A stretch of DNA of 51,060 bases, taken from assembly GCA_017617235.1 (NCBI GenBank), contig JAFZWQ010000048.1:1-51060 (forward strand), written 5' to 3'. Source of the stretch: Bacteroidaceae bacterium. GTDB taxonomy: Bacteria > Bacteroidota > Bacteroidia > Bacteroidales > Bacteroidaceae. The notes under the pieces were generated by a model. The model was not told where the DNA came from and searched no databases. It was given only the letters and a program-made list of their open reading frames with translations. A program made the translations under genes and the position numbers. This document shows positions 1 to 51,060 of this stretch, one piece after another (positions within the stretch are counted from its first letter, which is position 1; the number at the start of each line of letters is the position of its first letter).

Positions 1-4
1 ATTG

Positions 5-12
5 TATCTTTG
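5..12 (+). promoter_or_regulatory. Bacteroidetes -7 box (TATCTTTG)
   Basis: TATCTTTG matches the TAnnTTTG consensus of Bacteroidetes primary sigma promoters and lies 30 nt before the ATG at 43. Its -33 element would fall outside the window. Confidence 0.7.
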
Positions 13-42
13 CATGCAATTTGAATCAAAGACCTCTTTTTT

Positions 43-603
43 ATGAATTTATACCTCCGTTTCTTTAACGAAGAAGTGCTGGTCGAAAATGCAGATCAGG
101 CAATAGAATTCCTTTCCAGTATTTCAGAGATTCAGTTAGACGATTCTCTTCGTAACGAATTGGTGAAATACGCCGAAGGGGACAACCCCTATCCCAAACG
201 CTTCAAGGTGGGGTCAAAAGTTTATTTCATCGTCATCAAGACTACTGCAAATACGATGGAGGAATTCAAGGCCTATGCTGCAGAAAGCGTGCCTGTACCA
301 GCCGCTGAAACAGAGGAAGAACCTATGATGGAACCGGCCCCTGTGGTTCGTGGAAAAGATGGTGAGAATCCTGGATGGTATCTGTGCACGATGCGGTTCA
401 AGCGTGTGGTGGCTATCGAGGGTACGAATAAATTCCAGTATGTCGATACGGATTTCGAGGCTAAGTTGAAGGCTACCAGCATTCAGGACAGTTACAATCG
501 CGTAGTCGACCACCTGCGCTCTCGTGGCGATGTGGATCCTCGCAGTCAGTTCCCCTCCATTCGTGGCCGTAACTTCAAGGCCGAGTACTTGGGAGTGGAT
601 TAA
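43..603 (+). CDS. conserved hypothetical protein, 186 aa
   Basis: I do not recognise a named domain. The protein has an N-terminal part (about residues 1-80), a Pro/Glu-rich linker (about 84-105, with PVPAAETEEE and EPMMEPAP) and a C-terminal part beginning GWYLCTMRFKR that looks like a compact alpha/beta domain. There is no signal peptide or membrane segment, so it is probably cytoplasmic. It has its own promoter at 5-12 and converges with the GH25 gene, whose stop lies 3 nt away. The start is the first ATG after the promoter. Function unknown; the layout suggests two small domains joined by a flexible linker. Confidence 0.75.
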   Translation: MNLYLRFFNEEVLVENADQAIEFLSSISEIQLDDSLRNELVKYAEGDNPYPKRFKVGSKVYFIVIKTTANTMEEFKAYAAESVPVPAAETEEEPMMEPAPVVRGKDGENPGWYLCTMRFKRVVAIEGTNKFQYVDTDFEAKLKATSIQDSYNRVVDHLRSRGDVDPRSQFPSIRGRNFKAEYLGVD

Positions 604-605
604 AA

Positions 606-1412
606 CTATTTCTTCTTTTTAATGAGAATGTCGCGTAGGCCATAGTTGTCAACAAAGCAACTTTGGTCTACATTGCCGCTTATGCCTTTCACGCGTCCGC
701 TGGCGCTGAACTGCCACAGAGCGAATTTGGGATTACCTTCCAGTTCGGGCATTCCCTCACTGTATTTGGCAATCATGAACAAATAGTCGTCGAAATATCC
801 GCTAAGGTATTTGTTGAAGAAGTTCTGTCCGGTATAGATGAGGGGCTTCACGCCATAATAGTCCTCCACGCCTTTCAGGAATTGCTTCAGTCGGCTACGC
901 AATTCTGCATCTGACGTCCTTTTTCCCTTTACCTCCACGTCAATCATGGGGATAAGGTCGTGGTCGCCGAGGTGGGGAACAGCCGATGTCAGGTTTTTCA
1001 GCTGCGCAAGCGGCGATGCTGTGGGGCTGAAGAAATGGTAGCATCCTACGGGAATGCCCACTTTTCGTGCTTCGCGCAGGTTGGTTTGAAACATATTGTC
1101 CACCAGTCCTGCATTTTCCGTAACCTTGATGTACACATAATTTACATCGTTGTCTTCGGCTACAGCTTTCCAGTTGATGCGACTTTGGTAGTGCGAAACG
1201 TCGATTCCGCGTTTGCCCAGGGTGCGACGGCGGCGTAGGTTTAGTTCTGACAACTGTTCCAGTGCCCGCTGTGGCTTCAGCGGTTCCATCAGTGCGTCGG
1301 GTTCCTGAACGGTTGGTTGGGTGATGGGCGACAAAGCATTCTTCCTCCTGGCCGCTTGCGTGGAAGGTGCAATCAGCGTCAGGCAAAGCAGTATGGTGAT
1401 GATTTGTCGCAT
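606..1412 (-). CDS. GH25 family lysozyme (N-acetylmuramidase), exported
   Basis: Predicted to hydrolyse beta-1,4 bonds between MurNAc and GlcNAc in peptidoglycan. Residues 1-20 form a signal peptide ending in STQA. A low-complexity basic/Pro segment (21-68) precedes the GH25 barrel. Family hallmarks are visible: DVSHYQ with Asp71, KVTEN, YHFF, the MIDVE strand with Asp158 and Glu160 (the catalytic Asp-x-Glu pair of GH25), LIYTG, and the closing LWQFSASGRVKGI and VDQ block. Length (268) is usual for a secreted GH25. It lies downstream of rng on the same strand, with a hairpin between them. It may act in cell-wall turnover or against competitors; the sequence does not decide which. Confidence 0.88.
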   Translation of the reverse strand: MRQIITILLCLTLIAPSTQAARRKNALSPITQPTVQEPDALMEPLKPQRALEQLSELNLRRRRTLGKRGIDVSHYQSRINWKAVAEDNDVNYVYIKVTENAGLVDNMFQTNLREARKVGIPVGCYHFFSPTASPLAQLKNLTSAVPHLGDHDLIPMIDVEVKGKRTSDAELRSRLKQFLKGVEDYYGVKPLIYTGQNFFNKYLSGYFDDYLFMIAKYSEGMPELEGNPKFALWQFSASGRVKGISGNVDQSCFVDNYGLRDILIKKKK

Positions 1413-1435
1413 CCTTTGTGTCGGGTTTGTAGAAT

Positions 1436-1469
1436 AGCCTCCCCACTCGTAAATGGAAATGGGGAGGCT
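1436..1469 (-). terminator. 9-bp hairpin between rng and the lysozyme gene
   Basis: AGCCTCCCC (1436-1444) pairs with GGGGAGGCT (1461-1469) around a 16-nt loop. On the minus strand it follows the rng stop, but the downstream tract is only ATTCT, so it may terminate weakly, stabilise a 3' end, or allow partial readthrough into the lysozyme gene. Confidence 0.4.
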
Positions 1470-1481
1470 GTTAAGGGTTCA

Positions 1482-3056
1482 TTACTTAATCTCGATTTCT
1501 TCTTTCATGTCAATCTCTTCTCCCTTGCGGTCGTAGAATTCGTATTCCAAGAATGCGAGCCGCTGGTTGGGGATGACTTTCACGCCGAAGCCGTATTTCA
1601 TTTGCCATTGACGCCGTATGGACCATATGCCTTGGTTGATGTAGGCCATTACATAAGGATGTACGTGCAAGGTGAAAGACTTCGTGTTCAGTTTGTTTAC
1701 GAGCAGGTCTATCTTGCTTTCCAATGTTTCTGTGAACATGAAACTGCTCTTGATGGTGCCCTTTCCATGACAGGTGGGACAAGTTTCGTCCACATTCACC
1801 TCTGTGGCGGGGCGCACGCGTTGGCGCGTAATCTGCATCAACCCGAATTTGCTCAGTGGCAGTATGTTGTGGCGTGCACGGTCTTGTTTCATGTTCTCGC
1901 ACATGCGTTCGTACAACTTCTGCCTGTCTTCTGCCAACGCCATGTCTATAAAGTCCACAACGATGATTCCGCCCATATCGCGAAGGCGCAGTTGGCGGGC
2001 CAGTTCATCGGCCGCTCCCAGGTTCACTTCCAGCGCGTTGGCTTCTTGTCCGTTGTTGTTCCTTGCGCGGTTTCCGCTGTTCACGTCTACTACGTGTAGT
2101 GCTTCGGTATGCTCGATAATCAGATAAGCACCCCGTTTAAAGGAAACCACCTTTCCGAACGACGACTTTATTTGGCGTGTGATGTCAAAATTGTCGAAAA
2201 TGGGCAGCTTTCCATTGTATAGTTTCACTATTCCCGCTCTTTCGGGTGCAATCAGTGTCACATAGTCCTTTACTTCATGGAAAACAGCCTCGTTGTCGAC
2301 ATAAATGTTTTCGTACGAGGGGTTGAAGAGGTCGCGCAACATGCCAACCGTCCGACTTGTTTCTTCGTAAACCAGTGTGGGCAGTTCCTTGGCAGCTGCT
2401 ACTCGTTGCATGGTTTCTTCCCAACGTCCCACCAGAACTTTCATTTCTGTGTCCAGTTCGGCCACACGCTTGTTTTCGGCTACGGTGCGCACAATCACAC
2501 CGAAGTTCTTGGGCTTTATGCTCTGTATCACCTGCTTCAGACGGGCGCGTTCGGCTCCCGACTTGATTTTCGACGATACGGACACCTTGTCCTGGAAGGG
2601 CATCAGCACCAGATAGCGGCCAGGAAACGAAATTTCGCACGTCATGCGTGGTCCCTTTGTCGATATGGGCTCTTTGGTAACCTGTACCAGCACTTCCTGG
2701 CCCTGTTGCAGTGTGTCCTGTATGCTTCCTTCCTTGGGCAGTTCTTCTTCTATGTGTGCCTTGGAGATTTGGGGAATACCTTTCTTTCCGCTTCGTACCT
2801 GCTTGAGGTACTTCTTGTAAGAGAGAAATTGAGTACCGAGATCGAGGTAATGCAGAAACGCATCGCGCTCGTAGCCTGCACTTACGAAACAAGCGTTGAG
2901 CCCGGGCATCAGTTTGCGCACTTTCGCCAGGTAGATGTTTCCTACGCTAAAGGCCGCAGACTGTTCTTCCTCCTGAAATTCCATCAACCGCTTGTCTTCG
3001 GTCAGTGCGATGGATATTTTCTTGGGGGTAGCGCTAATGAATACTTCGCTGGTCAT
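1482..3056 (-). CDS. rng: ribonuclease G (Rne/Rng family)
   Basis: Endoribonuclease of the RNase E/G family, acting on rRNA precursors and mRNA in the cytoplasm. The S1-like RNA-binding region starts near residue 37 (VGNIYLAKV) and includes the insertion common in Bacteroidetes. The catalytic core contains DVNSGN (about residues 324-329) and VDFIDM (about 365-370), which hold the Mg-binding aspartates of the family. The zinc-link motif CPTCHGKG is near residue 427. At 524 residues it is the short RNase G type, without the C-terminal degradosome scaffold of RNase E. It lies 59 nt downstream of a 29-residue basic protein gene and probably shares its promoters. A strong stem-loop fills the gap. 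Confidence 0.95.
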   Translation of the reverse strand: MTSEVFISATPKKISIALTEDKRLMEFQEEEQSAAFSVGNIYLAKVRKLMPGLNACFVSAGYERDAFLHYLDLGTQFLSYKKYLKQVRSGKKGIPQISKAHIEEELPKEGSIQDTLQQGQEVLVQVTKEPISTKGPRMTCEISFPGRYLVLMPFQDKVSVSSKIKSGAERARLKQVIQSIKPKNFGVIVRTVAENKRVAELDTEMKVLVGRWEETMQRVAAAKELPTLVYEETSRTVGMLRDLFNPSYENIYVDNEAVFHEVKDYVTLIAPERAGIVKLYNGKLPIFDNFDITRQIKSSFGKVVSFKRGAYLIIEHTEALHVVDVNSGNRARNNNGQEANALEVNLGAADELARQLRLRDMGGIIVVDFIDMALAEDRQKLYERMCENMKQDRARHNILPLSKFGLMQITRQRVRPATEVNVDETCPTCHGKGTIKSSFMFTETLESKIDLLVNKLNTKSFTLHVHPYVMAYINQGIWSIRRQWQMKYGFGVKVIPNQRLAFLEYEFYDRKGEEIDMKEEIEIK

Positions 3057-3070
3057 TACTCCTTATTTTA

Positions 3071-3113
3071 TAGTGAGCGAGTGAAGAGAACTCTCCACTC
3101 GCTTTACTCACTA
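3071..3113 (-). promoter_or_regulatory. stem-loop in the rng leader
   Basis: TAGTGAG and GCGAGTG at 3071-3083 pair with CACTCGC and CTCACTA at 3096-3113, with a 4-nt bulge on one side. On the minus strand it lies just before the rng start codon. By analogy with the autoregulated 5' leader of E. coli rne it could be a processing or autoregulation site. That is inference; it could also be a weak terminator for the small upstream gene. Confidence 0.45.
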
Positions 3114-3115
3114 TT

Positions 3116-3205
3116 TTACTTGCTCTTGTGTCTGTTCTTACGCAGTCTCTTCTTACGCTTGTGAGTCGACATCTTGTGTCTCTTCTTCTTCTTTCCGCTT
3201 GGCAT
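3116..3205 (-). CDS. 29-aa highly basic protein (AURKAIP1/COX24-like)
   Basis: Reading from the ATG at 3205 gives 29 residues starting MPSGKKKKRHKM and ending HKSK, then TAA. Sixteen of 29 residues are Lys or Arg. Tiny proteins of this type, annotated as AURKAIP1/COX24 domain proteins, are widespread in Bacteroidetes; the mitochondrial relative is a small-ribosomal-subunit protein, so ribosome association is a reasonable guess. It has promoter boxes upstream at 3255-3262 and 3330-3337. It is probably co-transcribed with rng. It is below the length most gene callers accept. Confidence 0.75.
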   Translation of the reverse strand: MPSGKKKKRHKMSTHKRKKRLRKNRHKSK

Positions 3206-3254
3206 AACTTAATGTTTTTTATTAGTTAATAATCGTTTTTACGCTTTTCGGCTG

Positions 3255-3286
3255 CAAAGGTACGAATAAGTGAGCAAAAACGCAAA
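3255..3286 (-). promoter_or_regulatory. promoter of the 29-aa gene and rng (TTTG-N20-TACCTTTG)
   Basis: On the minus strand TTTG (3283-3286) is followed after exactly 20 nt by TACCTTTG (3255-3262). The spacer ACTTATTCG next to the -7 box is shared with three other promoters in this window. A second -7 match, TAACTTTG, lies 75 nt upstream at 3330-3337. Confidence 0.8.
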
Positions 3287-3329
3287 TTTATTTGCAGTTT
3301 TTCGAACGAGAGTACCTTAGAACGTAGTT
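3255..3329 (-). repeat. 75-bp promoter-bearing dispersed repeat, copy 1
   Basis: The 75-nt stretch starting CAAAGGTACGAATAAGTGAG and ending near TAGAACGTAGTT is repeated, with substitutions, at 16739-16813. A degenerate next unit begins at 3330 (CAAAGTTAG), exactly 75 nt on. The first 53 nt are also found at 44657-44709. Confidence 0.75.
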
Positions 3330-3343
3330 CAAAGTTAGAAAAA

Positions 3344-3378
3344 CTATCTATTATCCATTATCAATTCTCAATTATTTG
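3344..3378 (+). repeat. heptamer array before mutY
   Basis: Five consecutive 7-nt units: CTATCTA, TTATCCA, TTATCAA, TTCTCAA, TTATTTG. They fill the space directly upstream of the mutY -7 box. Confidence 0.6.
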
Positions 3379-3386
3379 TAACTTTG
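3379..3386 (+). promoter_or_regulatory. mutY -7 box (TAACTTTG)
   Basis: TAACTTTG lies only 5 nt before the mutY ATG, so transcription would begin at or within a few nt of the start codon. This suggests a leaderless or near-leaderless mRNA. Confidence 0.6.
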
Positions 3387-3391
3387 TCCCT

Positions 3392-4420
3392 ATGAACACC
3401 TCTGATTTCTCCCTTCGCCTGTTGGATTGGTACGCCCAGCATGGTCGCGAACTGCCTTGGCGACAGACGCGTGACCCCTATCGCATTTGGGTCAGCGAGA
3501 TTATCTTGCAACAAACCCGTGTGGCACAGGGCTACGACTATTTTTTGCGTTTTATTCGTCGTTTTCCCAATGTAGAATCGCTGGCTGCGGCTTCCGAGGA
3601 TCAGGTGCTGTCTCAGTGGCAGGGCCTTGGTTACTACAGCCGTGCCCGCAACCTGTATGCTGCGGCCCGTCAAGTGGTGGTGTTGGGTGGTTTCCCTACG
3701 GATTACGAGGGTATCCGCAGTCTGAAGGGGGTAGGGGACTATACGGCAGCCGCCATCGCCTCGCTAGCTTATGGCCTTCCCCATGCTGTGGTGGACGGTA
3801 ATGTTTATCGTGTACTATCGCGCTATTTTGGCATCGACACCCCCATTGACTCTACAGCAGGTCGCAAACTCTTTGCCGCCTTGGCGCAGGAGATGTTGGT
3901 TCCCTCGCGTTCTGCCGACTACAACCAGGCCATTATGGATTTCGGAGCTCTCCAATGCACACCCCGTGTTCCCCAGTGTGCAGCGTGTCCCTTGGCTGAC
4001 GGGTGTCAGGCTTTGGCCAACGGCAATGTCGATAAGTTGCCCTGCAAGGAACATTTCACGCGCGTGCGCGACCGCTTCTTTACCTATGTTTATGTGCGTT
4101 GTGGAGGAGAAACTCTGCTGCAGCGGCGTGGTGCAGGTGACATTTGGCAGGGGCTTTATCAGATGCCTCTGTTCGAAAGCACTCATCCCCTTTCGCCTCG
4201 CGAGGTCGAGGAAATGGTGGGGCACTTGGGACGGATGACTCGGCTCTGCAGCGACCATCGCCACCAGCTTACTCACCAGCGATTGCATGCCGACCTCTAT
4301 CTGTTGGAAACTGACAATCGGCCCAGTATCGATGGTTCGTGGATACAAGAAACGGAGCTCGGTAGTTATGCCGTGCCCCGTCTTGTTCAGGAACTCCTCG
4401 CATTGTTAGGTGATAGGTGA
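3392..4420 (+). CDS. mutY: A/G-specific adenine DNA glycosylase MutY
   Basis: Removes adenine mispaired with 8-oxoguanine in base-excision repair. The HhH-GPD domain shows the catalytic Glu36 in SEIILQQTRV, the WQGLGYYSRARNL block, the helix-hairpin-helix LKGVGDYTAAAIAS (about 111-124) and the catalytic Asp135 in VVDGNV. Cys189, Cys196, Cys199 and Cys205 (C-x6-C-x2-C-x5-C) bind the 4Fe-4S cluster. A C-terminal NUDIX-like domain for 8-oxoG recognition follows from about residue 225. Length 342 is normal. The start is supported by the first family-conserved stretch (LLDWYAQHGRELPW) at residue 10. The gene is divergent from the rng unit, and both ends abut heptamer arrays; its stop codon lies in the downstream array. 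Confidence 0.96.
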   Translation: MNTSDFSLRLLDWYAQHGRELPWRQTRDPYRIWVSEIILQQTRVAQGYDYFLRFIRRFPNVESLAAASEDQVLSQWQGLGYYSRARNLYAAARQVVVLGGFPTDYEGIRSLKGVGDYTAAAIASLAYGLPHAVVDGNVYRVLSRYFGIDTPIDSTAGRKLFAALAQEMLVPSRSADYNQAIMDFGALQCTPRVPQCAACPLADGCQALANGNVDKLPCKEHFTRVRDRFFTYVYVRCGGETLLQRRGAGDIWQGLYQMPLFESTHPLSPREVEEMVGHLGRMTRLCSDHRHQLTHQRLHADLYLLETDNRPSIDGSWIQETELGSYAVPRLVQELLALLGDR

Positions 4421-4434
4421 TAACCTATAAACTT
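4407..4434 (+). repeat. heptamer array across the mutY stop codon
   Basis: Units TAGGTGA, TAGGTGA, TAACCTA, TAAACTT run in register, and the TGA stop of mutY (4418-4420) is part of the second unit. Confidence 0.5.
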
Positions 4435-4460
4435 CCCTTTAACTCCCTTTTACTTTTACT

Positions 4461-5843
4461 TTAAAAAATGTACTTCGTGATGAAATCCATCACTTCGTCT
4501 TTTATTTCCACGGGACAGTACTGCGGGTTGTTCAGTGTCGGACTGTGCACACCTATGGGATTTATCACCTTCTTCACATTGGGGCCCACCACAGGCGGCT
4601 GGCCGGCAGTCCATGGGTCGTCGTGGGAATAGTACAGCAGCAGCGGACAGGTGGTGTTCAGGAAGAAATTGTCCACAATGTCTTTGTACAGCGTACCATC
4701 GTATTTGTCCACCGTCCAGCGGTCCGCTTCCACTGATGACTGCAGCAGCACATCGGCGGGGTCGAAACTGGTGCCTTCCAACAGGTCCGAGAAATACTCG
4801 TAGCCGTTGTTATTGAAGCCTAATTCCAGGGCGCATTCCACGAAGTAGGAACGAAACGCTTCATCCTGGTTCCCATCGATTGTCTCGCGTACCCTTACCG
4901 CCAGCGAATCCTCGTTTGTCGCCAGCACCTCCAGTTCGTCCCTTCGTCCTCCAAGGGTTGGCGTGTACTGGAACACCTGGAAGAAGGTGTCAAACAGGTT
5001 AAAGACAAATTCCGAGAACTCCAGTTTCTTTTTGTTCTCTGCTTCCATTTGTTCACGGATGGTCTTGTACATACCTTCCTCGCCATCCTGCAGAACGTTG
5101 CGAATGGCCGTTTTCATCAGATTGCGCTCTTCCTCTGTACCCACCTCGTTGAATAAATACTCTCCGAATCGTTTGTCGTCGAGGCTCGTGGCGAAAGGCG
5201 AGCAGAAGGCCACTGCCATCTCCATGTCCTGTGGATAGTAATAGACGTAGTCTACGGCAGTCTCTCCGCTCTTGCTGGTGCCGGCACTCAGCCACTTGCC
5301 CTTGAAAATGGGCTTCAGCGTCTCGTAAATGGCATGCAGGTCGGCCGATGCCTGGGCCACGGTCTGGTATTTCCACTGCCCGTTGTCCTTGTTGAACGAA
5401 TCCCCGTAGTTGCGATGCTCCACGCACACCACGTTGGCTTCCAGGTTAATGCCCAGGTCGCCTGCATCGCGTAGACTGCGCAGTTCGTATCCGCATGTCA
5501 CCATGATGGTGGGTCGGTCGAATCCCCTGAACAGAATCCATATCTTCTGCAGGAACGCGTCGCCTGCCTCGTCGTCGTGGTTCAGGTCCTGCAGGAACAG
5601 CATGCTGTATTGTTCCTTGTAATCAAATTGGCCCATTTCCTTGGCTTCCATCGTCACCGTGTCCGGATTCTCCCGAATCAGGGTAATGTGGTCGATTTTC
5701 TGCAGCGCTTCCTTCAGTGTGGAATATACCGGTTCGGGTTGTTCCGGAACAATGGGAATCTCGTCGTTCTTACAAGAGTTCAACGACACCAGACCCCATA
5801 TCATCAGGGCCGCTAACATCCATTGATACTTATTTCTTTTCAT
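4461..5843 (-). CDS. S37-type serine peptidase, lipoprotein
   Basis: Resembles peptidase family S37 (PS-10), relatives of prolyl tri/tetrapeptidyl aminopeptidases with an alpha/beta-hydrolase fold. I chose the internal ATG at 5843, because it places a clean lipoprotein signal (MKRNKYQWMLAALMIWGL, then LNSC with lipid-bearing Cys24) at the N-terminus; the open frame extends 11 codons upstream. The nucleophile elbow is GTSKSGETAV with Ser190, followed by the family block DYVYYYPQDMEMAVAF and CSPF. The acid residue fits YSHDDPWTAGQP and the His fits IGVHSP near the C-terminus. Probably anchored to the inner or outer membrane and active on peptides. Monocistronic; it lies beyond the terminator of the porin operon. 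Confidence 0.8.
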   Translation of the reverse strand: MKRNKYQWMLAALMIWGLVSLNSCKNDEIPIVPEQPEPVYSTLKEALQKIDHITLIRENPDTVTMEAKEMGQFDYKEQYSMLFLQDLNHDDEAGDAFLQKIWILFRGFDRPTIMVTCGYELRSLRDAGDLGINLEANVVCVEHRNYGDSFNKDNGQWKYQTVAQASADLHAIYETLKPIFKGKWLSAGTSKSGETAVDYVYYYPQDMEMAVAFCSPFATSLDDKRFGEYLFNEVGTEEERNLMKTAIRNVLQDGEEGMYKTIREQMEAENKKKLEFSEFVFNLFDTFFQVFQYTPTLGGRRDELEVLATNEDSLAVRVRETIDGNQDEAFRSYFVECALELGFNNNGYEYFSDLLEGTSFDPADVLLQSSVEADRWTVDKYDGTLYKDIVDNFFLNTTCPLLLYYSHDDPWTAGQPPVVGPNVKKVINPIGVHSPTLNNPQYCPVEIKDEVMDFITKYIF

Positions 5844-5921
5844 TGGTGGTTTTATGTTTTTCTTTGTTTGTGTCAATTCGCGTTTGTTACCTTTCTTACC
5901 TTAATTTGCCTGCTAAATTAC

Positions 5922-5952
5922 AAAAAAAACGCTATTCCCCAAAGGAATAGCG
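5922..5952 (-). terminator. rho-independent terminator of the porin operon
   Basis: On the minus strand CGCTATTCC, a 5-nt loop and GGAATAGCG (5952-5930, 9 bp) are followed by a run of eight T (5929-5922). The rest of the gap 5844-6100 holds no gene that I can see. Confidence 0.85.
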
Positions 5953-6100
5953 CCCTTTTCTTACTCTTCTGCACTACGCAAGCACTTCGTGATTACTTGA
6001 TCCTTTCATTTTATGTTTTTTACTGCTTAATGTCCGCGACTGTGGGATAAAGATGTAACGCTTTTCCAAAGCCGTAGTGGATGGCAACTTTTTGGTAGAG

Positions 6101-8311
6101 TTAATTGAAGAAGTTCCAGGAGACACCGAAGTGGAAGGTGCGCGGATCGATGGGATAGTGGGGCACCCAGAACATTCGGCCGCTGCCTGCGTTCAGATGG
6201 TTCATGGCCAGATAGAGGCGGCAGTGTTTGATATGGAGATTGACGTAGGCATTGACGATGGGATAATTACCAATCTTTACAAGGGGCTGGCTGGTGTCCT
6301 GAACAGCAAACTGCTGAATGGCAGGACTGTAATCGGGGGCGTAGTATTTGGTGAAGTAGCGTACATCGCCGCCCACTTCCACATTCAGCACCTTGGCGAT
6401 GCGGAAATGTAGATATAGATTACTGTAGAGGGTGAGCTTGGGCAGGGGCAGCACAGTTGCGTTGCTGGTGGTTTGGTACGTTACGTCGTTGTCCCAATGG
6501 AAGGGACCAAAGGCCAGGTCTTGGCAGAGGCGGACGGAGAACACCTGAATGTTGCCACCATGCTGGCGTGCGACTACATCGTGGCTGTAGTCGGTAGGCA
6601 GTATGCTGGTAGGGTCGCTACCGGTGTAGGTGTTCTGCATGGCGTAGTAGGTGTAGTTCTTTACGTTCTCGAGTCCCACTGTCAGGTTGGTGCCAATGCG
6701 GGGCAGCCGCAGGGAACCCTCGATACGTGTCTTGAATTCCTTTGAGAAGTTCGGATTGTCCCACCAGAGAAACTGGCTGTGGTATTTATAGAAATAGATG
6801 TTGGGAGCAAGGTCCTTGACAAAGGCGTGTGCCTCGATTTCCAAGGTGTCGCGTTTGCCCAACTTAAGGTCGAGGTCAGCAATACCGTCAACTTCGAATT
6901 CGCCAACATCGGCACCTGCTACGGAAATCTCGCCATTCACGTTGTAGTGAATGAGTTTGCCCTGTGTGCGGTTAATCTCACCTCCGACGTATAAATTATG
7001 TTCGGTATAGCGTGTGTTGCCTACGATACCTGCAGCATCGAGCGAGGGGAGGGTGTAGGTTTCCAGTTTATGGGTGGCGAAGAGGGCAATGCCCATCTGG
7101 GCCCATTTGTTGAAACCTTCGCGCATGGCCAGTGCAACGGTGTTCCGCACGATGAGGTCCTTTGTAACGTCTGTTACACTGGTCAGATCGCCATAGTACA
7201 GATTGGTATAGTACGACGATGGTGTGTTATACGAGTAATAAGTGTGGCGCAGGTTTTCGATGTTCAGAGTGTGTATGATGCTGGATACGGGCACGAATTC
7301 CGTGGGGATGATTTGTTCCGCAGTCCATTTCGTGCGTAATGAATCCAGCAGTAACGTGCGTCTGAGCGTGTCGGCCTTTGCCAATTCGCGCAGACTGTCG
7401 GACAGTTGCATCAGCAATTCCGTATCGTTTGGCATCTTGGGCTTCAGACTGTCGGCAATCTCTATCTCTCGATGGAATCCAAGATTGTAGCGGTGGGTCA
7501 AGAAGGCATTCTGGTTCTGGTTGCGATTCCACGTTTCTGTGAGCAGCGTGGGAATGTCCTTCGAGCCATAGCGGCGGGGGAAACTCTGAGGATTGCGGAT
7601 GTAGGCGTCATTCTCGATGCCTCCATTCTCTGCCATCTTGAAATGGTTGAGGTTAACGTAGGCATGTAGATTGTATCGGTCGCCCAGATAGTATCCGAAG
7701 AGTGTTCCGCCGAACTGGCTGTTGGCTTGCGAGTTATAGTACCCTCGACCATAGAGATAGTCGAACTTCATGCCTATACCCGATACCTTGTTGATGTTTG
7801 AGGCAAAATAAGCACGCACACGTTCCTGCCCGTTCTGCTTGTTGCCTACACTATGGTAAGCCAGGTTGGTAAGCGGGCTGAGTGTGTTGGAGAAACGGAA
7901 GTCCTGAATGCCACCGATGAAGAAACTGAAGGGGTTCAGGAACTGAATCAGGCTGACATCAGAGCGATGCATATATATTCGGCTCAATCGGGGTGAACCC
8001 AGATTGCCCAAGATGCTGTATTCGCCGTTGTAGCCTGTTGTCTCGTTGAAGTATTGGAACATGTGGACGGCTGTGTCCAGATTCTCGGCCTCGATGATGT
8101 TTCCCAGTCGTTCGTCGACAGTCCATTGGTGCACACCGATGGGAACATCCTCGAGTTTATTCTCCGTGGTGTCGCGTCCCCAGCTGGTTCGTTTGTCCTT
8201 GTTCTTGTTATACGATGAGTATCCGTCGTTGTCCGTTTGCGAATAGTCCTGAGCCCTGACCTCGATGAGGCAGAGCACAAGCATGAGCAACAGGACTAAT
8301 CGTCGGTTCAT
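6101..8311 (-). CDS. putative porin (PF14121-like outer-membrane beta-barrel)
   Basis: A 736-residue protein with an N-terminal signal peptide ending VRAQ and a barrel that ends in HFGVSWNFFN. The terminal aromatic residues and alternating hydrophobic strands are typical of outer-membrane barrels. The N-terminal block (GVHQWTVDERLGNI, FQYFNETTGYNGEYS, LGNLGSPRLSRIYMHR) matches what is known of the Bacteroidetes putative porin family. Substrate unknown. The start lies 10 nt downstream of the stop of the oxidoreductase gamma subunit, so it is probably the last gene of that operon; the terminator at 5922-5952 follows. Why a barrel protein is linked to ketoacid oxidation is not clear. Confidence 0.82.
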   Translation of the reverse strand: MNRRLVLLLMLVLCLIEVRAQDYSQTDNDGYSSYNKNKDKRTSWGRDTTENKLEDVPIGVHQWTVDERLGNIIEAENLDTAVHMFQYFNETTGYNGEYSILGNLGSPRLSRIYMHRSDVSLIQFLNPFSFFIGGIQDFRFSNTLSPLTNLAYHSVGNKQNGQERVRAYFASNINKVSGIGMKFDYLYGRGYYNSQANSQFGGTLFGYYLGDRYNLHAYVNLNHFKMAENGGIENDAYIRNPQSFPRRYGSKDIPTLLTETWNRNQNQNAFLTHRYNLGFHREIEIADSLKPKMPNDTELLMQLSDSLRELAKADTLRRTLLLDSLRTKWTAEQIIPTEFVPVSSIIHTLNIENLRHTYYSYNTPSSYYTNLYYGDLTSVTDVTKDLIVRNTVALAMREGFNKWAQMGIALFATHKLETYTLPSLDAAGIVGNTRYTEHNLYVGGEINRTQGKLIHYNVNGEISVAGADVGEFEVDGIADLDLKLGKRDTLEIEAHAFVKDLAPNIYFYKYHSQFLWWDNPNFSKEFKTRIEGSLRLPRIGTNLTVGLENVKNYTYYAMQNTYTGSDPTSILPTDYSHDVVARQHGGNIQVFSVRLCQDLAFGPFHWDNDVTYQTTSNATVLPLPKLTLYSNLYLHFRIAKVLNVEVGGDVRYFTKYYAPDYSPAIQQFAVQDTSQPLVKIGNYPIVNAYVNLHIKHCRLYLAMNHLNAGSGRMFWVPHYPIDPRTFHFGVSWNFFN

Positions 8312-8321
8312 TCTAATTCGT

Positions 8322-8867
8322 TTAACGTTCCTTAGTAATGACTTCGTGTCCGCGGCGCAGTGCCTCCTCGTTCTGGGGAATCAGATGATGGTGGCGCTGG
8401 GGCAGCGTCTTGTGCAGAGCCTTCAGCACCTCTTTGGTTCCCACAATGGGGCAAACCTCCAACAATCCGCCCAACACAATCATGTTGAAACTCTTGACAT
8501 TCGACATTTCGGCGGCTGCATCCATTGCGTTGATGCAATATACACTGATGTCGGTGCGCTGGGGTGGCGTACTGATGCCATAGGGGTCATAGATAAGTAT
8601 ACCGCCTGGTTTGATTTTCTCTTCGAACTTGTCCAACGAGGGCTGATTCAACACCACAGCCACATCGTATGAACTGAGGATGGGGGAGGAGATAGGCTCA
8701 TCACTAACAATAACGGTTACGTTGGCTGTTCCGCCACGCTGTTCAGGCCCATAGGCGGGCATCCACGTTACTTCCTTCCCCTCGAATAATCCTGCATATG
8801 CCAGAATTTTACCCATTGAGAGCACGCCCTGGCCTCCAAAACCTGCTATAATGATTTCGCTTTTCAT
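8322..8867 (-). CDS. vorC: 2-oxoacid:ferredoxin oxidoreductase, gamma subunit
   Basis: Small catalytic subunit of a CoA-dependent 2-oxoacid:ferredoxin oxidoreductase. The N-terminus IIIAGFGGQGVLSMGKILAY and the block GPEQRGGTANVTVIVSD are the standard signatures of the POR/KOR/VOR gamma family. Length 181 is usual. The operon order (delta, alpha, beta, gamma as separate genes) is that of the Bacteroidetes enzyme usually annotated as 3-methyl-2-oxobutanoate (Vor) or 2-oxoglutarate type; sequence alone does not settle the substrate. It probably makes reduced ferredoxin and an acyl-CoA during amino-acid fermentation, or runs in reverse. Confidence 0.85.
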   Translation of the reverse strand: MKSEIIIAGFGGQGVLSMGKILAYAGLFEGKEVTWMPAYGPEQRGGTANVTVIVSDEPISSPILSSYDVAVVLNQPSLDKFEEKIKPGGILIYDPYGISTPPQRTDISVYCINAMDAAAEMSNVKSFNMIVLGGLLEVCPIVGTKEVLKALHKTLPQRHHHLIPQNEEALRRGHEVITKER

Positions 8868-8921
8868 TTATCAATTTTCTAATCGACTTTGTCGCTTGAT
8901 TCATTCAAGAATTATCAAATT

Positions 8922-9692
8922 TCAATTACTGCCCTTGTCTTTCAAGTCGCCAAGTTTGTAGAAGGGGAACATATGATCCTCCATCCATTGGTTGGCGGCC
9001 TCGGGCGTCATCTTCCAGCCAGAGGAACAGGTGGCCACGAATTCCACCAGACAGCTGCCCTTGCCCTGCATAGAATACTCGAAGGCCTTGCGCAACGCAG
9101 CTTTGGCACGACGGATGTGTGCCACATTGTGTACAGCCTGTCGGGTAACGTAACATGTTCCTTCCAGTGTGGCGGCAATCTCCGTCATCTTCAGGGGGTA
9201 TCCGTGTAGGTCGGCCTGGCGGCCATAGGGGCATGTAACGGTTTTCATGCCCATCAGTGTGGTGGGAGCCATCTGTCCGCCCGTCATACCATAGATGGCA
9301 TTGTTGACGAATATGATGGTGATATTGTCGCCACGATTCAGGGAATGTATGGTTTCGGCCGTACCGATACAGGCCAAATCACCATCGCCTTGATAGGTAA
9401 AGACCAGATTCTCGGGCCACAGGCGCTTGGTAGCACAGGCTATGGCTGGTGCACGTCCGTGGGCAGCTTCTATCCAGTCTATGTCGATATAGCTGTACGC
9501 AAACACGGCACAGCCCACGGGGGAAATACCAACGGCATTATCCTCCATTCCCATTTCCTCGATAACCTCTGCAATGAGTTTGTGCACCACACTGTGACTG
9601 CAACCAGGGCAGTAGTGCATATGCTTGTCGTTGAGCAGGTTGGGCTTCTTGTATACGAGGTTCTCGGGTTGTATGATTTCTTGGTTCGTCAT
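8922..9692 (-). CDS. vorA: 2-oxoacid:ferredoxin oxidoreductase, beta subunit (TPP-binding)
   Basis: The thiamine-diphosphate subunit. CPGCSHSVVHKLIAE opens the domain, and the TPP/Mg motif runs from GDGDLACIG to FVNNAIYGMTGGQ, the classic GDG to NN spacing. Only one CPGC cluster is seen, with no added ferredoxin domain. The subunit must pair with the alpha (VorB-type) protein encoded upstream. It overlaps nothing: 54 nt separate it from gamma and 6 nt from the 81-aa membrane protein. Substrate choice (branched-chain versus 2-oxoglutarate) is inferred from operon layout only. Confidence 0.88.
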   Translation of the reverse strand: MTNQEIIQPENLVYKKPNLLNDKHMHYCPGCSHSVVHKLIAEVIEEMGMEDNAVGISPVGCAVFAYSYIDIDWIEAAHGRAPAIACATKRLWPENLVFTYQGDGDLACIGTAETIHSLNRGDNITIIFVNNAIYGMTGGQMAPTTLMGMKTVTCPYGRQADLHGYPLKMTEIAATLEGTCYVTRQAVHNVAHIRRAKAALRKAFEYSMQGKGSCLVEFVATCSSGWKMTPEAANQWMEDHMFPFYKLGDLKDKGSN

Positions 9693-9698
9693 TTCTTA

Positions 9699-9944
9699 TT
9701 AGAACATTAGTCGGATGAATAATTCTACAATTTTCAGCAACATGCCGATGGCGATGATAAACATGCCATACAGATGTTTCTCTGGATACATGAAGTAGAC
9801 GAAGAGTCCCACACAGGCTATCACGAGGAACAATACGTTCAGCACCTTGCGCAATCCGTCGGTGTTCGTCTTTCCGCCACGTTTGCCACGTATGCGCTCC
9901 AGTTCTTTCTGTTGCTCGGCAAGCATTTGATTCGCATCTTCCAT
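9699..9944 (-). CDS. small membrane protein within the oxidoreductase operon, 81 aa
   Basis: No named family recognised. Residues 1-30 form a charged helix (MEDANQMLAEQQKELERIR) that could be a short coiled coil. Two hydrophobic segments follow (about 35-52, VLNVLFLVIACVGLFVYFM, and 59-80, YGMFIIAIGMLLKIVELFI). It sits between the alpha and beta genes with 17-nt and 6-nt gaps, so it is translated with the enzyme. It might tether the complex to the membrane or belong to electron transfer; this is inference from position. Confidence 0.75.
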   Translation of the reverse strand: MEDANQMLAEQQKELERIRGKRGGKTNTDGLRKVLNVLFLVIACVGLFVYFMYPEKHLYGMFIIAIGMLLKIVELFIRLMF

Positions 9945-9961
9945 TTCTGTAGAATATAGGG

Positions 9962-11050
9962 TTATCGATTGATGATTTTCTCCTTCAGTGCTGTCACGAT
10001 TTCATCAGGACCAGGCACCATACCGCCCATGCGGCCGTAGTGCTCAACGGGAACGCGACCTTCTACAGCTAAGCGGATGTCCTCGATCATCTGGCCAGCA
10101 TTGATTTCCACACTGAGGATCCCCTTTACCTGATGACTCAGACGGGCAATCTCATCTGCGGGATAGGGCCACAGGGTGATGGGGCGCAACATTCCAACCC
10201 GAATTCCTTCGGCACGGCATAACTCAATAGCCTTCTGGGCGATGCGGGCGGCTGAGCCAAAGGCAACTATCAGGTATTCGGCATCGTCGGTCTTGTATTC
10301 TTCGAAGCGAACCTCCTTCTCGCGTATCTCCTTGTATTTGGCTTGAAGATGTAGGTTGTGTTTCTCCATCTCCTTGGGTTCCAGTTCGAGCGAAGTTACA
10401 ATACTCTTTCCCTTCTGACGTTTTCCAATGGCTGCCCAAGGACATTCCTGACGGATTTCCTCGTTAGTGCGACGAGGTTTGAAAGGTGGAAGAACCACTT
10501 TTTCCATCATCTGGCCGATAACACCATCGCTCAGCATCAGAACAGGGTTGCGATAGCGGAAGGCCAGCGTGAAGGCCAGATCTACGAAATCGGCCATCTC
10601 CTGTACACTGGCCGGAGCCAATACGATGACATTGTAGTCGCCATTACCACCACCGCGTGTACTTTGGAAATAGTCGCCCTGACTGGGTTGAATAGTTCCC
10701 AAACCAGGGCCGCCACGCTGTACATTGACAATCAGACCTGGCAACTCGGCACCTGCCATATAGGTGATGCCCTCCTGCATCAGTGCCACACCTGGGCTCG
10801 ACGAAGACACCATCACACGCTTTCCTACAGCACCTCCGCCGTAAAGCATGTTAATGGCGGATACCTCACTCTCAGCCTGGACGACTATCATGCCGGTTGT
10901 TTTCCAAGGTTCTTCCTTAGCCAGCGTCTCCAGGACTTCACTCTGAGGGGTAATGGGATAGCCGAAATATCCGTCGCATCCACAGCGGATGGCGGCATGG
11001 GCAATGGCCTCGTTACCCTTCATTAACAGTATTTCATTGTTTTCCTCCAT
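9962..11050 (-). CDS. vorB: 2-oxoacid:ferredoxin oxidoreductase, alpha subunit (VorB type)
   Basis: Contains the pyruvate:ferredoxin oxidoreductase domain I and II regions: LLMKGNEAIAHAAIRCGC at the N-terminus, GYFGYPITPQSEVLE, VQAESEVSAINML, SSSSPGVALMQEGITYM and PSQGDYFQ. The C-terminal third (from about residue 250) carries the transketolase C-terminal-like domain, with VAFGSAARIAQKA. At 362 residues it is the usual length for VorB/KorA alpha subunits. It lies 4 nt from the ferredoxin gene, which implies tight co-translation. The enzyme oxidises 2-oxoacids to acyl-CoA and reduces ferredoxin in the cytoplasm. Vor is the common annotation for this gene order in Bacteroides and Prevotella; Kor cannot be ruled out. 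Confidence 0.87.
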   Translation of the reverse strand: MEENNEILLMKGNEAIAHAAIRCGCDGYFGYPITPQSEVLETLAKEEPWKTTGMIVVQAESEVSAINMLYGGGAVGKRVMVSSSSPGVALMQEGITYMAGAELPGLIVNVQRGGPGLGTIQPSQGDYFQSTRGGGNGDYNVIVLAPASVQEMADFVDLAFTLAFRYRNPVLMLSDGVIGQMMEKVVLPPFKPRRTNEEIRQECPWAAIGKRQKGKSIVTSLELEPKEMEKHNLHLQAKYKEIREKEVRFEEYKTDDAEYLIVAFGSAARIAQKAIELCRAEGIRVGMLRPITLWPYPADEIARLSHQVKGILSVEINAGQMIEDIRLAVEGRVPVEHYGRMGGMVPGPDEIVTALKEKIINR

Positions 11051-11054
11051 CTTT

Positions 11055-11270
11055 TTACCTTTTGCGATAAACCGTTATACAGCCGTCTGGGCAAACTTGA
11101 GCACAGCAGGTACAGCCCGTGCACATGCCTTCCACGACTTGTTCGGCATAGGCGTAACCACGTTTGTTTACGGTTTTCTGGGTTAATCTAATAATGTTCA
11201 GAGGACAGGCTACGGCGCACAGGTTACATCCCTTGCACCTTTCTTTATCTACTACGATAGCTCCTCTCAT
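11055..11270 (-). CDS. 2 x 4Fe-4S ferredoxin (delta subunit of the oxidoreductase)
   Basis: 71 residues with two cluster motifs, CKGCNLCAVACP and CTGCTCCAQVCP, each of the C-x2-C-x2-C-x3-CP type. It should carry electrons from the TPP centre to free ferredoxin as the delta subunit. It lies 4 nt upstream of the alpha gene and 27 nt downstream of the TPR gene. Confidence 0.88.
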   Translation of the reverse strand: MRGAIVVDKERCKGCNLCAVACPLNIIRLTQKTVNKRGYAYAEQVVEGMCTGCTCCAQVCPDGCITVYRKR

Positions 11271-11297
11271 AATCTTTTTCCTTAAAAACTTCCTATA

Positions 11298-11498
11298 TTA
11301 TGGGTTAAACATTTCCTTGCAATAGTAATTCAGGATGTTGTCGAGCATCTCTTTCGCTCGAACTGCAGGCGACGTGGGGTCGAGTTCTATGGCATGATTA
11401 TAGCATTCAAGAGCATGCTGCCAATCGCTCTGCTTGCGATAGGCATTTCCCTTTTGGTAATAATCCTCGGCCTTTGTCCTGCGTTCTGTATCCGTCAT
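11298..11498 (-). CDS. single-TPR small protein, 66 aa
   Basis: A short tetratricopeptide protein. The helix pair AEDYYQKGNAYRKQSDWQHA and LECYNHAIELDPTS matches the TPR consensus, and a capping helix ends NYYCKEMFNP. There is no signal peptide. Its ATG overlaps the stop of the DUF4468 gene by 4 nt (11495-11498), so the two are translationally coupled. A single repeat suggests it binds one partner peptide, possibly another product of the operon. Confidence 0.75.
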   Translation of the reverse strand: MTDTERRTKAEDYYQKGNAYRKQSDWQHALECYNHAIELDPTSPAVRAKEMLDNILNYYCKEMFNP

Positions 11499-12136
11499 TC
11501 CTCTACTACCGTTTTACGCTTGGGTTTTACGGGCTCCACTTTCTTGGGCTCTTCCACCTCGAAAGTATCCATTGCGGTGTCGAATAATTCCTCCATGCGG
11601 TCAACGGTCTTACGGCGGAACTTGCCGCTGATGGGGTAGAGCTTGGTCTGCTTCTTGTTCAGGGCCTCTTTGTCGCTAATCCACTCTTCTGCCTTGAAGA
11701 TTTCCCCATTGTTGGTCTCCATATCCTCGTTGTAGTAATAAGAGATGTGGTCGACGGTCATGGTGATGTGCTGACCTGTTACACTCACCTTGATTTGATA
11801 ACGGAAACGCGCACGGTCCAGATTGAAGACTTTCTTGGTAAACACTAGCCATTCGCAGACACGAGCCGTAATATCGTTCGACCCTTCTTCTTCCATCATG
11901 CGGGCATAATTGCCTGGGGCTGGGATGGAATTTTCCACCAGCTTGTTTACGAAATCGTTCATCACGTCGCGAAGTTCGGCTTCTGTTTTGCCAGGAACGG
12001 AGAACGATTTTGAGAATGTAACCATTCCGTTAACCTCAGGTACTGCACCCTTCAGGTATTTCGAGTCGTCTTTCTTCTCTTTTGCGGTTGCGCCAATAGC
12101 GGCAATCAGCATCATGCAAAGCAATAACTTTTTCAT
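11495..12136 (-). CDS. DUF4468-type exported protein
   Basis: Signal peptide MKKLLLCMMLIAAIGATA, followed by a mixed alpha/beta domain. The pattern VPEVNGMVTFSKSFSVPGKTEAEL and YQIKVSVTGQHITMTVDHISYYY is that of DUF4468 proteins, common in Bacteroidetes envelopes and of unknown role. A charged tail (VEEPKKVEPVKPKRKTVVEE) closes it. It is the first gene of a minus-strand run that continues through the TPR protein to the oxidoreductase. The heptamer array 12142-12176 lies just upstream. Confidence 0.75.
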   Translation of the reverse strand: MKKLLLCMMLIAAIGATAKEKKDDSKYLKGAVPEVNGMVTFSKSFSVPGKTEAELRDVMNDFVNKLVENSIPAPGNYARMMEEEGSNDITARVCEWLVFTKKVFNLDRARFRYQIKVSVTGQHITMTVDHISYYYNEDMETNNGEIFKAEEWISDKEALNKKQTKLYPISGKFRRKTVDRMEELFDTAMDTFEVEEPKKVEPVKPKRKTVVEE

Positions 12137-12141
12137 ATTTA

Positions 12142-12176
12142 TCTTAACTTTGAACTTTCAACTCTGAACTTCCAAT
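12142..12176 (-). repeat. heptamer array between the permease and DUF4468 genes
   Basis: On the plus strand the units are TCTTAAC, TTTGAAC, TTTCAAC, TCTGAAC, TTCCAAT. The 18-nt core AACTTTGAACTTTCAACT is the reverse complement of a stretch inside the beta-galactosidase gene (23572-23589). Confidence 0.7.
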
Positions 12177-13402
12177 CATTCATATCGTAGAGCCTCGATG
12201 GGATCCATTGTGGCAGCCTTGTGGGCAGGAATGTATCCAAACAGCAGGCCGATAAGGGCACAAACTCCGAAACTTACCAGTACACTCCACAGGGGCACTG
12301 TAGCCGGAAATCCTATCATTTGGGCCAGTCCGCTGAGTAGATAACCCAGACCGACACCAATGACACCGCCCGATAAACTAATCATGATACTTTCCAAAAG
12401 GAACTGACGACTGATGTCTATGCCTCGTGCTCCGACGGACATGCGCAGGCCTATTTCCTTGGTACGCTCCGTTACGGAAACCAGCATAATGTTCATGATG
12501 CCTATACCTGCAACTAGCAGCGAGAATGCGGCAGCCACTACCAGAACGGTCTGCAGGGTGGTCATGGTGCTGGACATTGTTTCCATCATCTCTTGTTGCG
12601 AACGGATGGTAAAGTCATCGTCTCCTCCTTCTTTTATCTTATGGGTGCGACGCAAGATGGTTGTCAGTTCCTCGATGGCATCATCGCTAAGTTCTTCCTT
12701 TACGGCACTCACGTTGATGTTGCTGAAGAAAGTCTGTGCCGCTATGCGCTTCATGACGGTGGTATATGGGGCAATCATCACATTGTCCTGGTCCATTCCC
12801 CACGAGTTGTAGCCTTTCGACTTCAGGATTCCCACGATGCGGAAGGGGATGCTCTTGAAACGTATGGTCTTGCCCACAGCATCGTAGTTCTTGTCGCCAA
12901 ACAACTCCTCGACGATAGTTGTACCCACTACGCATACTTTCGAACTTTTCTTGATGTCCTCCTCCGTGAAGCAGTCGCCGTCTTTTATTTCCCACAGTTT
13001 GATGCTCAGGTACTCCGTACTTTCGCCATAGACGGTGGTGTTGGTGTTCTTGGCACCATAGATAACCTGTCCGCTGGCTGTTACCTCAGGACTGATGTGG
13101 GTAATCAGTTTTGCTTCGTTCTGGATGGCTTCGACATCTGCCATCTTCAACGTTTGCATTGCCGATGGGTCGAGGCGCACACCACCACGCATATCGCCGC
13201 CCGGGCGGATATTAATCAGGTTGGTGCCCATCTTTGATAGCTCCTTGCGGATGCTGTCCTTCGAACCCTGTCCGATGGCCATCATGGTGATGACGGCAGC
13301 CACACCAATGATGATACCCAGTGTGGAAAGCAGGGTCCTGGATTTATTGCTCATGATGGCCGTTATGGCCACTTTCAGTAGGTTCGCAAAATTCATAATC
13401 AA
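12176..13402 (-). CDS. ABC transporter permease, MacB type
   Basis: Membrane subunit of a tripartite efflux pump. A first membrane helix lies at about residues 10-40 (TAIMSNKSRTLLSTLGIIIG), followed by a large periplasmic domain (about 45-285, with MAIGQGSKDSIRKELSKMG and NIRPGG as in MacB), and three C-terminal helices in the FtsX-like domain (VLVVAAAFSLLVAGIGIMNI, VTERTKEIGLRMSVGA, and the last two helices). 408 residues is typical for the stand-alone permease. Its start overlaps the ATPase stop by 4 nt. Substrate unknown; relatives export macrolides, lipopeptides or siderophores. Confidence 0.9.
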   Translation of the reverse strand: MIMNFANLLKVAITAIMSNKSRTLLSTLGIIIGVAAVITMMAIGQGSKDSIRKELSKMGTNLINIRPGGDMRGGVRLDPSAMQTLKMADVEAIQNEAKLITHISPEVTASGQVIYGAKNTNTTVYGESTEYLSIKLWEIKDGDCFTEEDIKKSSKVCVVGTTIVEELFGDKNYDAVGKTIRFKSIPFRIVGILKSKGYNSWGMDQDNVMIAPYTTVMKRIAAQTFFSNINVSAVKEELSDDAIEELTTILRRTHKIKEGGDDDFTIRSQQEMMETMSSTMTTLQTVLVVAAAFSLLVAGIGIMNIMLVSVTERTKEIGLRMSVGARGIDISRQFLLESIMISLSGGVIGVGLGYLLSGLAQMIGFPATVPLWSVLVSFGVCALIGLLFGYIPAHKAATMDPIEALRYE

Positions 13403-14151
13403 TCTTCTTGTTTGGGCAGAGCGGCCAGCGCATCTGCAGCAGAGAGTATGTTGTGATTCTCCACGTCCTCACGTATCTTTCCGTCGCGCAGCACGATGTT
13501 GCGACTGCTGTATTGGGCTATCTCTGGATTATGGGTAACGAAGATAATGGTGCGCCCCTGGCGGTGCAACTCTTGGAAGAGTACCAGAATCTCGAAACTG
13601 GTGCGCGTGTCCAGGTTACCTGTTGCCTCATCGGCCAGGATGACGGCAGGGTTGTTGACCAAAGCACGGGCAATGGCCACACGTTGCATCTGTCCGCCCG
13701 ACATCTGGTTCGACTTGTGCTCCAGACGGTCGCCCAGTCCCACAGCCTTCAGCGCTTCAATGGCTGCCTCGCGACGTTGTTTGGCAGAATAGGCGCTGTT
13801 GTACATCAGGGGCAATTCCACATTCTCCACAGCTGTGGTTTTGGCCAGCAGGTTATAGTTCTGAAAAATGAAGCCGATTTTGCGGTTGCGCAATACGGCA
13901 CGTTCGCGACGACGCATCTTTTTTACGGGCACACCATCCAGAATGTATTCGCCCGAAGTGGGAGTGTCCAGACAGCCCAGTTGGTTCAGCAGGGTCGACT
14001 TACCAGAGCCGGATGTTCCCATGATGGTCACAAACTCACCTTCATATATTTTGAAGCTTACGCCACGCAAGGCCTTTACGACCTCGCTTCCTACGTGGAA
14101 TTCGCGACGTACGTTCTGCAGTTCGATGACGATTTTCCTTTCTTCAGCCAT
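13399..14151 (-). CDS. ABC transporter ATP-binding protein, MacB/LolD type
   Basis: Complete ATPase: Walker A GTSGSGKST (about residues 45-53), Q-loop IGFIFQNYNLL, signature MSGGQMQRVAIARAL, Walker B AVILADEATGNLD and H-loop FVTHNPE. This order and the FQNYNLL and GNLD forms are those of the MacB/LolD/FtsE group. It powers the adjacent permease (4-nt overlap) and lies 18 nt after the adaptor gene. Confidence 0.93.
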   Translation of the reverse strand: MAEERKIVIELQNVRREFHVGSEVVKALRGVSFKIYEGEFVTIMGTSGSGKSTLLNQLGCLDTPTSGEYILDGVPVKKMRRRERAVLRNRKIGFIFQNYNLLAKTTAVENVELPLMYNSAYSAKQRREAAIEALKAVGLGDRLEHKSNQMSGGQMQRVAIARALVNNPAVILADEATGNLDTRTSFEILVLFQELHRQGRTIIFVTHNPEIAQYSSRNIVLRDGKIREDVENHNILSAADALAALPKQED

Positions 14152-14169
14152 TCCCTTAGACGTTAAACT

Positions 14170-15333
14170 TTACTTCTTGCTTTTATCGTTGTTTCTGTTC
14201 TTGGGACGAGGCATGAATGGGTTGCTGTTGGCCAGCTCGGGTTCTTCGTCCATCATCCCGTTCTGCACATCGGTCAGCACTTCCGTACCAGCCGAAATTC
14301 CACTGACGATTTGTGTCAGCGTGCCGTTGGTCATACCTGTTTCTACTGCGATAGCTTTCAGGCTTGGACCTTCCTTTACCCACAACTTCTGCTTGGCTTC
14401 CACGTCGGTAATGGTTTCACCCTCGTTCAGCATGGCCTCGCTGGGTTTGAAACGCAGCGCTTTGGCAGTAACAGCCAGTACGTCTCTAACTTCCATTGTG
14501 AAAATGGTGACGTTTGCCGTCAGGCCGGGCTTCAGCTTCAAATCTTGGTTAGGTGCGCTGATGACTACCTGATACGTTACCACGTTACTTTCTGTGGTTG
14601 CTTGCTGGCGCACCTGGGTAACACTTCCCTCGAACGTGTCGTTGGGATAGGCGTCAACGGTGAATGCTACGCGCTGTCCTTCCTTGACTTCGCCTATGTC
14701 GGCTTCGTCAACATCTGCAATTACTCGCATGTCTGTCAGGTCCTTGGCAATCTTGAACAGGGTGGGGGTGTTGAAGCTCGAAGCCACCGTCTGTCCTTCT
14801 TCCACTTCCTTCGACAGTACCACACCGTCGATGGGCGAGGTGATGGTGGCATATCCCAGGTCTGTCTGTGCACGCTTCACACTTTCCTGTTGCTGGGCAA
14901 CGGTCTGCTGGGCTCGTACATAGGACAGTCGTGCCTGCTCGAAATCGTTTGCCGAAATTAGTCCCTGGTCGTACAGCGCCTTGTAGCGTTCGTAGTTGGT
15001 CTTTTGGTAATCCAAATCGCTTTGTGCGCTCTTCAGGTTTGCCTGTGCGCTGGCCAGTGTCGAGAGCAGGTTCGTGCGGTCCAGCTCTGCAATAACCTGT
15101 CCGGCTTTCACAACGCTGTTGTAATCAACGTAGAGTTTACTTACGATACCGCTGACCTGTGTACCTACATCGACGCTGGTAACAGGTTCAATAGTACCTG
15201 TAGCCGTTACACTGGTGGTGATGTCCTGTTTTTCCACCATTGCGGTAGAGTAGGTGTATTCCACCTTTTTCTTACAGCCCACACAGAGGATGCCGAGAAG
15301 GCAGAGAACACAAAGATTCTTCATTAGTTTCAT
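14170..15333 (-). CDS. efflux periplasmic adaptor subunit (MacA/HlyD type), lipoprotein
   Basis: Bridges the inner-membrane MacB-type pump and the TolC channel. The N-terminus MKLMKNLCVLCLLGILCVGC carries a lipobox (LCVGC), so it is probably lipid-anchored. A lipoyl/barrel-sandwich domain (VTATGTIEPVTSVDVGTQVSG), an alpha-hairpin coiled coil (about residues 90-150) and beta-barrel domains with TITSPIDGVVLSKEVEEGQTV follow. A charged C-terminal tail (PRPKNRNNDKSKK) closes the protein. 387 residues is normal. It lies between the tolC-like gene (19 nt) and the ATPase (18 nt). Confidence 0.9.
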   Translation of the reverse strand: MKLMKNLCVLCLLGILCVGCKKKVEYTYSTAMVEKQDITTSVTATGTIEPVTSVDVGTQVSGIVSKLYVDYNSVVKAGQVIAELDRTNLLSTLASAQANLKSAQSDLDYQKTNYERYKALYDQGLISANDFEQARLSYVRAQQTVAQQQESVKRAQTDLGYATITSPIDGVVLSKEVEEGQTVASSFNTPTLFKIAKDLTDMRVIADVDEADIGEVKEGQRVAFTVDAYPNDTFEGSVTQVRQQATTESNVVTYQVVISAPNQDLKLKPGLTANVTIFTMEVRDVLAVTAKALRFKPSEAMLNEGETITDVEAKQKLWVKEGPSLKAIAVETGMTNGTLTQIVSGISAGTEVLTDVQNGMMDEEPELANSNPFMPRPKNRNNDKSKK

Positions 15334-15356
15334 ATCTTTAAATTTTCAAATTTTAC
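15333..15356 (-). repeat. octamer array at the TolC/adaptor junction
   Basis: Units TATCTTTA, AATTTTCA, AATTTTAC repeat with an 8-nt period. They cover the end of the TolC-family gene (stop 15353-15355) and the gap before the adaptor start. Confidence 0.4.
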
Positions 15357-16696
15357 AGGTTTATGTTCTCCCCGCTATAGAATTTCAGCAGTTGCATGTT
15401 CAGCAGGGTAGTATATTTACTTTGCAGCTCGTCTTGCTTTGCACTCACCAGGTTATCGTGTCCTTGACGCAGCTCCACGATGTTCTTCAGTCCGTTCTTG
15501 AATTGAGCATCCAGAAGTTCGTAGCTGGTTTGTGCGCTCTGCACCTTTGTGCGAGCCGACAGGTAGCGCTGCTGGTTACTGTTGGCATTCAGCCAGTAAT
15601 TTTCGATGGTGCTGGCCAGTGTATTCTTCTTGTCCTGCAGGTCGAGTTGACTGTTCACCTTCTGCAGTTTTGCTTTTTCCAGCGAACTTTTGTTTCTGCG
15701 GTTGTCGAAGATGGGAACGCTCAGGTTTACGCCAGCGCTCATGTTCAGGTTCGTCTTCATCTGTTTGCCGAAGTTGTCGTTGCTTGCACTATAGTGACTG
15801 TCACCGGCGCTGGCGCTGAGGCCTATGGTGGGATAGTATCCGCGCTTGGCAATGTCTATGTTCATGTCGGCGGCATCTATGCTCAATTCTGCGCTGCGAA
15901 TCTCAGGACGCGACTTCAGAGCCTGTTCGTAAATGCTTTGTGCCGATGGGATGGGTACCAGCACCTGTTCATCGCTGGGTGCCGTTCCTGTTACGTCGAA
16001 GGGAGTGTCGAGAGGCAATTCCAGCAGGCTTTTCAGCTGTCGCTTGAAGTTCAGTACCTGTGTCTCGCTGTTCACGATGTCGTATTCGGCACTGCGCCAT
16101 TGTGCTTCCAACTGGGCAACGTCGGCTTTCGACATTTGTCCGTGTTTCAGCATCTGCTGTCCACGTTCATATTGGCTCTTGGCTGTCTCTGCCAGTTGTT
16201 CGTTGACTTTTTTGGCTTCTGCACTATACATAATCTGCACATACAGTTGGGCAATCTGTTCCTGAATGGAAAGCTCGCTTTGCTGTGTGCTCAGTTCCGT
16301 AATTTGGTTCTGCAGTTCCTGTGCCTTGATGTTCTTGTGGTTGATGCCTCCGTTCCAAACCGTCCAATTGGCATTCAGACCATAGGAACCCTGTTCTGTG
16401 AATTTGTTCGAGGTCATCGTTACCTGGTCGCCATGCACCATTGCTGTGCTTTGCTGGAACGGACGTACTCCTACGCTTTCGTTGCCCGAGAAGCTCAGGC
16501 TGGGGAAAAGAGCTCCCTTGTTTTGCCACAAGGTAATTTTTCCCTCTTCTTCGCTGATGCGACTTTTCTGGATTTGGATGTTGTTCTCTCGTGCGTGTTC
16601 CAGGCAGCGGTTCAGTGTCCATTGCTCTTGTGCCTTTGTCGGAGCAAAGACCGTAAAACAGGTCGCTGCGAACAGCATAATGGTTTGTTTCCTCAT
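15353..16696 (-). CDS. TolC-family outer-membrane efflux protein
   Basis: Outer-membrane channel of the efflux pump encoded downstream. I chose the ATG at 16696 (MRKQTIMLFAATCFTVFAP, cleavage near TKAQ) because it gives a good signal peptide; the open frame starts 15 codons earlier. The mature start QWTLNRCLEHARENNIQIQKSR is the usual TolC opening. Two internally similar coiled-coil halves follow, with RPEIRSAELSIDAADMNIDIAKRGYYPTIGL marking the second. 447 residues fits the family. First gene of the four-gene efflux operon; tandem promoters lie at 16739-16770 and 16814-16845. Confidence 0.92.
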   Translation of the reverse strand: MRKQTIMLFAATCFTVFAPTKAQEQWTLNRCLEHARENNIQIQKSRISEEEGKITLWQNKGALFPSLSFSGNESVGVRPFQQSTAMVHGDQVTMTSNKFTEQGSYGLNANWTVWNGGINHKNIKAQELQNQITELSTQQSELSIQEQIAQLYVQIMYSAEAKKVNEQLAETAKSQYERGQQMLKHGQMSKADVAQLEAQWRSAEYDIVNSETQVLNFKRQLKSLLELPLDTPFDVTGTAPSDEQVLVPIPSAQSIYEQALKSRPEIRSAELSIDAADMNIDIAKRGYYPTIGLSASAGDSHYSASNDNFGKQMKTNLNMSAGVNLSVPIFDNRRNKSSLEKAKLQKVNSQLDLQDKKNTLASTIENYWLNANSNQQRYLSARTKVQSAQTSYELLDAQFKNGLKNIVELRQGHDNLVSAKQDELQSKYTTLLNMQLLKFYSGENINL

Positions 16697-16738
16697 TGTT
16701 ACGTACATTTTTAATGTATCGATTTTCTTTTTGCGCGG

Positions 16739-16770
16739 CAAAGGTACGAATAAGTGAGCGATTTACCAAA
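16739..16770 (-). promoter_or_regulatory. efflux operon promoter, proximal copy
   Basis: On the minus strand TTTG (16767-16770), 20 nt, then TACCTTTG (16739-16746). The 32-nt block is identical to the block at 16814-16845. Confidence 0.8.
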
Positions 16771-16813
16771 TTTATTTGAGTAAATCAGAGCGAAAGTATC
16801 TTAGAACGCAGTT

Positions 16814-16845
16814 CAAAGGTACGAATAAGTGAGCGATTTACCAAA
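16814..16845 (-). promoter_or_regulatory. efflux operon promoter, distal copy
   Basis: TTTG (16842-16845), 20 nt, then TACCTTTG (16814-16821) on the minus strand. It gives the operon two identical core promoters 75 nt apart. Confidence 0.75.
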
Positions 16846-16885
16846 ATTTCATCTTTCTTTTAACAATGGTTAAGGATAAAAGCAT

Positions 16886-16893
16886 TATCTTTG
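16886..16893 (+). promoter_or_regulatory. ribE -7 box (TATCTTTG)
   Basis: TATCTTTG lies 28 nt before the ribE ATG. No clear TTTG is seen 19-21 nt upstream. Confidence 0.65.
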
Positions 16894-16921
16894 CGACTGA
16901 AAATTGTAAAAAATAACGGAT

Positions 16922-17527
16922 ATGTTTTCAGGAATCGTAGAAAGCACGGCCCGTGTGGTGGCCATAGAAAAGGAGTTGGACAACCTGCATTTTACTTTGA
17001 CTTGTCCTTTTGTCAGTGAGTTAAAAATCGACCAAAGTGTTTCTCATAATGGAGTGTGTCTCACAGTAGTACGACTTACTGATGAAACTTATACTGTAAC
17101 TGCTATGCGTGAGACTTTGGAGCGCAGTAATCTGGGTCTGCTGAAGGTGGGCGATGAGGTGAATGTGGAACGTTCGATGATGATGAACGGACGTCTCGAC
17201 GGACATATTGTACAGGGACATGTTGACACCACTGCTCGTTGCGTCAGTGTCGAGGATCAGCAGGGTAGCTTTGTTTTCCGCTTCCGTTACGACGTTTCGC
17301 GCGATATGGCCCGTCGTGGGTATGTCACGGTAGATAAGGGTAGTGTGACGGTAAATGGTGTCAGTCTGACCGTATGTCGACCTACCAGCGATGAGTTCGA
17401 AGTCTGCATTATTCCTTATACCTACGAGAATACCAACTTCCACAATATCCAGGTGGGGAGCGTGGTGAATCTCGAGTTTGACATCATTGGTAAGTATCTT
17501 AGCCGCATGATGGAATATGTTTCATGA
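16922..17527 (+). CDS. ribE: riboflavin synthase, alpha subunit
   Basis: Converts two 6,7-dimethyl-8-ribityllumazine to riboflavin plus the pyrimidinedione. Two internally similar lumazine-binding barrels are visible: MFSGIVESTARV with VSHNGVCLTVV, and the second, DGHIVQGHVDTTARC with GSVTVNGVSLTV. Length (201) is normal and the MFSGIVE start is diagnostic. It overlaps the HAD phosphatase gene by 4 nt (ATGA), and that overlap lies in a nonamer array. Confidence 0.95.
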   Translation: MFSGIVESTARVVAIEKELDNLHFTLTCPFVSELKIDQSVSHNGVCLTVVRLTDETYTVTAMRETLERSNLGLLKVGDEVNVERSMMMNGRLDGHIVQGHVDTTARCVSVEDQQGSFVFRFRYDVSRDMARRGYVTVDKGSVTVNGVSLTVCRPTSDEFEVCIIPYTYENTNFHNIQVGSVVNLEFDIIGKYLSRMMEYVS

Positions 17528-17586
17528 GGTCTGTAAGCTTTATGAGCCTAATAAGCCCTATGAGACATATAAGGCCAACGAACCCT
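17524..17586 (+). repeat. nonamer array encoding the HAD protein N-terminus
   Basis: Seven consecutive 9-nt units: ATGAGGTCT, GTAAGCTTT, ATGAGCCTA, ATAAGCCCT, ATGAGACAT, ATAAGGCCA, ACGAACCCT. In frame they give the tripeptides MRS, VSF, MSL, ISP, MRH, IRP, TNP. The array starts at the ribE stop overlap. Confidence 0.75.
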
Positions 17587-18231
17587 ATCCGCGCTGTCAT
17601 TTTTGATTTGGACGGAACGTTGACTGATACGTTGCAGGACCTTTGCGACAGCACCAACTATGCCCTTCGTCAAATGGGTTGGCCGGAAAGGTCGCTGGCG
17701 GAGGTCCGTTGCTTCGTCGGCAATGGTGTTAGAAAGCTTATAGAACGCGCTGTTCCTGAGTGTATTAACAATAGAGACTTCGAGCAATGCTTTAGTATAT
17801 TTCAAACGTATTATCTTGAACATTGTCAGGACACAACTTGCCTCTATGAAGGTGTTGCCGAAATGCTTTGCGACGTACATTCCCAAGGTTACAAGACCGC
17901 TATCGTAAGCAACAAGCTGCAGGCAGGTGTGGATGAACTTTACCACACCTATTTCCGCGATGTGGTGGATGTCGCCATTGGAGAACGCGAGGGCGTTCGT
18001 CGCAAACCTGCTCCCGATATGGTGCGTTTGGCCCTGCGCGAGTTGGGCGTGAATAAGGATGAGGCCGTGTATGTTGGCGACAGCGAGGTGGATGTGGAGA
18101 CGGCCCGTATTTCGGGTCTGCCCTGCATCAGTGTGCTGTGGGGATTTCGCGACAGAGAGCAGCTCGTCGAGGCTGGCGCTACTACATTCATCCATCATCC
18201 GCGCGAACTTTTGGAGTTTTTAGGTAAATGA
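17524..18231 (+). CDS. HAD-family phosphatase (phosphoglycolate phosphatase-like)
   Basis: Haloacid-dehalogenase hydrolase of the Gph/PGP subgroup. Motif I is VIFDLDGTLTDT (nucleophile in DLDGT, about residues 27-31), motif II AIVSNK, motif III Lys in RRKPAPDM and motif IV YVGDSEVDVETA. A helical cap lies between motifs I and II (about 40-110), typical of subclass IA. Substrate is probably a small phosphate ester such as phosphoglycolate; not provable here. The first 21 residues come entirely from the nonamer array and have no counterpart in the family, which normally begins close to motif I. An alternative start is the ATG at 17560. Confidence 0.85.
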   Translation: MRSVSFMSLISPMRHIRPTNPIRAVIFDLDGTLTDTLQDLCDSTNYALRQMGWPERSLAEVRCFVGNGVRKLIERAVPECINNRDFEQCFSIFQTYYLEHCQDTTCLYEGVAEMLCDVHSQGYKTAIVSNKLQAGVDELYHTYFRDVVDVAIGEREGVRRKPAPDMVRLALRELGVNKDEAVYVGDSEVDVETARISGLPCISVLWGFRDREQLVEAGATTFIHHPRELLEFLGK

Positions 18232-18233
18232 TT

Positions 18234-18263
18234 TTGCCACATCGTCAGAATTTAATAAATTTG
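18234..18263 (+). promoter_or_regulatory. aspS promoter (TTG-N19-TAAATTTG)
   Basis: TTG at 18234-18236 is followed after 19 nt by TAAATTTG (18256-18263). The leader to the aspS ATG is about 60 nt and is largely filled by a heptamer-like array. Confidence 0.7.
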
Positions 18264-18283
18264 CGTGCAATATATCAAAATCA

Positions 18284-18325
18284 GTAACTCGTAATTCGAA
18301 AAACGTTAAATCATAAAATCATAAT
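18284..18325 (+). repeat. heptamer-like array in the aspS leader
   Basis: GTAACTC, GTAATTC, GAAAAAC, GTTAAAT run in 7-nt register, then CATAAAAT and CATAAT just before the ATG. Confidence 0.5.
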
Positions 18326-18326
18326 A

Positions 18327-20087
18327 ATGTATAGAACAAAGACCTGTGGCGAGCTTCGGCTGGCCAATGTAGGAGAGAGCGTAACCCTGAGTGGATGGGT
18401 GCAGCGTACACGCAAGATGGGCGGCATGACTTTTGTCGACCTGCGCGACCGTTATGGCATCACCCAGTTAGTATTCGATGAACAGACCGATGCCGCCTTG
18501 TGCGATCGTGCCAACAAGATGGGCCGCGAGTGGGTCATCCAGATTGTGGGCGATGTGAACGAACGTCACAGCAAGAATGCCAACCTGCCTACGGGCGACA
18601 TTGAGATTATCGTTCGCCAGCTGAACGTATTGAACGAGGCACAGACACCTCCATTCACCATCGAGGAACAGAGTGACGGCGGCGATGATTTACGCATGAA
18701 GTATCGATATTTGGACCTTCGTCGTCCCTGTGTCCGCAAGAATCTGGAACTGCGCCATAAGTTCGCCTTCGAGGTACGTCGCTATCTCGACGAGCAGGGC
18801 TTCCTCGAAATTGAGACCCCTGTGCTGGTGAACTCCACCCCCGAAGGTGCTCGCGACTTCGTGGTTCCCTCGCGCATGAATCCGGGTCAATTCTACGCCC
18901 TGCCGCAGAGCCCCCAGACGCTGAAGCAGCTCCTTATGGTGGCTGGCATGGACCGTTACTTCCAGATTGTGAAGTGCTTCCGCGACGAAGACCTGCGTGC
19001 CGACCGTCAGCCCGAGTTTACCCAGATAGACTGTGAAATGTCGTTCATCGAACAGGAAGACATCCTGCAAATGTTCGAGGGTATGAGCCGTCATCTTTTC
19101 AAGAGCATCTTGGGCATCGACATTCCCACACTGCCTCGCATGACGTGGGCCGATGCTATGAAATACTACGGCTCCGACAAACCCGATACTCGATTCGACA
19201 TGAAGTTTGTGGAACTGATGGACGTACTGAAGGGAACAGGCGAGTTTGGCGTATTCAACGAGGCCGAATACATTGGTGGTATCTGTTGCGAGGGACAGGC
19301 TGTCTATACCCGCAAGCAACTCGACCAGCTTACAGACTTTGTACGTCGTCCGCAGATTGGCGCCAAGGGCCTTGTGTATGCAAGAGTAGGCGAGGATGGA
19401 GTGCTGAAGTCCAGTGTCGATAAGTTCTACAGCCCTGAGGTACTCGAGAACCTGAAGCAGGCCATGAACGCCAAACCTGGCGACCTCATCCTCATCATCT
19501 CTGGTCCAGATACCTTGAAGGCTCGCAAACAGTTGTGCGAACTGCGTCTGGAGATGGGTAGCCGCATGGGTCTGCGTCCCAAGGACAAGTTCTCTTGCTT
19601 GTGGGTCATCGACTTCCCCATGTACGAGTGGAGCGACGAGGAGCAGCGCCTCATGGCTATGCACCATCCCTTCACATCGCCCAAGCCTGAGGATATTCCC
19701 CTCTTGGATACTGACCCAGCCAGCGTGCGTGCCAATGCCTACGATATGGTCATCAATGGTGTTGAGGTAGGTGGCGGTAGCATCCGTATCCACGATGCCA
19801 AACTGCAGCAGAAGATATTCGAGATTCTGGGCTTTACCCCTGAACAGGCCCAGCAGAAGTTTGGCTTCCTGATGAATGCCTTCAAGTACGGAGCACCCCC
19901 TCATGGCGGTCTGGCCTATGGTCTCGACCGCTTCGTCAGCCTCTTTGCACAGCTCGACAGCATCCGCGATTGTATCGCTTTCCCCAAGAACAATTCGGGT
20001 CGCGACGTTATGCTCGATGCTCCAGGTCCCATCGACCAGAGTCAGCTCGACGAACTCGCCTTGGCCATCGACCTGCCTAAAGAATGA
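18327..20087 (+). CDS. aspS: aspartate--tRNA ligase (bacterial type)
   Basis: Charges tRNA-Asp with aspartate. The N-terminal OB anticodon-binding domain has [24 protein letters not shown]. Class II motif 2 is [18 protein letters not shown], the bacterial GAD insertion covers about residues 280-410, and motif 3 is [11 protein letters not shown] near residue 535. 586 residues is the usual bacterial length. The promoter is at 18234-18263. The stop overlaps the next gene, a secreted esterase, by 4 nt, an unexpected pairing for a housekeeping synthetase. Confidence 0.97.
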
Positions 20088-21811
20088 AAACCAGACACTT
20101 CCTCCTGTTCCTGTGCGTATGCTGTTCCCTGAGCACCTTTGCCTGGAAACGCGAAACCATCTGGCCGAAGGGTAAGATGCCCGATGCACAGGCTCACCAG
20201 ATAGCTGCCATGACGGACGAAGCCGGCCAGAAGGACTTCAAGGCCGACAAACATCGCATAGCCTATCTGGAATGGTTCGATGCCCCTGCTGCCGATGTCA
20301 AGAAAAACGGCTGCATGATTCTTATCTCTGGTGGCAGCTATCAGTGCTGCTGCGATGTAAGCCTCATTAAACAATGGCGCGAACGGTTCACCCAGCTGGG
20401 TTTCCAGTGCGTGAATTTCGTCTATCGCACCCCTCGTCCCACGGGCCTGCCCATTTGGCAGACGGCTTGGGAGGATGGACAGCGTGCTGTGCGTATGGTG
20501 CGTAGCGAAGCCCGTAAACGTGGCTTCGACCCTGAACGCATTGGCGTCATCTCCATGTCTGCCGGCTCACATCTGGCTCTGCTGCTGGCTACCAGTTCGC
20601 AGACGCCAGCCTATGCGCCTGTCGATAAATTGGATACCGTTCCCTGTCACATCAACTGGGCCCTGGTGAATGCCCCTGCTTATGCCACTACGGATGGCGA
20701 GACGGGCACACCAGCCTTGCGTCAGGGTTATGGCGTCGATGTGCGCCTGTCGGATGTCTTCAAGTTCGACGAGAAGACCTGTCCCATCAGCCTGCATCAT
20801 GGTGGCAACGACCCCTACACCCCCAACGGCTCCACGTTGGTCTATCGCGAATTGCGTAAGCGCAAGGTGCCAGCCGAACTGCATCTGTATCCTGGCAAGG
20901 GACATGGCGCCTTTGGACTGGAACGTGGCATCGAGTTCATGACGCAGATGGGCTTCATGGGCTCGCTTCAGCCTGAGGAGGAAATCATGAAGCGCTATGC
21001 CGGCGACGATGCCCGTCGCGAGAAGGTTACGGAGGATGTATGGCCTGAAGGTCGTATGCCGGATGCTCAGGACCACCAGTGCAAACCCTATATCGAATGG
21101 CATTTCCCCAAGGAACTGAAGACCAAGGCCATCCAGATTATATATTCTGGCGGCAGCTATAATGGCAACGGTCCCGATGGCTTCGAGGTGGCTCCTGCCC
21201 GTCGTTATCTGAACGAGCGTGGCATGACGGTTGTCACCATGCGCTATCGCACCCCTCGGCCCAAGAATCTGGCCAAGCACACTACTGCCTGGCAGGACCT
21301 TCAGCGTGCCATCCGCATCGTGCGCAGCAAGGCCGAATCGTTGGGTCTCGACCCCAATCAGATTGGCATCATGGGCAGCTCGGCAGGCGGACACCTTACG
21401 TTGATGGGTGTCACCTCGTCACTGCACCAGTCTTATCTGCCTATCGACGATATCGATAAACAGCCCTGTAACGTGCAGTGGGGAATAGGTATCTATCCAG
21501 CCTATGCGCTGACGGATGGAGCTAGCGACCCCAACACGCAGAACGGAACGCCGGACGATGCTGTGCTGGTGCCCGATTTCAGTTTCGACCTGAAGACTGC
21601 CCCCATGCTGTTTGTGCATGGCGATGCCGATGTCTATGCCTCCATGGGTTCTGTGAAGACGTGGGAGAAGATGCGCAGCATGGGCATCCAGAGCGAACTC
21701 CACACGCTGGCCACACGCAATCATTGCTTCCAGCGCACAGCTTCCCCTGGCACAGGCAGTTACACCTGGCTCGAACGCATCGGCGACTTCCTGAACTACA
21801 TTCTGAAATAA
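20084..21811 (+). CDS. exported tandem alpha/beta-hydrolase (two esterase domains)
   Basis: Signal peptide [20 protein letters not shown] precedes two homologous alpha/beta-hydrolase domains. Both begin with a WP-x-G-x-MPDAQ motif ([10 protein letters not shown] at 27-36 and [10 protein letters not shown] near 321) and share ISGGSY or YSGGSY and YRTPRP. The first has the elbow SMSAGS (Ser159), HGGNDPYTP and KGHGAFG, giving a full triad. The second has GSSAGG (Ser about 432), HGDADVYA and RNHCFQ. They resemble BD-FAE/acetyl-xylan esterase-type enzymes and probably deacylate glycans in the periplasm. The duplication is unusual. It overlaps aspS by 4 nt and lies 10 nt before the GH2 gene. Confidence 0.82.
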
Positions 21812-21820
21812 CCCTTCTGA

Positions 21821-24685
<2,865 letters not shown>

Positions 24686-24710
24686 GGTATATCCTAAAGC
24701 CTTCTCCCCC

Positions 24711-24790
24711 TCCCGCGGAAAACTGTAAACTGTTTACATTGTTTACATTTGCAAATACAGAAAGACCCAGAGGCTGTCTCTGGGTCTTTT
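24711..24790 (+). repeat. C-rich / GTAAAC / terminator cassette, copy 1
   Basis: Starting 26 nt after the beta-galactosidase stop: CCCCCTCCCGCGG, then AACTGTAAACTGTTTACA and related heptamers, then a terminator hairpin. The same order is found on the minus strand at 34809-34890 after queE, and a version without the terminator lies at 29129-29190. Confidence 0.75.
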
Positions 24791-24793
24791 CTG
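24761..24793 (+). terminator. terminator of the aspS-esterase-GH2 unit
   Basis: AAAGACCCAGAG (24761-24772), loop GCTGT, CTCTGGGTCTTT (24778-24789), then T and C. A 12-bp perfect stem. Confidence 0.88.
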
Positions 24794-24812
24794 TTTAGAA
24801 GGAAGGTGGAAT

Positions 24813-25679
24813 TTATTTTTTATTTTTGCTATACAGATAAGTCTGGTATTCTCCACCCTTTGGAATAAAGTATTTTTGCAAAATTTCAGCAGCTGGTGCC
24901 TTGAGCACTATTTCGTGGCGAACAATATCTTGGAATAAATTGGGATCACCATAAACAGGTTTTAAGTTGTACTTAACTTTTGTTTTGCTGTTTGCACTCA
25001 ACGATTCTCCGTTTACTTCCATCTTCTGATCGCCTACTCCTGCAACTCTTAGGTAGTTGACAACAATTTCAATGACATAATCTTCTGCAGCAATATCATA
25101 TGGTGTATTATTTACAACAATGAATTGCAGAGGTACATGCTTTAGCCGATCTCCCATTGCAGACATTTCCATTGGATGCATAGAATATTCCCAACCTGAT
25201 ACACGAAGATTGTTTGCCAGTTCTTTTGATAAGGACTCGCTCAAATAGCTGACGAAACCTTCGTCGGCAAATCGTTCTGCCATCTCTGCATCACTCATTC
25301 CCTTCTCTATCCAGCCTGTTGCCAAACCAAAGGATATTTGGCTTTGAGGATAATTAAGGATATTACGAGAGTCAGTAATCGACATAGTACCATCTTCTGC
25401 AAATACTATGGTGAGTTCCTTGTCACCTATTTTTGCAATAAACTTATCTGGGGTATCAGATTCCTCTATACTGATTCCATCTTTCTCAGAAAAAGAGCAT
25501 AGCGAATCGCAAGTCGAAGCAAGGGGATACAAATTGTTGATGGATAGTGTATCATGCTGGGCAACCGCTTCAGAAAATGTTAATACAAATTTTTTGACCT
25601 CGCTCTTTTTCGAATTACAAGATGATAAAAGACTTATCAATACAATAAAAGCTATGAGAAATAAATAATTACGTTTCAT
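24813..25679 (-). CDS. predicted lipoprotein of unknown function, 288 aa
   Basis: The ATG at 25679 gives MKRNYLFLIAFIVLISLLSSC, a clear lipoprotein signal with the lipobox LSSC; the open frame begins 4 codons earlier. The N-terminal part (VKKFVLTFSEAVAQHDTLSINNLYP) resembles the small alpha+beta modules of many Bacteroidetes lipoproteins. The C-terminal part (PLQFIVVNNTPYDIAAEDYVIEI) looks like a beta-sandwich. No catalytic motif is seen. It converges with the GH2 terminator and follows another small lipoprotein gene by 43 nt. Confidence 0.7.
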   Translation of the reverse strand: MKRNYLFLIAFIVLISLLSSCNSKKSEVKKFVLTFSEAVAQHDTLSINNLYPLASTCDSLCSFSEKDGISIEESDTPDKFIAKIGDKELTIVFAEDGTMSITDSRNILNYPQSQISFGLATGWIEKGMSDAEMAERFADEGFVSYLSESLSKELANNLRVSGWEYSMHPMEMSAMGDRLKHVPLQFIVVNNTPYDIAAEDYVIEIVVNYLRVAGVGDQKMEVNGESLSANSKTKVKYNLKPVYGDPNLFQDIVRHEIVLKAPAAEILQKYFIPKGGEYQTYLYSKNKK

Positions 25680-25722
25680 AATGTCAAGCAATTTAAGTTA
25701 ATTGTTTATTGATTGGGGATAT

Positions 25723-26349
25723 TTAGAATACCTGTTCATAGTGAAGAGATATTCTTTTTTGTTGGCGACTACATTTGAAATAGTAGTCCCCCAAAACATA
25801 TTTCTCCTCGTCTTCTGTATCTGCAAAATCATTAACGGTCGGTTCATAGCCTGTTGCCTTTATTCTTTCAACATACGCGTCATAGACACACGTGTCGGCA
25901 AGCAGGATCTCGCCTTTTACATAAAAATCGCCCATGCTTTCGAAATAGCAGGCTGCTGCTAACCCCTCTGTTTTCACCGAGTCGATGGCATAGGAATAGA
26001 TGTAGTTCTCGCACTTCGTTATGAATTGGCAGTTCTTAGAGGCAGAGATAAAGAAACGCTCTGTGTCGCGCTCCACAGTGAAGTTTAACGGTTCCAGAAG
26101 CTCACGGATGCTCTGCTCACCGTTGTCCCACACTTTACCCGTGGGTAGCAAGTCACTAGTGCCTTTTTGGAATACATCAACAGTCTTCACAAAGTCCTCC
26201 ACTGAGGGTAGTTCCTGTTCGACAAGAGCCGTATAGTCGATTTCTTCTACGACTTCTTCTTCCTTTACGTTCTGTCCGCCTTTACAAGCCGAAATTACAA
26301 AAACAGAGACTAGACTAATTAAGCCCCAAATAATAATGTTCTTTTTCAT
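25723..26349 (-). CDS. predicted lipoprotein of unknown function, 208 aa
   Basis: MKKNIIIWGLISLVSVFVISAC is a lipoprotein signal peptide with lipobox ISAC, followed by a short acidic linker (VKEEEVVEEID). The body has six further Cys, Trp/Tyr-rich strands and no recognised motif. It is spaced 43 nt from the next lipoprotein gene on the same strand, so the two may form a unit. Confidence 0.7.
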   Translation of the reverse strand: MKKNIIIWGLISLVSVFVISACKGGQNVKEEEVVEEIDYTALVEQELPSVEDFVKTVDVFQKGTSDLLPTGKVWDNGEQSIRELLEPLNFTVERDTERFFISASKNCQFITKCENYIYSYAIDSVKTEGLAAACYFESMGDFYVKGEILLADTCVYDAYVERIKATGYEPTVNDFADTEDEEKYVLGDYYFKCSRQQKRISLHYEQVF

Positions 26350-26456
26350 GATAATTTGATTATGTGTTATTTTTAATATGTTATGTTACCACAAAATAAT
26401 TTTTGGCATCAAACGCTCGCTAATTGTATGGCTCAATATAACACCTATCTGTTAGG

Positions 26457-28262
26457 CTAGAAGAACAAAAGCCATTTAACCAACTTGCCTCGTGCATCGA
26501 AATAGAAATCTCCGTACTTCTTATCGTTTGTCATCGAATAACTATAATCTGTGCCTAAGGCATTATATCGTTTTTTCATATCAATCCAGAACAACGAGTA
26601 GATTTGCAGATTTCCTTCGTTACGTGTTAACTTGAATTGGCTGACTCCCAATCCACTTAAGGCTTTTTCAACTTCCGCGCGAGACATACCTTTTTTGAAA
26701 TCAGATATACAATATGTATCTTTAGTTGTTGGTATCGCAGCCAGCCATATCCCATCAGTTGTCCCAAGCACTCCACAGACTTTATCACCTCGCATTACAG
26801 ATAACATACCAGGCCCATTGACATATGCTGGGACGACATGAACATTTTTCCCGGACCAAGAGAATGTAAATACCCCCTCCGTTCCAAGATCTATAGTCAT
26901 AATCACAGTATTACCATTTCCCTTAAAATTAATTATTTCCAATGTCGCTTTATTCTTTGAAGGATCAATGTTGTAGTTTTTGCCTTCCATTGATAGAACA
27001 GTCAATGGTTTTGTAATTACATAGTTTTTATCAAGGAACATACCGCCGTTTGTTAGTTTTATTGCAGCATCTATTGTAGCATCTTTTTGTGCGCTTGTTC
27101 CTTCTGATTGTTTTTTCGCATCATTCATTTCTTTTTCCTTTGCGCGCTTTTCTGCTTCGTCCGCTTCCAATTTAGCGATTGCATCAGAATTTCCTTTTTT
27201 AGCAGCAATTCGTATCCAATTCTCTCCTATATTTTGATCTTTATCTATTCCATTCCCATTGAGATAAGCCAAGCCCAATTCATATTGGGATTGCGCATCA
27301 CCAGCATAAGCTTTTTCTGTTAATTCTGCAATCTGGCCCTTTAATATCGTAAATCCCGTTTCTTTAAGACTGCCAGATTTCATAACTACCCCATAGATTT
27401 TATTACTATCATCCTGTGAGTTTACAGTGATTATTCCTTTTTCACCATTGGAACCTTCAAAATGATAGCATGAGCCACCCTCGTAAGATAGTAATCCTTC
27501 TGGATACGTTTTACGAAATTTATATGTAGAGGATGAATTAGAAGATGCATAGAAATAATCTTTGTTGGATAAATTATAATTGACTCCATCTTTTGTTTTG
27601 GATAGAATACCTCCATTCTCTATCTGTACAATATAATCGGTACCATTTGAGTACTCTTTGAAATCAGAGTCCAATCTATATGAGTTAACTTGTGTTATCT
27701 GTTTTATGTCGCCCAAATCAGATAATTGAAGAGGAAAGAAATAACTGCTATTTATATCCTCCACTTTAATAGACACATTATTATTTGGCGTATAGAGATT
27801 GCTTGCATCCATGTCACACCCGACTTTATGTGGTGTCCGAGTTAAAGTAAATGGGAATTCAGGTTGAATTACAAAAGTTGTTAATCTATTTGTCTCGAAT
27901 TTGCCATCCGTCAGTTTGTATGTGATAGAGGAACCATCTTTCGCAATGGAATACTCGATGATGCCTTTGTACTTTGCAGTATTAATCCACATTGGGCCAT
28001 TATATCTATGCAACAACAACTTAGCATCCTTGACGGTGCCATTTTCAAAAATGCCTTCTAAAACATCCTTTTCTTTAGAAGAGAGAGCGTTCGGATTACT
28101 GGTTCCATAAGTAGTTTCAATTTTGCCTTTACCATATGGAAGCCCATTTCCATCTACTTTTCCATCATACGTAATGAATTCACCATAAGTAATTTTTTCT
28201 GCCCTGCAGAACTGAGGTAGAATAGACATCGCACATAGCAATGTAACAATTAAATTTTTCAT
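26457..28262 (-). CDS. exported MORN-like and Sel1-repeat protein, 601 aa
   Basis: Signal peptide MKNLIVTLLCAMSILPQFCRA. Residues about 25-75 contain MORN-like strands (GEFITYDGKVDGNGLPYGKGKI). One or two Sel1-type repeats lie near 320-360 (AYAGDAQSQYELGLAYLNGNG and NIGENWIRIAAKKGNSDAI), followed by a charged helix (EKRAKEKEMNDAKKQ). The C-terminal third (from about 410) has a repeated pattern (MEGKNYNIDPSKNKATLEI) and ends in SMTNDKKYGDFYFDARGKLVKWLLFF. It is probably periplasmic or surface-associated and scaffold-like. AT-richer than its neighbours, suggesting later acquisition. No partner is evident. Confidence 0.7.
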   Translation of the reverse strand: MKNLIVTLLCAMSILPQFCRAEKITYGEFITYDGKVDGNGLPYGKGKIETTYGTSNPNALSSKEKDVLEGIFENGTVKDAKLLLHRYNGPMWINTAKYKGIIEYSIAKDGSSITYKLTDGKFETNRLTTFVIQPEFPFTLTRTPHKVGCDMDASNLYTPNNNVSIKVEDINSSYFFPLQLSDLGDIKQITQVNSYRLDSDFKEYSNGTDYIVQIENGGILSKTKDGVNYNLSNKDYFYASSNSSSTYKFRKTYPEGLLSYEGGSCYHFEGSNGEKGIITVNSQDDSNKIYGVVMKSGSLKETGFTILKGQIAELTEKAYAGDAQSQYELGLAYLNGNGIDKDQNIGENWIRIAAKKGNSDAIAKLEADEAEKRAKEKEMNDAKKQSEGTSAQKDATIDAAIKLTNGGMFLDKNYVITKPLTVLSMEGKNYNIDPSKNKATLEIINFKGNGNTVIMTIDLGTEGVFTFSWSGKNVHVVPAYVNGPGMLSVMRGDKVCGVLGTTDGIWLAAIPTTKDTYCISDFKKGMSRAEVEKALSGLGVSQFKLTRNEGNLQIYSLFWIDMKKRYNALGTDYSYSMTNDKKYGDFYFDARGKLVKWLLFF

Positions 28263-28319
28263 AGTTTAGGTTTTATAAGTTAATAAAAAGTTAATGTTTA
28301 GCGAAAGACAAAAAAGAAA

Positions 28320-28480
28320 AACGTGGACTTGTTACTTCGTCTACATTCTTCGAGGTATCGCCAAACACCCAACAATCCTTCAACGAGCAAAAGCCCACGC
28401 TTTCGCGTGAGCATCCGTGTTTTTACTCTTGGATTGTTCTTAATTTTGGCGAAATTTCGAAGAACAAGAACTTAAGCGGA
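28320..28480. ncRNA. candidate structured RNA or long imperfect inverted repeat
   Basis: Nested complementary segments: CTTGTT (28329-28334) with AACAAG (28463-28468), TTCTTCGA (28347-28354) with TCGAAGAA near 28458, TCGCCAAA with TTTTGGCGA, AACAATCC (near 28371) with GGATTGTT (near 28431), and an apical hairpin CACGC-TTTC-GCGTG. On the minus strand it ends in a T-rich tract (near 28322-28310). It may be a leader of the MORN/Sel1 gene, a free ncRNA, or the remnant of a small non-autonomous element. The remainder of the 28263-28585 gap shows no gene. Confidence 0.45.
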
Positions 28481-28560
28481 CGCTTCTTTCTATATTCCCT
28501 TTTATTTTATCTTAGCCCATAGGCGAATATTGTTATTAGGTTAATAGTTTATGGTTGTTT

Positions 28561-28584
28561 AAAAAGTTCAAAGGTTAAAAGGCA
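28561..28584 (-). repeat. octamer array after the MNT gene
   Basis: AAAAAGTT, CAAAGGTT, AAAAGGCA: three 8-nt units adjoining the stop of the nucleotidyltransferase gene. Confidence 0.4.
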
Positions 28585-28585
28585 T

Positions 28586-28903
28586 TTACACAGCGATGCC
28601 AGTACGCATGATGTCGCGGTACAGGGGAGAGGGTTCGTCTTCCTCCATGAGAACGGGCTCGATGAGAGAATTCAGCTTAATGGCATCTAGACTGATGTCT
28701 GTGGAAACCGTCAGCCATTCGCCCTTTATTTCTGGTACAATAACTGCCACATCTATGTCACTCCAGGGGTTGGCATAACCTTTACTGTAGGAACCATACA
28801 AATACACCTTGGCCTTACCATTGAAACGTGGTGCAATCACGCGCTTATATTCGCGGACGAGATCCAGGGCTTCTTCCTGTGTTAAAGTTTTTGGAGTATC
28901 CAT
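28586..28903 (-). CDS. minimal nucleotidyltransferase (MNT), antitoxin-type
   Basis: Nucleotidyltransferase-fold protein with the signature GSYSKGYANPWSDIDVAV, i.e. GS followed by D-x-D, as in MNT proteins that neutralise HEPN RNase toxins by adenylylation. I chose the ATG at 28903 (MDTPKTLTQEEALDLV, 105 aa) because the family starts close to this; the open frame runs 24 codons further but through the untranslated remnant region. Directly upstream lies a 22-codon fragment of a HEPN gene with its promoter. The MNT therefore looks like the surviving half of a HEPN-MNT pair. Confidence 0.8.
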   Translation of the reverse strand: MDTPKTLTQEEALDLVREYKRVIAPRFNGKAKVYLYGSYSKGYANPWSDIDVAVIVPEIKGEWLTVSTDISLDAIKLNSLIEPVLMEEDEPSPLYRDIMRTGIAV

Positions 28904-28937
28904 TGGTGAATCTGTTTCGTCTGTTCGAGAATGTATT

Positions 28938-29006
28938 TTATTCGGTAGTATCAAGGTCTTCTGCTGCAATGTCAAGCCAGTATTTTACACGTTCGTTCTT
29001 CTCCAT
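28938..29006 (-). pseudogene. HEPN-domain gene remnant (22 codons)
   Basis: From the ATG at 29006 the frame reads MEKNERVKYWLDIAAEDLDTTE and then TAA. This is the typical opening of HEPN-domain proteins (YW-x-x-x-A-x-x-DL-x-T-A). The usual domain is about 120-130 residues, so about 100 residues, including the R-x4-6-H RNase motif, are missing. The fragment sits just upstream of the MNT gene behind a good -7 box, where the toxin or partner gene would be expected. Confidence 0.6.
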
Positions 29007-29024
29007 ATATTCATATATTTGGGG

Positions 29025-29032
29025 CAAATGTA
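29025..29032 (-). promoter_or_regulatory. -7 box of the HEPN-remnant/MNT unit (TACATTTG)
   Basis: TACATTTG on the minus strand, 18 nt before the HEPN-remnant ATG. Confidence 0.6.
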
Positions 29033-29128
29033 CGAAATATAATTAGAAATGAAAAGGGAAACAGAGAAAATTATTCTGAGATTGCTTGATATACGACCTT
29101 TCGAACAGACAAAATGCCAGAAAAGTAT

Positions 29129-29190
29129 CCTCCCCCTCCCGCGGAGAAAACTGTAAACTGTTTACATTGTTTACAGTTGTGGGGAGGGGC
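29129..29190 (+). repeat. C-rich / GTAAAC cassette, copy 2 (no terminator)
   Basis: CCCCCTCCCGCGG, AAACTGTAAACTGTTTACA, TTGTTTACAG, then GTGGGGAGGGG. The outer CCCCTCCC and GGGAGGGG are complementary, so the heptamer core is the loop of a hairpin. Confidence 0.65.
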
Positions 29191-29207
29191 GACACTATTC
29201 TACCGTT

Positions 29208-29390
29208 GGAGCGATACCACGCAGACCTGCGGAGGGACGCGTGCCTTGGCTTGACACACAATTGTGTGACAAGCCAAGCGATACTATCCCTACCCACGGA
29301 GCGATACTATCCCTACCCGCCTAGCGTTGTAACGCTCGGGCGGTAGCGTTGGGACGCTCGGACGGTAGCGTTGGGACGCATGCTTCGTCA
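29208..29390. repeat. repeat-rich non-coding stretch with 22-23 bp units
   Basis: AGCGATACTATCCCTACCC occurs at 29277-29295 and 29300-29318 (23-nt step). TAGCGTTG starts at 29322, 29344 and 29366 (22-nt step), each unit forming AGCGTT-x2-RACGC(T) hairpins. No gene is visible between 29046 and 29612. Confidence 0.65.
29246..29277. repeat. 32-bp near-perfect palindrome
   Basis: TTGGCTTGACACACAA followed directly by TTGTGTGACAAGCCAA, with one mismatched pair. It could form a cruciform or bind a dimeric protein. Confidence 0.75.
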
Positions 29391-29420
29391 CGGGTTCCAG
29401 ACTGGAAGGCGTGAGAGGAG

Positions 29421-29537
29421 AAATTAAGAAGTTAATAAATTAAGAAGTTAATATTTTTAGTGCACATTCTAAAAATATAGTATATTATAATTAAATGTAA
29501 TGAAATTCTTAATATCTTAACTTCTTAACTTCTTAAC
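29421..29537. repeat. inverted pair of octamer arrays
   Basis: Left arm: AAATTAAG, AAGTTAAT, AAATTAAG, AAGTTAAT (29421-29452). Right arm: TTCTTAAT, ATCTTAAC, TTCTTAAC, TTCTTAAC (29506-29537). The arms are largely complementary and could fold on each other. The right arm abuts the promoter of the next gene. Confidence 0.7.
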
Positions 29538-29541
29538 TTTG

Positions 29542-29573
29542 TTTGGCTGTATTGTGTAAATGTCGTATATTTG
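29542..29573 (+). promoter_or_regulatory. promoter of the accessory gene pair (TTTG-N20-TATATTTG)
   Basis: TTTG (29542-29545), 20 nt, TATATTTG (29566-29573), 39 nt before the ATG at 29613. An ideal Bacteroidetes promoter. Confidence 0.85.
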
Positions 29574-29612
29574 CAGAAACATACCAATCTAATAATTCGT
29601 ACGCACGCATAT

Positions 29613-30359
29613 ATGAACATCATTAATTCGCACTACATTCCGCTGGCAGAGCCGCACAACATCATCATGGCTCCGGGCGAGGATTTAATTGCTGAGCAGA
29701 TAGGTATATTATCTATCGTTGAGGAGGCACCCACGAAAGGCGGTGGATATGGTATCAAATGCCATGAACACCCCGTAGTAAGGCATTTGAAGGGGGTGGG
29801 GTATGCAGAAGACACCAAAGATGCTTTAGAGCTTCATCTTGTACAAGAGACTGCCGATGGTGACATTTGGACAGAGTTTGAAACAAAGGACTGTTTGATG
29901 CTTTGTTCTGTTAAGGAGCGTAAGATTAGCAGTTTACGGTTGCATATGGTTATGATAAGCCGCATGGCACATTACGGTGAAGCCTACGATCTTCAGGGAA
30001 TGTTCCAGATGTTGAAGGAACATGATATAGAACTTGTATGGGACGACACCGCTAAGGAGAATCATCAGGAAATAATACTAAGTAATATGAGGATTCGGGA
30101 TGATATTTATCTTCAAAGTCTCCTAGTTCAGCCATTATTTATGGTGGAATATGGCAAAATCGAGGATGAAAAACTTATAAATCCCCTTGACGACGATGAA
30201 ATCTTCTTTGAATTTGTCAATCAGGCAAGGGCCCTTTTGCAGATAAATCCGCACTATGAGTTCCATTTTACCTCCATTGACAAGCAAATGGCATACATTA
30301 CAGACCGATTGAATACTGAGTTGAATGATTATTTAGAACGTCCAGATGAATCAAAATGA
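29613..30359 (+). CDS. protein of unknown function in accessory region, 248 aa
   Basis: No family recognised. The ATG at 29613 (MNIINSHYIPLAEPHNIIMAPGEDLIAEQIG) follows the promoter; the open frame extends 14 codons upstream but through the promoter box. The protein is acidic, mostly alpha/beta, with no signal peptide or membrane helix. Notable stretches are GGGYGIKCHEHPVVRHLKGVGYAED and a C-terminal acidic segment (INPLDDDEIFFEFVNQA). It overlaps the next gene by 14 nt, so the two are probably one functional unit. The setting, next to a primase-helicase gene, suggests mobile-element cargo. Confidence 0.7.
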   Translation: MNIINSHYIPLAEPHNIIMAPGEDLIAEQIGILSIVEEAPTKGGGYGIKCHEHPVVRHLKGVGYAEDTKDALELHLVQETADGDIWTEFETKDCLMLCSVKERKISSLRLHMVMISRMAHYGEAYDLQGMFQMLKEHDIELVWDDTAKENHQEIILSNMRIRDDIYLQSLLVQPLFMVEYGKIEDEKLINPLDDDEIFFEFVNQARALLQINPHYEFHFTSIDKQMAYITDRLNTELNDYLERPDESK

Positions 30360-30999
30360 TGTTTTCATAGTGCGGAATCATCGCATGTCACTCCATCTGG
30401 TGCTGGGTCTGTTGGAGGATGCCGACAGTTCGGAGGAGACAAAGAGTTGGGCTCTTTCGGCATTGTTCCATGCTGGATACACCCACGACGATGACCTGCG
30501 CGATTATCTTCACGATGCATTGGAACGCAAAGGACTGCATCCATATAGTCCATATCGTATAGAAGAAGCTAATCACTTGCAAGAGGGAAAAACCGAGGAA
30601 CAGCTGCGTGCCGAACGAGCCGTATTCCTGTCACAACTGAAAACTGTCCTGGACAACCTGATGGCGATGAAGGATGAAAAGGGAAAACCTCTGTTCTGCC
30701 AGAAGAACCATTGGTGGGCCATATTCCGTATCTTTGTGGACAAAAAGATAAATAATCAGCAGGAGAATCGCTACAAAGAATTTATACACCTCATTAGCAG
30801 CCTCAATCTGAACCAGGTTAATGCCGAACTCGATTTGGACACCCTGAGTAACATCACACAGGAAATCTACCGTTTCCCATTCTCAAAATGGGATGGGAAG
30901 AAGCCTTGGGGCGAAGGTTCACGAAAGATAAATGCCTTCGACCGTATGTACAAAATAGCTCAGGAAGTTCACATAAAACTAACACTTCTAGGGCTCTAA
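30346..30999 (+). CDS. protein of unknown function in accessory region, 217 aa
   Basis: Overlaps the preceding gene by 14 nt. It is helical and soluble. The central block KPLFCQKNHWWAIFRIFVDKKI, with its aromatic HWWAIFRIFVD core, recalls small proteins often found beside DUF3987-type genes in Bacteroidetes mobile elements, but I cannot name the family with confidence. The next gene begins 184 nt later. No catalytic motif seen. Confidence 0.7.
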   Translation: MNQNDVFIVRNHRMSLHLVLGLLEDADSSEETKSWALSALFHAGYTHDDDLRDYLHDALERKGLHPYSPYRIEEANHLQEGKTEEQLRAERAVFLSQLKTVLDNLMAMKDEKGKPLFCQKNHWWAIFRIFVDKKINNQQENRYKEFIHLISSLNLNQVNAELDLDTLSNITQEIYRFPFSKWDGKKPWGEGSRKINAFDRMYKIAQEVHIKLTLLGL

Positions 31000-31183
31000 A
31001 AGCCCCGCTCTGCTGAACGTTCAAATGAAAAACTGAACGCTCGAATGATAGTCTCAGCCGATGTTTGGGCACTCGGCTGAAAATTTTCTATACCCTATTA
31101 TATATGCTGAAATTTGTGTTGAGCAAACTGCTCAGCGGGGTCAGAACAGCTCCGTTCAGTAATAACTTAACACAAATAAAAAC
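31000..31183 (+). promoter_or_regulatory. repeat- and hairpin-rich region before the primase gene
   Basis: Two copies of CTGAACGyTCrAATGA (near 31013-31048), a hairpin CAGCCGA-11 nt-TCGGCTG (31055-31079) followed by AAAATTTTC (possible terminator of the preceding pair), GAGCA-AAC-TGCTC near 31123, and CTCAGCGGGGTCAGAACAGC. No clear TAnnTTTG box. It could hold an operator or a replication-related site of the element. Confidence 0.4.
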
Positions 31184-33568
31184 ATGAAAGTAAGTTTTCA
31201 AAAAAATCTCTACAGTCAAGTAGAGTACATCGAAACTTCCGAACAATTGGAAGCAGTGTTCAACCAACCTGAAGTCTGGAAGAAGATACTGGACATCCGC
31301 CAGCTTCGCCAGGCTGACAAGATGCAGGAGGCACAGAAAGTGAAAGAGTCGCTGCCTGCCATCATCTTCGTTGCCGACCACTTCAGCGAGTCTGTTAACA
31401 AGTTTGGCCAGAAGGGCGCTTGGCGCTGTCAGCCAAGCTCGCATCTGAACGGACTGGCCGTTTTGGATGCCGATCACCTGACGGAAAAGCCAGCACAAAT
31501 CTTCACTCGATGGACACCTGAACATCTGAAGGAGCTGGGCATCTATCTGGTGTTCATTACATCGTCCGAAGAAGGTGTTAAAGTGGTTTTCAAGGCACGT
31601 CCCGAATGGGGCAATCTGATAGAGAACGTGCGCATGATGGGACGTGAGCTGGGGCTCCCTGTAGACGAGAGCGGTAAGGATTCATCGCGAGCATCCTTCG
31701 TTCCATCGGAATTGGCTGGCGACATCCTCTATTACGATGGCGATGGCATGTTCAACTGTGATGGGAGCCAGTACGACAGCCTGTTTGGTGAAGCCTATCG
31801 CAGAGGGGAAAGTGCAGGTTCGAAAGTAAATGGTACAGATGCAAAACCAGGGAGTTTGGCAGTTCACACATTCCGGATTTCAGAACACACATATAAGGGT
31901 GTTCCCATGCAGAAGATTGTGGATTGCTGGGTTGGTCGCGAATTGCCACAGGAGGGCGAACGCCACAAAACGTCGCTCTGTCTGGCAGACGAGTTACGTT
32001 ATATCTGCGACAGTGATCCAGAATTAATCGAAGGAGTTTTGCGTGCCCAATCATGGGTCAACGACATCGTCAGGGAACGTGGTGAGAATGTCGCGCAGAC
32101 CGTAAAGTCGGCTCTCGCCTACAAAGAGGAGAAACGCATTCCTCCTCGAATGTATCACGCACTCAGGGAAGCCGGTGTGGACGTAGAATCGGGTATCAGC
32201 AAGAACCAACTGCCCTACGAAAAGTGGGCTGAAAGCCTGAAGAAAATGAAACTGGGTTGTTACAAGTCCGCCATCAGCTATATCGACAATCCACTCATCT
32301 ATCCTGGTGGAATCATCACCTCTGGCGGCATGTACGATACCCTACTCACCAATTGCTGGTATACCGACTGGCAGGGGATACAGCATCGACTGAACGGCAT
32401 ATTTCTGGCAATTGGCGACCCTGCATCCGGAAAAGGTTTTGCCGTAGAACAGGACGATGCCATCATGAATGTAATGCGCGAAGCAGACAAGACCGGGCGC
32501 ATTGCAGAACGCGAATATAAAGAGGGGTTGCAAGAGCGCAGCACATCGCAGAAGGAACAGAAAAAAGATGCACTGAAACGTCCAGATGACATGGTGCGCT
32601 ACTGTCCTGTAAAGACCTCGAATGCTGTGCTCTATCGCCGCATGGAGAATAGCGCAATAGAAATGCCCGACGGAACATCCTTTTATCACCACCTGTACAC
32701 ATTTGCCTCAGAGCTGCTCTCCATCGTCAATGCACGAGGAAGTTTTCAGGAGAAGCGTGATTTGATGCTACACAGTTTCCACAATGAGTTGAATGGTGTC
32801 GACTATTCAAACACGGAAAGTGTGAATGCCATCATACCCGTCTTCTACAATTTGGTAGCTACGGGCACAGGTTCCTCATTGAGCAAGTTCGTTCACGCAG
32901 GCAATATCGGCGATGGCATGTCCACCCGTATGTCATGCTTCATAATGCCAAAGGGACAGTTCAAGATGCGCCCCCTGCGCAGCAAGCCCCGTTCTGAACG
33001 CGGCATGAACGAGATGCGTATGTGGGGACGCAGATTCGACGCACTACAAGGTGAAATCAAGGGACTTAAGAAGTTGGTAGACCACATATATCATATAGTG
33101 GCGCTCAAGGCAGAGGAAGCCAACAACCAAGGCGATGAAATCACCGTAACCATGTGTATGCGTATGCAGGACAAGCTGATGGCCATCTGTATTCCACAGG
33201 TCATTTCCACGCAGAAATCGTGGGAACAGTTTCGCCACACCATGACTGCGAAAGTAACCAAGCAACATCTGGAATTTGCCACACTCATGTTCGACGTATT
33301 ACTCACCTGCGAGGATGCACTCTTCGGACTGTTGTGGCAGGACTACTTCAACAAAGAATACCAGACAGTTCAGCCACGCATCACCTACGACAAGACCTCA
33401 CAGAACTTCAAGCGTCTGCCCGAAATCTTCACCACAGCCGATGTAATGGACATCTGGGGATTCACCAGCAATGTTACAGCCTCAGCCAAATGCAAACAGA
33501 TGGTAGATCATTGTCAAGCCCAAAAACTGAAACGCGGCCAGTATCAAAAACTCGTCTCCACTATCTGA
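31184..33568 (+). CDS. primase-helicase-like protein (VirE-N/BT4734-type plus DUF3987)
   Basis: 794 residues. The N-terminal region (about 1-200) matches the BT4734/VirE N-terminal type of archaeo-eukaryotic primase-like domain: GLAVLDADHL (acidic motif), YLVFITSSEEGVKVVFKA and SSRASFVPSE follow the expected order. A linker with zinc-free helices leads to a DUF3987 region (about 390-700) with a Walker A-like GDPASGKGFAV, a charged helix (REYKEGLQERSTSQKEQKKDALK) and FYNLVATGTGSSLSKFVHAG. Proteins of this type occur in Bacteroidetes mobile elements and prophages, and probably unwind or prime DNA. No integrase or relaxase lies nearby, so the element seems incomplete. A terminator follows at 33596. 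Confidence 0.8.
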   Translation: MKVSFQKNLYSQVEYIETSEQLEAVFNQPEVWKKILDIRQLRQADKMQEAQKVKESLPAIIFVADHFSESVNKFGQKGAWRCQPSSHLNGLAVLDADHLTEKPAQIFTRWTPEHLKELGIYLVFITSSEEGVKVVFKARPEWGNLIENVRMMGRELGLPVDESGKDSSRASFVPSELAGDILYYDGDGMFNCDGSQYDSLFGEAYRRGESAGSKVNGTDAKPGSLAVHTFRISEHTYKGVPMQKIVDCWVGRELPQEGERHKTSLCLADELRYICDSDPELIEGVLRAQSWVNDIVRERGENVAQTVKSALAYKEEKRIPPRMYHALREAGVDVESGISKNQLPYEKWAESLKKMKLGCYKSAISYIDNPLIYPGGIITSGGMYDTLLTNCWYTDWQGIQHRLNGIFLAIGDPASGKGFAVEQDDAIMNVMREADKTGRIAEREYKEGLQERSTSQKEQKKDALKRPDDMVRYCPVKTSNAVLYRRMENSAIEMPDGTSFYHHLYTFASELLSIVNARGSFQEKRDLMLHSFHNELNGVDYSNTESVNAIIPVFYNLVATGTGSSLSKFVHAGNIGDGMSTRMSCFIMPKGQFKMRPLRSKPRSERGMNEMRMWGRRFDALQGEIKGLKKLVDHIYHIVALKAEEANNQGDEITVTMCMRMQDKLMAICIPQVISTQKSWEQFRHTMTAKVTKQHLEFATLMFDVLLTCEDALFGLLWQDYFNKEYQTVQPRITYDKTSQNFKRLPEIFTTADVMDIWGFTSNVTASAKCKQMVDHCQAQKLKRGQYQKLVSTI

Positions 33569-33595
33569 TCATTCAAAAAAGGTCATTTGAAAAAG

Positions 33596-33625
33596 CGGTC
33601 TCTCCAATTAGAGAGGCCGTTTTTT
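33596..33625 (+). terminator. terminator of the primase-helicase gene
   Basis: CGGTCTCTC, loop, GAGAGGCCG (33596-33619), then six T (33620-33625). Confidence 0.88.
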
Positions 33626-33674
33626 ATGCATAAAAACAAAAAGAGGCCGGATATATCAAAATATTGAATAAATA

Positions 33675-33706
33675 TTTGGAAGTTTGAAAACGATTGTCTA
33701 AATTTG
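33675..33706 (+). promoter_or_regulatory. promoter of the candidate ncRNA (TTTG-N20-TAAATTTG)
   Basis: TTTG (33675-33678), exactly 20 nt, TAAATTTG (33699-33706). The first helix of the predicted RNA starts directly after it, and no long ORF follows for about 480 nt. Confidence 0.82.
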
Positions 33707-33972
33707 CTGCGGTATCGGGGGAGAAATCCCGGTCCGCAGATGCATTAGCTTATTATTTCGCACTTACCGAAAAGACCTAAGAAATCATTTTGGAATAGTT
33801 CGATTTAAGAGCAGAGGGAAAAGCCGAAGAGAGGCTCCCCTTTAATCTAACAATAAAAGCTATGCACCACGCATATGGCGTGGTTGCATTCTTATACGTT
33901 AGATGGGGGTTCCAATTCCTAGGTCTGCCTCTCAGGTAAGTGCATAAGAGTGGCCACGTCATTCATGTGTCC
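33707..33972 (+). ncRNA. candidate structured non-coding RNA, about 260 nt
   Basis: Behind an ideal promoter. Helices readable by eye: CTGCGG/CCGCAG (33707-33712 with 33734-33739) enclosing CGGG/CCCG; CTTAT/ATAAG (33749-33753 with 33944-33948) and GCACTTAC/GTAAGTGC (33760-33767 with 33936-33943); AGACCTA/TAGGTCT (33773-33779 with 33920-33926); GGAA/TTCC (33792-33795 with 33910-33913); AGAGGG/CCCTTT (33813-33818 with 33838-33843) capped by AGCC/GGCT; ATCTAAC/GTTAGAT (33845-33851 with 33898-33904); and CCACGC/GCGTGG extended by ATGCA/TGCAT (33862-33889). The helices nest without conflict. No tRNA, tmRNA, SRP, RNase P or riboswitch signature is recognised. The 3' end is uncertain: a T-rich tract lies at 33970-33981, and CCTTTCCT (33971-33978) can pair with AGGAAAGG (34067-34074), so it may extend to about 34097. 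Confidence 0.65.
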
Positions 33973-34026
33973 TTTCCTTTTTGCTGCCTGCCTAGACATT
34001 ATTATTAACAACCTAAATAAAAGCTT

Positions 34027-34068
34027 ATGAAACACACCAAAAAGATTGATATGTACATCTTGAGATAG
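34027..34068 (+). CDS. possible 13-aa micro-ORF downstream of the candidate ncRNA
   Basis: ATG at 34027 gives MKHTKKIDMYILR and TAG. It is preceded by an A/T-rich stretch (AACAACCTAAATAAAAGCTT) like Bacteroidetes translation-initiation regions. It may be a leader peptide of the gene at 34190 or chance. Confidence 0.2.
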   Translation: MKHTKKIDMYILR

Positions 34069-34189
34069 GAAAGGCGAATAGGTTCCACGCTCTTTTTATG
34101 TGCATACTTATAACAAATCCATGTAAGAACCCTTAAATCTTTATTCATGTAAAACCGATGGGACGATGGTATATAACCGTCCAAAAAAA

Positions 34190-34564
34190 ATGAAAAAAAA
34201 CATTATTTTTATGGTAGCTTTATTCGTTGGAGCTATGCTTTTCTCTTCATTCACAAAGAATGATTGCAACTCAACACCATCTACTACGGAACTGGAAAGT
34301 CAATCCAACCTTGTTTTTCGGGGTACTCAAAGATTTAGAAGTAATGATGGTCGAGAACTCTACTGCTATACTAATAGTAAATGTGAAATGTATGACGGAG
34401 ACAGATTAGTTGTCACATGCACCTATACGTATTCTGGGGATGAAATTAGATTACTTGATGAGAATGGCAATACTGTTTACAAAGGTAGCGTTTACTGGAA
34501 TAATTCGCATTCAAAGCCGATATCAATCACCATTGCAGGAACTACTTATCGGAATAAAGATTAA
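34190..34564 (+). CDS. small exported protein of unknown function, 124 aa
   Basis: The ATG at 34190 starts MKKNIIFMVALFVGAMLFSSF, a signal peptide followed by TKNDCNSTPSTTELE. The mature part is a small beta-rich domain with four Cys (NDC, YCYTNSKC and VVTC), likely two disulfides, and an Asn/Gly-rich end. The open frame starts 8 codons earlier but without signal-peptide character. No family recognised. The upstream 620 nt contain the candidate ncRNA and its promoter, so the RNA may also be this gene's leader. A strong terminator follows. Confidence 0.65.
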   Translation: MKKNIIFMVALFVGAMLFSSFTKNDCNSTPSTTELESQSNLVFRGTQRFRSNDGRELYCYTNSKCEMYDGDRLVVTCTYTYSGDEIRLLDENGNTVYKGSVYWNNSHSKPISITIAGTTYRNKD

Positions 34565-34590
34565 CAAAGTAGTAGATTGGCAACAGTCTC

Positions 34591-34625
34591 ACAGGTGTGC
34601 CAAACAAACGGCACACCTGTTTCTT
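34591..34625 (+). terminator. terminator of the small exported protein
   Basis: ACAGGTGTGCC (34591-34601), 8-nt loop, GGCACACCTGT (34610-34620), then TTCTTT. Perfect 11-bp stem. Confidence 0.85.
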
Positions 34626-34808
34626 TATTATATATTATATGGATTTTGTAGATAGATTTCTTGAGTGGCGACTACGACATCTGCCAGAAATCCAAACCTG
34701 TCTGGAAAGATCATATACTCTCTAAAAATTGATTATATCGCTCCCTCCCAAATATGGAGCCAATAGAAATCCCTGTCAATAATCACAACATTTATTATCT
34801 CCTGCAAG

Positions 34809-34890
34809 AAAGACCCAGGGACATCGCCTCTGGGTCTTTTTTTATGTGCAAAATGTAAACAGTTTACAGTTTTTCCGGGGGAGGGGGTTA
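34809..34890 (-). repeat. C-rich / GTAAAC / terminator cassette, copy 3, after queE
   Basis: Minus strand: CCCCCTCCCCCGG, AAAACTGTAAACTGTTTACA, then the AAAGACCCAGAGGC...TGGGTCTTT hairpin (34809-34839). Same order and orientation relative to the upstream gene as at 24711-24790. On the plus strand the hairpin is followed by seven T, so it can stop transcription from both sides. The stretch 34626-34808 shows no convincing gene. Confidence 0.75.
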
Positions 34891-35457
34891 TTGGACGCCG
34901 ATGAGTTTGTGGGTTTGGAGGCTGAGGTGCCACTGGGGGTGGCTGAGGGTGTATTGGATGGCGGCCTGGAGGATGGTGGCGTTGCGTTGGACATCGCCTG
35001 TGTCGCAGGGTTGCAGGCTCCATACCTGGGGGTGGAACATCTGTTCGATGGGTTGCATGTCCTGTCCCTGGAAAACGGCCTTCAGTTCGTGGGGCTCGAG
35101 GACGACAGTCTCCGCCAGCACCTTGGGCGAGCAGGTTACCCAGTCGATGGTGTGGGGCAGCAGGTGCGTGCCGTTGGTTTCTATCTGTACGTAGAAGCCT
35201 ACTTCGTGCAGGGCATCGACTAGTTGCGGCAGGTCGCGCTGCAGCGAGGGCTCGCCGCCTGTGATGACGGCGTGGCGGGGTTTGTACGAGGCTGCGGCTA
35301 CGACGATTTCCTCCACCGTCATTTCCCAGCCTTCCTGGTGACGGGTGTCGCAGAAGGCGCAATGCAGGTTGCAGCCGCTGGTGCGGATGAACACGGCGGG
35401 TGTGCCTGTGTAGCGTCCCTCGCCCTGTATGGAGCAGAAGATTTCGTTAATCCTCAT
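34888..35457 (-). CDS. queE: 7-carboxy-7-deazaguanine synthase (radical SAM)
   Basis: Queuosine/preQ0 pathway enzyme that contracts 6-carboxytetrahydropterin to 7-carboxy-7-deazaguanine. The N-terminus INEIFCSIQGEGRYTGTPAVFIR is diagnostic, and the cluster motif is CNLHCAFC (C-x3-C-x2-C). ITGGEPSLQ provides the SAM-binding GGE block. 189 residues is short, as in other bacterial QueE. It overlaps queD by 11 nt, so product and substrate enzymes are co-translated. It ends in the C-rich/GTAAAC cassette. Confidence 0.94.
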   Translation of the reverse strand: MRINEIFCSIQGEGRYTGTPAVFIRTSGCNLHCAFCDTRHQEGWEMTVEEIVVAAASYKPRHAVITGGEPSLQRDLPQLVDALHEVGFYVQIETNGTHLLPHTIDWVTCSPKVLAETVVLEPHELKAVFQGQDMQPIEQMFHPQVWSLQPCDTGDVQRNATILQAAIQYTLSHPQWHLSLQTHKLIGVQ

Positions 35458-35785
35458 CGCGTTCGTACGATGCTTCGTTGTTCTGGCTCTCCACCACGTC
35501 CACGCGATAGGCCTGCGGAATCTGGTCGCAAATCCAGCGTGCGATGTTCTCGGCTGTGGGGTTGAAGGGGAGCATCTCGTTCAGGTTCGTATGGTCGAGC
35601 CGGTCGCGGATGAGGCGTTTCAGGTGGGTGAAGTCCACCACCATGCCGTCGGCATTCAGTTCGCGCGACTTGCAATGTATGGTCACCAGCCAGTTGTGCC
35701 CGTGCAACTGTTGGCACTTGCTTTCGTAGGACAGCCGGAGTTGGTGGCTGGCAGATATTTCGAAGGTTTTCTTGATGTAGTACAC
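35447..35785 (-). CDS. queD: 6-carboxy-5,6,7,8-tetrahydropterin synthase
   Basis: Makes the QueE substrate from dihydroneopterin triphosphate. Zinc ligands are visible in ISASHQL and LHGHNW, the catalytic Cys in KCQQLHGHNW, and the block DHTNLN with PTAENIARWI and VVESQNNEASY follows the QueD/PTPS pattern. 112 residues is normal. It overlaps queE by 11 nt; queC and queF are not in the window. Its start lies 12 nt from the heptamer array that separates it from the M18 gene. Confidence 0.93.
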   Translation of the reverse strand: MYYIKKTFEISASHQLRLSYESKCQQLHGHNWLVTIHCKSRELNADGMVVDFTHLKRLIRDRLDHTNLNEMLPFNPTAENIARWICDQIPQAYRVDVVESQNNEASYERDED

Positions 35786-35796
35786 AGATGGAAAAA

Positions 35797-35866
35797 ATTG
35801 AAAATTGAAGATTGAAAATTGAAGATTGAAAGTTTTGTTCCCCCTAAAGGGGGATAGGGGGGCTTA
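35797..35866 (-). repeat. heptamer array plus C-rich hairpin cassette (M18/queD junction)
   Basis: Five heptamers ATTGAAA, ATTGAAG, ATTGAAA, ATTGAAG, ATTGAAA (35797-35831), then GTTTTGTTCCCCCTAAAGGG and GGATAGGGGGG up to the M18 stop. Same layout at 37145-37233. Confidence 0.75.
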
Positions 35867-37141
35867 GTTGAGGAACTGGGTGAAGGCACGGATGCACAGG
35901 GCGTGGTCGCGCACGGAACCCGTCTCGCGGCACGAATGCATGGCCCAGATGGGGTTGCCCATGTCCACTCCGCGCAGGGGTAGGCTCGAAGCCAGAATGT
36001 TGCCCAGCGTGCTACCTCCCGCCACATCGCTGTGGTTCACGAAATATTGGCAGGGAACGCCTGCTTCGCGACACACCTCGGCAAACACGGCAGCCGATTG
36101 TGCATCGGTGGCATATTTCTGTGCGGCATTTATCTTGATGACAGGCCCTCCGCCCATCTGCGGATGGTTCGTGGGGTCGTATTTATCGCTGTAGTTGGGG
36201 TGCCAGGCGTGGGCATTGTCGGCACTGACCATGAAGGCTTGCTCGATGGCACGGAACCAGTCGTCCTGTGTGCCTCCCTGTGCCAGCACCATGCGCTGCA
36301 GCATGCTCGATAGGAAGGGACTGCCTGCGCCCTGTTTCGTCTGACTGCCCGTCTCCTCGTTGTCGAAGATGGCCAGCACCTGCGTAACTTCGGGCTGTTT
36401 GTTGGCTGCCAGCAGGGCCTCCAAGCCTGCGTGCACCATCGACAGATCGTCCAGTCGTCCGCTGCTGATGAACTCGCCATCCAGTCCTACACGACAGGCG
36501 GGAGTGGCGTCGTAGAGGTACAGATCGAAGTCTAGAATCTCGCTTTCTTGAACTTTTAATTCGCTGGCTATCAGGTTTATGAGCATGCCTCCCTCTAGCT
36601 GTTCTTTAACTATACCCAAGATGGGCAGCATGTCCTTCTGCTTGCTCAGTTTCACCCCGTCGTTCACCTGACGATTGAAGTGAATGGCCAGATTGGGGAT
36701 GACGAGCAGGGGCCTGCGGACGTGCAGCAGTCGGGTAGTGGGGTGCAGGGCGTCGGTGCCCCTGAGGATGACGCGCCCAGCCAGCGACAGCGGACGGTCC
36801 ATCCATGTCGAAAGGATGGGGCCTCCATAGACCTCTGTGTTCAGTTTCACCAGTCCTCCCTCGCAACGGATTTCGCCTTGAGGCTTGATGCGGAACGTGG
36901 GGCTGTCGGCATGTGCACAGATGATGTGGAAACCAGCCTCCGCCAGCGGTTTGCTGCCCACGCGGAAGGCGTAGAGCGACGAATCGTTTTTCGTGACAAA
37001 CAGCTGCTGACCAGCCTCGAGACGGGGCATCGGCTTCGCAGCATCCAGTCGCTGGAAACCAGCTTCCTGCAGCGCCTTGGCCAGCGTATCGACTGCCAGG
37101 AAGTTCACTGGTGACTTATCTAAAAACTCAATTAATTCCAC
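35864..37141 (-). CDS. apeB: M18 family aminopeptidase (aspartyl aminopeptidase type)
   Basis: Cytosolic zinc aminopeptidase, removing N-terminal acidic residues from peptides. Metal and catalytic blocks: CAHADSPTFRIKP (His, Asp), VEGGP-like LNTEVYGGPILSTWMDRPLSLAG, FDNEETGSQTKQGAGSPF (Asp-Glu-Glu), MVSADNAHAWHPNYSDKYDPTN and NHSDVAGGSTLGNI. 425 residues is usual. The start appears to be GTG at 37141, as no in-frame ATG lies between it and the upstream stop, and the next residues (ELIEFLDKSPVNFLAV) match the family opening. Flanked on both sides by heptamer/C-rich cassettes. Confidence 0.93.
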   Translation of the reverse strand: MELIEFLDKSPVNFLAVDTLAKALQEAGFQRLDAAKPMPRLEAGQQLFVTKNDSSLYAFRVGSKPLAEAGFHIICAHADSPTFRIKPQGEIRCEGGLVKLNTEVYGGPILSTWMDRPLSLAGRVILRGTDALHPTTRLLHVRRPLLVIPNLAIHFNRQVNDGVKLSKQKDMLPILGIVKEQLEGGMLINLIASELKVQESEILDFDLYLYDATPACRVGLDGEFISSGRLDDLSMVHAGLEALLAANKQPEVTQVLAIFDNEETGSQTKQGAGSPFLSSMLQRMVLAQGGTQDDWFRAIEQAFMVSADNAHAWHPNYSDKYDPTNHPQMGGGPVIKINAAQKYATDAQSAAVFAEVCREAGVPCQYFVNHSDVAGGSTLGNILASSLPLRGVDMGNPIWAMHSCRETGSVRDHALCIRAFTQFLN

Positions 37142-37144
37142 GAT

Positions 37145-37233
37145 GTCTAATGGCTAATGTAAAATGGCTAATGGCTAAAGGCTAATGGCTAATGGCTAAA
37201 GTTATGTTCCCCCTTAAGGGGGGTAGGGGGTCA
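37145..37233 (-). repeat. heptamer array plus C-rich hairpin cassette (TIR-like/M18 junction)
   Basis: Eight heptamers: GTCTAAT, GGCTAAT, GTAAAAT, GGCTAAT, GGCTAAA, GGCTAAT, GGCTAAT, GGCTAAA (37145-37200), then GTTATGTTCCCCCTTAAGGG and GGGTAGGGGG to the stop of the gene at 37231. Confidence 0.8.
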
Positions 37234-37758
37234 AAAAATCGTTGTTGAATCCCAGGGGTAGAACTGCTCGCTGACGGAGAACGTTCCTAGCGCGCGTTCC
37301 AATTTATCGCGCGTAAGGGGTATGTGCGCCATGCGCGCGCTGTCCAGACCGATGTACTTGCGAGGTTTGTTCGGCAACCACGTCCAGAACTTCTGGATGC
37401 TCTCCTGGTCCAATTCGTCCAAACCCGCATAGGCGATGATGACAGGCAGGTGGAAACGGTTCACACAGCGCGAAATCTGCCAGTTCAGGATGTGGCTCTC
37501 CGTGTTCAGCACGGGGCTGGCCACAACCAGCAGGTTATCGGCCTCGGCCATCAGCTTCAGGAAACGGCTCTTTGTGGTGGTTTCCAGCAAGTCGTCGTGT
37601 TCCGACGAGAAATGTATCTCGTGCATATTCACGAAATTAAAGCGGTCGGGATGGTTTTTCTGCCATTCTTCCAGTTGCTGGAAGGTGTGCCAGTTGCTGT
37701 TCACGGTGTCCTGTACAGCATCGGCATCAAAAGCAATGTAGGTCGCTCTAGGTTTCAT
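37231..37758 (-). CDS. TIR-like domain protein (MTH538/ThsB type), 175 aa
   Basis: A Rossmann-like single-domain protein. The order YIAFDADAVQD (strand A), HFSSEHDDLLE, LMAEADNLLVVASPVLNTES (strand D), NWQISRCVNRFHLPVIIAYAG fits the MTH538/DUF1863 TIR-like fold used by Thoeris ThsB and some NAD-linked proteins. The position of the usual catalytic Glu (W-x-x-x-E or NWE) is Gln in NWQIS, so NAD-cleaving activity is doubtful. The ATG at 37758 (MKPRATYIAFD) was chosen; the open frame starts 11 codons earlier inside the promoter. No ThsA-like effector is nearby; the neighbours are an aminopeptidase and a divergent mannosidase. A flavodoxin-like protein is the main alternative. Confidence 0.55.
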   Translation of the reverse strand: MKPRATYIAFDADAVQDTVNSNWHTFQQLEEWQKNHPDRFNFVNMHEIHFSSEHDDLLETTTKSRFLKLMAEADNLLVVASPVLNTESHILNWQISRCVNRFHLPVIIAYAGLDELDQESIQKFWTWLPNKPRKYIGLDSARMAHIPLTRDKLERALGTFSVSEQFYPWDSTTIF

Positions 37759-37780
37759 ATTTTTTAACTTTATCTGCCGA

Positions 37781-37809
37781 CAAAGATACAAAATATTTTC
37801 ATATCTTTG
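37781..37809. promoter_or_regulatory. palindromic divergent promoter
   Basis: CAAAGATA (37781-37788; TATCTTTG on the minus strand) and TATCTTTG (37802-37809) flank AAAATATTTT, giving a near-perfect palindrome. The minus box serves the TIR-like gene and the plus box the GH92 gene. Confidence 0.75.
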
Positions 37810-37839
37810 TATGCAATTTACCTTAATATCGTTAAAAAT

Positions 37840-39993
37840 ATGAAACGAATCGCATCAATTAGTGTTTTATTTGCTTTAGCAATTACCGCCACTGCCCAGC
37901 GACTGACGGATTATGTAGACCCCATGATTGGCTCAGGCGATCATGGGCATGTTTTTGTTGGAGCCAATGTGCCACAGGGTATGGTGAACGTTGGTCCTAC
38001 CCAGCTCGAAGAGGGTTGGGACTGGTGCTCGGGATATCACCAGACGGGTGAGCGCATCATCGGCTTCAGCCACATGCACCTGAGTGGAACAGGTTGTGCA
38101 GACCTGGGCGACATCACCCTGATGCCCACCCTGCAGGAAGTGGAACTCAGCCGCGAAGGCGTTTCCTCGACCTACAGCCACGAGCGCGAGAGCGTGCGTC
38201 CGGGCTACTATTCCGTAATTCTGGATCGTGGTAACATCAAGTGCGAAATGACAGCTACCAAGCGCGTCGCCCTGCACAAGTACACCTTCCCACGCGGCTC
38301 GAACAACGCACGTATCATCATCAACCTGAAGGATGCCGTGAGCGACGAACTGCAGCAGGCACGCGTTTACCAGCTCAACGAATACACGGTGGCCGGATAC
38401 CGTCTCAGTCACGGATGGGCCAACCGTCAGCAGGTATATTTCTACATGCAGTTCTCGAAACCCATACACAACTTCCTGTCGCCATCCATCGACAACCCCT
38501 ATGCACAGGCCACCTTCGAGGTAGGACCTGGTGACGACGTGATGGTGAAAGTCGGTCTGTCGCCTGTGAATGAGATGAACGCCCTGCAGAACATAAACGT
38601 CGAGATGCCCCAGTGGGACTTCGATGCCGTTCGTGAGCGTGCACTCGAGAACTGGGACGTAGAACTCTCTCGCATCAAGGCCACCTTCCGCACCGACCGC
38701 GAGCGTCGCATCTTCTACACCGCCATGTACCACTTCCTCTATGCACCTGTGGTATGGGGCGACTGCAATGGCGACTATATGGGCAGCGACGGACGCGTGT
38801 ATCGCGATGCCGGCTTCCAGAACTACACCATCTGGAGCCTCTGGGACACCTATCGTGCTGCACATCCCCTGGCCACACTCATCCTGCGCGATGAACTGCG
38901 TGACTATGCACAAACCATGCTGCATATCTATAAGGAACAGGGCGAACTGCCCGTTTGGCACCTGATGTCCAACGAAACATACTGCATGGTGGGCTGTCCC
39001 GCTGTGCCCGTGTTGGCTGATATGGTGCTGAAAGGTGTCGAGGGATTCGACTACCAGGAGGCTGTTGACGCCATGAAGGCCAGCCTCTTGAAGGACAACC
39101 GTCAGCTCGACCACATGAAGAATTACGGATACATCCCCTGGGACCAGTCATCGGGCGAGGTTGTTGCCAAGACCCTCGAATACTATCTGGCCGACTGGTC
39201 GTGTGGTAAGGCTGCCGCCAAGGTGGGCGACAAGGACAGCACCTACTTCCTGACACGCTGCAAGGGTTACAAGAAGATGTTCGACCCCGAGAAACAATGC
39301 ATGCGCGCCCTGTCGAAGGCTGGCAAGTTCCGCGACGAACCCAACTTCAACCCCTGCCACCAGACACGCGACTACACGGAAGGTAACCCCTGGCAGTACA
39401 CATGGCTCGTGCCACACGACATCCCAGGACTGGTTAGCTGCTTCCCCTCGCAGCAAGCCTTCATCGACCGTCTGGATGCCCTGTTCGAGGCTGATGCCGA
39501 CCTGGGCGAAGGTGCACAGCCCGACATCACTGGACTCATCGGACAGTATGCCCACGGCAACGAACCCAGTCACCACATCCTGTACATCTATAACTACGTG
39601 GGTCAGCCCTGGAAGACGCAGCAGCGCGTGCGTCAGGTCATGAGCGAACTCTATACCGACCAGCCCGCAGGACTGTGCGGAAACGAGGACGTTGGCCAGA
39701 TGTCGGCTTGGTACATCCTGTCAGCTATGGGCCTGTATCAGGTAGAACCCTGTGGCGGCAAGTACCAGTTGGGTAGCCCCGTTGTGGAGGAGGCTGTGAT
39801 TCCCGTGAAGGACAACAAGACATTCACCATCCGCAGTCACGGCAACAGCGACAAGGCCATCTACGTGAAGGAGGTACGCCTGAACGGCAAACCGCTCACA
39901 GAGACCTACGTCACCTACGACGACATCATGGCTGGCGGCACACTCGACTTCTACATGTCCACCAAGCCCGTCAAGAAAAGCAAGAAAAAGTAA
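37840..39993 (+). CDS. GH92 alpha-1,2-mannosidase type, exported
   Basis: Calcium-dependent exo-alpha-mannosidase family acting on mannose-rich N-glycans or mannan. The ATG at 37840 gives signal peptide MKRIASISVLFALAITATAQ; the open frame includes an upstream TTG inside the promoter. The N-terminal beta-domain opens DYVDPMIGSGDHGHVFVGANVPQG with GWDWCSGYH and FSHMHLSGTGC. The catalytic barrel has WGDCNGDYMG, SLWDTYRAAHPL, YAHGNEPSHHILYIYNYVGQ (catalytic Glu block) and GNEDVGQMSAWYILSAMGLY. 717 residues is normal. Promoter at 37802; no SusC/SusD or regulator is adjacent, so it is an orphan CAZyme. Confidence 0.94.
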   Translation: MKRIASISVLFALAITATAQRLTDYVDPMIGSGDHGHVFVGANVPQGMVNVGPTQLEEGWDWCSGYHQTGERIIGFSHMHLSGTGCADLGDITLMPTLQEVELSREGVSSTYSHERESVRPGYYSVILDRGNIKCEMTATKRVALHKYTFPRGSNNARIIINLKDAVSDELQQARVYQLNEYTVAGYRLSHGWANRQQVYFYMQFSKPIHNFLSPSIDNPYAQATFEVGPGDDVMVKVGLSPVNEMNALQNINVEMPQWDFDAVRERALENWDVELSRIKATFRTDRERRIFYTAMYHFLYAPVVWGDCNGDYMGSDGRVYRDAGFQNYTIWSLWDTYRAAHPLATLILRDELRDYAQTMLHIYKEQGELPVWHLMSNETYCMVGCPAVPVLADMVLKGVEGFDYQEAVDAMKASLLKDNRQLDHMKNYGYIPWDQSSGEVVAKTLEYYLADWSCGKAAAKVGDKDSTYFLTRCKGYKKMFDPEKQCMRALSKAGKFRDEPNFNPCHQTRDYTEGNPWQYTWLVPHDIPGLVSCFPSQQAFIDRLDALFEADADLGEGAQPDITGLIGQYAHGNEPSHHILYIYNYVGQPWKTQQRVRQVMSELYTDQPAGLCGNEDVGQMSAWYILSAMGLYQVEPCGGKYQLGSPVVEEAVIPVKDNKTFTIRSHGNSDKAIYVKEVRLNGKPLTETYVTYDDIMAGGTLDFYMSTKPVKKSKKK

Positions 39994-40007
39994 ATAGGGA
40001 AATACGA

Positions 40008-41345
40008 CTAAAGGCTGAAGCGCAGCCAGTCGCCTGATGTGGGATGCTGGAATTCCAGCTCGTCCGCGAAGAGCATCAGTCGGTTGGCTGCTCTTCCGTA
40101 TAGGCGGTCGCCCACGATGGGATTGTTCACCCCCTCCCGTGCAGCCATATGCAGTCGCAGCTGGTGGGTGCGTCCGGTATCGGGCCACAGGTGGATGCGG
40201 GCGTGTCCGTCCTCGTTGCCAGCCACCTCGTAATGCGTGATGCTGCGCTTGCCATACTCTTCGTTCACGATTTGTCGCGGACGGTCGTAGGGGTTGGGAC
40301 AAATCAACAGGTCTATCGTGCCCTTTTCGCCCACCGTCATGGGCTTTTCCAGCAAGGCCGTATAGCGTTTGCGTATGGTGTGGCGGATGAACTGCTGTTG
40401 CAGCGTGTGGTAGGCCTCGTCCGTCAGAGCCACCACCATCAGTCCGCTGGTGTCCATATCCAGACGGTGCACAATCATAGGCCCTTCGGCTTGGGGATAA
40501 CGCTGGCGCATGATGTCCAGAAGGCTGGGCACATCGTCCTTGCCAGGTACGGAGAGCATGCCCGATGGCTTGTCAACCACCACGAACGACGGGTCTTCGT
40601 GCAGGATTCGCAATTGACTCATCACTTGGTCATAGTCCTTCATCAACGGATTCTCCTCGACATCCAACCCCTGCATCATCCACGTCAGTATGGGTTTGCA
40701 TTTGTGTTGGCAGGCAGGGTAGAAGTGTCCCTCCTCGCGCACCTCGCCACGTGGTGAACGACCCATCCAGAACTCGCCCATGCACAAGGGCTTCAGACCA
40801 TTGCGGTAGGCGTATTGCAGCAGTTTAGGGGCACAGCATTCGCCAGCACCCGATGGGGGAACCTTGGGCGCGAAGATATCCAGTAGCGGGCGTTCCTCGC
40901 CTCGTGCATTCAGCAGGCGGAACTGACGGAACAACCATTGCTGCAAGGCCTGACTGCGACGTTCGCGCTCTGCCTCGATGGTGGCGGAATCCGTCGCTTG
41001 CAACTCGTGGTTCAAAGCAGATATGCGTCGTTCCTCTTCTTCGAAATAGGTGCCGTGCAGGTCGAAGACGGGGGGCACGAAGTAGGGCAGGGTGCTCCGT
41101 CCGCAAAGGGTACCTGAGAAGGCTGCCAGGAACTTTCCGCCCTCCACCACCAGCACACCCAGCATCTTCCCATCTTCTATCTCGCGTGCCCATTCGGGAT
41201 GCTTCTTCACTTCCGTCACCACCTCTCCAGCGGCCAGTCGGACCAGTGGATGCGGCTCGTAGCAAAAGGGATATGTCATCTGCAGCGGTGCTTCGTGTTG
41301 CAAGGCTTCCGCAGGCAGCGGGTGTAGGCGTTCGTCGTTTGTCAT
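40008..41345 (-). CDS. RluA-family rRNA/tRNA pseudouridine synthase, long form
   Basis: Isomerises uridine in structured RNA. The catalytic domain occupies the C-terminal half: FVVVDKPSGMLSVPG, then MIVHRLDMDTSGLMVVA (catalytic Asp in HRLDMDTSG), and WPDTGRTHQLRLHMA. The N-terminal about 200 residues (TYPFCYEPHPLVRLAAGEVV, then a coiled coil EEERRISALNHELQATDSATI) are extra compared with the 300-residue core family and are common in Bacteroidetes versions. A CxxC pair (ECCAPKLLQYA, YPACQHKC) may bind metal. Its -7 box TAGCTTTG (minus, 41354-41361) is only 8 nt before the ATG. Confidence 0.88.
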   Translation of the reverse strand: MTNDERLHPLPAEALQHEAPLQMTYPFCYEPHPLVRLAAGEVVTEVKKHPEWAREIEDGKMLGVLVVEGGKFLAAFSGTLCGRSTLPYFVPPVFDLHGTYFEEEERRISALNHELQATDSATIEAERERRSQALQQWLFRQFRLLNARGEERPLLDIFAPKVPPSGAGECCAPKLLQYAYRNGLKPLCMGEFWMGRSPRGEVREEGHFYPACQHKCKPILTWMMQGLDVEENPLMKDYDQVMSQLRILHEDPSFVVVDKPSGMLSVPGKDDVPSLLDIMRQRYPQAEGPMIVHRLDMDTSGLMVVALTDEAYHTLQQQFIRHTIRKRYTALLEKPMTVGEKGTIDLLICPNPYDRPRQIVNEEYGKRSITHYEVAGNEDGHARIHLWPDTGRTHQLRLHMAAREGVNNPIVGDRLYGRAANRLMLFADELEFQHPTSGDWLRFSL

Positions 41346-41353
41346 ATCGTGTG

Positions 41354-41361
41354 CAAAGCTA
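41354..41361 (-). promoter_or_regulatory. -7 box of the pseudouridine synthase gene (TAGCTTTG)
   Basis: TAGCTTTG on the minus strand; its downstream edge is 8 nt before the start codon, implying a very short leader. Confidence 0.6.
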
Positions 41362-41434
41362 CAAAAATGTTCTTAAACAATGTTAAGGCTTTCCCCTTTT
41401 GTGCCTGCATGGGGCAGATTAAACCTTCTGGGCT

Positions 41435-41464
41435 TTGTGGTTTCAAATATATTGAGTATATTTG
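41435..41464 (+). promoter_or_regulatory. promoter of the DUF1573 gene (TTG-N19-TATATTTG)
   Basis: TTG at 41435-41437, 19 nt, TATATTTG at 41457-41464; 32-nt leader to the ATG. Confidence 0.75.
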
Positions 41465-41496
41465 CAAGACATTATTGACTATTTATAGAGACGACT

Positions 41497-41928
41497 ATGA
41501 AGAAGAAAACACTTATCGTTGCGGCTGTTGCTATGCTGACCCTCGCTATGGGCTTCCAGATGCGCACCGCACAGGCAGCCAACGTTGTCAACACCGCTGC
41601 AGCCGAGAAACAGGCAGAGATTCAGTTCGATACACTTCGCATCGACATGGGCACCTTCTCCGAGAAGCAAGGGGTGCAGAAATGTTCGTTCGTATTTACC
41701 AACGTGGGTACGGCTCCGCTGGTCATCAACCAGGCGTTTGCCTCATGCGGATGCACCGTTCCTACCTATACCAAAGACCCCGTGAAGCCGGGCGAGAAGG
41801 GAACCATCGATGTAACTTATAATGGCAAGGGCAAGTATCCTGGTCGTTTCTCGAAGTCCATCGTTGTACGCTCGAATGCCAAAACGGAAATCGTCCGCCT
41901 CACCATCGAAGGAATGATGACGGAGTAG
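41497..41928 (+). CDS. DUF1573 protein (exported Ig-like ASH-type domain)
   Basis: Signal peptide MKKKTLIVAAVAMLTLAMGF, cleaved near AQAA. The single domain has CSFVFTNVGTAPLVINQAFASCGCTVP and YNGKGKYPGRFSKSIVV, the DUF1573 signature (paired CGC). Such beta-sandwich proteins are abundant in Bacteroidetes envelopes; the role is unknown, perhaps binding or scaffolding. Monocistronic-looking, with its own promoter; a heptamer array separates it from the DUF2264 gene. Confidence 0.87.
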   Translation: MKKKTLIVAAVAMLTLAMGFQMRTAQAANVVNTAAAEKQAEIQFDTLRIDMGTFSEKQGVQKCSFVFTNVGTAPLVINQAFASCGCTVPTYTKDPVKPGEKGTIDVTYNGKGKYPGRFSKSIVVRSNAKTEIVRLTIEGMMTE

Positions 41929-41935
41929 GTTTGCG

Positions 41936-41963
41936 ATGTAACATGTGAAATGTAAAATGTAAT
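41936..41963 (+). repeat. heptamer array between DUF1573 and DUF2264 genes
   Basis: ATGTAAC, ATGTGAA, ATGTAAA, ATGTAAT: four units directly before the next ATG region. Confidence 0.75.
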
Positions 41964-41971
41964 TCAATACC

Positions 41972-43291
41972 ATGAAGAAGATTTTATTATTGATTTCCCT
42001 GGTATGTGTGCCCCTCGTAGGCTTCGCAGGAAAAAAGAAGCCGGTGGTGGAGAAAGACCCGCTGGGAACAGGTGTCGAGGATCGTGCCTACTGGGCAAAG
42101 TTGGCTTACACAATGGCGGCTCCCGTGCTGGAGAACATGGCCAACGGCACCCTGCAGAAGAATATGAAACTGGAATTGTCCCCCACCTGGGACAATCGCG
42201 ACAAGAAGGTGGCCTATATGGAATGCTTCGGCCGACTGATGGCTGGCATTGCTCCCTGGCTCACTTTGCCCGACGACGATAGCGAGGAAGGCAAGATGCG
42301 CAAACAACTGCGCGAATGGGCGCTGAAGGCCTATGCCAATGCCGTTGACCCCAACAGTCCCGACTATCTGGGATGGACGAGTGGCGGACAGACGCTGGTG
42401 GATGGTGCCTACGTGGTGGAGAGCCTGTTCCGTGGATACAAGGCCCTGTGGGAACCTCTGGATGATGTTACGAAACAACGCTACATCAAGGAGATACAGG
42501 GATTGCGTCGTTACGACCCTCCTTATACCAACTGGCTGCTGTTCGTAGGCATGGAGGAGGCTTTCCTGATGTATGTGAATGGCGGATACGATGCCTTCCG
42601 CATCAAGATGGCTCTTTCAAAAGCCGAGGAATGGTACATTGGTGATGGCCTGTACAGCGACGGTCCCTCGTTCGCCTTCGACTATTACAACGCTTTCGTT
42701 ATCCAGCCCATGTACACCGAAATCCTGCAGATGGTGGCTGCCAAGCAGGGTAACAATACGTACCTTGTGCGCTCGAAGGGCGATAACCGTAATGGTGCCA
42801 ACAATCGTCTGAAGGAGGTGGTGAAGCGCATGCAGAAGTACAGCGTAATCCTCGAGCGTTTCATCTCGCCAGAGGGTACATTCCCCGTTGTGGGTCGCTC
42901 GATTCCTTATCGTCTGGCTGTTCTGCAGCCGTTGGCTCAGCTGGCTTGGATGAAACAGTTGCCTGGCGAACTGCACAACGGACAGGTTCGTGCAGGAATC
43001 ACAGCCGTCATGAAGCGCATGTTCGAAGGTAAGGGAAAGACGAACTTTACGGAGGATGGTTACCTGACCATCGGCTTCGTAGGCAGTCATCCCAATGTGG
43101 CCGACTGGTACACCAACAACGGCTCGCTCTACATGACCTCGCTGGCCTTCATGCCTCTGGGCCTGCCTGCCAACGACCCCTTCTGGACAGATGCTCCTGA
43201 GAAATGGACCTCGAAGAAGGCTTGGGAAGGCGACGACTTCCCCAAGGACCACAAGTGGGACATCAACAAACAAATCCTCTACTGGGAATAA
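41972..43291 (+). CDS. DUF2264 protein, exported, probable glycan-related enzyme
   Basis: Signal peptide MKKILLLISLVCVPLVGFAG. DUF2264 proteins have an alpha/alpha-barrel fold and occur in polysaccharide-utilisation settings; the exact reaction is not established. Recognisable blocks are DRAYWAKLAYTMAAPVLENMA, YMECFGRLMAGIAPWL, GGQTLVDGAYVVESLFR, YTNWLLFVGMEEAFLMY and GLYSDGPSFAFDYYNAFVIQPMYTEIL. 439 residues fits the family. It follows DUF1573 by 43 nt and ends at a strong bidirectional terminator. Confidence 0.85.
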   Translation: MKKILLLISLVCVPLVGFAGKKKPVVEKDPLGTGVEDRAYWAKLAYTMAAPVLENMANGTLQKNMKLELSPTWDNRDKKVAYMECFGRLMAGIAPWLTLPDDDSEEGKMRKQLREWALKAYANAVDPNSPDYLGWTSGGQTLVDGAYVVESLFRGYKALWEPLDDVTKQRYIKEIQGLRRYDPPYTNWLLFVGMEEAFLMYVNGGYDAFRIKMALSKAEEWYIGDGLYSDGPSFAFDYYNAFVIQPMYTEILQMVAAKQGNNTYLVRSKGDNRNGANNRLKEVVKRMQKYSVILERFISPEGTFPVVGRSIPYRLAVLQPLAQLAWMKQLPGELHNGQVRAGITAVMKRMFEGKGKTNFTEDGYLTIGFVGSHPNVADWYTNNGSLYMTSLAFMPLGLPANDPFWTDAPEKWTSKKAWEGDDFPKDHKWDINKQILYWE

Positions 43292-43294
43292 AAA

Positions 43295-43324
43295 GAAAAC
43301 GGGAGACGAAAGCCTCCCGTTTTC
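43295..43324. terminator. bidirectional terminator (DUF2264 / pth)
   Basis: GAAAACGGGAG (43295-43305), 8-nt loop, CTCCCGTTTTC (43314-43324), then TTTT on the plus strand; on the minus strand the stem is followed by TTTT as well. Confidence 0.88.
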
Positions 43325-43355
43325 TTTTGCTTAATGGATAACCGTTAACCCTTAA

Positions 43356-43970
43356 TCATTTTCCATTATAGTGGTTCATGGCGAATGCGATGCCGCTTAG
43401 GGCGTAGGCCTTGATTGCTTCGCAGGCCGCAGGTACGCGTTCGTCGACCAGTTTCTCGTCCTCAGGACTGAAGGTCCCTAGCACAAAGTCTATCTGACCA
43501 CCACGTGGGTATTCGTTGCCGATGCCAAACTTCAGACGGTTGTAGGCCTGTGTTCCCAATACCTGTGCAATGTGCTTCAGGCCGTTGTGACCAGCATCGC
43601 TGCCTCCCTGTCGGATGCGGATGGTGCCTACGGGCAAACTGAGGTCATCGACCAGTACAAGCATATTCTCCAGAGGTATCTTTTCCTCGTTCAGCCAGTA
43701 ACGTACAGCATTTCCCGATAGATTCATGTAGGTGGAGGGCTTCAGCAGGACCAACTCCTGGTTCTTTACCCGCATGTGGGCAACGAAACCATATCGACGG
43801 TCCTGAAAAGAAATATTGGACGCCTTTGCGAGGGCATCCAATATTCTGAATCCAATGTTGTGGCGGGTTCCTACGTACTCTGGTCCGATGTTACCCAAAC
43901 CTACAATCAGGTGCTTCATTGTTTGCTCTTCTTTTGTCCGAACGAAAATCCGGCGTAGGAAGCTAAACAT
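43356..43970 (-). CDS. pth: peptidyl-tRNA hydrolase
   Basis: Releases peptides from peptidyl-tRNA. Signatures: [22 protein letters not shown] (catalytic His in RHNIGF), [41 protein letters not shown]. The frame start at 43970 shares its A with the TAA stop of rplY (TAATG), which suggests coupling and adds [17 protein letters not shown] before the usual start [10 protein letters not shown] at 43919. Either start is possible; length is 204 or 187. The pth-rplY pairing is a common bacterial arrangement. Confidence 0.95.
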
Positions 43971-44566
43971 TATTCGGCAGCCTTGGCAGCAGCACTCATG
44001 GCGCTACGTGTCATCTTAACCTGACATACGACAACGCTGGCGGGAGTAACCAGTTCCAGACCTTCGAACGAAAGTTCGCCAGCCTTGATGGTCTTACCCA
44101 AACCGAGGTTCGTAACGTCGATGTCCAGACGCTCGGGAATCTGAGTGTAGGGAGCACGTACCTTCAACTTACGTACGTTGGCGGCCAGCTTACCACCGGC
44201 ACGAACACCCTCTGCCAGACCATTCAGCTTGATGGGAACTTCCATCACGATGGGCTTCTTCTCTGTTACCTCGTAGAAATCTACGTGCAGCAGCTGGTCG
44301 GTTACGGGGTGGAACTGAAGCTCGCGCATAACAGCGGTGTACTTCTTGCCATCGATGTCGAGGTTTACGCTGTAAATCTCAGGGGTGTAAACCAGGTTAC
44401 GCAGACCGGCAGCTGTTACAGAGAAGCTCTGAGCTACGGGCAGACCGTTTTCGCCACGGGCCTCGCCATACAGGTTGCAGGGTACTACGCCCTCCTTGCG
44501 GAGTTGCTTGGTTGCTTTCTTGCCAGTCTCGGTACGAGCAGTACCTTTGATGTCAATACTTTTCAT
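43970..44566 (-). CDS. rplY: 50S ribosomal protein bL25 (CTC family)
   Basis: 5S rRNA-binding protein. Residues 1-95 form the bL25 domain ([20 protein letters not shown], then [25 protein letters not shown]). The C-terminal beta-domain (about 98-185) and a short Ala-rich tail (MSAAAKAAE) give the long CTC form. 198 residues is normal. Transcribed from the promoter at 44657-44688 with a leader of about 85 nt that contains a hairpin (AATTAAG/CTTAATT, 44596-44619), a possible regulatory site. Confidence 0.95.
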
Positions 44567-44656
44567 TGTTCGTTTTTTTTAGTTGTGTTACTCTAAATTA
44601 AGTTTTCTCGTGCTTAATTCGCCATCACACAGGGAGATGTGCTCCAAAAGCGGGTG

Positions 44657-44688
44657 CAAAGGTACGAATAAGTGAGTAAAAAAGCAAA
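44657..44688 (-). promoter_or_regulatory. rplY promoter in repeat copy 4 (TTTG-N20-TACCTTTG)
   Basis: TTTG (44685-44688), 20 nt, TACCTTTG (44657-44664) on the minus strand. The block 44657-44709 is close to the first 53 nt of the copy at 3255. Confidence 0.8.
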
Positions 44689-44726
44689 TTTATTTGCAAT
44701 TTTTTGACTCCTAACTCGTCGCTATA

Positions 44727-45068
44727 TTAAAAGTCCAAGTCGATTTTGATTTCTGCATCCTCGATTTCGGGACGAGGCTCGGATTTTCCCTGCTCCTGTT
44801 CGATGAAATCGATAGCTTCAGCCATGCAGGACTTGAACTTCTCGAAATCCTCTCTATAAAGGAATATCTTGTGCTTCTCGAAATTAACTTTCGGGTTGAT
44901 GGGATCGTTGCTTTCCACCACTTTCTTGCTCTCGGTAATTGCCAAGTACAATTCATCCTTGCGGTTACGCTTTACATCGACGTAATAAATGCGTTTTCCG
45001 GCCTTAATCGTACGGGAAAAAACGATGTCCCGTTCCTTACTCTCATCTGTTTTCTTAAAGTCTTCCAT
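44727..45068 (-). CDS. DUF3276 protein (PUR-alpha-like nucleic-acid-binding)
   Basis: Bacteroidetes family with a PUR-alpha-like fold, related to the single-strand nucleic-acid-binding protein BpuR of Borrelia. Visible blocks: IVFSRTIKAGKRIYYVDVKRNRKDE, LYLAITESKKV, KHKIFLYREDFEKF. 113 residues with an acidic tail. It is monocistronic, divergent from nusB, with a promoter at 45103-45134. Role probably RNA- or DNA-binding; target unknown. Confidence 0.85.
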   Translation of the reverse strand: MEDFKKTDESKERDIVFSRTIKAGKRIYYVDVKRNRKDELYLAITESKKVVESNDPINPKVNFEKHKIFLYREDFEKFKSCMAEAIDFIEQEQGKSEPRPEIEDAEIKIDLDF

Positions 45069-45102
45069 AACTGTTAGTGATAAATATTACGCTAATCGGC
45101 TT

Positions 45103-45134
45103 CAAAATTGCATCTATTTTTCATAACTACCAAA
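45103..45134 (-). promoter_or_regulatory. DUF3276 gene promoter (TTTG-N20-CAATTTTG)
   Basis: TTTG (45131-45134), 20 nt, CAATTTTG (45103-45110) on the minus strand; one mismatch to TAnnTTTG. Confidence 0.6.
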
Positions 45135-45174
45135 AAAAATGGGCATAAATTGCAATTCTTTAGCATAAAATGCC

Positions 45175-45182
45175 TAATTTTG
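45175..45182 (+). promoter_or_regulatory. nusB -7 box (TAATTTTG)
   Basis: TAATTTTG 37 nt before the nusB ATG; a TTG at 45150-45152 is 22 nt upstream, slightly long spacing. Confidence 0.6.
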
Positions 45183-45219
45183 TGCCACAAAACGATAAGC
45201 ATCAAGCATTCTTTGAAAT

Positions 45220-46143
45220 ATGATTAACCGCGAACTGATTCGAATTAAGGTAGTTCAACTCGTTTACGCCTACTATAATAATGAAGGAAAAACGTTGGAA
45301 ACTGCAGAAAAAGAATTCCTATTCAGCCTGGACAAGGCCTATGAGTTGTACCACACTTTGCTTTTGCTCATGGTCAGCATTACGCACATCGCACGTCGCA
45401 CAGTCGAGATGCAGCAGAGCAGGGCAAGACGCCTACACGTGAAGGAGGATATTCCCACCAAGTTCGTAGACAACCAATTCATTGAACAACTGAGTAAAAA
45501 CGAACAGCTGCGTGCGTTCCAGGAGAAAGAGAACACCATCTGGAGCGACGATGAGGAGTTTTTGCGTCAATTGTATAAAAAAATTACCGAACAGGAGTTT
45601 TATCAGGAATACATTCGCAAGGCCGGAAACAGTTACGAGGACGACCGCGAGGTGTGGCGCAAGATATACCGTAACCTGCTGTGTAACAATGATGAATTGG
45701 ATGAGCTGCTGGAGGAACGTAGCCTGTATTGGAACGACGACAAGACGATTGTGGACACGTTCGTCCTGAAGACCATACGCCAATTTGGAGAGGGTGAGGA
45801 AAGTCAGCAGTTGCTGCCGGAATTCAAAGACGAAGAGGACCTGCGTTTTGCAAAGGTTCTTTTCCGTACAGCCATCAACAACGAAGAAACTTTCCGCACA
45901 CTGATTAAGGGACAGACACGCAACTGGGATATGGAGCGCATAGCCCTCATGGACTTGCTCATCATGCAGGTGGCACTGGCCGAAATCACCTCGTTCCCCG
46001 AGATTCCTCTGAGCGTGTCGATTAACGAATATGTGGAAATCGCTAAGATGTACAGCACACCACGAAGCGGAAGCTATATCAACGGTATGCTCGACACCAT
46101 TGCAAAGCGACTCATCGCTGAGAACAAAATTGAGAAAATGTAA
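45220..46143 (+). CDS. nusB: transcription antitermination factor NusB, long form
   Basis: Binds boxA RNA with NusE (S10) in rRNA antitermination. The C-terminal half carries the NusB fold: NWDMERIALMDLLIMQVALAEI, FPEIPLSVSINEYVEIAKMYSTPRSGSYINGMLDTIAKRL. The first about 160 residues are an extra helical domain that replaces part of the usual N-terminus and is typical of Bacteroidetes. 307 residues. First gene of nusB-yajC-ybbR-coaE-DUF5606. Confidence 0.93.
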   Translation: MINRELIRIKVVQLVYAYYNNEGKTLETAEKEFLFSLDKAYELYHTLLLLMVSITHIARRTVEMQQSRARRLHVKEDIPTKFVDNQFIEQLSKNEQLRAFQEKENTIWSDDEEFLRQLYKKITEQEFYQEYIRKAGNSYEDDREVWRKIYRNLLCNNDELDELLEERSLYWNDDKTIVDTFVLKTIRQFGEGEESQQLLPEFKDEEDLRFAKVLFRTAINNEETFRTLIKGQTRNWDMERIALMDLLIMQVALAEITSFPEIPLSVSINEYVEIAKMYSTPRSGSYINGMLDTIAKRLIAENKIEKM

Positions 46144-46161
46144 TAAATTCAATAAAATAAT

Positions 46162-46491
46162 ATGATTATGAACACAATGTTTATTCTACTTCAGGCTACT
46201 GCTAATGGTCAACAAGGTGGCATGTCTTTCATCATCATGATGGTTATCATCTTTGCCATCATGTGGTTCTTTATGATTCGTCCCCAGCAGAAGAAGCAGA
46301 AGGAGATACAGAACTTCCGCAATTCCATTACGGTGGGAAGTTCTATTGTAACCGCCGGTGGTCTGTATGGTACGGTTAAGTCCATCGATGATACTGACAA
46401 CACCCTGATGGTGGAAATTGCCCACGATGTTAGGGTGAAGGTTGACCGCAACTCGGTTTATGCTACTGCCCCTGTAAACGACAAGGCTTAA
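46162..46491 (+). CDS. yajC: preprotein translocase subunit YajC
   Basis: Small SecDF-associated membrane protein. One transmembrane helix (about residues 21-39, MSFIIMMVIIFAIMWFFMI) followed by RPQQKKQKEIQNFRNSI and SIVTAGGLYGTVKSIDDTDNTLMVEIA, the YajC signature. 109 residues. The ATG at 46168 is an equally possible start. It lies 18 nt after nusB. Confidence 0.94.
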   Translation: MIMNTMFILLQATANGQQGGMSFIIMMVIIFAIMWFFMIRPQQKKQKEIQNFRNSITVGSSIVTAGGLYGTVKSIDDTDNTLMVEIAHDVRVKVDRNSVYATAPVNDKA

Positions 46492-46503
46492 TTCTCCTTT
46501 GAC

Positions 46504-47517
46504 ATGAAGGCAGACCAGTATCGGATGAAGAGCATGTGGAAGAGAATCAAGGGATTCCTGCTTGGAGCCATGAGTCAGGAATTCTTCATTTTCCTCTTCT
46601 TCTTGTTTCTGTCATCTGGATTCTGGCTGTTGCAGGCACTCGACGAAACCTTCGAGGCGGAGGTCGAGATACCATTGGAACTGGTGGATGTGCCTGACGA
46701 TGTGGTAATTACGTCGCCGCTGCCCGAACAAATCAACGTTATTGTCAAGGACAAGGGCACCTCACTCTTCCGCTATTGGCGGCACAAGGTGAAGCCCATA
46801 CAGATATCCTTCGAGGACTACAGCAATGGTGCAAGTAGCGGTATGGTGCGTATCCTGCAATCTGATGTGCAGAAGGCAGCTCAGTCGCATCTCTTTTCCA
46901 CTTCGCGCATACAAGGCATAAAGCCCGACACCCTGGAATTCTTCTTCAATCACGGGCGGCATTCCACCGTTCCCGTTGCTGTTGTGGGCAAAGTCGAGAC
47001 AAATCCGCGTTTCTATCTCCTCGACCTGCATACCCAACCTTCTGACGTGCGTGTATTCGCTACATCACAGGTATTGGACACGCTGACGGCTGTTTGCACA
47101 ATGCCTGTCAACCTGAAGGATTTGCAGGAGAACACCAGCGTGGAGGTCGACCTGAAACCCATTCGAGGTGCAAAGATAGAACCCTCGAAGGTTACGCTCA
47201 TGGCAACGGTCGATGTCTATATGGAGGATACCGTAGTGGTGCCTGTGGTTTCCTTGAATTTCCCTGCAGACAAACAGTTGCGTACCTTCCCTTCGACGGT
47301 GAAGATTACTTACACGGTGGGTTATGCTCGCAGCAAGGATGTGTCGCACAAGAATTTCGTTTCCGTCATCACTTACGAAGATGTCCTCGCTCTGAGGGAA
47401 AAGGGTGCCTCAAAGATTCCCGTCCGTCTGAAGACGATTCCCGAAGGGGTGACCAACGTGAGAATCGAACCTAGCGAACTCGACTATTTGGTGGAAACGG
47501 TTAGTGACGAAGAATAG
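46504..47517 (+). CDS. YbbR-domain protein (CdaR-like)
   Basis: Single N-terminal membrane helix (about 25-43, EFFIFLFFLFLSSGFWLLQAL) followed by extracytoplasmic YbbR repeats: FEAEVEIPLELVDVPDDVVITSPLPEQINVIVKDKG, then FYLLDLHTQPSDVRVFAT and KLVD-like strands. In Firmicutes such proteins regulate the diadenylate cyclase CdaA; no cyclase is adjacent here, so the role is open. It lies 12 nt after yajC and 3 nt before coaE. Confidence 0.85.
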   Translation: MKADQYRMKSMWKRIKGFLLGAMSQEFFIFLFFLFLSSGFWLLQALDETFEAEVEIPLELVDVPDDVVITSPLPEQINVIVKDKGTSLFRYWRHKVKPIQISFEDYSNGASSGMVRILQSDVQKAAQSHLFSTSRIQGIKPDTLEFFFNHGRHSTVPVAVVGKVETNPRFYLLDLHTQPSDVRVFATSQVLDTLTAVCTMPVNLKDLQENTSVEVDLKPIRGAKIEPSKVTLMATVDVYMEDTVVVPVVSLNFPADKQLRTFPSTVKITYTVGYARSKDVSHKNFVSVITYEDVLALREKGASKIPVRLKTIPEGVTNVRIEPSELDYLVETVSDEE

Positions 47518-47520
47518 ACG

Positions 47521-48102
47521 ATGGTTCGATTGGGCATTACGGGTGGTATTGGAAGCGGCAAGTCGTATGTCTGCCGCATGCTGGAGCAGGAGTTTGATGT
47601 TCCCGTATACAATTGCGATATCAATGCACGCATCATCACCTATACAGATTACGAGGTGATGCAACAGCTAACAGGCTTGCTTCCAGGACTCTATGACAAA
47701 GACGGCGAGTTGGACAAATCGATGCTGGCCCATTATCTCTTTGCTTCGGAAGAGAATGCAGCAAAGGTGAATGCCATCGTTCATCCGGCTGTGAAACGTG
47801 ATTTCCGAAAGTGGGTCGAGTTGCGCAGCGACAGGAAACTGCTGGTGGTGGAAAGTGCCATTCTGTACGAGAGCCATTTCGATACGGAAGTCGATAGCGT
47901 CCTTTTCGTGGATGCCCCATTGGAGGTGCGCATCCAACGGGTTCAGGAACGCGACGGCCTTTCCGAAGAGGAAATACGCAGACGCATCGCCTTGCAGCAA
48001 ACAGAACAGGCACGTGGACTTGCCGATTTCTGTCTCGTAAACGACGGTCAAACCGACATCCGTTCCCAACTCAACGAAATACTTAAATCACTAAATCATT
48101 AA
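47521..48102 (+). CDS. coaE: dephospho-CoA kinase
   Basis: Last step of CoA synthesis. P-loop GITGGIGSGKSYVCRML at the N-terminus, DADxxxH-like CDINARIITYT, LLVVESAILYESHF and VDAPLEVRIQRVQERDGLSEEEIRRRI. 193 residues is normal. The stop and last codons (LKSLNH) lie in an octamer array that fills the gap to the next gene. Confidence 0.95.
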   Translation: MVRLGITGGIGSGKSYVCRMLEQEFDVPVYNCDINARIITYTDYEVMQQLTGLLPGLYDKDGELDKSMLAHYLFASEENAAKVNAIVHPAVKRDFRKWVELRSDRKLLVVESAILYESHFDTEVDSVLFVDAPLEVRIQRVQERDGLSEEEIRRRIALQQTEQARGLADFCLVNDGQTDIRSQLNEILKSLNH

Positions 48103-48120
48103 ATTCTAAAATAATACATT
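48081..48120 (+). repeat. octamer array across the coaE stop codon
   Basis: ACTTAAAT, CACTAAAT, CATTAAAT, TCTAAAAT, AATACATT: five 8-nt units running to the next ATG. The coaE TAA (48100-48102) is inside. Confidence 0.65.
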
Positions 48121-48561
48121 ATGCTGAAAACGATTTTAGCCATTTCCGGCAAACCAGGACTTTACAAACTCGTATCTCGTGGCAACCGCAGTCTCATCGT
48201 AGAGACGTTGGATGCCAGTCACAAGCGTCAGCCTGCATTCGGCACCGACCGCATCATCTCGCTGGCAGACATCGCTATGTATACCGACGAGGAGGAAGTG
48301 CCCTTGCGTCAGGTGCTTACCAACATTAAGGAACGCGAAAAGGGTGCTGTCGTATCATCCATTGATATCAAGACGGCCACCAAGGACCAGCTCTTCGACT
48401 TTATGGGAGAGGTGCTTCCTACGTTCGACCGCGACCGTGTGCATGCCTCGGATGTCAAGAAACTCATCCAGTGGTACAACATCCTGATTGAGAACGGTAT
48501 TACAGACTTTGCCGAAGACCTTCAGGAAACCGAAGGCGATAACGTCGATAACCGCAAGTAA
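48121..48561 (+). CDS. DUF5606 protein
   Basis: Conserved Bacteroidetes protein of 146 residues, beginning LKTILAISGKPGLYKLVSRGNRSLIVETLD, with helical segments IDIKTATKDQLFDFMGEVLPTFDRDRV and DVKKLIQWYNILIENGI. No catalytic motif. Unknown function; its place after coaE is common in this group. Cytoplasmic by sequence. Confidence 0.82.
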   Translation: MLKTILAISGKPGLYKLVSRGNRSLIVETLDASHKRQPAFGTDRIISLADIAMYTDEEEVPLRQVLTNIKEREKGAVVSSIDIKTATKDQLFDFMGEVLPTFDRDRVHASDVKKLIQWYNILIENGITDFAEDLQETEGDNVDNRK

Positions 48562-48582
48562 GAGCGTTGCGTCGTTTCCGAC

Positions 48583-48601
48583 TGTGCCATAGTATGGCAC
48601 A
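48583..48601. terminator. 8-bp hairpin between DUF5606 and chrA genes
   Basis: TGTGCCAT (48583-48590), loop AGT, ATGGCACA (48594-48601). No T tract on either side, so its role as terminator is uncertain; it lies between converging genes. Confidence 0.45.
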
Positions 48602-48625
48602 ACCTGTAAGGATGCGTCGCTAACG

Positions 48626-49204
48626 TCAGAACAATATGAGTCCCGCCACGCCGCAAAGTAAAATGACGTGGATGGGACTTATTTTATAGACCTTCGTCGA
48701 GATGAAGGCGAAGAAGAAAAGTCCCACACTTATCCAGAACTGCCAGGGACATTCGCTGGGCGTAGAGAAGTTCTCAGGTGTCATCAGGCACAGCGAAGCG
48801 GCTGCCAGCAAACCTACAACGGCAGGTCGGAGTCCCGAAAACACATTTTCCACCACGGGATGGTTCTTGTATTTCATCAGGAAGCGGCTAATCAGAATCA
48901 TCAGTATGAACGAGGGCAGTACTACGGCGAAGGTGGATACGGCACTGCCCAACACACCCCAATACCAGGCATGTCCGGCGTTCGTAATAGCCGTGTATCC
49001 CACATAGGTTGCCGAGTTAATGCCGATGGGGCCGGGGGTCATCTGACTGACAGCTACGATGTCCGTAAACTGTCCCATCGTCATCCAATGGTAATGACTC
49101 ACTACCTCGCCCTGAATCATCGAAATCATGGCGTACCCCCCACCGAATCCGAAGAGGCCAATCTGGAAGAATGTCCAGAATAGTAGAAACAATGTGGCTA
49201 TCAT
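48626..49204 (-). CDS. chrA: chromate transporter family protein, second half (ChrA type)
   Basis: Short-chain CHR protein of 192 residues with FFQIGLFGFGGGYAMISMIQGEVV and SQMTPGPIGINSATYVGY, the hallmark motifs of the family. About five or six membrane helices. It overlaps the first-half gene by 4 nt. CHR proteins export chromate in some bacteria; in others the substrate is unknown. Confidence 0.85.
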   Translation of the reverse strand: MIATLFLLFWTFFQIGLFGFGGGYAMISMIQGEVVSHYHWMTMGQFTDIVAVSQMTPGPIGINSATYVGYTAITNAGHAWYWGVLGSAVSTFAVVLPSFILMILISRFLMKYKNHPVVENVFSGLRPAVVGLLAAASLCLMTPENFSTPSECPWQFWISVGLFFFAFISTKVYKISPIHVILLCGVAGLILF

Positions 49205-49743
49205 AACTTATCCTCCTTGATTTGTCCGTAAACGTATCCGCCTGCACCTGCCAACAGTATCACATAGATTGGGCTGAAGCCTAGCAACCATATCAGAGCT
49301 GTTGCAGCTACGGGAATCCAAATGTTGTAGCGACTGATTTTTGCCATCTGTGCCATCTTGAAGACGGGAGCAGCAATCAGCGCCACTACAGCGGGACGTA
49401 TGCCTCGGAATATGCGTTCAACATAAATGTTTTCGCGGAATTGTTGGAACACCAGTGCGATAGCCAGAATGATGAGGAAGGAGGGTAGGGCCGTACCTAA
49501 CGTGGTCACCACAGCTCCCCATTTCCCCCTCAGCTTGTAGCCAATGAAGATGCCGATGTTGATGGCGAAGATGCCTGGGCATGACTGTGCCACAGCTATC
49601 AGGTCGAGCAGTTCCTCGCGCCCAATCCATTTCTTCTCGTCCACCACTTTCGCTTCGATAAGCGGAATCATGGCATATCCGCCACCAATGGTGAACAGGC
49701 CGATGCGGAAGAATGTACTAAACAAATTCCAATAGATATTCAT
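49201..49743 (-). CDS. chrA: chromate transporter family protein, first half (ChrA type)
   Basis: Companion CHR half with FFRIGLFTIGGGYAMIPLIEAKVV and SCPGIFAINIGIFIGYKLRG. I chose the ATG at 49743 (MNIYWNLFSTFFRIG, 180 aa) because it matches the family start; the open frame extends 25 codons into a nonamer repeat and beyond into purL. Both halves are needed for an antiparallel heterodimer. The gene overlaps the next half by 4 nt. Confidence 0.85.
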   Translation of the reverse strand: MNIYWNLFSTFFRIGLFTIGGGYAMIPLIEAKVVDEKKWIGREELLDLIAVAQSCPGIFAINIGIFIGYKLRGKWGAVVTTLGTALPSFLIILAIALVFQQFRENIYVERIFRGIRPAVVALIAAPVFKMAQMAKISRYNIWIPVAATALIWLLGFSPIYVILLAGAGGYVYGQIKEDKL

Positions 49744-49747
49744 AGGG

Positions 49748-49774
49748 CTAATGGGACCAATAGGCCTAATGGGC
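49748..49774 (-). repeat. nonamer array at the purL/chrA junction
   Basis: CTAATGGGA, CCAATAGGC, CTAATGGGC on the plus strand. The purL TAG stop (49766-49768) and its last few residues (HVAH) are encoded by the array or its edge. Confidence 0.65.
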
Positions 49775-51060
49775 AACATGTGCTTCAACCCACTTTCTTG
49801 CGTTGACGAAGGCCTCAATCCAAGGTGTCACCTCGTCGTTGCGGCGATCAGCGGGATACCATGCGTTCTGCCAGGGGAATACGGCACGCTCCAGGTGAGG
49901 CATCATGCAGAGATGACGACCATCAGCAGAGCAGATACCTGCTACGTTGTAGTCAGAGCCGTTGGGATTAGCGGGATAACCAGCGTAGTTGTACTTAGCA
50001 ATCACGTTGTAGGCACTCTCTGCCTCAGGCAATGAGAACTTACCCTCTCCGTGAGCCACCCAAAGGCCGAGTTTATTTCCGCTCAGGCTTCCGAACATCA
50101 CAGAGTTGTTCTGAGGAATGCTCAAGCAGATGAACTCACTCTCGAACTTGTGAGAGTCGTTGTGCAACATCTTAGCACCCTTAGCGCCTGTGAGTCCAAG
50201 CTCAACCATCAGCTGACAACCGTTACAGATACCCAGTGAAAGGGTGTCCTTGCGGGCATAGAACTTATCGAGGGCCTCCTTAGCCTTGGGGTTGAAGAGG
50301 AAGGCACCAGCCCAACCCTTAGCAGAACCAAGTACGTCGGAGTTAGAGAATCCACCACAGAACACAATCATATTGATGTCCTCGAGGGTCTCGCGACCAG
50401 AAATCAGGTCGGTCATCATCACGTCCTTCACATCGAAGCCTGCCAGATACAAGCAGTAAGCCATCTCGCGCTCACCATTAGTACCCTTCTCACGAATGAT
50501 AGCGGCCTTCACGCCAGTCTTCTCGCGACGATCGGCAGAGATACCATACTGTGCCAACTTACCAGTGAAGTCCTTGTTGAACTTCATCTCCAGAGGCTGC
50601 TTCTTGTAGTTCTCAAAGCGCTCCTTAGCCTTGCCATTGAAGCTCTGCTTGCGGTCCAGGAGATATGAAGTCTTATACCAAACATCACGCAGAACGTCGA
50701 TGTCGAAGGATAGACTAGAGGTACTAGAATCTCTAGAATTTCTAGGATAAATAACCTCGATGGTGCGGGCATCCTCTACAGGATAACCAATCTTAGCGTA
50801 GCCTACGCCCTGCTCCTCCATGAAGTCCTTGAACTCCTCCTTGTATTGGTCGCTTACCTCGATAACCACACCAGGATTCTCAGCGAACAGAGCTTTTACA
50901 ATGTCGCCATCCTTGCAGATGTCGTGCAGGTTGATGTGCATACCGCCCTTGGTGTTAGCAAAGCACATCTCGAGCAGAGTAGTGATCAGACCACCTGCAG
51001 AGATATCGTGACCAGCCAGAATCCAACCCTTCTCAATCATCTGCTGTACGGTCATGAAGG
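49766..51060 (-). CDS. purL: phosphoribosylformylglycinamidine synthase, 3' part (cut by window edge)
   Basis: C-terminal about 430 residues of the large single-chain PurL (about 1230 residues in total); the 5' part lies beyond the window. Visible are the end of the AIR-synthase-like domain (GHDISAGGLITTLLEMCFAN) and the glutamine amidotransferase domain with IVFCGGFSNSD, the nucleophile in LGICNGCQLM, SHKFESEF and the closing MPHLERAVFPWQNAW. Glutamine amide is transferred to FGAR in purine synthesis. Residues encoded by 50715-50750 come from an in-frame nonamer array just before FDIDVLRDVWYKTSYLLD. Confidence 0.95.
   Translation of the reverse strand, partial: FMTVQQMIEKGWILAGHDISAGGLITTLLEMCFANTKGGMHINLHDICKDGDIVKALFAENPGVVIEVSDQYKEEFKDFMEEQGVGYAKIGYPVEDARTIEVIYPRNSRDSSTSSLSFDIDVLRDVWYKTSYLLDRKQSFNGKAKERFENYKKQPLEMKFNKDFTGKLAQYGISADRREKTGVKAAIIREKGTNGEREMAYCLYLAGFDVKDVMMTDLISGRETLEDINMIVFCGGFSNSDVLGSAKGWAGAFLFNPKAKEALDKFYARKDTLSLGICNGCQLMVELGLTGAKGAKMLHNDSHKFESEFICLSIPQNNSVMFGSLSGNKLGLWVAHGEGKFSLPEAESAYNVIAKYNYAGYPANPNGSDYNVAGICSADGRHLCMMPHLERAVFPWQNAWYPADRRNDEVTPWIEAFVNARKWVEAHVAH
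50715..50750 (-). repeat. in-frame nonamer array inside purL
   Basis: Plus strand: CTAGAGGTA, CTAGAATCT, CTAGAATTT, CTAGGATAA. Read on the minus strand it gives the tripeptide-like series PR, NSR, DSS, TSS between VIY and LSFDID. Confidence 0.75.

Follow-up and report, generated by a model that had tools for sequence, protein, structure and literature searches.

Short-period tandem arrays in the window

The window, i.e. the whole stretch of 51,060 nucleotides analysed from contig JAFZWQ010000048.1 of a Bacteroidaceae bacterium from the gut, contains tandem arrays of 7- or 8-nt units, many of them near gene ends. Twelve sites had been listed in an initial annotation and were tested using Tandem Repeats Finder (TRF; score ≥30, period 7 or 8) and local dinucleotide shuffles (2000 per site). 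TRF detected 11 of the 12 sites, the missing one being 28561–28584. All 12 exceeded the local shuffles, with 0/2000 at seven sites, P values of 0.0015–0.0045 at four (i.e. those starting at 4407, 12142, 15333 and 28561) and P = 0.022 at 18284, all of these values being post hoc as the sites had been picked in the annotation.

The first array (3344–3378) is of a period-7 TATCAAT type (TRF 3345–3375; 0/2000 shuffles) and is directly followed by TAACTTTG, with 13 nt to the start at 3392. A period-7 TAGGTGA array (4407–4434; TRF 4407–4422; P = 0.0015) overlaps the stop end of the 3392–4420 gene, and a period-7/14 AACTTTG/AACTCTG array (12142–12176; TRF; P = 0.0025) lies between two minus-strand genes. 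A weak period-8 array of TTTCAAAT lies at 15333–15356 (TRF 15328–15354, score 33; P = 0.0015). Two further sites were weak: the array at 18284–18325, where a clear period-8 dimer is present only at 18308–18324 (TRF, 2.1 copies), and the period-7/8 stretch at 28561–28584 (P = 0.0045). Self-BLAST of the window gave an inverted match between 29421 and 29539, the left arm being a period-8/16 array of AAATTAAGAAGTTAAT (29421–29453; TRF) and the right arm a period-8 array of TTCTTAAC (29506–29539; TRF; 0/2000 shuffles) that continues into TAACTTTG. Separate arrays of period 22/23 are found at 29273–29379.

A gene for an M18 aminopeptidase (35864–37141, minus strand; PF02127, E = 2.4e-122 on 35864–37108) is flanked by arrays on both sides and served as an anchor for orthology; its GTG start at 37141 is consistent with relatives. 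Between its stop and the start of the PTPS gene (both on the minus strand) lies a period-7 ATTGAAR array (35797–35831, plus strand; TRF score 62–70), adjoined by a GC-rich hairpin read from the sequence, CCCCCTAAAGGGGG (35840–35853). On the other side, 37145–37200 is occupied by about eight period-7 units (TRF, 8.1 copies) that read TTAGCCN on the minus and GGCTAAN on the plus strand, with 3 nt between them and the M18 start downstream, and a second GC-rich hairpin, resembling the first and likewise read from the sequence, adjoins an array at 37209–37223. A period-7 ATGTAAA array (41936–41963; TRF; 0/2000 shuffles) lies closely upstream of the start at 41972, and a period-8 array of TAAATCAC (48081–48120; TRF 48084–48104; 0/2000 shuffles) spans the stop at 48102 and reaches the start at 48121.

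A further period-7 array (23572–23604, plus strand; TRF score 52–64), absent from the original list, is in frame within the 21821–24685 gene, which encodes a glycoside hydrolase of family 2 (PF02836, E = 1.2e-83). Alignment with 23 relatives placed this array at a loop of variable length; as non-repeat loops of greater length occupy this place in its three closest relatives, it does not represent a clean insertion.

Period and location of the arrays across the genome

Autocorrelation of the intergenic DNA of the window, compared with shuffles, identified lag 7 as the strongest lag (z = 7.0; lag 8, z = 4.7), and the same was true of intergenic DNA in 20 stretches of this genome taken regardless of arrays (lag 7, z = 14.8; lag 8, z = 11.3). 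In coding DNA, multiples of 3 dominated and lag 7 was slightly raised (0.250 versus ~0.24 at lags 5, 8 and 10), these being raw values since the shuffles were run on intergenic DNA. Perfect dimers were counted in the 101 kb of intergenic DNA within a 789-kb sample of the same genome, about half of which had been chosen around repeat hits. Period-7 dimers numbered 145 as compared to 8.2 in shuffled DNA (17.7-fold), period-8 dimers 54 versus 2.6 (20.8-fold) and period-9 dimers 11 versus 1.2 (9.2-fold); the ratios were 1.4-fold at period 6 (46 versus 33.6) and 1.3-fold at period 5 (130 versus 103.6), and period 10 yielded 2 versus 0.4. As the period-8 excess is in ratio as strong as that of period 7, period 7 leads in absolute number only. 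One relative also has an excess at period 9 (24 versus 0 shuffled). The proposal of a strict shared period therefore stood as regards the excess over shuffled intergenic DNA and was loosened to two values, 7 or 8, with 9 in addition in one relative; a shared period above shuffles implies a common generating process, as had been suggested.

Base composition, leakage of coding signal or assembly error might be invoked for such a signal, as the units are mostly AT-rich, the genomes are fragmented assemblies and the named relatives are mostly metagenome-assembled. The dinucleotide shuffles abolished the signal, however, little array signal was seen in four lower-GC genomes from other families, and L090 and L094, which are independent assemblies, carry arrays of one unit at a shared junction, making an artefact highly improbable.

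Arrays were concentrated between genes, with 133 in 100.8 kb of intergenic DNA (2.2 in the shuffled 101 kb) versus 41 in 687.7 kb of called coding DNA (4.7 shuffled), and 98 of the 378 gaps of ≥40 nt contained at least one. The initial annotation had the arrays hugging stop and start codons. Densities were alike in tandem, divergent and convergent gaps (1.36, 1.27 and 1.44 arrays per kb, respectively) and hence do not support siting at start codons or promoters, of the 64 arrays in tandem gaps only 2 fell in the fifth closest to the start codon (called starts being approximate), and the 41 coding arrays show that arrays are not confined to junctions; the part that survived concerns stop codons, as, of the ATTGAAN arrays that lie in sense orientation between tandem genes, 11 of 16 start ≤12 nt from the stop. 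Arrays of two relatives stand right before a –7-like TAnnTTTG box, the Bacteroidetes promoter motif, at one divergent promoter. A link between arrays and the CCCCCTTTAGGGGG hairpin was discarded, as the hairpin (strict pattern) occurred in four gaps, three of them with arrays (P = 0.055), which is too few.

These distributions bear on the possibility that a regulator of translation or transcription binds the arrays, which would offer it a series of sites at start and stop codons, a role suggested for the TAACTGA repeats of Beggiatoaceae. The closeness of many window arrays to gene ends, the arrays before the TAnnTTTG box and the translational regulation suggested by MacGregor for similar repeats (PMC4679880) would fit such a role. 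The even density across gap types, the scarcity near starts, the presence of arrays inside proteins, and loss or change of unit at orthologous junctions argue against it, and we consider it very unlikely.

Within proteins, the coding arrays map to loops, linkers and C-termini as well as to some 15 predicted signal peptides. Read in any frame, the AATTTTC strand gives NFQFSIF, a sequence that makes up the hydrophobic core in predicted signal peptides. Arrays were also present in NAD kinase and Mfd and, in relatives, in DNA ligase. Among the four GAGTTCN sites of the sample, all in called coding DNA, are those in Mfd and NAD kinase. The NSEL-type repeat of NAD kinase (Pfam family) was found in none of 29 orthologs, of which 26 have a short loop at this site and three (L189, L190 and L192) are of intermediate length. 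The Mfd array sits in a loop of varying length that is as long or longer without an array in L160 and L173. Mfd and the window's glycoside hydrolase were therefore dropped as proof of insertion, since the loops of relatives vary and some are longer. The arrays in signal peptide cores, NAD kinase, Mfd and DNA ligase suggest a possible route from non-coding repeat to protein.

Recurrence of units and turnover at orthologous junctions

The unit sequences had been described as unrelated between sites. Units do differ between many sites, but ATTGAAN was present at 57–58 sites in the 789-kb sample and TTAGCCN at 11. The reversed-unit control for ATTGAAN gave 10 matches versus 57 and was not clean, possibly including real AAGTTAN-type arrays, whereas that for TTAGCCN gave none. 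Genome-wide, the ATTGAAG trimer had 151 overlapping matches (reversed control, 0), and a 401-nt BLAST query holding an array matched 46 further places, every one covering the array. Identical period-7 units made up 497 of 7290 within-genome pairs versus 734 of 49326 between-genome pairs, i.e. were 4.6 times as frequent within genomes, and identical period-8 units 27 of 622 versus 4 of 3119. Within-genome period-7 pairs with ≤1 mismatch numbered 1710 as compared to 889 ± 74 in label permutations. This wide recurrence, commoner within than between genomes, speaks against the view that the arrays do not descend from one repeat. Units were private in relatives, with all 53 matches in G014 reading ATTGAAC, AACTATG in L090/L094 and AAATCACY in L081. 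A repeat scan of viral contigs detected exact ATTGAAG tetramers in 3 stretches and ATTGAAC tetramers in 15.

Mismatches were biased towards a single column in arrays found by period alone; a per-column tally of arrays chosen by their core is itself biased. One column held 167 of 328 mismatches in period-7 arrays of this genome (128 ± 5 expected), 121 of 258 in those of relatives (102 ± 4) and 31 of 59 in the period-8 arrays of relatives (22 ± 2); the period-8 arrays of this genome did not differ significantly (27 of 67 versus 24 ± 2; P = 0.093). A rule of six fixed bases plus one free was rejected, as just 11 of 31 longer arrays of this genome vary at one or two columns. The one-column variation counts against growth by slippage, as simple slippage with random mutation would produce it only if a few mutations are spread by block duplication.

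Orthologous junctions were then compared among relatives. The M18/PTPS gap is 78 nt long including its array in the window versus 2 nt in L080, and contains other arrays in L078, L082 and L085. A second group of 10 species was compared at the M18 5' junction, where four have arrays of three unit types and five have gaps of 20–25 nt and no array; the gap of L099 aligns poorly and has no clear array. Arrays thus appear, vanish or change unit between relatives. L090 and L094 showed length differences of 14 nt (exactly 2 units) and 63 nt (exactly 9 units) at one site and were the only pair with a clear multi-unit change among the species pairs compared, and single 7-nt indels within arrays were seen in two other pairs (i.e. 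L106/L107 and L088/L096). Most indels between compared pairs were unrelated to arrays, and L096/L106 and L095/L097 showed no indel of 7–299 nt.

Purely local slippage, in which each array arises independently from the sequence of its own site and the polymerase sets 7 nt as the favoured step, would account for the sharp onset of the excess at period 7 and the whole-unit length changes between L090 and L094, and is in line with the polymerase-contact idea that PMC4679880 and PMC4692102 credit to Mrazek et al. 2007. It is nevertheless unlikely to suffice, as the same genome-typical units occur at dozens of unlinked sites, and GAGTTCN is found at four coding sites including that of NAD kinase, yet in none of the 29 orthologs.

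Known heptameric repeats and the origin of the arrays

No named family had been thought to fit, a view overturned by the dispersed heptamer arrays already described. Short tandemly repeated repetitive sequences (STRR) of the cyanobacteria Calothrix, Nostoc and Anabaena are described as tandem, between genes and usually of 7-nt units (PMC2670836, PMC4692102). In common with STRR/LSSR, the arrays have 7-nt units in excess over neighbouring periods (although the period-8 ratio is as strong), many dispersed and mostly intergenic sites, and recurring genome-typical units. They differ from STRR in phylum and units, in having several unit families per genome and 8-nt relatives, and in their in-frame copies within genes, some of them in likely signal peptides. 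Direct repeats of TAACTGA, reported from Beggiatoaceae, some Cyanobacteria and five Bacteroidetes, are likewise dispersed heptamers with a patchy distribution across taxa, and indels between two close Cyanothece strains are described as mostly 7-nt steps (PMC4679880). That system has one fixed unit, mostly closely upstream of start codons by the same account, whereas no start-codon preference was observed here; perfect TAACTGA dimers numbered 0 in the 789-kb sample. The GGGNATC/GGGGAYT repeats of Xanthomonas/Nostoc share a degenerate position, a mostly non-coding location and length variation of orthologous gaps, but are described as G-rich, quadruplex-forming and under-represented between divergent genes (PMC4692102), unlike the mostly AT-rich arrays here with their similar density in divergent gaps. 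Dimers of GGGAATC, GGGGACT and GGGGATT were again 0 in the sample. Tandem repeats of Borgs (archaeal extrachromosomal elements) are also fast-evolving arrays found both between and inside ORFs, but are reported to arise independently and to give perfect amino-acid repeats (PMC9879509), as opposed to short degenerate 7–8-nt units common to many sites. BrickBuilt, a MITE minisatellite of Porphyromonas gingivalis, is an intergenic tandem repeat of the Bacteroidales with a 23-nt unit, leader and tail and inverted ends (PMC4596501), closer in period to the window arrays at 29273–29379. Among the matches listed from open-licence literature (title and abstract), no description of such arrays in this clade was recognised.

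BrickBuilt, as a MITE enclosing a tandem repeat (PMC4596501), lends some plausibility to a MITE- or REP-like origin, in which the arrays would be the variable arms of a small element that has no transposase of its own and is moved by one acting in trans. Consistent with this, a GGCTACGCC core occurs with inverted arrays in L090/L094, a GGGCGTAGCC companion piece in L091/L113, and AAGCGACTACGTCGATTAGAA and CCCCCTTTAGGGGG pieces adjoin some arrays. As 21 of 58 ATTGAAN arrays share a non-ATTGAAN-like flank piece with the flank of another array, some may ride a small element; some of the shared pieces are themselves other heptamer arrays. Against an element of this kind as the main source, the remaining 37 of 58 share only ATTGAAN-like flank repeats, fixed ends were not seen around arrays, and no Y1 transposase domain (PF01797) was matched in the window's assembly (85.5% complete), leaving it rather unlikely. 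An inverted-array element as a general form, hinted at by L090, L094 and L113, was rejected, as nearby pairs were inverted or direct in ratios of 5:2 in this genome and 12:12 in relatives, with no clear preference.

The explanation that we regard as probable is that the arrays are heptameric repeats of the STRR/LSSR kind, shaped by slippage growth, ectopic copying and a selection filter. Array families, private to a lineage and with units of 7 or, less often, 8 nt, would shift in copy number by whole units, probably through replication slippage. Segments of a genome's current units would be copied elsewhere by an ectopic process, perhaps template switching or a mobile carrier, such that a few units peculiar to a genome accumulate at many sites, with drift of the units between species. 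Most insertions would be purged by selection, leaving nearly neutral arrays between genes and also in the loops, linkers, termini and signal peptides of proteins wherever they keep the frame and contain no stop. As related species tend to favour different repeat words, the arrays look like spreading tandem DNA that survives where harm is small.

Searches for copying machinery covered PF00078 and PF01797 and identified none. Reverse transcriptase (PF00078) had no match in the array-bearing but incomplete assemblies G000, G004, G015, G016 and G026 and one in G014; PF01797 had one match in the array-rich G026. With no match in the window's assembly, which is 85.5% complete, neither enzyme gained support as the engine.

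The abundance of heptamers among the long simple repeats of bacteria has been a question since at least 2007 (cited in PMC4679880 and PMC4692102). In the related genomes studied here, the period stays at 7–8 while each species tends to have a different unit, and single orthologous sites allow arrays to be followed as they are gained, lost or switched to another unit. A more far-reaching reading, to which we give only a slim chance, is that a trans-acting copying activity in each lineage writes a private core (about six fixed and one or two free bases) in tandem at any site that tolerates it and rewrites older arrays once the core has changed, in a telomere-like manner, though no PF00078 reverse transcriptase was matched in the window's assembly. 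Stop-free in all three frames of one strand, the arrays would then constitute ready-made signal peptides, linkers and C-termini.

Period-7 and period-8 arrays in intergenic and coding DNA

Tandem arrays with units of 7 or 8 nt were examined in 789 kb of the window's own genome, of which 101 kb were intergenic; the source assembly comprises 2.54 Mb in 50 contigs, is 85.5% complete and contains the window as contig C22. Genes were called with a simple, unpublished hexamer-based script, and starts are approximate. Across periods 5–10, the intergenic excess of perfect tandem dimers over shuffled sequence set in sharply at period 7, with 145 versus 8.2 dimers at period 7, 54 versus 2.6 at period 8, 11 versus 1.2 at period 9 and 2 versus 0.4 at period 10, as compared to 130 versus 103.6 at period 5 and 46 versus 33.6 at period 6. 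Intergenic autocorrelation over 20 stretches picked irrespective of arrays was highest at lag 7 (z 14.8), followed by lag 8 (z 11.3). Both signals clearly exceed those of shuffles, indicating that the arrays reported in the initial annotation at at least nine junctions are real. Tandem Repeats Finder (TRF) recovered 11 of 12 noted window sites, and all 12 had local-shuffle P values of 0 to 0.022, those at 18284 and 28561 being weak. At a TRF score of 36, 100 period-7 and 50 period-8 intergenic rows were obtained (0.4 and 0, respectively, in shuffles); the corresponding counts for called coding DNA were 45 and 3, and rows may overlap in all these tallies. Arrays were present in 98 of 378 own-genome gaps of at least 40 nt.

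A run detector found 41 arrays in called coding DNA versus 4.7 in shuffles. In-frame loop arrays were observed in NAD kinase, Mfd and window 23572-23604 (families by Pfam); others lay at gene ends or ahead of C-terminal YDLSGRKV-like tails, which we take to be of the secretion-tail type. The NAD kinase repeat was seen in none of 29 orthologs, the loop being short in 26 and intermediate in loci L189, L190 and L192. Similarly, none of 29 relatives exhibited the Mfd repeat; this loop varies in length, with L160 and L173 as long or longer. Loops of the window's glycoside hydrolase were longer in the nearest relatives. Inserts in NAD-dependent DNA ligase loops of relatives (L106, L107, L098, L128 and others) differed by species, some being heptamer-like and some perhaps deriving from GC-rich hairpin repeats. 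For 15 of 19 in-frame N-terminal arrays with hand-picked start codons, the 12-residue hydropathy maximum reached at least 1.6 (e.g. MKRLAFFLIIIFNFQFSTFNLFAQ), as compared to 181 of 604 called genes, a measure of hydropathy and not a signal-peptide prediction. A CGCACRT period-7 array was also observed at 45383-45406 inside the 45220-46143 gene.

Sharing of units and turnover at orthologous junctions

The initial annotation had regarded units at different sites as unrelated, a view contradicted by extensive sharing. In the own-genome sample, ATTGAAN occurred at 57 sites (reversed control, 10), TTAGCCN, the unit at 37145, at 11 sites, all intergenic (control, 0), and GAGTTCN at four sites, all in called coding DNA (control, 0). 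BLAST with one window junction matched 46 further genome places, with the array covered in all. Identical period-7 units were found in 497 of 7290 within-genome versus 734 of 49326 between-genome pairs (337 arrays, one per kb, with low-complexity units and three duplicate loci removed), or 124 of 1830 versus 347 of 24966 when the window's genome was left out; for period 8, the values were 27 of 622 versus 4 of 3119. Part of the between-genome sharing is expected from descent. The commonest own units (ATTGAAA, ATTGAAG, AATTAAA and GTGAAAA) are, by eye, single steps apart. The repeated appearance of genome-typical units in unlinked positions suggests that they are copied from one site to another.

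Turnover was followed at loci fetched via the M18 aminopeptidase gene (35864..37141, minus strand). Most of the 80 named loci obtained in this way come from assemblies of uncultured Bacteroidales of rumen or other gut origin that carry the labels Bacteroidaceae, Prevotellaceae or Bacteroidales, and a few are from Prevotella or Segatella copri. The gap between M18 and the neighbouring PTPS gene is 78 nt with an ATTGAAR array in the window, and 2 nt (L080) or 19 nt (L081) without one. ATTCTTA/ATTCTTC-type arrays occupied this gap in L085 and L082, L078 had a short ATTGAAR array on the opposite strand, L083 was degenerate and L079 was AT-rich with no clear array. The other M18 flank carried TTAGCCN in the window, GTTGAGA in L078 and no array in six others. 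Ten species of a second group were compared at the M18 5' junction, which contained ATTGAAR (L091), AACTATG (L090 and L094) or ACCATTT/AATGGTC arrays (L113); five had 20–25-nt gaps without an array, and the poorly aligned gap of L099 had no clear array. AATTAAA-type arrays 5' of a GH92 gene were present in L078 and L081 and absent from the window and L080. At the M18 5' junction, L090 and L094 differed by exactly 14 and 63 nt; such whole-unit changes point to slippage. Inverted heptamer arrays were also observed flanking a GGCTACGCC-like core (L090 1387-1591, L094 9837-9963 and L113 5' of M18), the heptamers at this same junction differing by species.

Siting of arrays and adjoining sequence

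Array densities per kb were alike in tandem (1.36), divergent (1.27) and convergent (1.44) gaps, and only 2 of 64 midpoints fell in the start-proximal fifth of the gap (tandem gaps of 40–400 nt, called starts), which argues for tolerance of the arrays and against start-site or promoter control. Between tandem genes, 11 of 16 sense ATTGAAN arrays began no more than 12 nt from the stop codon, eight of them overlapping the codon itself, versus 2 of 17 antisense arrays. Apart from ATTGAAN-like repeats, 37 of 58 ATTGAAN arrays lacked a common flank piece and 21 shared one with another array. The window's assembly (85.5% complete) contained no match to PF00078 or PF01797. A small palindromic AAGCGACTWYGTCGATTAGAA-like piece adjoins ATTGAAN arrays in L009, L015, L017, L023, L024 and L026.

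Distribution and relation to known repeats

Matches to an ATTGAAG trimer (up to two mismatches, overlapping matches counted) numbered 151 in the window's genome, 139 in genome G026, 73 in G004 and 53 in G014, where all 53 were ATTGAAC; 13 of 37 same-genus genomes had none. Outside the family, 3 of 24 genomes matched (G048, 17; G052, 5; G053, 3), and the reversed control gave 0–3 matches per genome. Observed versus shuffled period-7 dimers were 52/3.0 in G014, 42/2.8 in G026, 20/1.0 in G016, 23/2.8 in G015, 9/0.5 in G024 and 6/2.8 in G011, array hits having partly guided the choice of a few stretches, those of G014 and G026 among them; four genomes sampled from other families gave 6/2.2, 6/3.2, 1/2.2 and 1/0.8. 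By these ratios, arrays are a pronounced though unevenly distributed trait of the genus, and little or no excess is seen in the four other families sampled. At the M18 locus, no perfect intergenic period-7 or -8 dimers were found in S. copri (L129 and L135) or Prevotella sp. MA2016 (L150). Intergenic period-9 dimers in G014 (L248-L257; 24 versus 0 shuffled) were the highest among sampled genomes. Putative viral contigs L337, L341 and L345, which may be proviruses or host DNA, were rich in several heptamer units.

Dispersed heptameric repeats are described from Cyanobacteria, Beggiatoaceae and Xanthomonas, among others (PMC4679880, PMC4692102 and PMC2670836); PMC4679880 cites a 2007 survey in which heptamers were the commonest long-unit class in most genomes. 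By the features tested, the present arrays are of the same kind, but differ in their units, in having several unit families per genome and octamer relatives, and in their notable coding share. Within-array variation was concentrated in one column above chance in three of four sets, recalling known families written GGGNATC. No report of heptamer arrays in this clade was recognised by title and abstract among the open-licence papers listed. GC-rich tandem arrays of period 22/23 were also observed at 29273-29379, with copies related to the surrounding stretch in 16 of 39 other sampled own-genome stretches; their period resembles that given for the 23-nt BrickBuilt MITE minisatellite in PMC4596501. 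A second dispersed element was present at 29122-29179, 24696-24751 and 34852-34887, with a copy in locus L047.
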